A stretch of 64,000 bases of DNA from positions 57,612-121,611 of the forward strand of contig VXIS01000121.1 of assembly GCA_008704415.1 (NCBI GenBank). The letters run 5' to 3'. Origin of the DNA: Sphaerosporella brunnea (taxonomy: Eukaryota > Ascomycota > Pezizomycetes > Pezizales > Pyronemataceae). The notes beneath the pieces are model-generated. The model searched no databases. It was not told where the DNA came from and saw nothing but the letters and a program-made list of their open reading frames with translations. Both the position numbers and the translations under genes were made by a program. This document shows positions 1-64,000 of the stretch, in pieces; the first letter of the stretch is position 1, and every line of letters begins with the position of its first letter.

Positions 1-551
1 TTGAAACTCCATTCGTGTTGTCCATGTCCGTGATCCACCGACTGTAACCCTTCTCGATCCAGTAACTTTCACTCTCGAGAGGAAAGATATGAGCCGCTTC
101 GAAGCCGGACCAGTTCCCACGATAAGCTCCGCGATTCACAACGCCTGATATGACGCATTTTCCATCTCGAGCACGGATTCCATGACGAAAGGCATCTTCC
201 CGCCCAGAGACGCTGTGTGTAATGAGGCGATGCACCCATGGCTCATTGTTGACCTCAATAGGACCTGTTCAAGTTAGCCAGCGATTGAAGCCCCCACTTC
301 AGCGAGCACCTACTGTTGCTATAAACGTCATACTCTCCCAGTCCCAGCGAGTTGTTCGTTGCCGTTACGATGTGCCCCGAAGTTCTCTCTTGAACGCGTA
401 GAGGAGGCTCCGTGATGAGTAGGATCCCAATCATGTCGAGAAAGTTCGCTTCCGTGACCGACCCATTCTGGATGAGTCCGCCCAAAGCGACGCCAGGCTT
501 TGAAGCATCGTAAAAGTGCACATTGCGGCCGAGAGAGCGATCGATAGGCAT
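1..551 (-). CDS. HNH-nuclease-domain protein, C-terminal part cut by window edge
   Basis: Two exons can be read on the minus strand: 314-551, starting at an ATG (MPIDRSLGRN), then 1-264, which runs off the window. The 49-bp intron (265-313) has a GTAGGT donor and ends in CAG. Exon 2 carries a pattern I associate with the fungal HNH_2-type nuclease domain: FRHGIRARDGKCVISG, then FEAAHIFPLE with the His of the metal site, then YWIEKGYSRWIT. In fungi these proteins are numerous, mostly uncharacterised and often species-specific; nuclease activity is inferred from the fold, not shown. The remaining HNH residues lie outside the window. The gene faces away from the methyltransferase gene at 798-2178 only in the sense of being downstream of it on the same strand. 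An alternative upstream start (GTG or other, to 623) has no support. Confidence 0.62.
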
Positions 552-797
552 TGAGTGAACTCCGTGTGTGCTGTCCTTATATAGAGAACATGAGCTCCCT
601 ACCCCTGCAAAGCTCCGCCCCACTTCTTCGGCCCGTGTTGCTTATTGGCGAGTTTATACGGTACCCCGCTGTTTCACATGGCTTATCACACTCTCACTAT
701 TCGAGACAAACAGCACCACTTGTCCTGTAACTCGCTCGCGGCTTGATCTACATAATTCCAAACATACACTGTGGTGTTTTCTGCCATTGTATTCAGC

Positions 798-2178
798 TCA
801 GTCCTTCTTCCGGCCAACCCAGAATTGTGCCTGATAGGCATTTCTGCTCAAGCTCTCCTGGTCCCAACTATATCCCGCCAAATTGCCCTTGATCTTTCCC
901 TTCCATTCCTCCACGTCCGGGAACGTATCATCCCCCCATTTCTCATCCACAGGCAAGAGTTCAAACCCAATCTTCTCGGCCACCCGAAGCACTTCATCAA
1001 GACTCAATTCGATCAGCGGCGCTGTTCCATACAGCAGCGGCCCCAAATTGGCCCAGATACCGCCGGGCTTCAACACCTTGTGTATCGTCTCCAGATAATC
1101 CACAATATTCCTTGCAGTATCAATGAAGAACAACGTAACAACGGCATCAAAACCACTTTCTTCCAGCGGCAAAAACGCCTTCACAAAATCCCCCTCTATA
1201 AGTCTGAGCCTGTTCAATACATCTCGCTGCGGCAGCACCTCTGGAAACGTAGCCGCGCGCAGCATGCTCTCGTTGGAGCGATGGTGGCTCCACCAGTTGA
1301 TATTGGGGTGGAAAGTATGGCCATCAATCTTGGCGATGGGATTTTCTTGGTGCAACGAAAGAATATAGCGATGCGCAAGCGTCATGTACGGCGAGAACTC
1401 ATTCGCTACAACGTCGAAGCCCTGCGCCGCCAGCTCGTATGCCAGTCTCCCCAGCCCCGCACCAGGAACCAGCACTCGTGTCTGCCGCCCCTCCCGCAGC
1501 TGGTTCGGGAACAAAGTCTTCATCGTAGTCAAGATCGGTGGGAACGTCGCGGACCGCTCATGTTCGCCCGCTGAAGACCAGTCGCGTACAAAGTGCTTTA
1601 ATGCCTGCACTACCTGCGTGTGATCGCCGGAAGCGCGGCCGCGGGTTTTTTCGTATGCGTGCAGCTCAAGAGAGGAGATGTTGTAGTATCTCATTCCGAA
1701 GTCACGTACGGCTTTCGCGACGCGATCATTCGTGTTCGCGGCGGCAGTCGCTTGCGAGATCTTGGTGTAGTACTTGAGGCTCTGAAGAAGATGCTAAACA
1801 AGCCAAAAGAGGCTGGTATAAGAAAGAGGTCAATTGATTCAAGGCTCAATTGGGCCAATGAATTGGAGGGTATAGGCACACCAGCTTCTGCTGCGACGGG
1901 AGCTTGTTGTATTCCCTCTTCTTCTTGTGCAGCGCCGCGTTCGCTTTGATTTTGTATTGTGAGAGTCCCGAGAGCGCGGCCAGCACCTTACTACGATCGA
2001 CCCCAACGCCGGTCACGACAGGACCGCTGCTAGTCAGCCGCTGGAAGTAGGAGAGGAACAGCGGGTACTGCAGGGCCAGGATGATGGCGAGACAGGCTAT
2101 CAGCAGCGAAAAGCGGGCGGTCACTGACACTCCCGGCTTCATTTCGATGGCGGGCGGGGGTTGGGGGAGGGAGGACAT
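798..2178 (-). CDS. N2227 / carnosine N-methyltransferase-like protein with N-terminal membrane anchor
   Basis: Exons 1882-2178 and 798-1781, joined across a 100-bp intron (1782-1881, GTGTGC donor, TTCTTCAG acceptor), give a 426-aa protein. Residues about 205-212 are PGAGLGRL, the SAM-binding glycine loop, followed by NEFS at about 226-229. This combination is typical of the N2227 family, to which carnosine N-methyltransferase (CARNMT1) and yeast YNL092W belong. The family methylates carnosine-like dipeptides or histidine side chains using SAM; the substrate here is unknown. Residues about 23-45 (LLIACLAIILALQYPLFLSY) form a hydrophobic segment that looks like a single membrane anchor, followed by a basic helix rich in Lys (about 76-99). 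The start at MSSLPQPPP was chosen because it is the ATG just before the anchor; an ATG 12 codons later is possible. The C-terminus ends in FWVGRKKD. Confidence 0.85.
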
Positions 2179-2761
2179 CGCGATGTCGACGTCGTGCGGT
2201 TGAAAGGTGGGGGGTTGGAGGCAAAGAGTGCACGCAGAAAGCTTGGCGATGTGACTTGACTGATGGAGTGCGGGTCTGGTGCATAGCTCACGGCGGTAAT
2301 TAGAAATTATGCTTGACTCGAGGACCGCGATCACTGCACATCGAATGGCATTGCATAAGTTGCATAAGTGCCGAGGTAGATGCTTGGTGTGGGAACTTCC
2401 GTCCAGCTCATGTGTGACTAGGCCCAAGCTGGAAATAGATTTAAAGTTAAGCGGCATCAGGACACGGCCTTCGTCTGCGATGCTTTCGTCCGCCTTGCAT
2501 TAGCGCGTGCAGGCGAGATGGGGGATCTCGACGACAATATCTCGACCACCAGACGTCCAATTGCTACCAAGCTCAAACCCAAGCATCCTGAGATAGTAGC
2601 GAACAAAAGAGAATAAGAAAAGCCAGCAACGCGCCCTGCTTCATAAGCAAAGCTCCAAACCCCACCCTACCCACTGCTGCACCCCCTTCAGGACCTTTGA
2701 AGCCATACCACAGCCCGCTCTTTTCCCGGCAGAAAGCGCTGTAGTGGTTTGTTTCTGCATA

Positions 2762-2964
2762 CCGTATTGACTCGGCTATAAGAGACCCCCCCCCCCCAGA
2801 TTTGGTTAGCGGCACAGAATTGCCTTATAGGGAATTTAATGTCTCCAAAAGGAAGTCAGTAAAAACAAAAACTCTCCTTGGTAAGCTTGAAAATTTTCCT
2901 ATAAAGCAATTCTTTGCCGCTAACCAAATCTGGGGGGGGGTCTCGTATAGCCGAGTCAATACGG
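2762..2964. mobile_element. Hairpin MITE with TA target-site duplication (MITE-a)
   Basis: The ends are a perfect 19-bp inverted repeat (CCGTATTGACTCGGCTATA and its complement), flanked by TA at 2760-2761 and 2965-2966. The inverted repeat continues imperfectly inward (poly-C against poly-G, then TTTGGTTAGCGGC against GCCGCTAACCAAA), so nearly the whole 203 bp can fold into one hairpin. It has no coding capacity. TA duplication and size point to a non-autonomous Tc1/mariner-type element. The terminal CCGTATT is shared with the MITE at 37378-37683. Confidence 0.85.
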
Positions 2965-3009
2965 TAGGAAACTTTGCAAGCTCTCAATCAAAATCCTTCT
3001 GGCGGTTCC

Positions 3010-3095
3010 AGTGGGCTTTTTTGCCTTTTCCGCCTTTTCCGCCTTTTCCGCCTTTTTTGTCTTCACCTTTTCCGCCTTCTCCGCCTTTTCTGCTT
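3010..3095. repeat. Short tandem repeat, unit TTTTCCGCC
   Basis: About eight imperfect copies of a 9-bp pyrimidine-rich unit. It opens all frames locally, which explains the Phe/Ala/Ser-rich apparent frames here; I see no gene. Confidence 0.8.
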
Positions 3096-3384
3096 TGCTT
3101 TCTTGGCCTTCTCCATCCTGCTCCCTAGGTTCAAGCTCCCTAGCCTCCAGCTCAGTTCAGTCAGCTAATGCAAGGCGGACGAAAGTATGTTGCTCTAATT
3201 AAGTAAGTATCTAACCTTAAAATTTGTTCTGAGACCAAAGTGCTACAATGCCAACCAATTCGCTAGTGTGGGCAGATATGCCGCCGAGGAGTTTTATGCC
3301 ACCGAGCCTCAAAAAAAAAAACTTCCAATGAAATAATGAAACACAAAAAACAGGTACAAAAAATTCGCAAAAACACCACGCCAT

Positions 3385-3600
3385 GCTGTAAATAGTCCAA
3401 GTTTTTCTCGATTTTTACGGTAAAAATCGATAAATATAATCCCCATTAACCACTAACCCTGACCACTTACTCCGAACCCGTAGCCCCCCACCCCTGACTC
3501 TGAACCGCGCCCTAACTCAGATCCTAGCCCTATCTCTAACCCTCCCCCGCTCACAGTGATTTCTTTTCCGCTTTTTGGGGATTTTTTTCGGTTATTTTTT
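3385..3600 (+). repeat. Diverged dispersed repeat with degenerate CCCTAA-like core, copy 1
   Basis: The segment contains a short palindrome (TCGATTTTTACGGTAAAAATCGA near 3409 in two half-sites), then a run of degenerate CCCTAA / CCCTGA words (3445-3545), then GATTTTTTTCGG. The same order of landmarks (TGTxxATAGTCC, AACC/CCCTAA-like words, GATCCTA, GATTTTTTTC) occurs in reverse complement at 7345-7505. It looks like two old copies of one element. The irregular unit argues against an interstitial telomere. Confidence 0.5.
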
Positions 3601-3650
3601 GGCATAAAACTTCTGACCATTCTGATCGGGACCAAGATATCGAGTGATAC

Positions 3651-4320
3651 ATGAAGATGCAATCGCCGCTCTCGCTCTCGGTCTTGTCGGTGCTAAAGAG
3701 CCCCCGGGGCACGCCCTTCACCACAGGCGCCAGTTTGTCTTGCCGATACAGTAATCACACAACTGTCTCTCGGCCCCAGGTCCGTGATGAAGCCAACCAA
3801 AAATCCCGGCTGAACCAAGATACTTTTCATAACTGAAAGGAGCGTTAATCATGCAGGGTATATGCTCTAACCGTCTCGCACTCAGCCCTGCCGGCGCTAA
3901 TTTCAGCCCCGAAAACGTTCTTGTCAGGGAGATGTCGTTCCCGTCGGTGTTTCGCCATGCCAACATCACGTGGGTGGGGCGGACTTCCGTCGGAGGTCAT
4001 GGCCCTTTCTCGGAGCCATAACCCTTTGTGTCGTGCCGTCCCAATGCCGGCACAGGTGATCCATACCCCAGAGGTTTGTCTCTTCTGCACTCGGCGAAGT
4101 CCTCGGGACGCTCAAGCAGAGACTGGGCTTCGGGCAGCCAATGTTTGGAGTCCGAGCCCTCGACAGCCATGTCCAGCGCAACTCGGGCGTTCTGGCCAGG
4201 GCATAGTTTCGGCATCGTCTGTAACCCCAGGCCTTTACACCGGATTGCGCTACGCAGAAGCGATTTGAATCATTCCATCGTAACGTTGGCTTCCCTTCCA
4301 TCCACACCCTGCGCTTCTAT
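3651..4320 (-). other. Unassigned coding-looking minus-strand frames
   Basis: Minus-strand frames from about 4320 down to 3718 have a composition that looks protein-like (for example SAGIFGWLHHGPGAERQL and LALGRHDTKGYGSEKG in different frames), but no single frame spans the block and I could not find splice sites that join them convincingly. I recognise no domain. It could be an old gene remnant or chance. Confidence 0.2.
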
Positions 4321-7300
4321 GTAGATGTTTCAATAGTTGGTGGCCAATACATAGCTGATTCCCGAGGCTTCCAGACCCTCGATTAAAAATCTCCACCCCA
4401 AGCACGTAACGTCACTCGCTCACTCGCCACCGTCTTACCACCCTCCGCCACCACGTACGTATCTCGCGTGGACTTCAGGCACGGCACGCCCATCCGAGAC
4501 AACAAGTGCATCCGAAACCACGCGCGGCGGCATCCCCTGTCCAGCCAACAGTCTGCCCGGAAATGTCGAGTCTCACCACTCGCAGCATGCGTTATTCTTT
4601 CTAATACGATGCACGCAGCTTTGGGGGCTTTCTTCGTTCGGGAAGCTCGGTAGCTCGCATGTGTGGTTCCCCTTTCCTCGACAGCACCGAGTCTCACTCG
4701 GCTGTATGTGTAAACTGGCCCTGGAGAAGGTAGATATAGGTTGAACGTGTCAAGCTGACGCGTGTAAGTAGGACGTGGCCCACTATATATCCTCCCAACT
4801 GTGTTCACAAGCTCAGGCGAGATTCCTTCTTTGGCCCGCGCTCACCCGCCTCCACCGTAGATAGAGTAGATACTCCAAACACCTAATTCCCCAACCTGAC
4901 CCAGGCACAGTACAGCAAGCCGACAAGCAAACGACAGGGCAAGGACACGGCCGGCGACAGTTTCTCCGCGGGGTCCTTCAAAGTAGGCAACTAGAGTAGA
5001 CGCCTAGGTTAGATAGATCTCCAAGATATTGATCCGCCGCGGCGGGTCGGGGGTGCTTATCCTTGGCTCGCCTTTTTTTTCTTTTTCTTTCTTGTCTTAC
5101 CTCAAACTTTTTTTTTTTTTTCTAAGCGCAGCTCTAGAGCTTTCCGTTGTTTAGTAGCTTGATGATAACAGTGTACAGAAAGAAGTAGAGGTGAGGGATG
5201 ACGTTGCCATGCTCTGGCTGGTTAGGGCATTCTGCGGACTTCACCTTGCTCAATCGTTCCTCATACCTTTTCAACAACTCTTCGAGTGATACCACATGCA
5301 CTGCCCTATTCGAGTGTGCCAGATCACGGATTTCTTGGGACAATGGCGTGCAAGAAAAGTTTTTACATGTATGATGCAAACATGCAGGCCGGCGCCATGA
5401 TATGGAACGTTAACGTCGCCGGTCTTCGGAGAAGTGCGCTCGGTCGCTCGGACGGGCACCCACAGATACGATATCATCGGTGGATGGGTAAGATGAAGAA
5501 AAAAGGCTTTGCTGGAGGTGCAGGTGATGACAATACGTATGCCCTTTGCTTTTGCTTTCCATGGGAACGGGGAGCCCGGCCCACATGTGGGACCGCTTAT
5601 CGTGGGGATAGCTGCAGCAAGTTTTTTTGTAACAACCGCACCGGGTTGGGAATGGGGGCTGCACGTGACTGGATATATCCATATACAGCGTCTTTCATGT
5701 CTCTTGCCGTTATTGGGGATGCAACCTTGGCGCTCCAAGTGGTTCGGCCTGGCGTGAGGAGGAAGAAACCCTTCCGCCTTCTTTCGTTCTCATCATGAAC
5801 ACCAGCAACCTCTGTTGCGTTTGATATCTCCAAAACATCTTCTATATCAATCGTCCAAGCCCTGAAAAATTCCCTCCCCAGTTCACAGGTCGGGCTCAAG
5901 CTTCCCAAACACATCTTGATCGGTGGGATTTTGTGGTGTTTCAGATCCCTTTGGTTACACTTGTAGCGGTCTCCCGTGTAACATACGCAATGCCTTTCAA
6001 TGACGACGAGGAGGCAGAAGCTGCTGATGTAGGAAATGACGTGAGACAGATTTGCTGTTTACTGGAGCGATAAAACTTCGAGAGTGGCAAAGTAAAAGTA
6101 CAAAGGCCGCGGATTTTAGATAGGCTGCTGTAGCACGACATCGAAATGAATAAACGACTATTTTATGTTTTCCGCCTCGTCAGGGCCTAGGGCCCTTTCT
6201 GGCTGGTTGGCGGCCAGCCCGGCAGATCCCCAAAGCCGAACTGTCTACCCCATTGAGAGTGACAAGGCGGCGTCCATCATCTGCAGCCTCGCCAGTGTGT
6301 AAAGCCTCGTGGGGAAACTGAGACTTGCGCCTGCTAAGCCACCGCTGGCATCCGCTCTAGATATTCAATAATGGTAAGAGAAAAGTTTGCACTGCATTCG
6401 TAGTTACATATCTCACAAACGTGGGGGGGGGATGGTCCAAACCAACAAAGGAGCCTATGCGTCCGAACAGAGCTTTCGCCTCAAACCTGTGTTCCCTCAC
6501 GGAGCTTCCTTTTCTACGGCCTCGCTCTGCCAAAACACGTAGGTAGTAGCTGCAGACGCAACTGAGCACTCTTTATTTTCTTCTTTGACTTTGGGCCACA
6601 CATCAAAACTTCCTGTTTCTGCTGCTATCTCTGAGCTCTGAGGCAAAACAAAGCAAAAAAAAAAAAAAAAAAAAGAACACTTCATACCTCCTGTACGGCG
6701 ATGTAAGAAAAGCCTCCACTCATGGTCATTGCCGCCGCTTTGACTTCCAGGTTTTCCTCTTACGAGGCTGTTGGTAGGCTGCCGCTATGCACACGCATAT
6801 ACAGACTGGTGGCAGTGGTGGTGGTGGCGGTTTATCGCGCGTGTGCAGGCCCGAGGAAAGCGCGGCAACAGGTGGGGGTTTGTGTGGCCGCACAAATCGA
6901 GCTATGCATGCTGAATCGCCTAGAAGCTTATTCTTTTGGTCCGATAGAGGGATTTCGTGCCGCGCTGGTGCATATTGTCGAAGCTTCTTCTGCTGCGTTG
7001 AACGTCGGGAGTTGAATGGAGGGCACGAGACATTGTATATGTACGAGTAAGCCTATGCCTCCACTGAGGTAGCAACCATCTCACATGCATGCCACGGGAA
7101 GCCGCTTTCTCGATAGCTCCTCTGTACCTCCAGTTCCGCGCGCATCTTCGGACACGGGATGGCCCCACGGGTCGATGCATATGGGATTGGGTGAACGTGA
7201 TGTTCCTTATCGCTGGGTCGAGTGCAATACGCAGACAAAGAGCAAATGCTTAAAATACAAAGCAAGAAATCCAGAAAACCTACCCGAGTTTTACAATGCC

Positions 7301-7344
7301 AGCGGCTGCCACAAGAAAATCTATACAACGACGAGACAACACAA
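4321..7344. other. About 3 kb without a supportable gene
   Basis: Holds scattered short frames on both strands, none recognised. The best-looking one is on the minus strand at 5134-5340 (LEELLKRYEERLSKVKS, a possible charged helix near a C-terminus), but no upstream exon was found. T-rich runs lie at 5070-5120 and an A run of about 20 at 6655-6674. Confidence 0.35.
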
Positions 7345-7505
7345 CAGAATCACCGGAAAAAAATCAGAAAAAAATCGAGGAAGGGTCAGGCTTAGGATCC
7401 GCGTTAGGCTGGGTCAAAGTTAGGGGTGAGAATTGGGCGGTGAGGGTTAAATAATGGTTATGGCCCATTTGGTGAAAATCGGACTATACACAGTGGTTGG
7501 CATGT
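7345..7505 (-). repeat. Diverged dispersed repeat, copy 2 (inverted relative to 3385-3600)
   Basis: Read in reverse complement it repeats the landmarks of copy 1: GTGTATAGTCC, then words such as AACCCTCACC, CCCCTAAC and CCTAACGCGGATCCTAAGCC, then CGATTTTTTTC. The identity is low and broken by indels. It has no coding capacity. Confidence 0.5.
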
Positions 7506-9556
7506 GCCGTCGCGGGGTGATCTTCTTACAGTTTCTTTTACTTTTTTGTGCCTCATTGTCGCATTGTCGTGTTTTTGTGCGTGCACGGCGTGCTGTGTGG
7601 CTTTTCTTGTGACATGGTAAACCGGCCGCTGACATTGTAAAACTCGGATAGGTGTAGACCTTTGCTCAAAAAAAAAAAGAAAAAAACTTCACAAGATGTA
7701 GATCCCGCCAAAAATACACATAGCACAGCCAGCTTGTCTCTTTTCAACCATGGTCCGGACGGAAACCCCGGGCCTTCCAGAACGTTTGTGCGGAGCGCGA
7801 TGACGAAACGAACGAGGTTCAAAAGTACCTAAAGTACTCGGTTAAATCACGGGGAAAGACGCCTTGTTTCTCTTTTTCTTTTTTACCGGGACTATGAGGC
7901 GACCTGACACGCAAGGTTGCTCCCAGGTTCACGGGCAACTGACTCGGACTGGAGACTTGGAAATTTGGGTATGTGGAGGCGGACGCTATCGATGTGGCTA
8001 CTTTATCCTTGAGGAGGGCTCTGCGCCGGAGCAGGTGGGCGGGAGGCGGGGGAGGGGGAGGAGGCGCAGGATCGTCGTCATCTACAAAGTGTGAGCGAGC
8101 TCGAGTCTTTGGGCTTTTGGTTAATGGGAGCCGTGACCAGGAGAGACGTTGATGATGGTATGTACTACCAACAGCAGCTCTTCGCCTGTACCTGCTCCTC
8201 CTCACCATTCTAGCCTTGTAATTCAGTTCGACGGCAGCTGAATGGGTGTTACACGGTGCAGTGAATCTCCGGAGAGTTCTCCAGTCCGAGAATCATTATC
8301 ATCGCGGTCAAATAGTCCGCTGACAAGACCCAACCGCGTCATCATGTTCGAAGCTTCTCGGTCCTACATAACTGTCGAGCGTTTTTTTTTTTTTTTTTTA
8401 AAAAAAAAAAATTAAAAAAAAATCACTCTGGGCTTCCTTAGGTAGGCCACAAATTTTATGGCTCCAGCAGACAAGTTCGGGGTTTCCGCCATGAGAACTG
8501 TTTTTTTTTTTTTTTTGAGACATCTGGAAAACCAAATCATGATGGTGAGATACTTAGGGGCCAACAGCTACCACCACCACCACCACCTCGGGTACACCGG
8601 AGCGCGCGATCTTGGTGTTTATGGGATCGCTCTATTTCGCCGTGGATGATCCCTTTCGAGGTTGGGCGGTCGTGATCGCCCCGAGGCCGTGATCATATGA
8701 TGGACCGTATATGGCCGCGCTGTTGGCAGCAGCTAGCAAGCAAGCATGCAACAAAAAACAACAACCACAACAACAGATGAGCGGGTGGCGATGATGGTGC
8801 ACGATAACGTTGTAATTGTTGATTTGTGCGGGATACCGTCCTTGGGGATGTGTGATTCGATATCGCGATTCCCTAGGCCTCCAAGGTTGGAATTCTTGAT
8901 ATGATGGATTGGCGTTTGCAGCAAAGTATGAAGCCTGTCGACGTGAACACATGGTCCATGCAAAGCGTTTCTCAAACGAACAAGAAAAAAAGGTGATTTA
9001 CATACCTCAGGTGAAGAAACCACGGACTGAGACGTACTTGCTTGCAGTGGGTTGAGAAAGAGGGTCCCGCTAGACGGTCCCTTGAGCTGTGCTCCTCCCT
9101 CCATTTGCTCCAGTAGGTAGTTGAGATGAGACCCAAAACAACCTAATCGTGTCGTTTTCGTTTGGTGGGGATGCGGTGCCTAAGTTGATATCGAAAGACT
9201 GGGACTCGGAAATCGAGGGGCATTTCGATTCGACATTCTTCAAACTTGATATTATCAGGGGTATTTACTTGGTATTTATATCTGTTGATATATATCGATA
9301 CAACTTTGTGAAATACAAAAAACGGAAATTTAGTTTTGTATAAAGGTTCAAATTCACCAACAATACCGTTAGTTCAAGATGTGCATAAGCTAGATGGTAT
9401 CCCGGAGGACCGCGATTCGCGTAATTAACCATGTGACACGTGTCTCACCCTGAGAACGACCCGACTGGCTACAGATCCGGCCCTTGGGCCAGAAAAGGTG
9501 AACTGTACCACGGAGAACAGAGTCAGATATTAAGGTGTCGGTATTTCCGCCTCCAC
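7506..9556. other. Non-coding stretch with homopolymers
   Basis: Contains a T17 run followed by A12 and A9 runs (8383-8424), another T run at 8501-8516 and a CCA trinucleotide run at 8571-8586. A minus-strand frame at 9004-9130 (FLNPLQASTSQSVVSSPE, followed by a GTATGT donor-like site) could be a real exon, but I found no partner. Confidence 0.35.
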
Positions 9557-10421
9557 TCACCGTCCTGCCTCTTGCGCTGCACCCACAGAAAATGCAGCCT
9601 CAGTTAGAGCTATTATGCGGGTTTTACAGTGATTGTATGTATTGGCGATGAGGTGATCGTCACGAGCCACGGAGGAGGGTGAGCTTCTGTCGAAAGGCAG
9701 GTCTGTGCTGAAGGCCGTGAGTGCATGAGTAAGGCGCTGACAGCGGCGCAACTGAGACGACCAATCTTCGAAAAGAACGGTCTCCAATGCTTTTTGTGGC
9801 CCAGAAATCATATGCTGATACTCAGAGCTTCCACGCCAAGCGTTCCATATTCCATGCGGAGATGAGCGAGACTTTATCGTTGTGCGTATGAATGGTTAGA
9901 AAGTTCGCCACTAAGACCGGTGAAGCATCCAACGAGGTAGTCTGCACAGCTGTACTCTTCAAGTAGCCCTCCAGGCATACGCTGGCCACTATGCGCAAAC
10001 AGCGATATGACCGTCATTAGTGGCGGCGGCGTTCCAATAGGTGGCGGCTCGACCGGTGCGCTGTGATGGTAGGGAAGTCCTGAAGAGCTTGCCAGCACTC
10101 TCGTGCGCGACACGATAATATCTACCGACAGCCCGTGTTGCGTAAAGAGGCGAGCAGTGGCTATCCAGTTTGCTAGCCTTTCGGGCTGAGGAAAGAAGCA
10201 TCGACAAAGTAGCGAGATGACGCCAATTGGCGAGAATGGATGCGCTGAGTTAGGTGCTTGCAAACACGGGCGAAAGCCGAAAGGCAAGCAGCATCCCGTT
10301 CCCTATTGGCAGCGAGCCGGAAGTCTCTTGCTATCCCCGAGTTTGTCAAAAGCAGAACCTTGCGTGGCTTGCCGCGCAGGTCGGGCGATGAACCGGCCGG
10401 CAAGTGAAAGTCTTCATGCAT
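9557..10421 (-). other. Possible gene remnant, minus strand, unrecognised
   Basis: Two coding-looking minus-strand frames follow each other: about 10250-9874 (containing ERLANWIATARLFTQHGLSV) and about 9850-9557 (containing LFEDWSSQLRRCQRLTHAL). They lie in different frames and could be exons of one gene, or a broken gene. Composition and helix-like spacing resemble the alpha-helical middle region of fungal regulators, but no diagnostic motif is visible and there is no zinc cluster nearby. Confidence 0.25.
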
Positions 10422-12892
10422 CTGAAGTTACCTACATGTGCATACATGCAGAAGAACTCCGTAAGATAACGTAGCTAATAGGCCTGCCCTTTTCAGTTGT
10501 AAAAGATGTAAGTTATCGGAGGTTGGAGCGAGAGCTCAAACCGAATGCGCTTCAAACAGCCAGAGCCGGGATCAGAATCCACACGCAACCTGGCTTCGCC
10601 GTTTGAGCCTGTGGAGAGGCAATGAACGTTTGTGCATGATTGTGGCAGACTCGGACAAATGAATGTTTCGTGAGTTTGCTCCGGACTATGAATGTGAAGC
10701 AATGCACTCATCCCCAAAGGTCGGCCCGCGGTGGTGACATTATCATGCGAGTCATGTCGGACGTGCGGCCCACCGACTACAATTTGGCCACTGGCCACTG
10801 GGCTGGCCCCACGTACCCGCCGCACCGCAGTAAGAACTGGCGCAAGGAGTCACCGTAGGTTGAAGCAGCATCCACGGAGGCGATCTCGAGGTGAAGACGC
10901 CCAGTTGAACGAACGAACGATCGGGACTTTTAAAATCGCGGTCCATCCTTTTGCACGTGCAGAAAATTTCTTTTGCGTCCTGTAACTGTCGGTTGCAGGA
11001 CATCGCCCCGCGGAAGCCGGAGTTTGCGGTTTCACCTTGGCGTGAGGATACTGGAGGAAGGGCGAAGAGCGCTCGTCCCGTAAGACGCCGCGATATGTGG
11101 GGAGAGCGAAAAGCAGTCCGGGCCGAGGAGGAAGAGATTAAGAGGCTGCCGTGTAAAGTAGAGTGTTGAGGTAGCTTTTATGGAGAGCGAGGCTGCCGCA
11201 ACACTCGGGTTCGTTTCCACTATCCAGATTAATGGCAGCTAGCGGTGTTACAACCTTTTTCTTTCCTTTTTTCTTGAATTGGTGGTGGTGGGAGGCGCAA
11301 GTGGTTCGCCATGCACAAACAAAAAAAGACCAAGGTTCCGAGTCGGCACACGATATTGGGAAGCCGGAGCCACAGAGGGTGCAGCGGAAGATAGGAATAG
11401 GAAGCATGGATAGGAAGCATGGAGTGTGGGCAGGTATGCTGCTTGCTGCAAGGAGTTTGCCGCCGGACGCATATCGAAATATCAGCATCTGTTTGAGCCC
11501 ATCTTGAGATCGAGCCTGGGAGGTTGCTCCAACGCGGCCTTTATGGGGGGGGGGGGGGCGCATCGGGGCACCAAGCATACCAACGGGACCGCATACCTAC
11601 CTGCGCACATAACCTTTCTTTCTTGGTTTGCAATAATGCTGTCTCACATCGATGTTCCGATTAGGATATAGCAATCATCATGCGCTCCAGCTGAATGGGA
11701 TGGTTGGTGGCTGCTTGCTTGCTTCTGCTGCTGCTGATCTTGATCCTGGGCTTATTGCTCAGTCGAGAGTAAGAAGAGAAACTGCAGCCATATCTAGGTA
11801 CATCACAAATTTCCAGATGGAGTGGTACGTACCTACACCTTATTATGCATGTACCTAGGTACCTAGATACAACCAGGGCCACGGCCTGCCATCTCATCCA
11901 CGGGGGGGGGGGGGCCATAGCACTCCACGCTATTGTTATTATTGCCATAGGTAGAAAGTGTGGAGGTAGTCCTCTCTTCCCCCCTGCGCCTGTTCCATCC
12001 ATCATCATCGTTCTCACTTTATCGTGCATATCCACATCCCATTCCAAGGGACGACCTTAGTAGAGTACCTAGTAAAGTCCATTGTGCATGGAAGGTCGAG
12101 TTCGTTGTTGCCTCCCCATTCCACAACTGGCCTCCGAGCAAAAAGAAGCCAATACATTACCTTAGCCCCACAGGCGCCCAGGCCTGATGGCCTCCCTTGG
12201 GCCGTTCGATAACCGGTGGGTGGCTCCTGGGCTTGCGCCCATAGCTAATGTAAGTGGACTGGCACTGTTCCGGATCATCCTCCTGGAATTGCTTTGAGCC
12301 CGAACGATGGCTGGCTAACTAGATAGGACCGGAAACACGAGTTTGAGCGCGCACATACCCACGAGACGCCACAACTTCACACCCACCCCCCCAAAAAACT
12401 CCACTAAACTCCTCGCCCCTCTGACTGGCGAAAAAATCTTATATAACTATGGACATCTCCCCTGGTCTATTGACCCGCTTCCCGTCTTATCCTCTCTCTT
12501 CTGCCCCATCGTGCCCCGTTCCTGCCGTTCCACCATAAAATTTGCCTTTCCATTAGGAATACTTATATCTGGCACTTTCCCTGGTTTTGCGTGCTACTAT
12601 CGTCCGACCTCCCTCCCAACCTTCCTCCTCCTCCTTAACCTATAGATATAGCAATTGCCAGTCAGCATTGCCAGTCAGCGTTGCATTGTATTTCTCGATT
12701 CGACCGACTCGAATCTGATACCTACCTAGCTTAACTTGACAAGGGGCAACCAAAACACAAAAAGGCCCACCACAATAATACGGATCACAGCCCAACAACT
12801 TTAACCACCCATTGACAAAGAAGCACACCCCTTCGTTCTCCTATTTCCTCAATAGCACCGTGGAACGCAGGAACTCGAAGGCGTCCACCTCA
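10422..12892. other. Intergenic, no gene seen; probable promoter/5' leader of Tcp11 gene at its end
   Basis: Frames here are short and none is recognised. Guanine runs occur at 11546-11558 and 11901-11912. From about 12360 to 12892 the plus strand is pyrimidine-rich, as is common in promoters and leaders of highly transcribed fungal genes. The apparent reading frame of the next gene extends to 12812 only through a TTG codon. Confidence 0.4.
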
Positions 12893-14794
12893 ATGGACTC
12901 TATGGATTCCAGTCACCCTCACAGCCATGCCAGCCATGAAAGGCAAGCGTCCATCCACCTGCAACCCCAAACCGAAGCCGGCGAATACGACGCCAGCGCC
13001 GATGCAACGGCGCCCCAAACAATCGAAATTCCGGCCGACTCCGGACACGGCGTGACATCAGGAGCTACAACGCCAGGCTACGGATACCATCAGTCCACGA
13101 CCCCCAGTAGTCCCGCGCCAGCGAAGCGTTCGAACGAGTCGAAACCGGCGTCGGATCTAGTGTACCCAAACTGCAAGCGCATTCGCGTCGACGACTCCAC
13201 GCCGCCCGCGTCGCCTGCGAATTGTCCAATTCCCGCGTCAACGACCCCTGGACCCGAATCGAGCCCGTCAGAATGCGTCGCCGACAGATTATCGAACCGT
13301 TTTAAACCGTCGGGGTCGAAGCCCCCGTACAGATCGCGGTCTTTGCCGGCGACGCTGCGGAAAAGGAGAAGGAATCACGAAAGCCTGCAGCAGCATCTGC
13401 CGCCAGTCACCCTGAGCACGTTACGCGAATTGGATTTGAGTGAAATCTACCGAAATCCTAAGCTACGTCACGACGTGGTTTTCGACGCGCAGCTACATTT
13501 CCGGCCGAATTTGGATGGGAGCAGGGGCAGGAGAAAGAGGGAGCAGGCGGATATCTACTGGAAATTGGTTTTGCACGAGTGCGAAATGCTGTTCGCGAAT
13601 GTTCGGAATCGGCAGGCGAGAGTGGCTGGAATGGCTGTCAAGTTGCCTACACTGTTCAAGACCATGAAGGATATTCTGTCGACATTGGTTCCCAAGAGCG
13701 ACAGGGAGGATGTTGAGGCAGCGTTGGATCACATTTTCCTGATGCAGCAGTTGGAACACGGTGTGCTGGACTTCAAGAAGCTCTCGGAGTGGTTGGCGCG
13801 TGTCTTGAAGGCGCATTGCGCTCCCATGAGAGATCAATGGGTCGAGCAGATGGTCGCACGTGTGGCGTATGGAGTTGACAATGGCAAGATCTCTGCGCTG
13901 GTCGACGGCTTGAAAATGGTTTTCGGAATTTTGGAGGCTATGAAGCTAGTATGTTACTCCTCATCGAGTGATATCACATCCCCTACCTTGGAATCGATTG
14001 CTGACAAGCTCCACCCTCAGGATGTTGCAAACCACCAGATTCGCACTCTGCGACCACATCTCGTGTCGACGGCGGTCCACTTTGAGCAGGGATATTTTGA
14101 GGAGCGGATTCAGTCCGGGCGTTTGGACATGAGAGAACCCAGATCTTGGTTCCAAAACGCCCTGAAGGCAGACAGTGATCCTTACATCTGCTTCATCCGG
14201 GCAACTACGGAAATGCTCGCGCCGTCGAAGTACGCAACTTATCCAGCTACCTTCACATTCGATTTCGAACGGCTGGATGGCATCAGGGACGACATTCGCG
14301 AGGCTACTTGCTTGAAGCTTGCTGTGATCTTCTTCCGGCAACTAGTCCTGCCTTCCAAGCGTGATATCGATGCAGCTACCATTGACCGGTTGCGCGTTGA
14401 GGTGCTGGCCATTTTGAGTGAAGAGGAAGGGCCCAACAGATGGCACAAAGGCAGCAATGCGGTAGCTCTGCATATTGCTCAGACAGCACATCAGTTCAAC
14501 GGACATGCTGGCCTTGTCGATGCTAAAAACGTAGCGTTTGCGGAGGGATGGTTCCAGAACCAGCTTCGCACTGATTCACGAGTGTACGGTCACGTCGAGC
14601 AGGAGGTCATCAAGGACATCACGGCGCTAGTCCTGCAGGCAATGAAGAGTTGGTCATCGCTTTCGACATCGCCGATCATGCAAGCTGCAGACCTCACTGG
14701 ATCGTCGGTGGAACTCGCGGCAATTGCACAAAAGATCTCACACATTGCGTTTTTGCACTGGAGGATATTTGGGAAGCTCTATATCTCGGCATGA
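12893..14794 (+). CDS. T-complex protein 11 family protein (Sok1-like)
   Basis: Start at ATG 12893 (MDSMDSSHPH). An intron at 13949-14020 (72 bp, GTATGT donor, CTGAC branch-like site, CTCAG acceptor) is in frame and lacks stops, but its removal joins EAMKL to DVANHQIRTL, which restores the family's conserved run; the protein is then 609 aa. The N-terminal 170 residues are Ser/Pro/Thr-rich and disordered. The Tcp11 domain runs from about residue 175 to the end, with LRELDLSEIYRNP near its start. Yeast Sok1 is a suppressor of PKA loss, and mammalian Tcp11 acts in cAMP/PKA signalling of sperm, so a role in PKA-linked growth control is inferred. The C-terminus (IAFLHWRIFGKLYI) fits the family. 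Confidence 0.9.
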   Translation: MDSMDSSHPHSHASHERQASIHLQPQTEAGEYDASADATAPQTIEIPADSGHGVTSGATTPGYGYHQSTTPSSPAPAKRSNESKPASDLVYPNCKRIRVDDSTPPASPANCPIPASTTPGPESSPSECVADRLSNRFKPSGSKPPYRSRSLPATLRKRRRNHESLQQHLPPVTLSTLRELDLSEIYRNPKLRHDVVFDAQLHFRPNLDGSRGRRKREQADIYWKLVLHECEMLFANVRNRQARVAGMAVKLPTLFKTMKDILSTLVPKSDREDVEAALDHIFLMQQLEHGVLDFKKLSEWLARVLKAHCAPMRDQWVEQMVARVAYGVDNGKISALVDGLKMVFGILEAMKLVCYSSSSDITSPTLESIADKLHPQDVANHQIRTLRPHLVSTAVHFEQGYFEERIQSGRLDMREPRSWFQNALKADSDPYICFIRATTEMLAPSKYATYPATFTFDFERLDGIRDDIREATCLKLAVIFFRQLVLPSKRDIDAATIDRLRVEVLAILSEEEGPNRWHKGSNAVALHIAQTAHQFNGHAGLVDAKNVAFAEGWFQNQLRTDSRVYGHVEQEVIKDITALVLQAMKSWSSLSTSPIMQAADLTGSSVELAAIAQKISHIAFLHWRIFGKLYISA

Positions 14795-17700
14795 GAGCCT
14801 CTAATGGAGCGGTCAGCTGGGGTCTCTTCTTCTCGATACGCTTCTTCTCCGGATTCGATCGATCTGGGCGCCTTTCTTTTTTGATACCTACTCCGTTTTT
14901 ATTGACACCTCCTTTTTTGGACTGGATTGTGCATTGATTGTCTATTTGTAGTTATACCACGGCACTGCTTCTTCGTTTTGCTGTTTTCCCTATCGTCGTT
15001 CTTCTTTTTGTTTGCTCTAAATTGGCTCTTGAGGGTGGGCAGGTTGGTTTCCGTTTTGGCTTTGTTTTATATCCAGGGATTTCCTTTTTTTTTTTACTGT
15101 TTTTGTTTTTTTCCACTGTTTTGGGGGCGTCCACTAGAGGCAGTTTTGTTGCTAAAGATTGCTTCCTGCTTCATTCCAACGTTTGCATTTTTCTGACGGG
15201 TTCCGGGAAAAAAAGAAAAGTATCCTGCTACATATATCATATACATTTCTTAGTTGTTGCGAGCTACGCACGCGCGCTGTACATCACCATCTCCTTTGTC
15301 TATTTGTCTCTCTATCTCTTTGTCCCGTGTAATGCTTCCGTCATTGATAGGTTTTGGGAGGTGGGTGGGTTCTGTTGGGCTCACACACACACACACCACA
15401 CACACAGCAGGTATATTGTACAGAGTCTACATATATTGCGTGCAAGATATTTTTTTGTTCGCTCAGACAGGACAACGGGGTGTTATTTTCCTCCTCCATT
15501 ATCAACGTAATTAGGGAGGGAGGGGAGTGAGAGACTTTGAGAGGTTGGATGGATGGATGGATGGATGGATGATGTAAATAGACAGAACCCAGATGATGGA
15601 GAGTACTATCCCGTTGCATCAAAACTTGGAAGTGTGTCACTGTGTGGTAATATTACATACAGATGAATGGTTGTGATGGTGACCATGGCAGCTGATCGCC
15701 GCGCAAATGGCGTTTACACAGACGATGATTGATGGGGGAGGGGAGGTCATTTACCGGTATGGAACGGTGTTTGTAAACACAGCTCACTCTAAAAACAGAT
15801 GCATGATCCGATCAACCGCCCGCCGCCGCCAAACGCGAAGCACAGACTTTTGACCTGATCATACCGAGGGAAGGGAGGAGCAAACAGAATTTAATGGATG
15901 GCCCCGGGGGGGGAGAGAGGACATGGATAGATAGGTAATGTATTATGTATTATACATAGCATCTATTTGATTGACCCTGCATAAACTACGGCCGGTTGTT
16001 GCGCAGTGGGGGAAAGCAAGGCAAGGCATACTCTACCTGCTGCCGCTGCTGTATGTAACTGGGCGGTGTTGTTCTGGTACTTTATACGATCTGCAGAAAT
16101 TGATCTCGCGGCGTTTGGATATCGGGGGGGGCGTGATTCCCGGCGAGGTGCATGGACGCGTGTGATGAGGACACTCTCATTTTGTTGAATGGGGGGGGGG
16201 GAGGTGGGGGGGTGGGGGAAATGAAACGAATATTGCGAGTTTCATTCATGGAATGGGTTTTATATGGAAGGAGGTTTCGGAGGAGGAGGGTTGGTTCAGA
16301 CTGTCTTGTCTGGGGGTGGGGGGGGGGGCTTTTGCCTGGCTATGGCAGGTAAAGCTGGAATGGCATCGACCAAGAAAGAGAAGAGCCCAGCTCCTGACAA
16401 ACGCGTTGTCGCAGCAACTCAAGATCAAACGCCCATGTCCGTCGCGAGACCTTTTTCTCTCCCATATATCACAATGTGATGCGATGTTGATTGAACCCAC
16501 ACCGCTTCAAACAAACAAAAAAAACGTGGGAAAATTAACCTTTCGATTCGGAAAAAAAAGAACGCTGCGGTGTTTTTCGTTTCGGGCGGGTGGAATCGAA
16601 ACCTTATGTATTGCTGGTCGGAGCGAGCGTTTGCATGGTGATAGTAGTCGGTTCGGTGGGTGTTGTGTGGGGACCCCTCGTGATGCAGTGGGTCGGTTGT
16701 TTGCAGCAGGCCCGCCGCACGGCGGGTTTTGACTCTCCAGCTGCTGCTGGGCCGAGGGAAACCTTATTACCAAGTGCTGCATTCCAGAGAGTGCGGGTAC
16801 TCTAGGTACTTAACTACCGGTGTGTAGAGTGTTATCCTTCGTGATATCGGGACATTGCTTTTTCTGTATTTCCGGTGCTTGCTTTTGTGTGTGCACTCTT
16901 TGGCGTTTGTGAGCGTGCATATGCGGCGGTGATGGTGTTCGTCCGGTTGATTACCGGGCATGGCCTTGATTGCGGACAACGACGCGTGCGTCGCTCGCGC
17001 CTTGCGGCCACTCACATGAGTGGCGCAGCCTTGCAGGTTGGTGAGTGATAATCTGTGATCATTGTTCTATTTACAAACGGAGCGTTGGGGGGTTGGGGAC
17101 TTGAAGCGTAGCCTTGTAGAGAGAGAGAGAAAGAAGATTGCAGAAGAACCAATTATATCATATCCTGATCTGGGATCGATCTCTCAGAAACTGAGAAAAC
17201 CCGTCGCAAAAGAAACGGCTTTCAGAACGAGGACCACCTCCGGCTCCTCAAACCACTTTGTCTAAAGGCCAGAAAAACATTTAAAATATATTTGGCTGGA
17301 ACTCAACTTACTTCACGCTGCTTATTAACATACTCATGCAGACACGGCCGGACACTCGGTGCAGTACTTCACGGGGTATATAGGGAAGGCAAAGCATGAG
17401 GTTTCCCAACGGTACAATGCAGCAAAGGCTCCAACATGCATCATCCAAAACGTCTGGTGGTTCAATTATGCATGAATTCCGATAGCCGAATTAAGTTGGT
17501 AGATACTTACCTTCTGCCTTACTACGTGCATGTGCAAGGAGGCAGAAATCCCAGTGAATATTGCCTCTTTGGACCGAAGGATCCCTGGATTTGACTGAGC
17601 GGTTGGGCACTCGGCCGAATATACCTCCATTAACAAGCTGTACGTACCGCAAAACTTGAAGCGTTTCTGCTGGGTCAGTCTCGGCAGCTGGCTCTAGATC

Positions 17701-18124
17701 TGCGGCAGAGCTATTACACTATGCATTTGTGCCATTGGCCTGGATACTTGTAATCGCCCTGATCTTGTTCCTCGATTCCAACTCCATGCAGACTATGAGC
17801 ACGTGGGGCCGTCTCCAGAATACCTGTGGTACAAGAACATTCGCAGCAGTGGTCAAACATGGACTACTTCTTGGCCGTCCCCAAGCTTATCGGTAGCACT
17901 AGTCTTGTGGGACGTTGGGCTTGAAGATGGTTTGGGAGACCTGTACATTCATACTTGCAGCAATTGGTGTGTCGCTCACTGGAAATCACTCGGTGGAATA
18001 TCTCATTGCTCGGTGGAATATTTCATTGCTCGGTGGCGGTGGCAGATTTGGTATGTAGGTATGTAACATTGAGTCTGTTGGTCTCCTTTAAGATATGGGC
18101 CGTCCCAATTCAGCTTGGCAGCCC
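14795..18124. other. 3.3 kb intergenic region with simple repeats
   Basis: No supportable gene. The first part is T-rich and is probably the 3' end of the Tcp11 transcript. A CA dinucleotide run lies at 15381-15406, a GGAT run of about seven units at 15546-15573, and guanine runs at 16191-16215 and 16314-16329. At 17995-18040 the phrase TCATTGCTCGGTGGAATAT is tandemly duplicated. Confidence 0.5.
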
Positions 18125-18922
18125 TCATGCCTCCGTGGCATACAAACCCCTCTGCAGTACCCACTCCTTGACATCCTTTGTCAAGTACCTCTCCAACGCC
18201 TCCATGTCTCCCTTCTTTACCGCCTCCCTGACCTTCGTCGAGGACACGCCCAGACTCTCCGGCGCCGCCTCCACGAGCTCAATCCGCTCAGCCCAATCCT
18301 TCTTACACCCCTCCGCCTCTCTTTCCCCACGCCCAATCCCCGCTACATACTCCCTCTGCTCCACTATATCCCCCCAGCCACCGCCGCTTCGCATGGTACA
18401 CACCACACGATTCAAGTTGAAGAAACTCTCCAATGGCTGCAGGGTGTGGTTCGGCGGATAATATTTAGTATCAAGTAATCTGATAAGCGTATCATACCCG
18501 GTAAGATACGTCTGCTCCGCGCCCGGGTACACCCTCTCCAGCTCCGCCGCCTTGTCCAGAAACCGGGCATGCTTCGTGATCGCAATGTCAACCTGCAACG
18601 GCACTGAGGCGGCAAAAAGATGCATCATTGCCAGCCGGTCTTCAAAGGAAGCCGGAGCCGGGGGTTTGTCGGCATTTTGTGTGGCGAGGAGCAAGAGGAC
18701 ACGGGTTGTGGGGGAGGTTCCTGAGCGTGAAAGCAGCGACAGGTGCGCGCGTGTGGGCGGGTTGAAGGAGGAATCGAGAACATGAAGGTGGCTACATGGT
18801 GTTGACGATCCCACAGCGGAGGATTTGATCGGGCGGAATGTGTCTGTCGAGGCGGCGAAGGCTTTCAGGATTCCAGAGAAGCGGGAGAGTTGCGTTGACA
18901 TTTCTTCAACGGTCGCGGCCAT
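18125..18922 (-). CDS. Pof1-like nicotinamide mononucleotide adenylyltransferase family protein
   Basis: A single exon of 265 aa from ATG 18922 (MAATVEEMST). FNPPTRAH at about 53-60 is the variant of the nucleotidyltransferase (T/H)xGH signature found in the Pof1 group, and SSTKVR at about 227-232 is the second conserved motif of this fold (ISSTxxR). FEDRLAMM and YLTGYDTLIRLLD also fit. Yeast Pof1 (YCL047C) is an NMNAT-like protein of NAD+ metabolism linked to filamentation and protein quality control. The frame opens further upstream to 19018, but only 10 bp would then separate it from the divergent neighbour at 19028, so the inner ATG was chosen; an ATG at 18901 is also possible. Confidence 0.88.
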   Translation of the reverse strand: MAATVEEMSTQLSRFSGILKAFAASTDTFRPIKSSAVGSSTPCSHLHVLDSSFNPPTRAHLSLLSRSGTSPTTRVLLLLATQNADKPPAPASFEDRLAMMHLFAASVPLQVDIAITKHARFLDKAAELERVYPGAEQTYLTGYDTLIRLLDTKYYPPNHTLQPLESFFNLNRVVCTMRSGGGWGDIVEQREYVAGIGRGEREAEGCKKDWAERIELVEAAPESLGVSSTKVREAVKKGDMEALERYLTKDVKEWVLQRGLYATEA

Positions 18923-19027
18923 TGTGAGTTGTGAGTGGGAAGTGGGAGGTGGCTTGGCAGGGGAAGTTGTGGACGTCATCGGTCGAGACTGAAGATCCGC
19001 AAAATTCATCACCACCACGCACTCACG

Positions 19028-20068
19028 ATGGAGACGGTCAACAATGCAATGACAGCACTCGGCAATGTTAGGGAGCTGCTACGCAGCAATGGGATCGCAC
19101 CGCTTTCTCTCGCGAATTGGCAGCTCTTGCTGCAGGGCTGGAAATACTTCACGCTGGTTTGTATTCGACACGTCGCGTGTATTATACTTGGATGGCAGCA
19201 ACAGCAATGCTAACAACCTGCAATCAAAGGTTGCACCCATCCAATTGGCTATCGATTGGTACCCCATGGGCAAAACCTCTGCGAAGTCCATCTTCAACGT
19301 CCCCGGAAAGCCAGCGTGGATCATGATGGAACTTGTCTCTCCACTCACGTTGTTGTACACCATCTACACCAACCCTTCGCGCACCGGTCCGCTGCCAAAA
19401 GCGCATGTGTGGTTGACTACGCTCTACTGCATGCACTATTTCCACCGTGCACTTCTCTCGCCGCTCCGGAACCCCTCCATTGCTCCATTTAACATCTTGC
19501 TTTTCTTTGCCGGAGTCGCGTTCAATCTTGCCAACGGCTCTGCTATCGGCGCGTGGTTGGGAGGATATGGCAGCGCCACCGAGGTGCCGGTATGGCGGTT
19601 GGTAATTGGCAGCGCAATGTTCATGCTCGGATTGTGGGGAAATGTTTATCACGAGGAGGTTCTGCGGGATCTCCGCCGGGACACGCCGAAGAAGAGCAAG
19701 AAGAGCAGCAAGGAAGCTCAGAAGACGCCGATCGAAGAGAGAGTTCATGAGCTCGAGGGGAGACATTATAAGATCCCTCACGGCGGACTCTTTGAGTACT
19801 GCTGGTACCCGCACGTAAGCCCCAGCCCTTCTCTCTTCGTAGACTCCCAGGCGTTGGCTGACCTGGGCAGTACTTTTCGGAGTGGTTCGAGTGGACTGGA
19901 TACATGATTGCCGGTGGCGGCCCGTTCAACTTCTTGCCAGCAGCCCTGTTTGTTATCAACGAACTGGCCACTATGCTTCCCAGGGCGTTGCAGGGCAAGA
20001 GATGGTATTTGAAGAAGTTTGGGGAGGATGTTCCGAAGCGCAAGGCGGTGATCCCTGGTGTTTTGTAG
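19028..20068 (+). CDS. 3-oxo-5-alpha-steroid 4-dehydrogenase (SRD5A) family protein
   Basis: Three exons, 19028-19156, 19230-19814 and 19871-20068, all joining in phase 0, give a 303-aa protein. The signature near the C-terminus, YKIPHGGLFEYCWYPH followed after the second intron by YFSEWFEWTGY, is the NADPH-binding steroid reductase motif (animal SRD5A: YKIPxGGLFxYVxxxxxxxEIxEWxGY). Several hydrophobic segments are present (about 90-115, 140-160, 170-190), as expected for an ER membrane enzyme. A Lys/Ser-rich insert (KKSKKSSKEAQK, about 205-220) is not usual for the animal enzymes. The family reduces C=C bonds next to a carbonyl, in steroids or polyprenyl/enoyl substrates; in fungi the substrate is mostly unknown. 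Divergent from the Pof1-like gene with a 105-bp gap, so the two probably share a promoter. Confidence 0.9.
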
Positions 20069-20664
20069 AAGTAGAAGGAGATACCAACCCAACGTATGCG
20101 AATGTTTGCTCACCCTTGTTGGTTTCTTTCGCAGAAGACAGCTCTATAAAATTGATTTACACCGATATTCCATCTAAGAGCTCCTCCGTTACCTCACCTG
20201 ACAGGAATAAACTGGTATAATACCAGTCAGATATTAGGCCATCATTGCACCGGAGGAAACCGAATGGAAAAACTTATGCGTGCTTTTAAACCAACCTAGG
20301 CCGGCTAGCTGGAGTATGAGATACTTTGAATAATCGCCGAAATTTTTGCAATTGCTATATTTACCGGTGGCCTTACTTCGAAGGCCCAGTGGGATACACA
20401 GAGATAAAGGCCATTCCGAAGAACCAGAAATCACGTGTGTTTCACCAGATAGCACTCGGTGCTGTGAGAACTACTTCAAAGGACTCGTTTGTAAGTCTTC
20501 TCGATGATAAACCCGCCCAGGACATTCGTTACGGCTTGAGCATTTTCGTGTTTAGTGAGTGGTATGTGGGACAATTACTTAAGAACATCCATGTATGTTA
20601 AAGATTTGAAATAGGTAAACAGCAGGAGAGAAAAAACAAGGCGAACGAAACCACCACGTGCATC
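20069..20664. other. Intergenic, between convergent genes
   Basis: Sits between the 3' ends of the SRD5A-family gene and the SWIM-RING gene. Short frames only, nothing recognised; presumably the two 3' untranslated regions. Confidence 0.5.
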
Positions 20665-21714
20665 CTAAAATCCCTTCCTATACCAACCAAACGAATACTG
20701 CGCATCCCCAGTAAACCAAGGATTATAGGTTGAATAATCCCTTTCTTCATTCATGCCCAGCTCCCCCGCAACATTAACATACCCATCAGGGCCCATCTGT
20801 GCCGTCCCCTCCTTCAGCTTCTCGACAACCGCCTGCGTATCCCCTTCCTGCCATGGCTGCCGACACATAACACAAGTGACAGCTTCGGGTCTCGTCTTCT
20901 TCCACTGCATGAAGCACGACTTGTGGATATTGGATCCACACTGTGCTTTACACCACACAACCTGCTCCCCCTTCTCGAAAGGGCAGAAACAGACGGGACA
21001 AGGGTCCTGATCGAGGGGCTTCTGGCCAGCCGTCTTTTCGGTGTCCCCTCTTGGGGCCTTCGCAAAGATCTCCGCCAGCTCATCCGAGAGCAGGCCGGCC
21101 TGATAGACCAGGTGCTCGGGTGCTTTGAGCACTTTGTGCATGATGTATAGGATGTGCTTGCACGTGCCGTTCTTGCCGCCGTCAGGGCAGTCGCAGTTGG
21201 GCACGGGGCCAATGCGGATGGTGTAGACGTTCCCCGTGCTGCCAGCCATGGTGAAGGTCTCCGAGAGCCCCTGCTGGCCGGAGCGCGAAAGGACGAACAT
21301 ACGCTGGTGCTTTGCGCGCTCAAGGCGTTCAGCCACGCTATTTGGCGGATGGTCACGATATCGTTTCGGTCGCTTTTCGACGGTGGCTTTGGTGTTGTTT
21401 TTGTTGGTGCGCACGGCTTTGGATTTCTCGGTTTCGGCCTCGGAGGAGATGGTGGACGTCGCTGCTGCTTTACCTTTCCCCTTGCCCTTGTTCTTGGTGG
21501 TGGTGCTGCTTTGCGGTTTGCGCGCTTTGATGGCCTTCGCACCAGATGCATTGCCGCTCTCTATCTCGTCGAATGTGGGCTTGCCCGTCTTGCGCACTTT
21601 GGTGATTTGTACCGAGTCGCTGGCTTCGCCGCCACTGACGGAACCGATGCTGCGTTTGCGCACGCTGCGCCGAGGCTGCGGCTCGGTGGGATCTGTCGGT
21701 GTCTGGACTCCCAT
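20665..21714 (-). CDS. SWIM zinc finger plus RING finger protein, probable E3 ubiquitin ligase
   Basis: A single exon of 349 aa from ATG 21714. Residues 1-110 are basic and disordered (NKGKGKGKAAATS, KRPKRYRDHPP). A SWIM finger follows at about 173-190 (CDCPDGGKNGTCKHILYI, pattern CxC...CxH), then a RING at about 237-283 (CPVC, CKAQCGSNIHKSC, CVMCRQPW). This SWIM-then-RING order matches the ZSWIM2/MEX type of ubiquitin ligase in animals; fungal homologues are common and uncharacterised. The first 110 residues resemble a nuclear/DNA-binding tail. No intron is needed. Ligase function and substrate are inferred. Confidence 0.88.
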   Translation of the reverse strand: MGVQTPTDPTEPQPRRSVRKRSIGSVSGGEASDSVQITKVRKTGKPTFDEIESGNASGAKAIKARKPQSSTTTKNKGKGKGKAAATSTISSEAETEKSKAVRTNKNNTKATVEKRPKRYRDHPPNSVAERLERAKHQRMFVLSRSGQQGLSETFTMAGSTGNVYTIRIGPVPNCDCPDGGKNGTCKHILYIMHKVLKAPEHLVYQAGLLSDELAEIFAKAPRGDTEKTAGQKPLDQDPCPVCFCPFEKGEQVVWCKAQCGSNIHKSCFMQWKKTRPEAVTCVMCRQPWQEGDTQAVVEKLKEGTAQMGPDGYVNVAGELGMNEERDYSTYNPWFTGDAQYSFGWYRKGF

Positions 21715-23948
21715 GTTGGTCGTGTTTGTTGGTCGTGTTGTTGTGTTTGTTGGTGCGAGGGAGCTGGGATGGCGTTATAGTAGCGTGTAGAGCTTGGTGG
21801 AAGCTGCCAAGAACCGTATTATACCGGATTCATTACCTGGCCAATTAGGTGTTGGGAATGGCGTTGCGCCACGGCCCCAATGAAAAATATACCTCTAGTG
21901 CGAATATATGTATGTACGTCACTGGGAAAATTAAGCGAGTTAGCTTATGTAACTAATTGGATGACTTCCCGGAATTTCCTCTAACCCAGCGATTAGCGCT
22001 CCGCGTTCCAAGATGGTGATTTGATTCAGTGTTTGCCATTTGGAACCTTTTCAAAGCCAATTTCCGAGTTTAAAGGCCACCCCAGGACACAAGGAATAAA
22101 GTGTCTGTTGCTGCCTTGCACCGGTTTATAAGCTGGAAAGGAGGGGCCTAAGGGGGCCCTTCTAAGCTACGCGGTTTTCCAAAACTTTAGAATCTGGACA
22201 AAAAAAGAAGGGTGGTGCATGGATGATCACTCGGCTGGGTATTGGTGGAGGGCGGCTTTTCGCGTTCTTGGGATTCTTGGTTGGCAACAAATGCGGAAAC
22301 ATGGGACAGGAGTTGAATCGACAGCGGGATCCACACGGGTATGAGGAGCACCACCACGCCTGCCTGATCGTCTACCTAATGGAACGTTAACAAGATTGTT
22401 GTGGGCTGGGTGAGCATCATGGAAAACACAGATTGCCGACACATCAAGTGCAGGCACGTACGTACAGCGAAAACCGTACAGAGGGGTCTCGGATATATCG
22501 GCCCCCGGCACGGACAAAGACAGGACTCTCCTCTCAGATCTCGGAGCCCAAGCGGACGGAGTGATCAGCGGATGAGAGTAAATATGGTAGGTCTGGGAGA
22601 CTGCGGGCAGCGGTATCGCAGGCCTAGGTAGGCAGTCCGATTGAACGCCAACTCCAATTGAGATCCAAAAAATGCAAATAAGAGATCAGAATAATGCTCG
22701 GAGCGTAGAAAATCTTTCTATGCAGTCGGAATTGAATGCATTCAAAAAAAGTATGGCCAATCTTTGCCCCCGCCTTACTATCACCCGGCCCGGACTCTCT
22801 AACAGGCCTGAGGTGGAGATTTGTGGGGTTGAAAGTCAACTTTGATGGGAGAGCAGCTACAGTGTGCCCCAAAAAACCACCAATCTTGAAGATAACGTAC
22901 GAGTACAGTGATTTTCTAGTTCCTGCACCTTACCCCCGGCCGCGGCCGTGATATATATACAATCACAGCTCAACTACAGATACAAGTACGGACCAGCGGC
23001 CAAACTGGCCCTAACTACATGACACCAATTGTAGGGAAAGAGATTATATCATGAGGGTGATGGCCAATGGACCTAGCTGTATTTGGCACTGCGGGGGATA
23101 TCAGAATCCCCAATATAGACTTTGAGTCTTTGGCTTCTGTGTTCGAGTGAGCAACAACAAAACATCCGCAATTTTCTAGTGTTGTTTCGAGTCACCTTTG
23201 CTCACTCGAACCTCACGTCTTCCCATTATTTTGAAGGAAAAGGGTATTCTCCAAAATCTACTGCTGTCAGCTTGATTGGTGTCCCAATGGCAAGGGTTTA
23301 CAACAAGTAAGTACTCCAACAGCTTCAGTTTGTTCATGATTATACCATAAATCATCGCCCTAACCCTAGACATTGTGCATCGGATCTCTAGTTCCGCTAT
23401 CTTCAGCTGAATCGCCATGATAAAACGGTCATGATTGAACCAGGATCCCCAATGACGATGAAAAAGTCTAGCTTTGGCCTCTCCATTGCGTAGGTTTAAA
23501 CACATCTCCTCCCACAACCGGACACTGTATAAAAATCCTGCAAAAAACCGGCTCCAATGGAACCACGGCGACCGATAAGTATTCTATTCGTCGTAGGTGA
23601 CTACGTAATAAACGGAATACAACACCAAATAAATGAGCCATATCGCATTCCCACCCCCGTCTATCACCGAGCCTATGCGGTCTAAGATCGTGCTTTCCTT
23701 ATCCGAAACATTGATAAAGTCCGAGCTGATATGCAGCGCCGAACTGGCTACCCAGCCAGTCATCCAAGTGACCGAAACAGATGCGCAACCTTGCGGAGCA
23801 GTCAAGAACGGCATATGCGGGGCCGAGCAACATGCTAAGCGGGCTAAGCGGGCTAAGCGTGCTACCATGGACATTTTTACGTATGAGGCTGTGGCCAAAA
23901 AAATACAAACAATCCCTACAACAGTGATTTTAAGACAATCAAATACCG
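21715..23948. other. 2.2 kb without a supportable gene
   Basis: Short frames only. A minus-strand frame at 23517-23330 (FNHDRFIMAIQLKIAELEIRC) is helix-like but has no partner. A second, at 23900-23584 on the minus strand, ends in a hydrophobic stretch (NAIWLIYLVLYSVYYVV), a possible membrane segment. A 10-bp unit (GGGCTAAGCG) is repeated about three times at 23836-23866, just before the MITE chain. Confidence 0.35.
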
Positions 23949-23950
23949 TA

Positions 23951-24055
23951 AAGCTTCGGTAATAAGGCAATGTGGCTAAGTGACTTTGCCATGAGGCTGA
24001 GTGACTTCTCCACAGAGCGCAGTGACTTTGCCACATTGCCTTATTACCGAAGCTC
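23951..24055. mobile_element. Hairpin MITE with TA ends (MITE-b)
   Basis: 105 bp between TA at 23949-23950 and TA at 24056-24057. The arms (AGCTTCGGTAATAAGGCAATGTGGC and complement, differing only in the outermost base) are about 25 bp long. The interior carries repeats of GTGACTTTGCCA, a motif also found in MITE-c. It has no coding capacity. Confidence 0.75.
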
Positions 24056-24057
24056 TA

Positions 24058-24183
24058 CCGTAAAAACTCGAGAGCAAGAGAATGGGCTACGTCACTGGCT
24101 AAGTCACTGCGCCATGTGGCAAAGTCACTAAGCCTACATGGCGCAGTGACTTAGCCCATTCTCTTGCTCTTGAGTTTTTACGG
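24058..24183. mobile_element. Hairpin MITE with TA ends (MITE-c)
   Basis: 126 bp between TA at 24056-24057, shared with MITE-b, and TA at 24184-24185, shared with MITE-d. The terminal inverted repeat starts CCGTAAAAACTC and spans 31 bp with one mismatch; pairing resumes further in (TAAGTCACTGCGCCATGT against its complement). Confidence 0.78.
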
Positions 24184-24185
24184 TA

Positions 24186-24396
24186 CTATCGCATTGCCAC
24201 CTATGTCGTTTTTTCACCTATGTCGCGCTGAAAAGTACGCTGGCTGGCTCAGAAATACGCATGGCAACGGGTGGCGTTGCGGGGTGGTGGTTGCGGCGCC
24301 AGATCGTCGGCAGAGCTGCCCGCGTATTTCTGAGCCAGCCAGCGTACTTTTCAGCGCGACATAGGTGAAAAAACGACATAGGTGGCAATGCGATAG
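24186..24396. mobile_element. Hairpin MITE with TA ends (MITE-d)
   Basis: 211 bp between TA at 24184-24185 and TA at 24397-24398. The arms 24186-24260 and 24322-24396 are perfectly complementary over 75 bp, with a 61-bp loop. Perfect arms suggest a young element. Its ends (CTATCGCATTGCC) differ from MITE-b and MITE-c, so it belongs to another family that also targets TA. Confidence 0.85.
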
Positions 24397-24806
24397 TACA
24401 GTAGAGAGCAAAACACTACCTCCGCGCTAACAATCACAGTTCTTGTGTATCCCAACAATCTGCAGTTACGTAAGCGAGGAACTGTTTGGCTTGGCGCGAT
24501 GTCGATGGGGAAGTTACGCGAAAACTTTACGCGGCAGTTACACGTGCTCACGGGATATCACTCTGTCTTTTCGAAGAAAAAAAAAGGGAGATACTGGGAT
24601 GCCATCGAGAATGTGAAGAACCTCGAAAACCTGGGGTGCATGAGCCTTAAGCTATGGCCAATGAATGTTACATATACAATCCGACATTGACGACATGCTG
24701 TGCTCCCACACCTCCTTCGCAGAGATCACCGCTGCCCCACCACTATTTCAACAGCCACCAGAACGGAAACCACACAGTCCCCGCTTTTGCAGCAACAATC
24801 ACCATC

Positions 24807-26308
24807 ATGACATCGCTTCCCGCTATCCACCGTGTCCTCCTCGTCCGCCGGCCAGCCGTCTGTCTCCGCCTTTTCTCCAGCGCGACGGAGACTGCGGCCG
24901 TGGTGGAATCCTCCCGCACCACCACTCACACTGGGCCTACGACCGCTGCGAACGGCTCCACCGCGATCAAACCCTCACTACGCAAAGTCGACCAGAAGCC
25001 TCGCATCCCTATTACTGGCTATGAAGAGATCTCCCTGCACCAGCTGCAAGTAGAACTGAACCATCGGGGCCTCTATGGAGGGGGTACGGAAGAGGAGGTG
25101 CGTCTTCTCTCCGCTGCTTAATCTACCTGTAGCGGAAAGCTGAACATGGCTGCGTGATAGCTTGTGTCTCGCTTGAAACGGCATGACCGTGTCTACGGCG
25201 CGACCCCCACAATGTGCACTATTCCAAGCGTAATAGACACTGAACTCAGCCCGGCAGTGCTGCGGTAACTACTCTGTTTCTTCCCAGCGAAGAGGACAAG
25301 ATGTTGATGATAAGGTGCAGTCACATTGAGCTAGCACAAAAGCAGTACGACGTCGAATCCGGCGTCGCAGGTGTTGAAAGTTTAAACCAAATTTTAGATC
25401 CCCCTACATCCAACGCAAATCCCGAGTCCGAGCGTGGAACTATCGTAACGGCCCGTTCTTCGGACACTGGCCGCCAGGACCCTCCTCCACTACCGAAAGT
25501 CCCTAAGATTGTGCGCCCCGTTGGCCCCGGGACTGGACGACTCAAAATTAGAAGATACGAATCCCAGCACACAACGTTCCCGCTGGTGACAAAGAGTGCG
25601 TTTGAAAAGTTTACCGTTCGCCGGATGCCAAACAGTTCATCTGAGCCGCCCCAGAAGGGTGAACATCGGCACATGAGGATCAGGAAGGTAAAGACGCACG
25701 TGCCCGATGGCACGCAGTGGAAGGTTAAGCAATACCCAAGCGGGCCCAGAATCATTCACCAGCCAACGAACCAACTGGCAGGGTCCTGGTGTCAAATCAG
25801 AGAGTATGCCACTCAGGTACCGCAGCCGCTGCAGTCTGATGTTATCGCCCTCTCTTCTGTCCTTCCACCTATAATCCCGGATCCGAAGTCTCTGGAGGCG
25901 CAGGAGGAACCTATTCCCTCACCTGTCCGTGTACCTTTTCTGCCAGACAACGATTTCTCTCGGTACCACCGGAAGGAGTTCGTCCCCGAAGTCAAACCTC
26001 CTTTCAAACCCACCATTTCTTCGGCAGAAGGGGATCTGTCCAAAGTCTCAGCTACCTCGGCATTGAGCAAAGTGGTAGAGGGAGAGCTTCAGGGAAACTT
26101 CAGCGTCTCGGAGTGGCTGGACGAAATCTTTTTCAGCCAAAAGAGGGCAGTGGGGGAACCGAAGGAGCCTGTTCTCGCGCCTAGAGACGATGATCCTGGA
26201 CCAGAGTTGACGGAGGAGAAAAAGAATGCCATGAAAGCGTTTGCTATTGTGACAGGCATTTGGTGGTTCTTTGGAGATCCAGTCATGAGGGCTTTTGGAA
26301 TTATTTGA
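24807..26308 (+). CDS. Unrecognised protein, probable mitochondrial targeting signal and C-terminal membrane segment
   Basis: Exon 1 starts at ATG 24807 with an N-terminus rich in Arg, Leu and Ser and lacking acidic residues (VLLVRRPAVCLRLFSSA), a typical mitochondrial presequence. It reads to about 25098 (GLYGGGTEEE), where a GTGCGT donor occurs. The second exon is open from about 25295 to 26308 (about 335 aa). The acceptor that keeps phase is AAGAG at about 25294 rather than the stronger CCCAG just before it, so the exact junction is uncertain. The C-terminus (NAMKAFAIVTGIWWFFGDPV) contains one hydrophobic segment. The middle is Pro-rich with basic patches (RLKIRRYESQ, MRIRKVKTHV). I recognise no domain. 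An inner-membrane protein of ascomycete mitochondria is a guess from the two ends only. Confidence 0.65.
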
Positions 26309-26733
26309 AGGGGCTTAGGTCTTGGGGGTTTGCGTTGCTGTGAATGGGCGGTGCTACCTACTTTCTTTCTACCAGTAGTGTATTTACCATTACGATATCA
26401 ACGGTCTACCTATTTGTATCACTCGGTTCGTCACTGTGGAAGCCCAAAGGCGGTCATGTTTGGGCTTTCTGATGAGCGATTCTGAACTAGAGTATTCTGG
26501 TAGCGAGATGCCAAATCACACATCTATTCTAGAGTAATGTGCATACCTTAGCAGGGGAGGGGGTTCTGAAAATAGTCATGTAAGCATCATATGAGCGTTA
26601 TGTGCAAAAAAATAGTCACATAATGGTTAGATATAATGGTTCGCCGCCTACATATAATGGTCATACAATGGTTTTTAGCGCATAGGGGTTACCTCAAAAT
26701 ATGCGTTCTGTTTTGACCATCCTTACATAACGG
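26309..26733. other. Intergenic, edge of the palindrome region
   Basis: A short inverted repeat (AAGCCCAAA ... TTTGGGCTT, 26441-26469) lies 130 bp after the preceding gene and could form a hairpin in the 3' region. At 26590-26680 the phrase ATAATGGT recurs several times. The mirror of this stretch, if the palindrome extends this far, lies beyond the right window edge. Confidence 0.45.
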
Positions 26734-26982
26734 TCATTCGAAGTGCTGCCTTACATCACCTCCAGCCTCAAAACACGGCGCGCATTCAAAGAGCCTGTTT
26801 TTTGTGGTGACCATCCACCAATATATAATATTGAGGCACATGTCGAGTGACATCATGTGTTTCAGCGATTCATCAGCCATCGCAGCGATGGTGTTGAGTT
26901 TTTCGATGAGATGTCCTTCTGTGACGAGTATGCTTCCGGCTTTGGCATCGTCACATCTCCCGATTACTTTTTCATGCTGCAT
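26734..26982 (-). other. Unrecognised short frame, possible gene remnant
   Basis: 82 codons from an ATG at 26982, with helix-like composition (EGHLIEKLNTIAAMADESLK). I recognise no domain and there is no supporting upstream exon. Only the part beyond 26811 can be seen mirrored, at 63830-64000. Confidence 0.25.
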
Positions 26983-27424
26983 CTACTGATGATATCGCCT
27001 CTGTTTTGGGGGTTGAGGGAGGCGAGGCAGCAAGTCAGGTGCACGTCTTAAAATAATTTTTTCCTCATTAACCATTACCCACCGTTATACATAAGAGAGG
27101 TTTTGGCTTAAAGCATTATCTTGAGCGTTTTAATATCATCGTCACAGAATTATTCAACCTGCCAAAGCTGTTACCATTTTTACCGGTGGTCAACTGGTTG
27201 AAATCGGTCTAAACTCGCCTCCCCCACACCTGCGAATACCACACATCTGCCCTACGGAAATTTGACCTGAAGATAGCCAGCCTAAAGCTCCTCATCGGTA
27301 TGAATTCATTGCCACCATCGCTGTCCTTGCTGTGTGTAAACTGTTTTAGATATCAGCCAAAAGTTCTGGTCCTTCTCATCCTGCTCCTGAGATGGTAGGC
27401 TATAAGGTTTGGATGATCATTTTC

Positions 27425-28514
27425 TTAAACGGCAAATTTCCAGGATACCAGGAGAAAATACCCGTATTTCCCCCCTTACCAGTGACATCGCGAGTTGTCC
27501 AGACTACCACAAACTCTTAAACTCGAGTGCCGCTCTGTGATTAGCCATCTCATACACCGTACACCGTGATCTACGCACTCGCCAACCACCTGTCTTTGCC
27601 TCGTCACCCTCGCAGCAACCCGTCGCGCCGGCCACCCACACCGTCACAACAACGCAACCGGCTTGTTGAATGCTTTACTGCCCTGATGTCAGAATCTGAG
27701 TTGCAGGACCCCATAAGGCGCCGGCATCAGCAGGAGGGAACCAGTCCAAGTCGCGCTCTGACCGTCGCCGTCGACTGCACAGCGCTACAGGCGAGTGAGC
27801 TCTTTGCAACTTTCCAAGACTTCAAGGCCAGAGGGCACAGTTAGGCTGCTACCGCTGGCTTCGCTGTCCGGTTTGAACGCTCCGACCGGAAGATGAGCTT
27901 TGTGGGTTGCCGGACATCAAAAATCCCGTGACTTCACGGCCCACGCCTACTGGAGACCGTCCAATATTGTGCAATCAGTCAATGTGGATCTGCTTGACAG
28001 TGTTTGGCCTAAAGTCATGGACTCTCACTTTACAAGACTGGAGAAAGCACGAAAAATGTCTCGCCAGTCTGCGAGTATGCAGGCAGAAACCAGGTACGGA
28101 TGAGCGATACTCAAGCACAGGTGCAGGCTATTATTGGCATCTACACGCCTGGTCTCCCGCCAATCAGCATGGAAGATGTGTAACTTCTCTCCCGGCAAGT
28201 TGGGTCACAGCCGGCTGTAGCAGAGGAACATTTTGATGATTTAGACAAGTAATCCTCCTTTGAGCCCTTGTGAGCCTCCCCTGACAAAGATCCCTCGCGG
28301 TTGGCCAAAGAAAAAGCGCATGCGACAGGGTGAAGCCGAACTTGAAGTGGCAATGTGTGTGGAAGCATGGAAGGTCACAATGCATAGATAGGGTCCGGCC
28401 AAGTAGTTTATGTCACAGGGCGGCACTCGAGTTTGTGGTAGTCTGGACAACTCGCGAAGTCACTGGTAGAAGGGGAAATACGAGTATTTTCTAGGCATTT
28501 GCCTTTTTTTTTAA
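27425..28514. mobile_element. 1.1 kb element with about 100-bp terminal inverted repeats, left-arm copy
   Basis: The two ends (27425-27545 and 28411-28514) are inverted copies sharing GGCAAAT, GAAAATAC, CGTATTTCCCC, CAGTGAC and GCGAGTTGTCCAGACTACC with several mismatches; one end has an 8-bp internal duplication (TTAAACTC). Both outer ends abut TTAA (27425-27428 and 28511-28514), which would be the target duplication of a piggyBac-like element, but AT-rich context makes this weak. The interior has no intact transposase; a plus-strand frame at 27566-27844 lacks an ATG and is not recognised. Probably non-autonomous. Confidence 0.6.
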
Positions 28515-28648
28515 AGGGCCGTCCCCTGCTAAGGTACATATATACATGTTTGATCAATCAAACCCTTTTCCGCCCAAACTCCACGACAGTGTAAAAACAT
28601 GGTATATATTCGTAACTCCATTCACCCCATCGCTAAACACCACTGCAA

Positions 28649-29239
28649 TCATAAGCCCTTTTTGTTCTCGACTATCTTCTCCAGTACCTCCTTTGCCCTC
28701 TGCTCAAACGCCTCGACCATGACGCCGGCCACCTTGGGGACAAAAGCGCCACTAACAGCCGAGTACAGCGGATTGGTAAACTTGAATTCGACGTGCAGCT
28801 TTACGTCGCTGCCGCCGGCGGCATTTGTATCCTCAGCGGGAGCGATTTCCCAGCGCGCGCACAGCTTCTGGAACAGCGGGTTCTGGCTCGCATCGGCTTC
28901 TACGCTCAGGTGCTCGGGCCTGCACGTCACGGTGCTGCGGAACGTCTCATCGAACTGGCCCCAGCCGACACGCAGGTCGGCTTCGGTGGGCGCGTTCGTG
29001 TGCGGACACCGCGCCGTCACTTGCGAGCCCAGGCAGTAGGGAAGGAAGTGCCGGTACGAGTCGATGTCGGAAACGATCTTGTACAGCGCTTTGGGTGCGT
29101 GCGGGAGACGCCGCGTCGCCGTGAATCGCTGCGGCACGCTCGCGTCCGGGAAGTCGAAGAATGTTCGCCGCTGTGGACGGAGAAGGAGCGGCTGTGCCCG
29201 CGCTGCTGCTGCTGGTGGGAAGGCTAATCGGAGTGACAT
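28649..29239 (-). CDS. COQ10: COQ10-like coenzyme Q-binding protein (START domain), mitochondrial; left-arm copy
   Basis: A single exon of 196 aa. The first 26 residues are basic and hydrophobic with no acid (RLAFPPAAAARAQPLLLRPQ), ending RRTFFDF, a typical matrix presequence. The polyketide-cyclase/START fold follows: ALYKIVSDIDSYRHFLPYC, then ADLRVGWGQFDETFRSTV, then FEFTNPLY-like FKFTNPLYSAVSGAF and a C-terminal helix AFEQRAKEVL. COQ10 binds ubiquinone in the inner membrane and is needed for its efficient use in respiration. Its length matches the family (about 170-240 aa). The gene is intact in both arms. Confidence 0.92.
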   Translation of the reverse strand: MSLRLAFPPAAAARAQPLLLRPQRRTFFDFPDASVPQRFTATRRLPHAPKALYKIVSDIDSYRHFLPYCLGSQVTARCPHTNAPTEADLRVGWGQFDETFRSTVTCRPEHLSVEADASQNPLFQKLCARWEIAPAEDTNAAGGSDVKLHVEFKFTNPLYSAVSGAFVPKVAGVMVEAFEQRAKEVLEKIVENKKGL

Positions 29240-30603
29240 CGTTTGGTGAGCATCAAAGCCGGTGCTTTAGCCCGTGGAGAGGATTGCAGTTGAGTGCACG
29301 TGACGTTCTGCTTTACGAACACAAACTTTCTGTTGATGAATACAGAACAAACCATCCTCTTTCAAGCGCCACCCTGAAACAAAGGATTTCAACATTAGAA
29401 TCACAAACAATTCAGAAAATTATAAACATGCAAAAAGAACTACCAGCTTTTCCTCAACTTGAAGCCCGCGCAAGCCATATGCGAAATCCTTCAGCACAGC
29501 ACCATACCGACTCTGCCTCCTCACAATACAATCAGCTGATTCTGTGTAAGAGCCCGCACGTCATCTTCTTCCACTCGGCCAGATGCTCCGCATAGCCATA
29601 AATCATTGGCCGTGACGGCCCTTGACCGGTGGTGAAGATTTTGCACACGAGGTGTAAAGTCGTTTTACTTTTGAAAATCAACCTGAAGGGGAAGGGGGGG
29701 ACCTTTTCAGACTCAAAATCCGGCTTTTAAACCCTTGTAAATTCCTGCGGGAAGTGTCGTGAAAGGGTGATAAACCACGCAATAATAACTTGGGAGGTAA
29801 AAACTTGAACTGTCCAATGTTGCAGAAATGGCGGGCATCTAGTTCTGGAAATATGGTCCGCATGTGCCATTTGCATAGACAGTTTCCGTTCTCATGTTGA
29901 AGTCAATTCCGGCATTCACGACTGTTGTGTCGAGGAATCTCTTCTAGACACAGGTGTACAAAAACAACACCGCTTCGTATTGCAGCTGCCTTCTGTACTG
30001 CATCCCGTTTTTGTAGGGTGCGGATCGGCGTTGCAGTTCCGGTAACGTACTTTCGTCCAGAAACACGATTCCGCAGTCACTTGCTGGAATTGCTGTAAGT
30101 GACGGTGCTGTCAGGGCGGCTGCAATAGTTGAAGAAGCTGGCGGTTTACGGCCGAATCCCATAGCAGTAGCAATTGCCTCAACAACGGATAGGGACCAGC
30201 TCAATGCTGAACTGGCTACGTTCATCACTGCTGTGGCATTCTGGGCCCATAGGGACGTCGGTTGGGCGGCCATCTGTGCCCATGCAGTCCTAACTGCTGG
30301 TCAGTGTGCCAGAATGGAATTCAGCCGCTGTATATAGGTTGTAGGTTGTGCTGGAGAGGGCGTCGTAAATTAACGAGTGATCGGTTCGACACCGTAACTG
30401 GATTGGGATTCAGAGAAAGTCCAGCATATGAGGTAGCCTGTGGATTTCAATTGAAACCTGGAGACTCATCCAGAGAACGCTCAAGCTTTGGCTTAGATTT
30501 GTCTAAGCTGAAGCTGATGTAATGACACCCTTCTTGAACGCGGCTGGAGTGATGCTAACCCTGGTACACCACACTCTCTCACTCGCTCGGCGCTCGGCGC
30601 TCG
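29240..30603. other. 1.4 kb without a supported gene, left arm (mirror 60209-61572)
   Basis: A minus-strand frame at 29944-30273 starts with ATG (MAAQPTSLWAQNATAVMNVA) and reads 109 codons with a moderately hydrophobic, Ala-rich N-terminal half; it is open in both arms but I recognise nothing in it. A C run (CCCCCC mirrored as GGGGGG at 29695-29700) separates it from COQ10. Confidence 0.35.
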
Positions 30604-30990
30604 GGGTCGATAAATACTATTTACACTCAAAATTAACATTAGAATACCATACGTTTCGATGCATTTCTGAAAAAAAATACATAGCTTGAGGGCAAAACTA
30701 CACTGAAAAAAAAAAAGTTGTGCTGAGACCGAATGACGGACCATGAATCGCGCTTCTTTTTGACTTTCTCAACGTCCGGCCTCCCACTGCAGCCACTCCC
30801 GCTGCCGCTCCCTCCCTAGATTGAATTCAATGACGTCTCCACAAACTCATATTCCGGTTCCTTCACTTCCTCTTCAATTTCGACCAATTGTTTTTTCTTC
30901 GACTTGGTCCCGGGTGGCGGAAGGAGCGTTCTAGAATGCGTAGGTTTTACATGATGTAGGATAGCTTGTCAGCTCGCTCTTCTGTAAGGC
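30604..30990 (+). repeat. Repeat A: diverged copy of the repeat B element, left arm
   Basis: Begins GGGTCGATAAATACTATTTACACTC and continues CATACGTTTC, TTTCTGAAAA, CTTGAGG/CCAAAACTACA and, near its end, GCG.TCTAGAATGCGTAGG..TACATGAT, each with a counterpart in the same order at 37364-38010. This copy lacks the MITE that interrupts repeat B, so it is an empty-site relative. On the minus strand its end can be read as a short basic/acidic C-terminus (TLLPPPGTKSKKKQLVEIEE) followed by a stop; its meaning is unclear. Confidence 0.6.
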
Positions 30991-31320
30991 TATTCCTCTT
31001 TTTATCATGCTAAGGTTTCTAGTGGAAAATGAACGCTCCGAAGGAACGGCGTTGGAAAGTATGTGAAGAAGCCTGACCGCTCAGAGCGTTGTCTGCAAGT
31101 TCCCGCACAGGAATTTGACAGCTGCGGTATTTGGCATACTGACTACGAGCTGCCTCCGGTTTGTGCGGTGGCACTTTCTCCTGGATGCCGAGCTTCTTGA
31201 TGTTGAGGCCATAATTTCTAATTCAAGCTAGGATCACTTGTACATATGGTTATTTCAAGGGTGAACAACCGCCATCCCACTCCCACAAATAACCTCATAG
31301 ACCTATTCAAATTCATAACA
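30991..31320. other. Intergenic, nothing recognised (mirror 59492-59821)
   Basis: 330 bp between repeat A and the stop codon of the four-TM protein gene. No frame or repeat of note. Confidence 0.5.
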
Positions 31321-32305
31321 TTACTGTTGCCTGGGCTCTTCCGGCAGACCACTTAGACCAGCAGCCCACCTGTAGTGTTGGGCCTGAGTGTGCGCTGCAT
31401 TGGAGGGTGGTGGCGAGGGCCGAGGAGTGGAGGAACTTCCAGAGTACTGGCTCGAAGCCTCCGCCTCCTGTGCCGGCTCCATCCGGAAAAACCCACTCTG
31501 CGACCTATCCGCCTGAGGAAGAGTACTGTTGCTATTACTCCTGCTGTTGTTGGTACGGACGTAGCTGCGGGCCTCGTGCTCGTTCCGGCTATGGACTCGC
31601 TCCGGAAGCTGGATGTTCTGCGTGTGCACGATGGTTGGCGCTGGGGTGTCTTCGGTGTCTGGAAGCTGGAGCTGGCGGAGCTTTCTGCGACGCTTGATGG
31701 ATCGGAGCATCCGCGCGGTTTCGGAGGTCGATTTAACCCGGTAGATGAAACTCTATGCGGAAGTCAGCATTAAGGATCTAATGAACCCCCCTTGAGGAGT
31801 GCTTACCGCGATGAAAGATGCCAACCCGGTAAAGCAAACACAAACCCCACTGGCTATCAGGAGGGCGTTGAAAGAGCTACCCATACTTGCTTTGGATGGA
31901 AAATCCTCGTTGAGATTTCCTAGCAAGGCAACACCCACGCCTACCTCGGCGACGCCTAACCAGGTGAGTGAGGCGTCGGCCGAAAATACCTGCCAGTTGT
32001 GATTGAAGTAGTCGCGGAGGAGACTGCATTCTGATAAGATCAAGAAGATGCAGATGCCGGTCAGGAAGATATGGCCTAGAGCGTCAAAGAAGAAAAACTA
32101 TGGCTTGTTAGTGATGGCGACGAGATGACCGTTGTTGAGTAGGGAGTGTTACTTTGGTTGCTACGAAACTTTTGATGAGTGTGGTCATGGCAGCAACGAT
32201 TGAGGATATGAGACTTATGATGCTCAACACTCGCAGTACGTTGAGGGCCCAGAAACCGCGATCGGTGGGGCGTTGTATGGGAGACATGCTGTGGAGTACC
32301 CGCAT
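31321..32305 (-). CDS. Four-TM fungal membrane protein of unknown function (DUF7598-like); left-arm copy
   Basis: Exons 32153-32305, 31807-32097 and 31321-31752, separated by introns of 55 and 54 bp with GTAACA and GTAAGC donors, all in phase 0, give 291 aa. Four hydrophobic segments are visible: VLRVLSIISLISSIVAAM (about 22-42), HIFLTGICIFLIL (about 58-75), TWLGVAEVGVGVALLGNL (about 98-116) and LLIASGVCVCFTGLASFI (about 130-148). After YRVKS comes a basic, then Ser/Pro-rich cytosolic tail of about 140 residues. The layout resembles a widespread ascomycete family that I recall as DUF7598; that name needs a profile search. The start (MRVLHSMSP) was chosen as the ATG closest to the conserved FWALNVLRVLS; the frame opens upstream to 32611. 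Nothing here indicates its function. Confidence 0.8.
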
Positions 32306-32821
32306 GTTGGGGGTTGCGGCCGCAAGGTGAGGTTTTAACAGGTCTTCAAGCTGTCGACTTTTTAAAGAGGGTTGAAGAGGAAATTGAATGGATGGTTGGA
32401 TGGTCAAATTGAATAGATGGAGGGATAGGTAAAAGAGGCACCTGGCCTCAGTTTGGGTATGGGCTCGGGTAAGCCTGAATGAGGGTTGAGATGGCCATTG
32501 AGATTGCTGTTGCGATTGAAGCTGGAGGTGGCCAGGTCGAGTGATATGTGGATCGAGACGACTTGGCAGGTCAACTCGATAGTACAACTCCATGTCGCCT
32601 GCTTTTGGCATCGAGTCGATCCTAAGTTGGACATGCTGATTCGTTGCTCATCTACCATCCAGGAGTTCAGCTTTGGGATTACACATGCAAGCTAAAATAC
32701 CATGAAAGCAATGGAATCAACTTTGTTACAAGTAGCGAAGTTTCTCATTGCAGAGGGGTAGCTAGAGCTCAACCCAGCGCAATGTGCCTAGAAAACAGAA
32801 TGTAGCTTTTGTCCCCGAGCA

Positions 32822-33310
32822 TTAACAGTCCAAGAAGTCGGCGATAAAAAGGAGCTCCAACGCAATCTCGGGGGTGATGAAGTCCGGCTCAGGCACTTCC
32901 TTCTGGCCTTTGTTCTTTTCGTAGTAGTAGAAATACTGGCAGACCTTCTCGAGTATGAGGCCGCTGTAGAGCTCGTTAGCAATGTCTCCTATATATGTCA
33001 TGGCCGCAAGCGGCCGAATACAATATGATTAAACAAACAACAAGCGATGTCCCATTGAACAGTTGTGGGAAGAAGTATTCCTTACCTCATGTTCTGAAAG
33101 ACGATTTTGTTTTCTCTCGCTTCGGTAAAGTTGCCTAATCATCGATCACATCGTCAATACAATGCAAGCTCTCAAGAACGGGCTTGACGGTCACTCACTG
33201 CGGGGATTCAGCATTCCCTTGATAGCAGGACTCTTCATCGCCGCCGATTTCCGAAGGATAAACTGGAAACCATCGTTGGAGACGAGGACGACGGATTCTT
33301 GCTCAGCCAT
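32822..33310 (-). CDS. ELC1: Elongin C (SKP1/BTB-fold adaptor); left-arm copy
   Basis: Exons 33199-33310, 33086-33134 and 32822-32963, with introns of 64 and 122 bp, give 100 aa, the length of yeast Elc1 (99). Diagnostic pieces are VLVSNDGFQFILRKSAA, SPAIKGMLNPR, NFTEARENKIVFQNM, VCQYFYYYEKN and the end LELLFIADFLDC, which is the elongin C signature that binds the BC-box of partner proteins. Elongin C pairs with Ela1-type F-box proteins and cullin 3/5-type ligases, for example in degradation of stalled RNA polymerase II. A GTT/AAC trinucleotide run of about 47 bp abuts the start codon, in the leader. Divergent from SERF, with 303 bp between the two starts. Confidence 0.95.
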
Positions 33311-33312
33311 CG

Positions 33313-33350
<38 letters not shown>

Positions 33351-33358
33351 GCTGTTGT
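33311..33358. repeat. GTT/AAC trinucleotide microsatellite, left arm
   Basis: About 13 GTT units plus imperfect ones, directly upstream of the elongin C start codon; the mirror copy is 57454-57501. Confidence 0.9.
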
Positions 33359-33613
33359 GTTGTTTTATCCGTGAGGGGTTTTTTCTCCAGGGATAAATGA
33401 GCTTGACGCGTGTCTGGAGTGCTGGGAATTCGCGTTCCCTCAACACACGTGGGTTAGGGGCGATCGAGGACGGCTTAAAACGGGTTAGCGGAAAGCGTCA
33501 GCCACACGGGCCAAAAATATCAATCCGAGTCCGTTCTGCACTTCAAACCTCTTCTTTATCCTCCACCGCTACGACCTACAACAAACACATCACCACTCCA
33601 TATACACCACGCA

Positions 33614-34135
33614 ATGACCCGCGGCAACCAGGTTCGGCTGTTTCCTCCTGCATTCCTCGAACTGTAGCTGACGTGCTCCAACAGCGAGAGCGCGATCGTG
33701 CGAAGGCCCAGAAGGCTGCGCAGAAGCAGAAGACTGCCACTAACGTAGTGCAGCCCCCGTTCTACTCGTTTATCAGCGTCGCTAACATGGCTCGCAGAAA
33801 TCTGGCTCCGAGATGTTGCGTGATAAGGATCGTGTGGCGCAGATAATGCGTGAGAAGCAGCAGAAAGGTACTACTGCCACCTCCAAGCCCCCCATTTCAC
33901 CCCTCCCCCGTCGTCGCTCGCCGTCAGTGTTATCACGGCGCTACCTCTCCGGCTGACCTCGCAAAGAACACGCACGGTCGCCGACTACACCTACATCCAC
34001 CACCTTCCCGCCTGCCTGCCCACTTTTGACACTGACATAACCATTACCATATTGGACGTGCTGATAACTAACCTTCTCACAGCCGAAGAGAAGAAAGCGG
34101 AAGCGTCCGGTGGCGGCGGAGCTAGCAAAAAATGA
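33614..34135 (+). CDS. SERF / 4F5 family small basic protein; left-arm copy
   Basis: Four small exons, 33614-33631, 33685-33744, 33798-33867 and 34083-34135, splice to a 66-aa protein starting MTRGNQ and RERDRAKAQKA, the 4F5/SERF signature. The rest is KSGSEMLRDKDRVAQIMREK and a Lys/Gly-rich end. SERF proteins are small, charged, disordered nuclear or cytosolic proteins that bind RNA and modify protein aggregation. The gene is too short and too split to appear as one frame; the first exon is only 18 bp. The last intron (33868-34082, 215 bp) is long for this window. Confidence 0.9.
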
Positions 34136-34574
34136 TACCCATCCATCTACGCATCCACGCACGTTGATTTCTACGGCATCATGACTTCTACGACACGATA
34201 AACGACGCTGCGATCCTCAACGACTTCTTCCTGTGCTTTTGTCTTTTTACCGGCGTAGATCGTGCTGCTGCTGCAAATTTAACGGGGCGTTCTCTTTTCC
34301 TGAGCATGGAAGAATGTTCCAGAACGTTTTGTGTTTTGTGGTTTCTTTGAGTGTGAACCTTTTGTTGCTTTGTTGGCCGGTAAGACGGTGAACAATCGAT
34401 TGATTTGTTTCAACATATATTGCTGTCCGCACATTGGCATACAGCTATCCTGAGAGGATCGAAACCTCTCATCGAAATCCGCCTGCACTTTGCTGGAAGT
34501 CCGAAGCCTATAAAACTGTTTCACTTGGTATCTTCCACAAGTCAACCGTGAGGCCTCCTAATCTTCAAGGCTCT
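34136..34574. other. Intergenic between convergent SERF and TRAPPC13 genes (mirror 56238-56676)
   Basis: 440 bp, AT-rich, no frame of note; presumably the two 3' untranslated regions. Confidence 0.5.
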
Positions 34575-35660
34575 CTAGACCGGCGGCAACATGAGTTTCC
34601 CCGTCCTCAAAAAGCCCTTGTCCCCACAACTCGTCCGCCACTCAATGTTCAACATCCCGAGTTCCTCCCCGGCGTCCCCTCCTCTGATCTCCGTCTCCCC
34701 GCCGATATCAGGCGGTTCAAGTAGAAACGCAACCTGCAAAATCTCCCTACTCCTCAGCAGCGGTGCCTCCGCTCCCTCTCCCTCGGTAACATCCCAATTG
34801 AGGCTTCTCCACCTCCACTTCGTTTTCATAGAAACCTTCTGCAGCGCTACCGACCCCTCCCCCAGGTTCTCCAGTTGTGCCTCCAATATCGCCTGTTTCC
34901 CGGGGGGTAGTCTCCCCGCTTTTGTGCGAACCATGATACACTGCTGGGCAATAAATTGGTAGAGCTTCTTGAATGTCCTCGTAGCGTCGCCGGGCGACGG
35001 CGTATAGCTCACCATCACAGCTAGCGTGTGCCCTCCCTCCTCTTTCAGCTCGTAAGACACAGTCCTCTGCGTCGACTGTCCCGCCTGCAATTCTACCCCC
35101 TCCCCTTCCTCATCTTCGTCCCCGGTAAGTTGAACAGTCTGTGACGGCGTCTGCATCTGCGCTTGTATTCGTACCCCGCTGCTGACACGCGTGGAAGACT
35201 CGTTGGATGCGGAGAGAATGCATGAGAAGGTTTCACCGATGTAGACGGAGCCGAAGGCCGGCGGGAGCGTTAGGAGCGGAGTGTAGATGAAGGACTCGCC
35301 GCTGGGGTGCGAAGGGTAGGCGTGGGCATGCTGCGCGGGGAGTTCGGAGATCGCGGTGGACGGTGGGAGGGTGAGCTGCTCGGAGAGGGAGGGCCGCGAT
35401 AACCTGCCTGCGCTGTCAGTATCAAGTGCTTGTACCCAACGGCATGCGCGCTCGTGCAACAGCCTTGTAAGTATGGAAGCTCGGATCAGAAAACTCTCGG
35501 CCATGTTCCTTTGCGAGCATTGATAGCCATTTCGATCTGAGCTTCCAACGGCGGGCTGGTTTGTGAGAGGAGCGCGAAGAAACAGACGGCATTACCGGAG
35601 GACTTTGAGGGATATAAAATGCGGTTCTTTGACCTCTGAGGCTGCACGTTCTCTCGGCAT
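34575..35660 (-). CDS. TRAPP complex subunit 13 (TRAPPC13, DUF974) homologue; left-arm copy
   Basis: Exon 1, 35596-35660 (MPRERAASEVKEPHFISLKV), joins exon 2, 34575-35403, across a 192-bp intron to give 297 aa. After splicing the N-terminus reads FISLKVLRLSRPSLSEQL, matching HSFALKVMRLTKP of animal TRAPPC13. Further matches are LTLPPAFGSVYIGETFSCILSA (family: LTLPxxFGxIxLGETF), VSYELKEEGGHTLAVMVSYT and FKKLYQFIAQ. The subunit belongs to the metazoan/filamentous-fungal TRAPPIII complex, a Rab1/Ypt1 exchange factor in ER-Golgi transport and autophagy. An acidic loop (GDEDEEGEGVE) lies near residue 115. Divergent from coatomer zeta with only 152 bp between the starts, so two secretory genes share a promoter. 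Confidence 0.9.
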
Positions 35661-35812
35661 TGTGTTCTGATGGTGTTGTGTGCGGATGTGGGGCGTGTAT
35701 GTATTGATGCTACATATGTGAATCACAGGAGCATTCAAAACAAACCCAAACCCTTCCGTGCAGCAAGCTGTCCACAGCTGTCCCTAGCAACCAGCAACAA
35801 GCAACAACCATC

Positions 35813-36517
35813 ATGTCGCCCAACTTCTCCCTCTTCTCTGTTTGTCCCGCCGACGCCCCGCCTGGCCGCCTCTGCTAATGCCATCTCCGTGCTAGGTAAA
35901 CGCGCTTCTGATCCTCGGTGCGGACGGCACCCGTATCTTAGCGAAATATTACACACCCCCGCATACCACCGGCACTTCGCAGAATCCGTACCCTACGCCC
36001 AAGGAGCAGAAAGCGTTCGAGAAGGGATTGCTGGAAAAGACAGTAAAGAGCACGGCGGATATCATTCTCTACGACAATCATGTGGTGGTCTTTAAAGCGG
36101 AGGGAGATGTGATGCTCTACATCGTCGGAGGATTGGACGAGAATGAGATGCTGTTGTGGCAGGTGGTTTTGGCTTTGAGGGATACGCTGCAGATTCTTTT
36201 GAAGTGGGTTTCTCCCTGGGCGGAATTGGAAGCGAGGAGGGAGATGGGGTGTGGCTGACGCCTGTTTCAGGAACTCGACGGATAAACGCACTATCATCGA
36301 GAACTATGATCTGGTGGCTTTGGCTATCGAGGAGATCATCGATGACGGAATCATCTTGGACACCGACCCTACCGCCATCGTCCAACGCGTTTCCCGCCCG
36401 CCGCAGCAGGACGTGCAGCTCAGCAACATTGATCTCAGCGAGAAGGGCTTGTTGAATGCGTGGGAGTTTGGAAAGAAGCAGCTTGCGGAGCGGTTGCGAC
36501 AGGGGCTGCAGACGTGA
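35813..36517 (+). CDS. RET3: Coatomer subunit zeta (COPI coat); left-arm copy
   Basis: Exons 35813-35839, 35896-36203 and 36271-36517 give 193 aa. The start MSPNFSLFSVNALLILGADG, made by joining exons 1 and 2, matches zeta-COP, followed by GTRILAKYY, QKAFEKGLLEKT, ADIILYDNHVVVFK, YIVGGLDENEMLL and, across intron 2, LLKNSTDKRTIIENYDLVAL, then DEIIDDGIILDTDP-like EEIIDDGIILDTDP. Zeta is a small, longin-fold subunit of the COPI coat for Golgi-to-ER transport. An intron run of C residues is one base shorter here than in the right arm, with no effect on coding. Confidence 0.94.
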
Positions 36518-36706
36518 TATGCAGGAGAGGGGAGGAGGAGGCGGCGGCGGAGGAGAAGGTTATTTTGACGTGGAATTGTGTATGATACACACTGAAAAGG
36601 GATGCATCTTCATCGAGTCTAACATTCGAATCTCGGCTTCACCCCTAACCCATACCCACACCATTCTTTCTTACCGCACCACCACCGCCGGCCCCGCGTC
36701 GCCGCA

Positions 36707-37304
36707 ATGTCACAGCCACTAACCCGCATCTCCACGCTCAATCTTGTCCTCGAGACCCCAAAGGCAAGGGGAGCCTCCTCTCCCGCCTCCCTCCCACAGC
36801 GCCGCACTAACTTCCGCCTACCCAGGCCGTGGTGTCTTCGCGACCGCGCTCATCCCGCCGGAACCGTAATTGACACGGCACCAGTGCTACTGCTGAGCGA
36901 ACGCGACTTCGACGAGCATGTAACGCACACATCGTTACTACACTACAGCTAGTACTCTCCCCTTCCCTTGCCCGCCCGCTCCACCATAAACCAAGCCGCT
37001 CACCACCCAGCAACTGGCCCACGCCCACCGACGATGGCAAGTCCAGCGTGCTGCGGCAGGCGATAGTGTTAGGCCTGGGCTCGATGTTCAACCACTCGGC
37101 GCGTAGGCAGAATGTAGGGTGGAAACGAAACCTGGAAAAAACAGGTAGTGGTTTACACTGCGCTTAGAGATATTGCCAAGGGAGAGGAGCTGCTCATCTC
37201 GTACGGCCCCGCATCTTACGTTTGTGGATGCGGAGGAGGCGATGTGGCAGCGGGGACGGGAGGCGGAGAGCGGGGAGGACTTCTTGGGGGGGATTGAGGT
37301 TTAG
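36707..37304 (+). pseudogene. SET-domain gene, left-arm copy with homopolymer frameshifts
   Basis: Same gene as 53507-54104, but with length changes confined to homopolymers: CCCC for CCCCC in exon 1, CCC for CCCC after GCTCAT in exon 2, A6 for A5 in the run before CAGGTAGTGG and CCCC for CCC in GTACGGCCC. These break the frame. Clean homopolymer errors with no other change are typical of unpolished long reads rather than natural decay. Confidence 0.8.
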
Positions 37305-37363
37305 AAATAGAGCGGGGTTGTATAATTCTTGTGCTTTGAACATTCAAAGCTACGGTACTACCT

Positions 37364-38354
37364 AGGGTCGATAATTACCGTATTATCTCGGTCGTAAGGC
37401 AAGAACTCTGTCCGCGGAAGTATGCTGTATATAGTAATGATGGGAACCTTAAACAAAGCGCAGTGGAGACAGCGCGTGGCGGGCGATCCTCTCTTCACCA
37501 GCAGTCTCCTCCTTGTCTCTAGCGGCTTGCCCGCTCCACCACCTCGTTCCACCACCCCGCGCTGTCTAAGGTTGTTACTTTTTGCGCTCCAGAGCGCCCT
37601 CCACCCCGAGCCTGCGGCCCGTCATTACTTTCTACAGCATACTTCCGCGGCAGAGTTCTTGCCTTACTACCGAGATAATACGGTACTATTTACACTCATA
37701 ACTGACATTACTATACCATACGTTTCCATACCTTTCTGAAAACGATACAGAGCCTTGAGCCAAAACTACAATGAAAAAAATACAGGACCGAGCGATGTCC
37801 TCATGAAGCGGGGTCCAACAACGCTGGCGCTCCTACCCAAGCACCACAGTAGTATACCCACAACAAATGCATTGAGATCTCTATACACACATCGTCGAGT
37901 TTCTAGTACTCTACTAACTGCTTTTTCAAATTCTTCCACTGGTCCAACTGGATGATGCGCTCCAGAATACGCATGATTACATGAATTGTAGGACAGCTTA
38001 TAATTATCGGCTCGGTCTGCTGTGAGCTCTGCACTCACCGGATCCAAGTCACAATTCCCAGCGCACGATTGCCTTTACGCCGGGCAGTGTGTGGCGGATT
38101 TGAAAGGCTGACAGAAATTCGGGGAGGTATCTTTGTCTGTGCCAGTGTTCATGGAGCCCAGAATGGGTGTGGTTTGTCCGTCCTTGAGGTCCACAATCTC
38201 CACTTTCCCTCGGACACCGAGCTCTCTACTAAGAGGAGGCGTCCACATCAAACAAAGATAACTTCTCTCAAGCGCTGTAATATAGAGCGTAATTTTACCT
38301 AAAATTAAGTCACGTACCAGAAAGCTGCCCAATCGAACTGTAATTATCGACCCT
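37364..38354 (+). repeat. Repeat B with 14-bp inverted ends, left arm
   Basis: The ends are AGGGTCGATAATTA (37364-37377) and its exact complement (38341-38354). The first part after the inserted MITE (ACTATTTACACTC..CATACGTTTC..CTTGAGCCAAAACTACA) and a later part (CTCCAGAATACGCATGATTACATGAATTGTAGG) match repeat A. Minus-strand frames such as EEFEKAVSRVLETRRC are open but not recognised. Probably an old DNA transposon; no target duplication is evident. Confidence 0.55.
37378..37683. mobile_element. MITE with TA duplication nested in repeat B (MITE-e), left arm
   Basis: 306 bp, flanked by TA at 37376-37377 and 37684-37685. The terminal inverted repeats are about 50 bp (CCGTATTATCTCGG, then GTAAGGCAAGAACTCTG and CCGCGGAAGTATGCTGTA) with a few mismatches. 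The same junction without the insert occurs in repeat A (GATAAATACTATTTACACTC at 30609), so insertion into TA with duplication is shown directly. It has no coding capacity. Confidence 0.88.
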
Positions 38355-38509
38355 TATGGGGTACAGAAAATGACCCACCTCATTTTGCACAAGGCAGAAG
38401 GACTACTTGCAAAATTGATGGAAGGAATTCACGGGCACAATTCTACCAAACCTACATGCTGCATCCATTCCACAGCGGAAATTTAAAGGCGTACTGTGTA
38501 AAATATATG

Positions 38510-38529
38510 CCCTGAAGTTTACTTCAGGG
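38510..38529. other. 20-bp near-perfect palindrome
   Basis: CCCTGAAGT, a TT centre, then ACTTCAGGG. The mirror copy lies at about 52283-52302. It could be a protein-binding site or the remnant tip of a hairpin element. Confidence 0.4.
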
Positions 38530-38788
38530 TATAGCGCAAATCCGAAATGTATGGCAACGAGTGAGAAAAGATGAGGAGTCAGTTAGGGGTTTTCACTGGC
38601 AATGCAACGAGGCATACCAGCTCCAGCCAATGTTTCGCAGGCAGGATAAAGTGTAGAAACATACCATATCATCTATCATGATTATTTACTCTTAATATGT
38701 TTTGCAGATAACCACTGGCCATGGTAGAAGTGAAGTAAATTGTGGGTTAGGAGTTTGTGCATTGCCATACAGCTGCAAAACAACAAAA

Positions 38789-38902
38789 CTACAGTACGAG
38801 GGATTCCCATGTGGTCACCCACCATAGTACTAACCTCGCGATACACTGCTTAACTAGGGCTGAGCGGACGGGAGCCGTGGTTTCAATGTTCTATGAACGT
38901 AG
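38789..38902 (-). rRNA. 5S rRNA gene, left-arm copy with one-base deletion
   Basis: Same gene as 51910-52024, but the conserved GGCTTCCCGTCCGCTC reads GGCTCCCGTCCGCTC (one T lost), and one base in the 5' stem (CTACGGTC) is changed to CTACGTTC. Both changes are in positions conserved across 5S RNAs, so this copy looks defective or misread. Confidence 0.8.
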
Positions 38903-39455
38903 CTGATCGTTCTTCTCTACGGCAGATTTTCATAATACCTATTTTATGGGGCGAACACACGAGATCATTCGCGCCAAGATCCCAAGCTCGGCGCGGAACT
39001 GTAAGCTGCCCACGCACCTTTCTTCTTGTGCTCACGGTGGTTTCCGCCGTGCAGTGTATGCTTCAGGCCCGTACTGAGCCATGGCGAGGTGTTCTGGTGT
39101 CAGTTCCTCTCGCCCCAACAACGACATCGAGTGTACGAAATCGTGCATATACGTTTCCCGTAGGTGAATGAAAAACAATGCAGTCTCTCATATAAGATAT
39201 AGTAGAGTTTTGCTGAGATTGTGGGGGCTCGTGGGCGTGTTGAATTTAGTTTATTTATTTTTACTTTTAATGCAAGAGTGCATCAGTGTCTTAGCAGCGA
39301 GCTGCACTGGCTGGCACTCTCACCACTTCCCTCCATACCACACACCTCTCAACACCGCTTGGCCGCACCTTCCACATATACACTGCCCTTTCCGGCACTG
39401 CTACTCTATATGCAACTCCATCTAAATCAGGTGCCCAGAAAGATCACTGTTCATC
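38903..39455. other. Spacer between 5S gene and the unrecognised 481-aa gene, left arm (mirror 51373-51909)
   Basis: Contains a plus-strand frame (38893-39171, mirrored and open on the right at 51641-51919) that starts in the 5S region and lacks recognisable domains; likely chance. From about 39,250 the left arm starts to differ strongly from the right. Confidence 0.4.
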
Positions 39456-40971
39456 ATGCCGCGAAACTGAGACACGAAACACACACTACCACACGCTCCC
39501 GCCATACACCCACCCCCACTGCTCCTACCCGATTCCGCCACCAACTTGATGAAGAGGATGAGCTTATGAGGCGTGCTGGTACCGTCACGCTGACTAATAT
39601 CTCTAGCATCTGCTCCTCAGCTGATGCATCGAACGTAGTGGCTAACCCTCCTGGATGAAGCCACGCGAGATCCATTCCTGGACCCGGTCCTCGGAGAGGA
39701 GGACGGAGGTTTCGAGATTCCAGAGTGCCGGCTACAGCTGAGCTGAGGATGACGAGCCGGAGTTGCCAACACCGATGCCCCCACGCTTGGCAGGGAGAAA
39801 GAAAGCTACGATAACGAAGCAGACAGCTGCTTCGCCGCCTTCTCCCCACCATACTCCCTACGCATTGGCGACAAAAGGAGACTACAACTGACGCTCAACA
39901 CGCCCCGGCTTACGAAAGTTGCCAATACCAAAAAGCAATGAGAAACGTCCACACAGTTGTCGACGACAGAAGCTGCTGTCCAACGGGAACAATCATCCCA
40001 AGGCAAAAGAAAAATGCCCTGGCTGCTCCAAATGCACCAATTTTACTACCACACACACGCCCGACGCAGCCGTCTCGTCAATGTGAATACCTGGTGTATG
40101 GATCAAGAAACATTCTTCACCACGCCACATTCCGGAACAAAATACTTCCGAAGAGCCACCAGGGCCTCACTTGGCAGGGCTCTGTTATCCCCACGGCGAC
40201 GAGGACGCGGTAGTCACTCGCATTCCCTGGTCCAACCAGTACGCACCTCCCCGACCGCCGTGCCTGGTTAAAAGATAAAGACCTGTGGCGTAGTTTCCGC
40301 GCCACAGCGTGCGGCGACGTACTGCTCAAGAGTCCCAGCGGCAACACGGTAAGAAGTACTATCGCTGCCCCGAAGAGCCCGCGCCTCTTATCCGGGCTAA
40401 GTTCAAGTCTTCAGACTTCATTCTCGAGATGGAAAGCTAGAGCGCCGGCTCTCCCGAAAGTGACCCTTGAGGAGAAGACGTGGACGAGCTTTCCCTCCCA
40501 ACGGAGGATATTCTGTCAGCTACGAGATAAGAAGACAGTACGTACAACATGCTCCGTACAAACTTGTTACCATACGGAGGAGGGATTGGACATGGAGAGT
40601 CCGCTTGCACAGAGCACGGCCCGGATGGCTGAGGCAGAAAAAAGGCGTTCCGTTCACTAACGAGATGGGAACCTAGCACGGATTCTTCCCTTCCAGACTT
40701 TCTGCTAGCTCTGAGGGACCGAGAGGCCTGAGATGGGCAGTGGAATGTTCATAAAGCGCGTGGCGGTAGATGCCACGTAAGGATTAGAGAGGACTGAGCG
40801 CCCTCACAGGCAAAGCAGCTTATAAAAGACGAAGGACGAGTGCCGGATTTGAGGGCCGCTACTACGAGAATTACGGGGAAACGGTTCCTATTAAGGCTTC
40901 TCTACCAAGGCGAGTGTTCACGATCTGGAGGCCGAGAGGATCCGAAGTATTGACCTGCGCGATATGCTTGA
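39456..40971 (+). pseudogene. Broken copy of the 481-aa unrecognised gene, left arm
   Basis: Matches 49886-51372 in reverse complement along its whole length but carries many mixed single-base insertions, deletions and substitutions (for example GAGATCCATTC for GAGGATCCATTC, CTTATGAGGCGT for CTTGGGCGT). No frame is open for more than about 60 codons. The errors are not biased to C-to-T/G-to-A. Confidence 0.85.
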
Positions 40972-42073
40972 AGACTAGTGCGTTGTTTGTGAACATTACG
41001 TTGACTTTCTACTTTTTTTTGCATTTATCAGTGGATCTTCTTCTCTGTGCTACTGGATTCATACTTGCCTGTCTTTTGTTTCTGTTGTTTGTTCTGTCTG
41101 GGAGATGACTACCTATTTGTCACACTTGATGTGGTGGATCAATCCCGTTGATAGATGTGCAACTGCCACGACGATTGATGGAAATCAGCTATGATTGTAT
41201 GATGCTCTGCGTCGTGTTACACACAGTCTTTTTTCTGTCGTTCTCGAGATTTTAGCAAGCATGTACCATTGGAGCTAGATTGTGACGAGCTACGTGCTAC
41301 TTAAATATCACTCGATGTGACTTAGTGGTCCATTCTGCTCCGGCTCCGTTGGGTGCCATGTCCGCCGGTCCCTGGGTGTTTCGCGTCGGAGTAGGGTCTG
41401 CCTGCCGTGCGGTCGTGGCTGGCCTCCCTGCTCTGGCGCGGGTTCATGGATAGTGCGACGTCTCACGAACGGCGCTCGCTGGTGTCCATCCACCACCACC
41501 ACCACACAAAGCTTGTCCAATTTATTGAGACAATGTGAATGGTGCTTTTTTCGCGCGTGCAGCAAGATCAAGTTTGATCTTATCTCCTGGATCCGTTATC
41601 ACACGCGACGGTAAAGTAGTAAGTAGAGTAGCCATTTGTTTGAATCAAGATTACGCGCTTCTTCACTCACTCAAGTCTTCACACCCTTCAAACGTCCAAC
41701 CTACGATACCACAGAAATACTCCCCCTTGCCCCGCCGAATACAGGATATTAGAAACGGAAGCTATCACAGCAAAAGAAAGTACACGCAGGAGCACACAGC
41801 TTGCAGTACGATGGCAACATCCAAAGCGGACTACACACATCTATGAATCAACAATACGTAATAGAAATACGAGGCAAGATACACAAGAAAAACACAAGCA
41901 AATCGCATTACGCAAATCTCGCAGCACAGCCTATCCAAGAAGGAAAGGGAGAGAATACGAGAGTGCCTATAGAAACAGAAGAAAAGTATTCACTACAAGG
42001 GTTGGGAAAAAAGCAAAGAAACAAAGCACGCCTTGATGCGAAAACAGTAAAAGAGTAACACTATATCCGCAGT
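40972..42073. other. Degraded spacer between convergent genes, left arm
   Basis: Counterpart of 48817-49885 with many indels; the CCA/TGG run is reduced (41501-41513). Nothing coding. Confidence 0.5.
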
Positions 42074-43238
42074 CTAGAATGTATCTCCTGTTCCCCGTTG
42101 ATTTGTACCTGTGGCAGTTTGTGTGTGCTGGCAGCTTTTCCCATTGGAGGCGGTGGCTGAGTGAGCCACAGTTGCCCTCGAGGGCGCAGGAGTATCGGTC
42201 AGCTCTATTGCAGGTACTATGATTGGGTCAGCATGGGGAGGGAAAGACGATATTTGGTAAGAGGAACGCCATGCAATACGTCTGTTGGGAGAAAACCCCT
42301 CTGCTCATTTCCCTCGAGCTGAGAAGTCTGGCGAGCTGCACAGTGCGCCAGATGTGTTCGCTCGTATCTGCGGAGCTACGACATGTGTCATGTATTCAGT
42401 TAGAAGGAGATCGGAGGCACGCGGGCCTGCCGTTTCGGGCTCACAGGGTCAACGTACTGGTTCGCGAAAGAATCCCGTCTTCCCCCGGTTCTTTTTCGAT
42501 AGGATCAACACTCGTCGACAGTTTACGCGGGATCTGTGGCCTTCTTCGTGACTCGCGGTCATGGATGAACTCGCTGAACGCCTGTGTTTGCTCGAGCATT
42601 TGAATGTACATAGCGTTTTGCCTGCGGCATACTCTGAGAGGAATCCGTCATGTTGCACCGCGGTACAGTTTGCCAGCTTTCTTGCCATCGCCTCGGCAGC
42701 CCCGAGGAACTTGTGCGGTACGTGTAAAAGAAACAGACTCGCGAAGCATCGCATCGACGCGCCCGGATCTGTATCCGGAGAGAATGCGGAGCGCACGGCA
42801 GCACCGACCATGATGGGACGCACCTTGTGTACAGCAACGCGGCAGTTGTACATGTAAAGATTCGCGTCATCAGGCTTCTCCTCGCATATCGAGCACAAAG
42901 TGTCGTAATCATCCGTGCTGGTAATTCATGCAATGTCCTTCTATCCCCGTGGGTTGTTTCGGTGTTCCGAACAGGTTGCATCAGCATATATTGGCATGAT
43001 TGTCGACGCCGCGAGCGTCGACGTGCAAATACCGAAGGTGCATAAGCCTGGATAAGGACCCGAATTTCCATCAGTGGAAGAGGCGCCGAGCGAAGAGGTC
43101 GACGGGTGACGGTGAGTGATTTGAAATGGCAAAACTCGGCGCCTCAAATCGGTGTTCGCTCGAAGCCGAAGGACGAACTACGTCGCGACGCTGCGTCGAA
43201 ATTACCGGACCGCTTGCCGCCCAGAGGGGGGTGGAGGG

Positions 43239-43282
<44 letters not shown>

Positions 43283-45339
43283 GGGGAGGGGGGGGGGGCG
43301 GGGGGTGGTAGGGGGGGGGAGGGGGGGGGGGAGGAGGGGGGGGGGGGGTGGGGGGGGGGGGGGGGGGAGGGGGAGGGGTGGGGGGAAGGGAGGGGGGGGG
43401 GGTGGCGGTCAAAAGTGAACCCCGATCGTTCCGTTGAACGCTCGCATGAGGTTGTAAACGGAAGAACTTTGGAGAATGCGGCGAAGGCGGGAACCTCCCC
43501 TGATCGTTCCACTCGTTCCGGTCTTCATAGCTGCCCATGGCGTTCCTGCTGCGAGAACGCATTGAATTGGCCGTCTAGGAGCAAAATCTGAACCGCCAGC
43601 GCCACCGAAAGCCCGTTGAATTAAGTTTCCCAGTTTCGCCAGTGTGCTGGGTGTTGGACTGGGATGGAAGACGGCGTGGATATTCCGAGGAGAAACCATC
43701 CCACGGGTATGTCTCAATCGCGTATTGGGGTGGTCCTATCGGGACAACCGCAGCGGTTATGGTGTGGAGCCGCCAATTGTAGAAGTGAGACAAAGCTTCC
43801 GTCGCTGCTGTCTCGTAAGGGTGTTGGCTCCGTGTTAGACTTGAACATAACGTTGCAGTCTAGATCGACACAGATGAAATCATCCTCTGCAGTTCTAATT
43901 CTCATAACGTCGTTCTATACCAACAATATAAGGACATGGGGCCTACAGCTTTCCGTAAGCGTAATTCCACACAGTAAAATTCGGGGTTTATCGTTACCTC
44001 TAGGGCAGCGATTATAGCGCGCCGGAAGGACTGGAATATAGATGCCCAGCCAATTCATAGGCGGGTACATCGGCTCACCAAAGCCCTCGACACGAGCTGC
44101 AACATCGCTGTATGCGAGGATATAGAGGATAATAGCGACGACTCTGACAGTGCATACTCGAATAGAGGCAACAATGTTCGAATGTCAAGCGCTCTGAAAA
44201 ACTGGTAAGGTCGTATTGCGGAACTCAGGCAATTCATTCGCAGCCGCCTTCGGGCATATAAACGGAGCTCTCTAATAGCCCACTTCCAACTGGGTTTATG
44301 GACGAGGTCGGCGCAGGTAATTCGGTCGCGCACAGATTGACAACATATCTGCGAACGTCAGTAACAATATAGCAGGGCTTGTAAGTGGCTCATACCGTTC
44401 CAGGGGCTGCCAAATTCCAACCCTAGGGAAGAAGCGGGAACACGCTGAATAGATCCGTTCATCATAGGCACCACGACCGCCTTGAGCCATTCATTCCAGA
44501 AACCCCGTCAGGAAGCATCTTTTTCCGAGAACTCCGTAGCCCGTGGAATCCACAGGCCGTTCATCCGCCATCCGTCAATCCCCCGATCTTTGACGCCGCT
44601 CCATGCCGAACTGGCCGCAGAAGGTCCAGCCATCAGACCACAATCTTCTCCTCGGTCGCAAGAATGGCTTCGTCTAATCTCTCCCGCTCCTCCCGGATCG
44701 TTTACTACGCTGGTAATCGCGCCAAAGTTTACTAAGCTGCGCCCGTTCCTGCGCCAACCTAGAACAATGTGAGACAAGAGCTGTTTTGTATTCATACTTG
44801 CGAAATCCTCTTACCTCTCACCCAAGCTCGCCGCCAATATCTCTCTCCTCTTCGGTCATATTGTCTCTTCGCCATTCCCACATCTTCGGCTCCAAGTCTT
44901 CCGCCGCTTTGGGGTTCAGCGGAAACACAATTATCACCACCATATGCCATGTAACCGCGCATTATCGCCCCCGTCATTGTCTGAGTACGTGCTACGTATG
45001 AGCCGATGTCGCACAATGCATGGGGATCGGGACTTACGAACCATGCCATGTTGAACGTGCATCTCGTCGCCTGACACAAGTACATCGTTGGGAAATGCAA
45101 ACATGGCACGTACTGGAAGGGGCCTCGCCGTTGCCTCTTCCGTCAAGTGTTTGGAGGAAACTTCCAACAGGACGGGCTCAACTTTCGTTGACGGTCATGT
45201 GGGGAGGGTTGACGGTGAGGAGCTGGTATGACGGATTGTAGTTGACATCCGCCTCGCCGGTCCTAATCGAGCGCAGAAATGACGTAAGATATGACTTGGA
45301 AACACAACCAACCACCACTGACGCAGATTGCTTTGCATG
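42074..45339 (-). pseudogene. Broken copy of the DENN-C1 gene, left arm
   Basis: Follows 45709-48816 in reverse complement with frequent indels and substitutions and one long poly-G block (43224-43403). Frames are broken every few dozen codons. The copy ends abruptly at 45,339 inside the first visible intron, where the A/C-only tract begins. Confidence 0.85.
43224..43403. other. Poly-G block inserted in the left-arm DENN copy
   Basis: About 180 bp of nearly pure G with a few A, T and C, replacing about 15 bp in the right arm (between CCGCTTGCCG and GCGGTCAAA). It produces spurious Gly- and Pro-rich frames on both strands. No biological repeat of this kind exists at the equivalent right-arm position (near 47675). 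Confidence 0.9.
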
Positions 45340-45342
45340 AAT

Positions 45343-45518
45343 ACCAACACAACCACACAAAACCCCCAACCAACCAAAAACCCCAAACCCCCACACCCCC
45401 AAACACCCCAACACCCAACACCAACCCCCCAACAACACACCCCCAACCCCAACCACACCCAAAAACCACAAAAAACAAAAAAAAACACAAACCAAACAAC
45501 CAACAAAAAAAAAACACC
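45343..45518. other. A/C-only tract at the palindrome centre
   Basis: 176 consecutive bases with no G and no T, irregular in order (AACCACACAAAACCCCCAAC and similar), with longer A runs toward the right end. It separates the last matching base of the left arm (45,339) from coding sequence of the DENN gene (from about 45,520). Confidence 0.95.
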
Positions 45519-45519
45519 G

Positions 45520-48500
45520 CTTGTCGTTCAGTGCGGGAACAGTGGTGCCAAACAGGCCGTTGATTCACCCGCGCGCACAACAGGTGTTGAACGCGGAACC
45601 GCCAAAGCTGGAAAAGGCGAACTCTCTGAGAAGGAGAATTTCCCTTCGAGATCTGACGTCAATGCGGCGGTCTCCATCTGTAGTCAACAGAGCTTGTAAG
45701 TTGTGCATATTCATGCAAAGCAATCTGCGGCAGTGGTGGTTGGTTGTGTTCCAAAGCTCATATCTAACGTCATTTCTGCAGCATCGATTAGGACCGCGAG
45801 GCGAATGTCAAACTACAATTCCGTCATACCAGCTCCTCAGCCGCTCAACACCTCCCCCAACATGCACCCGCTCAAACGAAAGTTTGAGCCCGTCCTGTTG
45901 GATAGGTATCCTCCAAAACACTTGACAGAAGAGGCCAAACGGCGAGGCCCCTTCCCGGACTACGTGCCAATGTTTGCATTTCCCAACGATGTGAACATTG
46001 TCTCATGCGACGAGAGGCCACGTTCAACATGGCATGGATTCGTAAGTCCCGATCCCCATGCATTGTGCGACATCGGCTCATACGTAGCACGTACTTCCAG
46101 ACAATGACCGGGGGCGATAATGCGCGGTTACATGGCATATGCGTGATAATATGGCTTCCGCTGAACCCCAAAGCGGCGGAAGACTTGGAGCGAAGATGTG
46201 AGGAATGGCGAAGAGACAATATGACCGAAGAGGAGAGAGAATTGGCGGCGAGCTTGGGTGAGAGGTAAGGATTTCGCAATATGAATACGAAACAGCTCTT
46301 GTCTCACATTGTTCTAGGTTGGCGCAGGAACGGGCCAGGCTTAGTAAACTATTGGCGCGATTACCAGGCGTAGTAAACGATCCGGAGGAGCGGGAGAGAT
46401 TAGACGAAGCCATTCTTGCGACCGAGGAGAAGATTGGTCTGATGGCGGACCTTCTGCGGCCAGTTCGGCATGGAGCGGCGTCAAAGATCGAGGGATTGAC
46501 GGATGGCGAGACCGGCCTGTGGATTCCACGGGCTTACGGAGTTCTCGGAAAAGATGCTTCCTTGACGGGTTTCTGGAAAGAATGGCTCAAGGCGGTCGTG
46601 GTGCCTATGATGAACGGATCTATCCAGCGTGTTCCCGCTTCTTCCCCTAGGGTTGGAATTTGGCAGCCCCTGGAACGGTAGGAGGCCACTTACAAGCCCC
46701 AGCTATATATGTTACTGACGTTCGCAGATATGTTGTCAATCTGTGCGCCGAATTACCTGCGCCGACCTCGTCCAAAACCCAGGTGGAAGTGGCTATTAGA
46801 GAGCTCCGTTTATATGCCCGAAGGGCGGCTGCGAATGAATTGCCTGAGTCCCGCAATACGGACCTTTACAGTTTGTTCAGAGCGCTTGACATTCAGAACA
46901 TTGTTGCTCTATTCGAGTATGCACTGTCAGAGTCTCGCATTATCCTCCTATCCTCGCATACAGCGATGTTGCAGCTCGTGTCGAGGGCTTTGGTGAGCCT
47001 GATGTACCCGCTGAATTGGCTGGGCATCTATATTCCAGTCCTTCCGGCGCGCCTAATCGCTGCCCTAGAGGTAACCGATAACCCCGAATTTTACTGTGTG
47101 GAATTACCGCTTACGGAAAGCTGTAGGCCCCATGTCCTTATATTGTTGGTATAGAACGACGTTATGAGAAATTAGAACTGCCAGAGGATGATTTCATCTG
47201 TGTCGATCTAGACTGCAACGTTATGTTCAAGTCTAACACGGAGCCAACACCCTTACCGAGACAGCAGCGACGGAAGCTTGTCTCACTTCTACAATTGGCG
47301 GCTCCACACCATAACCGCTGCGGTGTCCCGATAGGACCACCCCAATACGCGATTGAGACATACCCGTGGGATGGTTTCTCCTCGGAATATCCCGCCGTCT
47401 TCCATCCCAGTCCAACACCCAGCACACTGGCGAAACTGGTGAACCTTAATTCAACGGCTTTCGGTGGCGCTGGCGGTTCAGATTTTGCTCCTAGACCGCC
47501 AATTCTCAATGCGTTCTCGCAGGCCAGGAACGCCAATGGCGGCAGCTATGACAGACCCGGAACGAGTGGAACGATCAGGGGAGGTTCCCCGCCTTCGCCG
47601 CATTCTCCAAAGTCTTCCGTTTACAACTCATCGAGCGTTCAACGGAACGATTCGGGGTTCACTTTGACCGCCACACTGCGCGGCAAGCGGTCCGGTAATT
47701 TCGACGCAGCGTCGCGACGTAGTTCGTCCTTCGGCTTCGAGCGAACACCGACTTTGAGGCGCCCGAGTTTGCCATTTGCAAATCACTCACCGTCACCCTC
47801 GACCTCTTCGCTCGGCGCCTCTTCCACTGATGGAAATTCGGGTTCCTTATCCCAGGCTTATGCACCTTCGGTATTTGCACCGTCGACGCTCGCGGCGTCG
47901 ACAATCATGCCAAATATGCTGATGCAACCTGTTCGGAACACCGAAACAACCCAGTGGATAGAAGGACATTGCATGAATTACCAGCCGAATGATTACGACA
48001 CTTTGTGCTCGATATGCGAGGAGAAGCCTGATGACGGAATCTTTACATGTACCAACTGCCGCGTTGCTGTACACCCCCGGTGCGCCCACATGGTGGTGCT
48101 GCCGTGCGCTTCCGCATTCTATCCCGATCAGATCCGGGCCGCGTTCGTGCGATGCTTCGCGAGTCTGTTTTACACGTACCGCAAGTTCCTCGGGGCGCCG
48201 AGTGCGGATGGCAAGAAAGCTGGCAAACTGTACCGGTTCAACATGGACGGATTCCTCAAGAGTATGCCGCAGGAAAACGCTATGTACATTCAAATGCTCG
48301 AGCAAACACAGGCGTTCAGCGAGTTCATCCATGACCGCGAGTCGAAGAAGGCCACAGATCCCAGCGTTAAACTGTTCGACGAGGTGATCCTATCGAAAAA
48401 GAACCGGGGGAAGACGGGATTCTTTTCGCGAACCAGTACGTTGACCACTGTGGCCGAAACGGCAGCCTCGTGCCTCCGATCTCCTTCTAACTGGAATACA

Positions 48501-48816
48501 GAACCTGCGTATCTCGCAGATACGACCGAACACATCTGGCGCACTGTGAGCTCGCCAGCTTCTAGCTCGAAGGGAAATGAGCAGAGGGTTTCTCCCAACA
48601 GAAGTATGCGGCCTTTCCCTTACCAAATATCGTCTTTCCCTCCCCATGCTGACCCCAATCATAGTACCTGCAAAGCTGGACCCGATCCTCCTGCGGCCCT
48701 CGAGGGCAACTGTGGCCACTCCAGCCACCGCCTCCAAGGGAAAAGCTGCCAAAAAAGCCACCCACACAAACCTGCCACAGGTACAAATCAACGGGGAACA
48801 GGAAGATACATTCTAG
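45520..48816 (+). CDS. DENN-domain protein with embedded C1-like zinc finger, 5'-truncated at palindrome centre; right arm
   Basis: Exons 45520-45695 (5' end missing), 45782-46041, 46101-46264, 46318-46677, 46728-47070, 47127-48435, 48502-48603 and 48665-48816 join in frame, with normal GT-AG introns of about 50-90 bp. The upstream DENN part has MFAFPNDVNIVS and, after an intron, TGGDNARLHGICVIIW. The core DENN part has SSHTAMLQLVSRALVSLMYP, NWLGIYIPVLP and, over the next junction, APCPYIVGIERRYEK. A C1-like finger follows (CSICEEKPDDGIFTCTNC, then HPRCAHMVVLPC), then a downstream DENN helix region (FAEFIHDR-like FSEFIHDRESKK). DENN proteins are exchange factors for Rab GTPases. A disordered Ser/Pro-rich stretch of about 150 residues precedes the finger. 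The stop is at 48814-48816. The start codon is not present: coding sequence runs into the A/C tract. Confidence 0.9.
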
Positions 48817-49885
48817 ACTGGGGGGGCGGAATAGTGTTTTACTCTTTTACTTGTTTTGCATCAAGGCGTTGCTTTTGTGGGGTTTCTTTGCTTTTTTTAC
48901 CCTTGTAGTTGAATACTTTTTCTTCTGTTTCTATAGGCACCTCTTTTTTTTTTTTTTTTTCCCCTTTTCCTTCTTGGTTGGCTGCTGCGAGATTTTGCGT
49001 AATGCGTTTGCTTGTGTTTTTTGTCTTGCCTCTTTCTTTACTATTTTGTTCAGTGTGTGTTCCGTTTTGGATTGTTCATCGTGCTGCAAGCTTGTGTGCT
49101 CCTGCGTTTTTTTTTTTCTTTTTGCGTGATTTCCGTTTCTATATATCCTGTATTGGGGGGCAAGGGGGAGTTATTTTTCTGTGGTTGACGGGTGTGAAGA
49201 CTTGAGTGAGTGAAGAAGCGGGAGTAATCTTGATTCAAACAAAGCTACTCTACTTACTTACTTTACCGTCGGTGTGATAACGGATCCATGAGATAAGATC
49301 AAACTTGATCTTGCTGCAGCGAAAAAGCCCCCACCATTCACCATTGTTTCTCAATAAATTGCAAGCTTTGTGGTGGTGGTGGTGGTGGTGGTCACCAGGA
49401 GCGCCGTTCGTGAGACGTCGCACCCCCCCCCCCTATCCCATGAACCCGCCAGAGCAGGCACGACACCGCACGGCAGGCAGCCTACCCGACGAAACACCCC
49501 GTGACCGGCGGACATGGCACCACAACGGAGCCGGAGCAGAAGACCACCTAAGTCACATCGAGTGATATTTAATGCAGTCTCGTTCACAATCTAGCTCCAA
49601 TGGTACATCTTGCTAAAAATCTCGAGAACGACAGAAAAAAGACTTAATCGAGAGAGCATTACAATCAATCTGATTTCCATTCAATCGTCGTGGCAGTTGC
49701 AATCCCATCAACGGGATTGATCCACCACATCAAGTGTTACAAATAGGTATCATCTCCCAGACAGAACAAAAACAAACAAAAACAGGCAAGTATGAATCCA
49801 GTAGCCACAGAAAAAAGATCCACTGATTAAAGCAAAAAAAAAGAGAAAGTCAAAGTAATGTTCACCAAACAAACGCACTAGGTCT
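48817..49885. other. Spacer between convergent DENN and 481-aa genes, right arm
   Basis: T-rich with a T18 run at about 48944-48961 and a TGG run of about eight units at 49371-49392; presumably two 3' untranslated regions. No gene seen. Confidence 0.5.
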
Positions 49886-51372
49886 TCAAGCATCGCCAAG
49901 GTCAAACTTCGGATCCTCGGCCTCCAGATCGTGAACACTCGCCTTGGTAGAAGCCTTAATAGACCGTTTCCCCGTAATTCTGTTAGTAGCGGCCCTCAAA
50001 TCCGGACTCGCCTTCTTCTTTTTAAGCTCTTTGCCTGTGAGTGGCGCTTCAGTCCTCTTAATCCTCTTGGATCTACCTCCACGAGCTTTATTAACATCCA
50101 CTGCCCATTCAGGGCCCTCCGGTCCCTCAGAGCTAGCAGAATATTCTGGAAGGGAATAATCCGTGCTAGTTCCCATCTCCTTAAGTGAACGGAACGCCTT
50201 TTTTCTCCTCAGCCATCCGGGCTTGGGGGTGCTCTGTGCAAGCGGACTCTCCATGTCCAATCCCTCCTCCGGTATGGTAACAAGTTTGTACGGAGCATGT
50301 TGTACGACTGTCTTCTTATCCTCGTAGCTGACAGAATATCCTCCGTTGGGAAGGGAAAGCTCGTCCACGTCTTCTCCCTCAAGGGTCACTTTTGGGAAGC
50401 CGGGCTGCTCTAGCTTTTCCATCTCGAGAATGAAGTCTGAAGACTTGAACTTGCCCTGGATAAGAGCCGCGGGCTCTTCGGGGAGCGGATAGTACTTCTT
50501 ACCGTGTTGCCGGCTGGGACTCTTGAGCAGTACGTTCGCCGCACGCTTGGCGCCGGAAACTACGCCACAGGCTTTATCTTTTAACCAGGCGGCGGTCGGG
50601 GAGGTGGTACTGGGTTTCCCAGGAATGCGAGTGACTACCGCGTCCTCGTCGCCGTTGGGGATAACCAGAGCCCTGCCAAGTGAGGCCCTGGTGGCTCTTC
50701 GGGAAGTATTTTGTTCCGGAATGTGGCCGTGGTGAAGAATGTTTTCTTGATCCATACCAGGATTCACATTGCGAGACGGCTGTCGGGCGTGTGGTGTAAA
50801 ATTGGTGCTTTTGGAGGCCAGGGCATTTTTCTTTCCTTTGGATGATTGTTCCTTGGACAGCAGCTTCTCGTCGACAACTGTGGCCGTTTTCTCTTGCTTT
50901 TTGGTATTGGCAACTTTCGTAAGCCGGGGCGGTTGAGCGTCAGTTGTAGTCTCCTTTTTGTGCCCAATGCTGGGAGTAGGTGGGGGAGGCGGCGGAAGCA
51001 GCTTCCTGTTTCCGGGGGGTATCGTAGCTTTCTTCTTCCCTGCCAAGCGTGGGGGCATCGGTGGTGGCAACTCCGGCTCGTCATCCTCAGGCTCAGCTGT
51101 AGCCGGCACCTCTGGAATCTCGAAACCTCCGTCCTCCTCTCCGAGGACCGGGTCCAGGAATGGATCCTCGCTGGCTTCATCCAGGAAGGGGTTATCCACT
51201 ACGTTCGATGCATCAGCTGAGGAGCAGATGCAGAGATATTAGTCAGAGTGACGGTACCAGCACGCCCAAGCTCATCCTCTTCATCAAGCTGGTGGCGGAA
51301 TCGGGTAGGAGCAGTGGGGGTGGGTGGATGGCGGAGCTGGGTATTGTGTTTGTGTCTCAGTTTCGCGGGCAT
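49886..51372 (-). CDS. Unrecognised basic, low-complexity protein, right-arm copy
   Basis: Exon 1, 51258-51372 (ATG; MPAKLRHKHNTQLRH), joins exon 2, 49886-51216, across a 41-bp intron (GTACCG donor, CTGACTAAT branch site, CTCAG acceptor) to give 481 aa. The N-terminal region is acidic (DNPFLDEASEDPFLDPVLGE, then EPEDDEPELPPP) and includes NPF/DPF-like tripeptides of the kind bound by endocytic EH and adaptor domains. It is followed by a Pro run (LLPPPPPPTPS), a Lys/Ser-rich part and a basic C-terminal third (KRIKRTEAPLTGKELKKKK). I recognise no folded domain; it is mostly disordered. The apparent frame beginning at 51199 uses a GTG codon and is not the real start. Convergent with the DENN gene. 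Confidence 0.72.
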
Positions 51373-51909
51373 GATTGAACAGTAGATCTTTCTGGGGCTG
51401 ATTTAGATGGAGTTGCAATATAGAGTAGCAGTGGGAAAGGGCAGTGTATATGTGGAAGCTGCGGCAATGCGGTGTTGAGGGTGTGTGGTAATGGAAGTGG
51501 GAGAGTGACAGCCAGTGAAGCTCGCTGCTAAGACACTATGAATCTTGCATTAAAAGTATAAAATTAAATTCAACACGCCCACAGCCCCCACAATCTCAGC
51601 AAACTCTACTATATCTTATATGAGAGACTGGCATTGTTTTTCATTCACCTACGGGAAACGTATATGCACGATTTCGTACACTCGATGTCGTTGTTGGGGC
51701 GAGAGGAACTGACACCAGAAAACCTCGCCATGGCTCAGTACGGGCCTGAAGCATACACTGCACGGCGGAAACCACCGTGAGCACAAGAAGAAAGGTTGCG
51801 TGGCAGCTTACAGTTCCGCGCCGAGCTTGGGATCTTGGCGCGAATGATCTCGTGTGTTCGCCCCATAAAATAGGTATTATGAAAATCTGCCGTAGAGAAG
51901 AACGATCAG
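51373..51909. other. Spacer between 481-aa gene and 5S gene, right arm
   Basis: Probable promoter of the 481-aa gene. A minus-strand frame at 51641-51919 is open in both arms but unrecognised. Confidence 0.4.
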
Positions 51910-52024
51910 CTACGGTCATAGAACATTGAAACCACGGCTTCCCGTCCGCTCAGCCCTAGTTAAGCAGTGTATCGCGAGGTTAGTACTATGGTGGGTGACC
52001 ACATGGGAATCCCTCGTACTGTAG
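51910..52024 (+). rRNA. 5S rRNA gene, right-arm copy
   Basis: 115 nt. The conserved core GGCTTCCCGTCCGCTCAGCC is followed by TTAAGCAGTG, GCGAGGTTAGTACTATGG and GGGTGACCACATGGGAAT. The ends CTACGGT and ACTGTAG pair to form helix I with one G-U. The run TAGTTAAGCAG with GGTTAGTACT corresponds to the internal promoter (A box, intermediate element, C box) for TFIIIA/Pol III, and a T run directly follows (TTTTTGTTGTTTTT). Single dispersed 5S genes are usual in filamentous ascomycetes. Confidence 0.92.
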
Positions 52025-52461
52025 TTTTTGTTGTTTTTGCAGCTGTATGGCAATGCACAAACTCCTAACCCACAATTTACTCACTTCTACCATGGCCAGT
52101 GGTTATCTGCAAAACATATTAAGAGTAAATAATCATGATAGATGATATGGTATGTTTCTACACTTTTATCCTGCCTGCGAAACATTGGCTGGAGCTGGTA
52201 TGCCTCGTTGCATTGCCAGTGAAAACCCCCTAACTGACTCCTCATCTTTTCTCACTCGTTGCCATACATTTCGGATTTGCGCTAATACCCTGAAGTAAAC
52301 TTCAGGGCATATATTTTACACAGTACGCCTTTAAATTTCCGCTGTGGAATGGATGCAGCATGTAGGTTTGGTAGAATTGTGCCCGTGAATTCCTTCCATC
52401 AATTTTGCAGTAGTCCTTCTGCCTTGTGCAAAATGAGGTGGGTCATTTTCTGTACCCCATA

Positions 52462-53447
52462 AGGGTCGATAATTACAGTTCGATTGGGCAGCTTTCTGGT
52501 ACGTGACTTAATTTTAGGTAAAATTACGCTCTATATTACAGCGCTTGAGAGAAGTATCTTTGTTTGATGTGGACGCCTCCTCTTAGTAGAGAGCTCGGTG
52601 TCCGAGGGAAAGTGAGATTGGGGACCTCAAGACGGACAAACACACCCATTCTGGGCTCCATGAACACTTGCACAGACAAAGATACCTCCCCGAATTTCTG
52701 TCAGCCTTTCAAATCCGCCACACACTGCCCGGCGTAAAGGCAATCGTGCGCTGGGAATTGTTGACTTGGATCCGGTGAGTGCAGAGCTCACAGCAGACCG
52801 AGCCGATAATTATAAGCTGTCCTACATTCATGTAATCATGCGTATTCTGGAGCGCATCATCCAGTTTGGACCAGGTGGAAGAATTTGAAAAGCAGTTAGT
52901 AGAGTACTAGAAACTCGACGATGTGTGTATAGAGATCTCAATGCATTTGTTGTGGGTATTACTACTGTGGTGCTTGGGTAGGAGCGCCAGCGTTGTTGGA
53001 CCCCGCTTCATGAGACATCGCTCGGTCCTGTATTTTTTTTCATTGTAGTTTTGGCTCAAGCTCTGTATCGTTTTCAGAAAGGTATGGAAACGTATGGTAT
53101 AGTAATGTCAGTTATGAGTGTAAATAGTACCGTATTATCTCGGTAGTAAGGCAAGAACTCTGCCGCGGAAGTATGCTGTAGAAAGTAATGACGGGCCGCA
53201 GGCTCGGGGTGGAGGGCGCTCTGGAGCGCAAAAAGTACAACCTTAGACAGCGCGGGGTGGTGGAACGAGGTGGTGGAGCGGGCAAGCCGCTAGAGACAAG
53301 GAGGAGACTGCTGGTGAAGAGAGGATCGCCCGCCACGCGCTGTCTCCACTGCGCTTTGTTTAAGGTTCCCATCATTACTATATACAGCATACTTCCGCGA
53401 CAGAGTTCTTGCCTTACGACCGAGATAATACGGTAATTATCGACCCT
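52462..53447 (-). repeat. Repeat B, right arm
   Basis: Mirror of 37364-38354, five bases shorter overall, with the same 14-bp inverted ends. Confidence 0.55.
53130..53433. mobile_element. MITE-e, right arm
   Basis: Mirror of 37378-37683, two bases shorter, flanked by TA at 53128-53129 and 53434-53435. The extra T in the left-arm copy (CTCTGTCCGCGG against CTCTGTCGCGG here) is one of the small arm differences. Confidence 0.88.
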
Positions 53448-53506
53448 AGGTAGTACCGTAGCTTTGAATGTTCAAAGCACAAGAATTATACAACCCCGCT
53501 CTATTT

Positions 53507-54104
53507 CTAAACCTCAATCCCCCCCAAGAAGTCCTCCCCGCTCTCCGCCTCCCGTCCCCGCTGCCACATCGCCTCCTCCGCATCCACAAACGTAAGATGC
53601 GGGCCGTACGAGATGAGCAGCTCCTCTCCCTTGGCAATATCTCTAAGCGCAGTGTAAACCACTACCTGTTTTTCCAGGTTTCGTTTCCACCCTACATTCT
53701 GCCTACGCGCCGAGTGGTTGAACATCGAGCCCAGGCCTAACACTATCGCCTGCCGCAGCACGCTGGACTTGCCATCGTCGGTGGGCGTGGGCCAGTTGCT
53801 GGGTGGTGAGCGGCTTGGTTTATGGTGGAGCGGGCGGGCAAGGGAAGGGGAGAGTACTAGCTGTAGTGTAGTAACGATGTGTGCGTTACATGCTCGTCGA
53901 AGTCGCGTTCGCTCAGCAGTAGCACTGGTGCCGTGTCAATTACGGTTCCGGCGGGGATGAGCGCGGTCGCGAAGACACCACGGCCTGGGTAGGCGGAAGT
54001 TAGTGCGGCGCTGTGGGAGGGAGGCGGGAGAGGAGGCTCCCCTTGCCTTTGGGGGTCTCGAGGACAAGATTGAGCGTGGAGATGCGGGTTAGTGGCTGTG
54101 ACAT
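53507..54104 (-). CDS. Small SET-domain protein (putative lysine methyltransferase); right-arm copy
   Basis: Exons 54047-54104, 53858-53984 and 53507-53798 give a 158-aa protein that is almost only a SET domain. PKGRGVFAT near residue 20 is the SAM-binding start, LGLGSMFNHSARRQNVGW (about 90-108) holds the NHS core, and GEELLISYG (about 126-134) carries the catalytic Tyr. The second junction restores HYSYNWP, a usual SET spacing. Intron 1 (53985-54046) uses a GC donor (GCAAGG) and a normal CAG acceptor; without it the KGRGVF motif is not formed. Substrate unknown. It lies downstream of coatomer zeta on the same strand with 190 bp between. Confidence 0.87.
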
Positions 54105-54293
54105 TGCGGCGACGCGGGGCCGGCGGTGGTGGTGCGGTAAGAAAGAATGGTGTGGGTATGGGTTAGGGGTGAAGCCGAGATTCGAATGTTAGACTCGATG
54201 AAGATGCATCCCTTTTCAGTGTGTATCATACACAATTCCACGTCAAAATAACCTTCTCCTCCGCCGCCGCCTCCTCCTCCCCTCTCCTGCATA

Positions 54294-54999
54294 TCACGTC
54301 TGCAGCCCCTGTCGCAACCGCTCCGCAAGCTGCTTCTTTCCAAACTCCCACGCATTCAACAAGCCCTTCTCGCTGAGATCAATGTTGCTGAGCTGCACGT
54401 CCTGCTGCGGCGGGCGGGAAACGCGTTGGACGATGGCGGTAGGGTCGGTGTCCAAGATGATTCCGTCATCGATGATCTCCTCGATAGCCAAAGCCACCAG
54501 ATCATAGTTCTCGATGATAGTGCGTTTATCCGTCGAGTTCCTGAAACAGGCGTCAGCCACACCCCATCTCCCTCCTCGCTTCCAATTCCGCCCAGGGAGA
54601 AACCCACTTCAAAAGAATCTGCAGCGTATCCCTCAAAGCCAAAACCACCTGCCACAACAGCATCTCATTCTCGTCCAATCCTCCGACGATGTAGAGCATC
54701 ACATCTCCCTCCGCTTTAAAGACCACCACATGATTGTCGTAGAGAATGATATCCGCCGTGCTCTTTACTGTCTTTTCCAGCAATCCCTTCTCGAACGCTT
54801 TCTGCTCCTTGGGCGTAGGGTACGGATTCTGCGAAGTGCCGGTGGTATGCGGGGGTGTGTAATATTTCGCTAAGATACGGGTGCCGTCCGCACCGAGGAT
54901 CAGAAGCGCGTTTACCTAGCACGGAGATGGCATTAGCAGAGGCGGCCAGGCGGGGCGTCGGCGGGGACAAACAGAGAAGAGGGAGAAGTTGGGCGACAT
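54294..54999 (-). CDS. RET3: Coatomer subunit zeta; right-arm copy
   Basis: Mirror of 35813-36517; start at ATG 54999, stop at 54294. It differs only by one extra C/G in the first intron. Confidence 0.94.
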
Positions 55000-55151
55000 G
55001 ATGGTTGTTGCTTGTTGCTGGTTGCTAGGGACAGCTGTGGACAGCTTGCTGCACGGAAGGGTTTGGGTTTGTTTTGAATGCTCCTGTGATTCACATATGT
55101 AGCATCAATACATACACGCCCCACATCCGCACACAACACCATCAGAACACA

Positions 55152-56237
55152 ATGCCGAGAGAACGTGCAGCCTCAGAGGTCAAAGAACCGCATTTTATAT
55201 CCCTCAAAGTCCTCCGGTAATGCCGTCTGTTTCTTCGCGCTCCTCTCACAAACCAGCCCGCCGTTGGAAGCTCAGATCGAAATGGCTATCAATGCTCGCA
55301 AAGGAACATGGCCGAGAGTTTTCTGATCCGAGCTTCCATACTTACAAGGCTGTTGCACGAGCGCGCATGCCGTTGGGTACAAGCACTTGATACTGACAGC
55401 GCAGGCAGGTTATCGCGGCCCTCCCTCTCCGAGCAGCTCACCCTCCCACCGTCCACCGCGATCTCCGAACTCCCCGCGCAGCATGCCCACGCCTACCCTT
55501 CGCACCCCAGCGGCGAGTCCTTCATCTACACTCCGCTCCTAACGCTCCCGCCGGCCTTCGGCTCCGTCTACATCGGTGAAACCTTCTCATGCATTCTCTC
55601 CGCATCCAACGAGTCTTCCACGCGTGTCAGCAGCGGGGTACGAATACAAGCGCAGATGCAGACGCCGTCACAGACTGTTCAACTTACCGGGGACGAAGAT
55701 GAGGAAGGGGAGGGGGTAGAATTGCAGGCGGGACAGTCGACGCAGAGGACTGTGTCTTACGAGCTGAAAGAGGAGGGAGGGCACACGCTAGCTGTGATGG
55801 TGAGCTATACGCCGTCGCCCGGCGACGCTACGAGGACATTCAAGAAGCTCTACCAATTTATTGCCCAGCAGTGTATCATGGTTCGCACAAAAGCGGGGAG
55901 ACTACCCCCCGGGAAACAGGCGATATTGGAGGCACAACTGGAGAACCTGGGGGAGGGGTCGGTAGCGCTGCAGAAGGTTTCTATGAAAACGAAGTGGAGG
56001 TGGAGAAGCCTCAATTGGGATGTTACCGAGGGAGAGGGAGCGGAGGCACCGCTGCTGAGGAGTAGGGAGATTTTGCAGGTTGCGTTTCTACTTGAACCGC
56101 CTGATATCGGCGGGGAGACGGAGATCAGAGGAGGGGACGCCGGGGAGGAACTCGGGATGTTGAACATTGAGTGGCGGACGAGTTGTGGGGACAAGGGCTT
56201 TTTGAGGACGGGGAAACTCATGTTGCCGCCGGTCTAG
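55152..56237 (+). CDS. TRAPPC13 homologue; right-arm copy
   Basis: Mirror of 34575-35660; exons 55152-55216 and 55409-56237. Confidence 0.9.
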
Positions 56238-56676
56238 AGAGCCTTGAAGATTAGGAGGCCTCACGGTTGACTTGTGGAAGATACCAAGTGAAACAGTTTT
56301 ATAGGCTTCGGACTTCCAGCAAAGTGCAGGCGGATTTCGATGAGAGGTTTCGATCCTCTCAGGATAGCTGTATGCCAATGTGCGGACAGCAATATATGTT
56401 GAAACAAATCAATCGATTGTTCACCGTCTTACCGGCCAACAAAGCAACAAAAGGTTCACACTCAAAGAAACCACAAAACACAAAACGTTCTGGAACATTC
56501 TTCCATGCTCAGGAAAAGAGAACGCCCCGTTAAATTTGCAGCAGCAGCACGATCTACGCCGGTAAAAAGACAAAAGCACAGGAAGAAGTCGTTGAGGATC
56601 GCAGCGTCGTTTATCGTGTCGTAGAAGTCATGATGCCGTAGAAATCAACGTGCGTGGATGCGTAGATGGATGGGTA

Positions 56677-57198
56677 TCATTTTTTGCTAGCTCCGCCGCC
56701 ACCGGACGCTTCCGCTTTCTTCTCTTCGGCTGTGAGAAGGTTAGTTATCAGCACGTCCAATATGGTAATGGTTATGTCAGTGTCAAAAGTGGGCAGGCAG
56801 GCGGGAAGGTGGTGGATGTAGGTGTAGTCGGCGACCGTGCGTGTTCTTTGCGAGGTCAGCCGGAGAGGTAGCGCCGTGATAACACTGACGGCGAGCGACG
56901 ACGGGGGAGGGGTGAAATGGGGGGCTTGGAGGTGGCAGTAGTACCTTTCTGCTGCTTCTCACGCATTATCTGCGCCACACGATCCTTATCACGCAACATC
57001 TCGGAGCCAGATTTCTGCGAGCCATGTTAGCGACGCTGATAAACGAGTAGAACGGGGGCTGCACTACGTTAGTGGCAGTCTTCTGCTTCTGCGCAGCCTT
57101 CTGGGCCTTCGCACGATCGCGCTCTCGCTGTTGGAGCACGTCAGCTACAGTTCGAGGAATGCAGGAGGAAACAGCCGAACCTGGTTGCCGCGGGTCAT
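56677..57198 (-). CDS. SERF / 4F5 family small basic protein; right-arm copy
   Basis: Mirror of 33614-34135 with the same exon structure, start at ATG 57198. Confidence 0.9.
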
Positions 57199-57453
57199 TG
57201 CGTGGTGTATATGGAGTGGTGATGTGTTTGTTGTAGGTCGTAGCGGTGGAGGATAAAGAAGAGGTTTGAAGTGCAGAACGGACTCGGATTGATATTTTTG
57301 GCCCGTGTGGCTGACGCTTTCCGCTAACCCGTTTTAAGCCGTCCTCGATCGCCCCTAACCCACGTGTGTTGAGGGAACGCGAATTCCCAGCACTCCAGAC
57401 ACGCGTCAAGCTCATTTATCCCTGGAGAAAAAACCCCTCACGGATAAAACAAC

Positions 57454-57461
57454 ACAACAGC

Positions 57462-57499
<38 letters not shown>

Positions 57500-57501
57500 C
57501 G
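57454..57501. repeat. AAC trinucleotide microsatellite, right arm
   Basis: Mirror of 33311-33358, with the same number of units. Equal length in both arms is itself notable because such tracts mutate fast. Confidence 0.9.
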
Positions 57502-57990
57502 ATGGCTGAGCAAGAATCCGTCGTCCTCGTCTCCAACGATGGTTTCCAGTTTATCCTTCGGAAATCGGCGGCGATGAAGAGTCCTGCTATCAAGGGAATG
57601 CTGAATCCCCGCAGTGAGTGACCGTCAAGCCCGTTCTTGAGAGCTTGCATTGTATTGACGATGTGATCGATGATTAGGCAACTTTACCGAAGCGAGAGAA
57701 AACAAAATCGTCTTTCAGAACATGAGGTAAGGAATACTTCTTCCCACAACTGTTCAATGGGACATCGCTTGTTGTTTGTTTAATCATATTGTATTCGGCC
57801 GCTTGCGGCCATGACATATATAGGAGACATTGCTAACGAGCTCTACAGCGGCCTCATACTCGAGAAGGTCTGCCAGTATTTCTACTACTACGAAAAGAAC
57901 AAAGGCCAGAAGGAAGTGCCTGAGCCGGACTTCATCACCCCCGAGATTGCGTTGGAGCTCCTTTTTATCGCCGACTTCTTGGACTGTTAA
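57502..57990 (+). CDS. ELC1: Elongin C; right-arm copy
   Basis: Mirror of 32822-33310 with the same three exons (57502-57613, 57678-57726, 57849-57990). Confidence 0.95.
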
Positions 57991-58506
57991 TGCTCGGGGA
58001 CAAAAGCTACATTCTGTTTTCTAGGCACATTGCGCTGGGTTGAGCTCTAGCTACCCCTCTGCAATGAGAAACTTCGCTACTTGTAACAAAGTTGATTCCA
58101 TTGCTTTCATGGTATTTTAGCTTGCATGTGTAATCCCAAAGCTGAACTCCTGGATGGTAGATGAGCAACGAATCAGCATGTCCAACTTAGGATCGACTCG
58201 ATGCCAAAAGCAGGCGACATGGAGTTGTACTATCGAGTTGACCTGCCAAGTCGTCTCGATCCACATATCACTCGACCTGGCCACCTCCAGCTTCAATCGC
58301 AACAGCAATCTCAATGGCCATCTCAACCCTCATTCAGGCTTACCCGAGCCCATACCCAAACTGAGGCCAGGTGCCTCTTTTACCTATCCCTCCATCTATT
58401 CAATTTGACCATCCAACCATCCATTCAATTTCCTCTTCAACCCTCTTTAAAAAGTCGACAGCTTGAAGACCTGTTAAAACCTCACCTTGCGGCCGCAACC
58501 CCCAAC

Positions 58507-59491
58507 ATGCGGGTACTCCACAGCATGTCTCCCATACAACGCCCCACCGATCGCGGTTTCTGGGCCCTCAACGTACTGCGAGTGTTGAGCATCATAAGTC
58601 TCATATCCTCAATCGTTGCTGCCATGACCACACTCATCAAAAGTTTCGTAGCAACCAAAGTAACACTCCCTACTCAACAACGGTCATCTCGTCGCCATCA
58701 CTAACAAGCCATAGTTTTTCTTCTTTGACGCTCTAGGCCATATCTTCCTGACCGGCATCTGCATCTTCTTGATCTTATCAGAATGCAGTCTCCTCCGCGA
58801 CTACTTCAATCACAACTGGCAGGTATTTTCGGCCGACGCCTCACTCACCTGGTTAGGCGTCGCCGAGGTAGGCGTGGGTGTTGCCTTGCTAGGAAATCTC
58901 AACGAGGATTTTCCATCCAAAGCAAGTATGGGTAGCTCTTTCAACGCCCTCCTGATAGCCAGTGGGGTTTGTGTTTGCTTTACCGGGTTGGCATCTTTCA
59001 TCGCGGTAAGCACTCCTCAAGGGGGGTTCATTAGATCCTTAATGCTGACTTCCGCATAGAGTTTCATCTACCGGGTTAAATCGACCTCCGAAACCGCGCG
59101 GATGCTCCGATCCATCAAGCGTCGCAGAAAGCTCCGCCAGCTCCAGCTTCCAGACACCGAAGACACCCCAGCGCCAACCATCGTGCACACGCAGAACATC
59201 CAGCTTCCGGAGCGAGTCCATAGCCGGAACGAGCACGAGGCCCGCAGCTACGTCCGTACCAACAACAGCAGGAGTAATAGCAACAGTACTCTTCCTCAGG
59301 CGGATAGGTCGCAGAGTGGGTTTTTCCGGATGGAGCCGGCACAGGAGGCGGAGGCTTCGAGCCAGTACTCTGGAAGTTCCTCCACTCCTCGGCCCTCGCC
59401 ACCACCCTCCAATGCAGCGCACACTCAGGCCCAACACTACAGGTGGGCTGCTGGTCTAAGTGGTCTGCCGGAAGAGCCCAGGCAACAGTAA
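58507..59491 (+). CDS. Four-TM fungal membrane protein (DUF7598-like); right-arm copy
   Basis: Mirror of 31321-32305. Exons 58507-58659, 58715-59005 and 59060-59491, all open and with the same splice sites. Confidence 0.8.
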
Positions 59492-59821
59492 TGTTATGAA
59501 TTTGAATAGGTCTATGAGGTTATTTGTGGGAGTGGGATGGCGGTTGTTCACCCTTGAAATAACCATATGTACAAGTGATCCTAGCTTGAATTAGAAATTA
59601 TGGCCTCAACATCAAGAAGCTCGGCATCCAGGAGAAAGTGCCACCGCACAAACCGGAGGCAGCTCGTAGTCAGTATGCCAAATACCGCAGCTGTCAAATT
59701 CCTGTGCGGGAACTTGCAGACAACGCTCTGAGCGGTCAGGCTTCTTCACATACTTTCCAACGCCGTTCCTTCGGAGCGTTCATTTTCCACTAGAAACCTT
59801 AGCATGATAAAAAGAGGAATA

Positions 59822-60208
59822 GCCTTACAGAAGAGCGAGCTGACAAGCTATCCTACATCATGTAAAACCTACGCATTCTAGAACGCTCCTTCCGCCACCC
59901 GGGACCAAGTCGAAGAAAAAACAATTGGTCGAAATTGAAGAGGAAGTGAAGGAACCGGAATATGAGTTTGTGGAGACGTCATTGAATTCAATCTAGGGAG
60001 GGAGCGGCAGCGGGAGTGGCTGCAGTGGGAGGCCGGACGTTGAGAAAGTCAAAAAGAAGCGCGATTCATGGTCCGTCATTCGGTCTCAGCACAACTTTTT
60101 TTTTTTCAGTGTAGTTTTGCCCTCAAGCTATGTATTTTTTTTCAGAAATGCATCGAAACGTATGGTATTCTAATGTTAATTTTGAGTGTAAATAGTATTT
60201 ATCGACCC
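59822..60208 (-). repeat. Repeat A, right arm
   Basis: Mirror image of 30604-30990. Confidence 0.6.
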
Positions 60209-61572
60209 CGAGCGCCGAGCGCCGAGCGAGTGAGAGAGTGTGGTGTACCAGGGTTAGCATCACTCCAGCCGCGTTCAAGAAGGGTGTCATTACATCAGCT
60301 TCAGCTTAGACAAATCTAAGCCAAAGCTTGAGCGTTCTCTGGATGAGTCTCCAGGTTTCAATTGAAATCCACAGGCTACCTCATATGCTGGACTTTCTCT
60401 GAATCCCAATCCAGTTACGGTGTCGAACCGATCACTCGTTAATTTACGACGCCCTCTCCAGCACAACCTACAACCTATATACAGCGGCTGAATTCCATTC
60501 TGGCACACTGACCAGCAGTTAGGACTGCATGGGCACAGATGGCCGCCCAACCGACGTCCCTATGGGCCCAGAATGCCACAGCAGTGATGAACGTAGCCAG
60601 TTCAGCATTGAGCTGGTCCCTATCCGTTGTTGAGGCAATTGCTACTGCTATGGGATTCGGCCGTAAACCGCCAGCTTCTTCAACTATTGCAGCCGCCCTG
60701 ACAGCACCGTCACTTACAGCAATTCCAGCAAGTGACTGCGGAATCGTGTTTCTGGACGAAAGTACGTTACCGGAACTGCAACGCCGATCCGCACCCTACA
60801 AAAACGGGATGCAGTACAGAAGGCAGCTGCAATACGAAGCGGTGTTGTTTTTGTACACCTGTGTCTAGAAGAGATTCCTCGACACAACAGTCGTGAATGC
60901 CGGAATTGACTTCAACATGAGAACGGAAACTGTCTATGCAAATGGCACATGCGGACCATATTTCCAGAACTAGATGCCCGCCATTTCTGCAACATTGGAC
61001 AGTTCAAGTTTTTACCTCCCAAGTTATTATTGCGTGGTTTATCACCCTTTCACGACACTTCCCGCAGGAATTTACAAGGGTTTAAAAGCCGGATTTTGAG
61101 TCTGAAAAGGTCCCCCCCTTCCCCTTCAGGTTGATTTTCAAAAGTAAAACGACTTTACACCTCGTGTGCAAAATCTTCACCACCGGTCAAGGGCCGTCAC
61201 GGCCAATGATTTATGGCTATGCGGAGCATCTGGCCGAGTGGAAGAAGATGACGTGCGGGCTCTTACACAGAATCAGCTGATTGTATTGTGAGGAGGCAGA
61301 GTCGGTATGGTGCTGTGCTGAAGGATTTCGCATATGGCTTGCGCGGGCTTCAAGTTGAGGAAAAGCTGGTAGTTCTTTTTGCATGTTTATAATTTTCTGA
61401 ATTGTTTGTGATTCTAATGTTGAAATCCTTTGTTTCAGGGTGGCGCTTGAAAGAGGATGGTTTGTTCTGTATTCATCAACAGAAAGTTTGTGTTCGTAAA
61501 GCAGAACGTCACGTGCACTCAACTGCAATCCTCTCCACGGGCTAAAGCACCGGCTTTGATGCTCACCAAACG
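60209..61572. other. 1.4 kb without a supported gene, right arm
   Basis: Mirror of 29240-30603; the plus-strand ATG frame at 60539-60868 is open (109 codons) but unrecognised. Confidence 0.35.
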
Positions 61573-62163
61573 ATGTCACTCCGATTAGCCTTCCCACCAG
61601 CAGCAGCAGCGCGGGCACAGCCGCTCCTTCTCCGTCCACAGCGGCGAACATTCTTCGACTTCCCGGACGCGAGCGTGCCGCAGCGATTCACGGCGACGCG
61701 GCGTCTCCCGCACGCACCCAAAGCGCTGTACAAGATCGTTTCCGACATCGACTCGTACCGGCACTTCCTTCCCTACTGCCTGGGCTCGCAAGTGACGGCG
61801 CGGTGTCCGCACACGAACGCGCCCACCGAAGCCGACCTGCGTGTCGGCTGGGGCCAGTTCGATGAGACGTTCCGCAGCACCGTGACGTGCAGGCCCGAGC
61901 ACCTGAGCGTAGAAGCCGATGCGAGCCAGAACCCGCTGTTCCAGAAGCTGTGCGCGCGCTGGGAAATCGCTCCCGCTGAGGATACAAATGCCGCCGGCGG
62001 CAGCGACGTAAAGCTGCACGTCGAATTCAAGTTTACCAATCCGCTGTACTCGGCTGTTAGTGGCGCTTTTGTCCCCAAGGTGGCCGGCGTCATGGTCGAG
62101 GCGTTTGAGCAGAGGGCAAAGGAGGTACTGGAGAAGATAGTCGAGAACAAAAAGGGCTTATGA
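61573..62163 (+). CDS. COQ10: COQ10-like coenzyme Q-binding protein; right-arm copy
   Basis: Identical in translation to the copy at 28649-29239, in opposite orientation. The extent of the flanking sequence is also identical, so no separate regulation can be argued. Confidence 0.92.
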   Translation: MSLRLAFPPAAAARAQPLLLRPQRRTFFDFPDASVPQRFTATRRLPHAPKALYKIVSDIDSYRHFLPYCLGSQVTARCPHTNAPTEADLRVGWGQFDETFRSTVTCRPEHLSVEADASQNPLFQKLCARWEIAPAEDTNAAGGSDVKLHVEFKFTNPLYSAVSGAFVPKVAGVMVEAFEQRAKEVLEKIVENKKGL

Positions 62164-62297
62164 TTGCAGTGGTGTTTAGCGATGGGGTGAATGGAGTTAC
62201 GAATATATACCATGTTTTTACACTGTCGTGGAGTTTGGGCGGAAAAGGGTTTGATTGATCAAACATGTATATATGTACCTTAGCAGGGGACGGCCCT

Positions 62298-63387
62298 TTA
62301 AAAAAAAAGGCAAATGCCTAGAAAATACTCGTATTTCCCCTTCTACCAGTGACTTCGCGAGTTGTCCAGACTACCACAAACTCGAGTGCCGCCCTGTGAC
62401 ATAAACTACTTGGCCGGACCCTATCTATGCATTGTGACCTTCCATGCTTCCACACACATTGCCACTTCAAGTTCGGCTTCACCCTGTCGCATGCGCTTTT
62501 TCTTTGGCCAACCGCGAGGGATCTTTGTCAGGGGAGGCTCACAAGGGCTCAAAGGAGGATTACTTGTCTAAATCATCAAAATGTTCCTCTGCTACAGCCG
62601 GCTGTGACCCAACTTGCCGGGAGAGAAGTTACACATCTTCCATGCTGATTGGCGGGAGACCAGGCGTGTAGATGCCAATAATAGCCTGCACCTGTGCTTG
62701 AGTATCGCTCATCCGTACCTGGTTTCTGCCTGCATACTCGCAGACTGGCGAGACATTTTTCGTGCTTTCTCCAGTCTTGTAAAGTGAGAGTCCATGACTT
62801 TAGGCCAAACACTGTCAAGCAGATCCACATTGACTGATTGCACAATATTGGACGGTCTCCAGTAGGCGTGGGCCGTGAAGTCACGGGATTTTTGATGTCC
62901 GGCAACCCACAAAGCTCATCTTCCGGTCGGAGCGTTCAAACCGGACAGCGAAGCCAGCGGTAGCAGCCTAACTGTGCCCTCTGGCCTTGAAGTCTTGGAA
63001 AGTTGCAAAGAGCTCACTCGCCTGTAGCGCTGTGCAGTCGACGGCGACGGTCAGAGCGCGACTTGGACTGGTTCCCTCCTGCTGATGCCGGCGCCTTATG
63101 GGGTCCTGCAACTCAGATTCTGACATCAGGGCAGTAAAGCATTCAACAAGCCGGTTGCGTTGTTGTGACGGTGTGGGTGGCCGGCGCGACGGGTTGCTGC
63201 GAGGGTGACGAGGCAAAGACAGGTGGTTGGCGAGTGCGTAGATCACGGTGTACGGTGTATGAGATGGCTAATCACAGAGCGGCACTCGAGTTTAAGAGTT
63301 TGTGGTAGTCTGGACAACTCGCGATGTCACTGGTAAGGGGGGAAATACGGGTATTTTCTCCTGGTATCCTGGAAATTTGCCGTTTAA
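62298..63387. mobile_element. 1.1 kb TIR element, right-arm copy
   Basis: Mirror image of 27425-28514 with at most one base of length difference. Confidence 0.6.
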
Positions 63388-64000
63388 GAAAATGATCATC
63401 CAAACCTTATAGCCTACCATCTCAGGAGCAGGATGAGAAGGACCAGAACTTTTGGCTGATATCTAAAACAGTTACACACAGCAAGGACAGCGATGGTGGC
63501 AATGAATTCATACCGATGAGGAGCTTTAGGCTGGCTATCTTCAGGTCAAATTTCCGTAGGGCAGATGTGTGGTATTCGCAGGTGTGGGGGAGGCGAGTTT
63601 AGACCGATTTCAACCAGTTGACCACCGGTAAAAATGGTAACAGCTTTGGCAGGTTGAATAATTCTGTGACGATGATATTAAAACGCTCAAGATAATGCTT
63701 TAAGCCAAAACCTCTCTTATGTATAACGGTGGGTAATGGTTAATGAGGAAAAAATTATTTTAAGACGTGCACCTGACTTGCTGCCTCGCCTCCCTCAACC
63801 CCCAAAACAGAGGCGATATCATCAGTAGATGCAGCATGAAAAAGTAATCGGGAGATGTGACGATGCCAAAGCCGGAAGCATACTCGTCACAGAAGGACAT
63901 CTCATCGAAAAACTCAACACCATCGCTGCGATGGCTGATGAATCGCTGAAACACATGATGTCACTCGACATGTGCCTCAATATTATATATTGGTGGATGG
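63388..64000. other. Outer part of right arm, no gene supported
   Basis: Mirror of 26811-27424. Ends at the window edge while still complementary to the left arm. Confidence 0.5.

Follow-up and report, generated by a model that had tools for sequence, protein, structure and literature searches.

The locus studied here, on a contig of the Sphaerosporella brunnea assembly, raises the question of whether a giant palindrome with genes in both arms belongs to the genome of this fungus or was produced on the way from DNA molecule to assembly. The window, that is the whole stretch of DNA analysed (64,000 nucleotides), covers positions 57,612-121,611 of contig C26, which has a total of 121,611 bases. 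The assembly analysed comprises 640 contigs and 50.57 Mb and is not identical to the description in the genome paper (PMC6908789), which gives PacBio low-input sequencing, Falcon, finisherSC and Arrow as the method and a depth of 907.91x. An earlier sequence-only reading of the window had put forward both a natural inverted duplication and a fold-back chimeric read at a contig end. The palindrome is almost certainly an assembly artefact arising from a fold-back (self-complementary) long read, and not a feature of the genome.

Geometry and identity of the arms

The inverted repeat itself was confirmed by self-BLAST, in which 26,811-45,343 pairs with 64,000-45,708 in two collinear inverted matches, the first (26,811-43,224 versus 64,000-47,676) of 16,578 columns and the second (43,402-45,343 versus 47,674-45,708) of 2,007 columns, a length of inverted match which is far beyond chance. 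The structure is composed of the following parts.

26811..45343, forward strand: arm A, clean to about 37 kb and indel-rich from about 39 to 45.3 kb, with broken frames that arm B keeps open
43226..43402, forward strand: poly-G noise of 177 nt in arm A (158 G, 13 A, 5 T, 1 C), with none in arm B
45344..45515, no strand: tract of A and C only, 172 nt (91 A, 81 C), low-complexity noise that starts the turn and has no arm B counterpart
45516..45707, no strand: ordinary sequence of 192 nt on the arm B side only, with a single occurrence in the assembly
45708..64000, reverse strand: arm B, the inverted copy of arm A, whose outer end is the final base of C26 (121,611)

The centre without match is thus 45,344-45,707, or 364 nt, made of the 172 nt of A/C noise and the 192 nt of ordinary arm-B sequence, and the reverse complement follows after this small spacer. 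The sums of paired positions, which had been put at about 90,812, begin at 90,811 as claimed but do not stay there and move inward to 91,051 because of the indels and the poly-G insert. Two features go beyond the earlier reading, namely that the arms are unequal inside and that the last base of the window is also the last base of the contig.

The inequality follows a gradient. Identity between the arms is 99.96% over the outer 10.2 kb (26,811-37,000; no mismatches and 4 gap bases), 98.61% over 37,001-39,000, 88.96% over 39,001-43,225 and 93.37% over 43,403-45,343. Such a gradient would be expected where correction fails near a turn, while natural decay has no known pattern of this kind. Summed over both BLAST matches there are 522 gap bases versus 126 mismatches, counts that depend on the aligner, since global MAFFT, which had to align the noise and the centre as well, counted 522 mismatches together with 249 gap events, of which 158 were one base long. 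Only 26 of the 126 BLAST mismatches are transitions. RIP or ordinary decay was rejected as an explanation of why the arms diverge inside, because C>T and G>A together make up only 11 of the 126 mismatches and indels dominate. The assumption of active RIP found no support either, given that none of 32 two-kb windows passed the RIP thresholds set in this analysis; that the arms lack RIP marks therefore says little either way.

Errors in arm A and noise at the turn

The genes that occur in both arms make it possible to ask which arm carries the differences, and at every place where judgement was possible the errors were assigned to arm A. The features compared are listed below.

34575..35504, reverse strand: TRAPPC13-like gene, arm A, in its clean outer part
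38786..38904, reverse strand: 5S rRNA, arm A, 86.6 bits, with one substitution and one missing base
47223..48908, forward strand: intact 561-aa frame with dDENN and C1 domains, arm B
49886..51199, reverse strand: intact 437-aa frame without Pfam match, arm B
51908..52027, forward strand: 5S rRNA, arm B, 100.2 bits
55308..56237, forward strand: TRAPPC13-like gene, arm B, with 0 differences from the arm A copy over 930 bases

In arm A, the longest open frame on the coding strand of the counterpart of the 561-aa frame is at most 194 aa, and that of the 437-aa frame is 148 aa. In MAFFT alignments, indels in multiples of three were only 3 of 57 for the 561-aa frame and 3 of 48 for the 437-aa frame, and mismatches by codon position were 42/42/30 and 37/35/33 respectively. 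The indels thus break the frames and the mismatches are spread over the codon positions, and therefore no mark of selection is seen; the arm differences are of error type rather than evolutionary, and the arms are neither both intact nor naturally diverged. At the other extreme, the TRAPPC13-like copies of the clean outer part have identical scores, and the frame is 100% identical to Sphaerosporella brunnea FN846DRAFT_780196 across 89% of the query.

The presence of a 5S gene in both arms, claimed earlier, holds at 38,786-38,904 (reverse strand) and 51,908-52,027 (forward strand). The two copies differ at two sites, and at both sites the 27 other full-length copies, taken from loci fetched from the same genome, agree with arm B in 27 of 27 cases and with arm A in 0 of 27. 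Both differences are consequently errors in arm A, a result independent of the frame evidence. The 5S gene (window 38500-39100 and its copies) is also embedded in a longer dispersed repeat, whose matches continue past the gene as far as query positions 2,769-3,101, beginning at 2,509 in some contigs; this repeat may be a 5S-derived mobile element.

At the turn, the 192-nt stretch of ordinary sequence has about the same length as the A/C noise opposite (172 nt), which suggests that the noise could be the same terminal stretch misread, and noise at this place points to very few reads there. No SMRTbell adapter was found at the window turn, where the spacer scored below its own shuffles (single-base-shuffle control). 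Against the same adapter sequence, the spacer of a palindrome on another contig (C627) gave a weak score of 35 out of 90, a level also attained by 2 of 200 shuffles. A telomere at the turn was rejected, neither TTAGGGTTAGGG nor its complement being present anywhere in the window.

Flanks and terminal palindromes elsewhere in the assembly

A natural palindrome would have a unique flank beyond each arm, and here arm A has one while arm B stops with the contig. Searches of the assembly placed the inner stretch 45,516-47,200 on C26 only, at 100% in arm B and 92% in arm A, and the outer stretch 34,400-36,400 in arms A and B only, besides a 75% partial match on C604. For the outer edge, the 100% match was C26 itself alone and the others were dispersed repeats at 71-88%; no contig therefore provides the further flank required by a real palindrome, a lack that falls short of proof given that sequence goes missing from draft assemblies. 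The turns of the window, of the left end of C26 and of C627 lie in sequence that no second contig of the assembly spans.

The structure is not the only one of its kind, since at least seven further palindromes were found, at the left end of C26 and on C30, C64, C96, C125, C600 and C627. With the right end of C26 (the palindrome of the window) included, an arm reaches the contig terminus in 8 of 8 palindromes, and in all seven of the others tested the second half lies, as in the window, at the contig end with no onward flank. For the other palindromes the arm comparison covered sampled places, except at the left end of C26, where it ran along 363-10,000 and gave 99.67% identity, base 1 pairing with 10,362 around a loop of 10 nt. 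Where the loops are clear, those of C30, C125 and C600 are 0, 3 and 16 nt respectively; C64 has a loop of 34 nt with a shorter pairing visible inside. C96 shows an inward loss like that of the window, with 100% identity at 70.0 and 74.0 kb, 96% at 76.0-76.7 kb and a centre without match.

These palindromes were reached by several routes. A search with inner-arm sequence listed 30 contigs, with the same element present twice in opposite orientation on C96, C627 and C125, all of which proved palindromic. In an even sample of 20 contigs, fold-backs were present at at least 2 of 20 starts (C30 and C600) and at 0 of 20 ends among the candidates scored. These searches scored the best 39-40 of 392, 1,685 and 231 first-look candidates, so that a missed partner is possible; every start and end found itself.

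C64 came up through a probe from the end of C360, a contig whose final 249 bases match the two C64 arms beside the C64 turn, at 99.2 and 98.0%. Upstream of 34,231, C360 is neither the other C64 arm nor palindromic, as compared with C64 98,500-99,500 only. C360 thus passes across the C64 turn in sequence that is not palindromic and, as judged from this comparison, is a direct contradiction of the palindrome on C64.

C180 was rejected as a fold-back. Its positions 1-5283 are an inverted copy of 43743-49041, about 38 kb further in and without a palindromic centre, with identities of 100% at 2,001-2,300 and 90% at 5,001-5,283. Probes from 6,001-7,000, 8,001-9,000 and 10,001-10,400 and from the centre gave nothing, and C180 was for this reason left out of the palindrome count; its start is either a genuine inverted repeat or a join of a different kind. 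Separately, a probe from the end of C390 matched C506 in opposite orientations (451-541 on the reverse strand, 17534-17623 on the forward strand), and since the probe is multi-copy the pair may reflect either a repeat or an additional palindrome. At the start of C30, positions 151-241 belong to a repeat found on many contigs, near many contig starts and with copies about 7.3 kb apart on several of them. Ribosomal DNA was rejected for it, as Rfam had no match in 1.8 kb of the 7.3-kb repeat.

Origin of the palindrome and its consequences

In the proposed course of events, a read would have followed one strand of a DNA molecule as far as about 45,515 and returned on the complementary strand, and the assembler would have taken the turn-back for onward sequence, adding a reverse copy of the locus until the contig end at 64,000. 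The inner part of arm A (about 37-45.5 kb) would be the noisy first pass, left nearly raw, and arm B the near-correct version. Probably a single chimeric read bridged the turn, and ordinary reads would have polished arm B and not arm A; from the way such tools work, finisherSC could have inserted sequence from raw reads, after which Arrow could have assigned every read to arm B. The fold-back molecule may have come from a missed hairpin adapter, from snap-back end repair or from amplification. The fold-back read proposed at the outset is supported by the error distribution, the broken frames of arm A, the noise tracts in arm A and at the turn, the position at a contig end and the recurrence in seven other terminal palindromes. 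On the other side, fold-backs are absent from most contig ends of the even sample, the 18.5-kb arms exceed the stated 10-kb library so that one insert could hold just the noisy inner 8-9 kb, no SMRTbell adapter was found at the turn, and the turns of C26 left, C125 and C600 are clean with loops of 3-16 nt, unlike that of the window.

A real chromosomal inverted duplication, its arms 18.5 kb or longer and its inner part merely badly covered by the assembly, is very improbable. It would account for the outer 10.2 kb, which are near-identical and free of RIP-like change as in a very young duplication, and the contig-end position alone does not speak against it, because a string-graph assembler would also halt at the outer edge of a real palindrome. 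However, the frame-breaking indels of sequencing-error type and the noise in inner arm A should not persist at 908x, a depth at which a real locus or junction would be expected to have been corrected rather than left unpolished. Moreover, the flank expected after arm B is on no other contig, all 8 contig-end palindromes tested, both ends of C26 included, would need to be real, and C360 contradicts the one on C64. The giant natural palindrome suggested by the sequence-only reading is accordingly not upheld, given the error-type differences in arm A, the noise, the recurrence at contig ends and the crossing of C64 by C360. Less probable still are hairpin-closed DNA ends in the fungus, with reads passing from one strand into the other, even though C26 turns back at each of its ends and has a left loop of only 10 nt: 38 of 40 sampled ends have no turn-back among the candidates scored, the sequences at the turns are unrelated and surrounded by ordinary genes, C360 runs across the turn of C64 and no telomere repeat was found in the window. 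By the same token it is extremely unlikely that the terminal palindromes, those at both ends of C26 included, record some hairpin-closed ends or inverted-dimer molecules in vivo.

A stronger contender, though with somewhat less than an even chance, is that the fold-back molecules already existed when sequencing began, a low-input or amplified library having produced them through strand switching or snap-back copying, as happens in whole-genome amplification; it is an account that differs from the preferred one solely in the step making the molecule. The library was indeed low-input (PMC6908789), the clean turns without adapter of C30, C125, C26 left and C600 (loops of 0, 3, 10 and 16 nt) resemble direct strand switches, and amplification is known to yield palindromic long reads, as described in the Pacasus paper (PMC6218980). 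Against it, amplification is not mentioned in the genome paper (PMC6908789), and the noisy turn of the window cannot show whether its loop was clean.

In a missed-adapter PacBio subread, both passes of one insert are joined in one read with an error-rich turn. The window is like such a subread in its joined forward and reverse pass and its error-rich turn, and differs in that no adapter remnant was recognised in the spacer. The giant palindromes of primate Y chromosomes have unique flanks on both sides and arms intact up to the spacer; the window shares with them long inverted arms with genes, but one of its arms breaks off at the contig end, and indels have corrupted the inner arm. In the Breakinator survey (PMC12870357), a foldback is a read that continues, much as the sequence of the window does, into its own reverse complement after a minimal spacer or none, and the stretch joining the halves shows an enrichment of homopolymer A and AC repeats, which the A/C-only tract of the window much resembles. 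The foldbacks reported there were seen in reads, unlike the structure of the window, which is known from the assembly, and were mainly from nanopore, with almost none in three PacBio samples of newer chemistries, a near-absence which speaks against a routine PacBio origin, although the samples described include no older low-input library. In the Pacasus paper (PMC6218980), the palindromic reads after whole-genome amplification are likewise PacBio sequence of inverted copies that spoil assembly; unlike that case, no amplification is reported for the S. brunnea library.

As an artefact of a fold-back read, the palindrome would have no biological import, and its value is that of a warning on the assembly. 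About 24 kb of the 121.6 kb of C26 would be redundant (97,945 bases when the duplication is left out), genes in the arms occur twice in the assembly, and similar contig ends occur elsewhere. Terminal palindromes should therefore be excluded before gene counts, copy-number comparisons or claims on inverted repeats or RIP are made for this genome. Apart from the giant structure, self-BLAST of the window also revealed small imperfect palindromes at 23944-24403 and 2760-2966, of 119-230 bp and 78-84% identity, which resemble small inverted-repeat elements.
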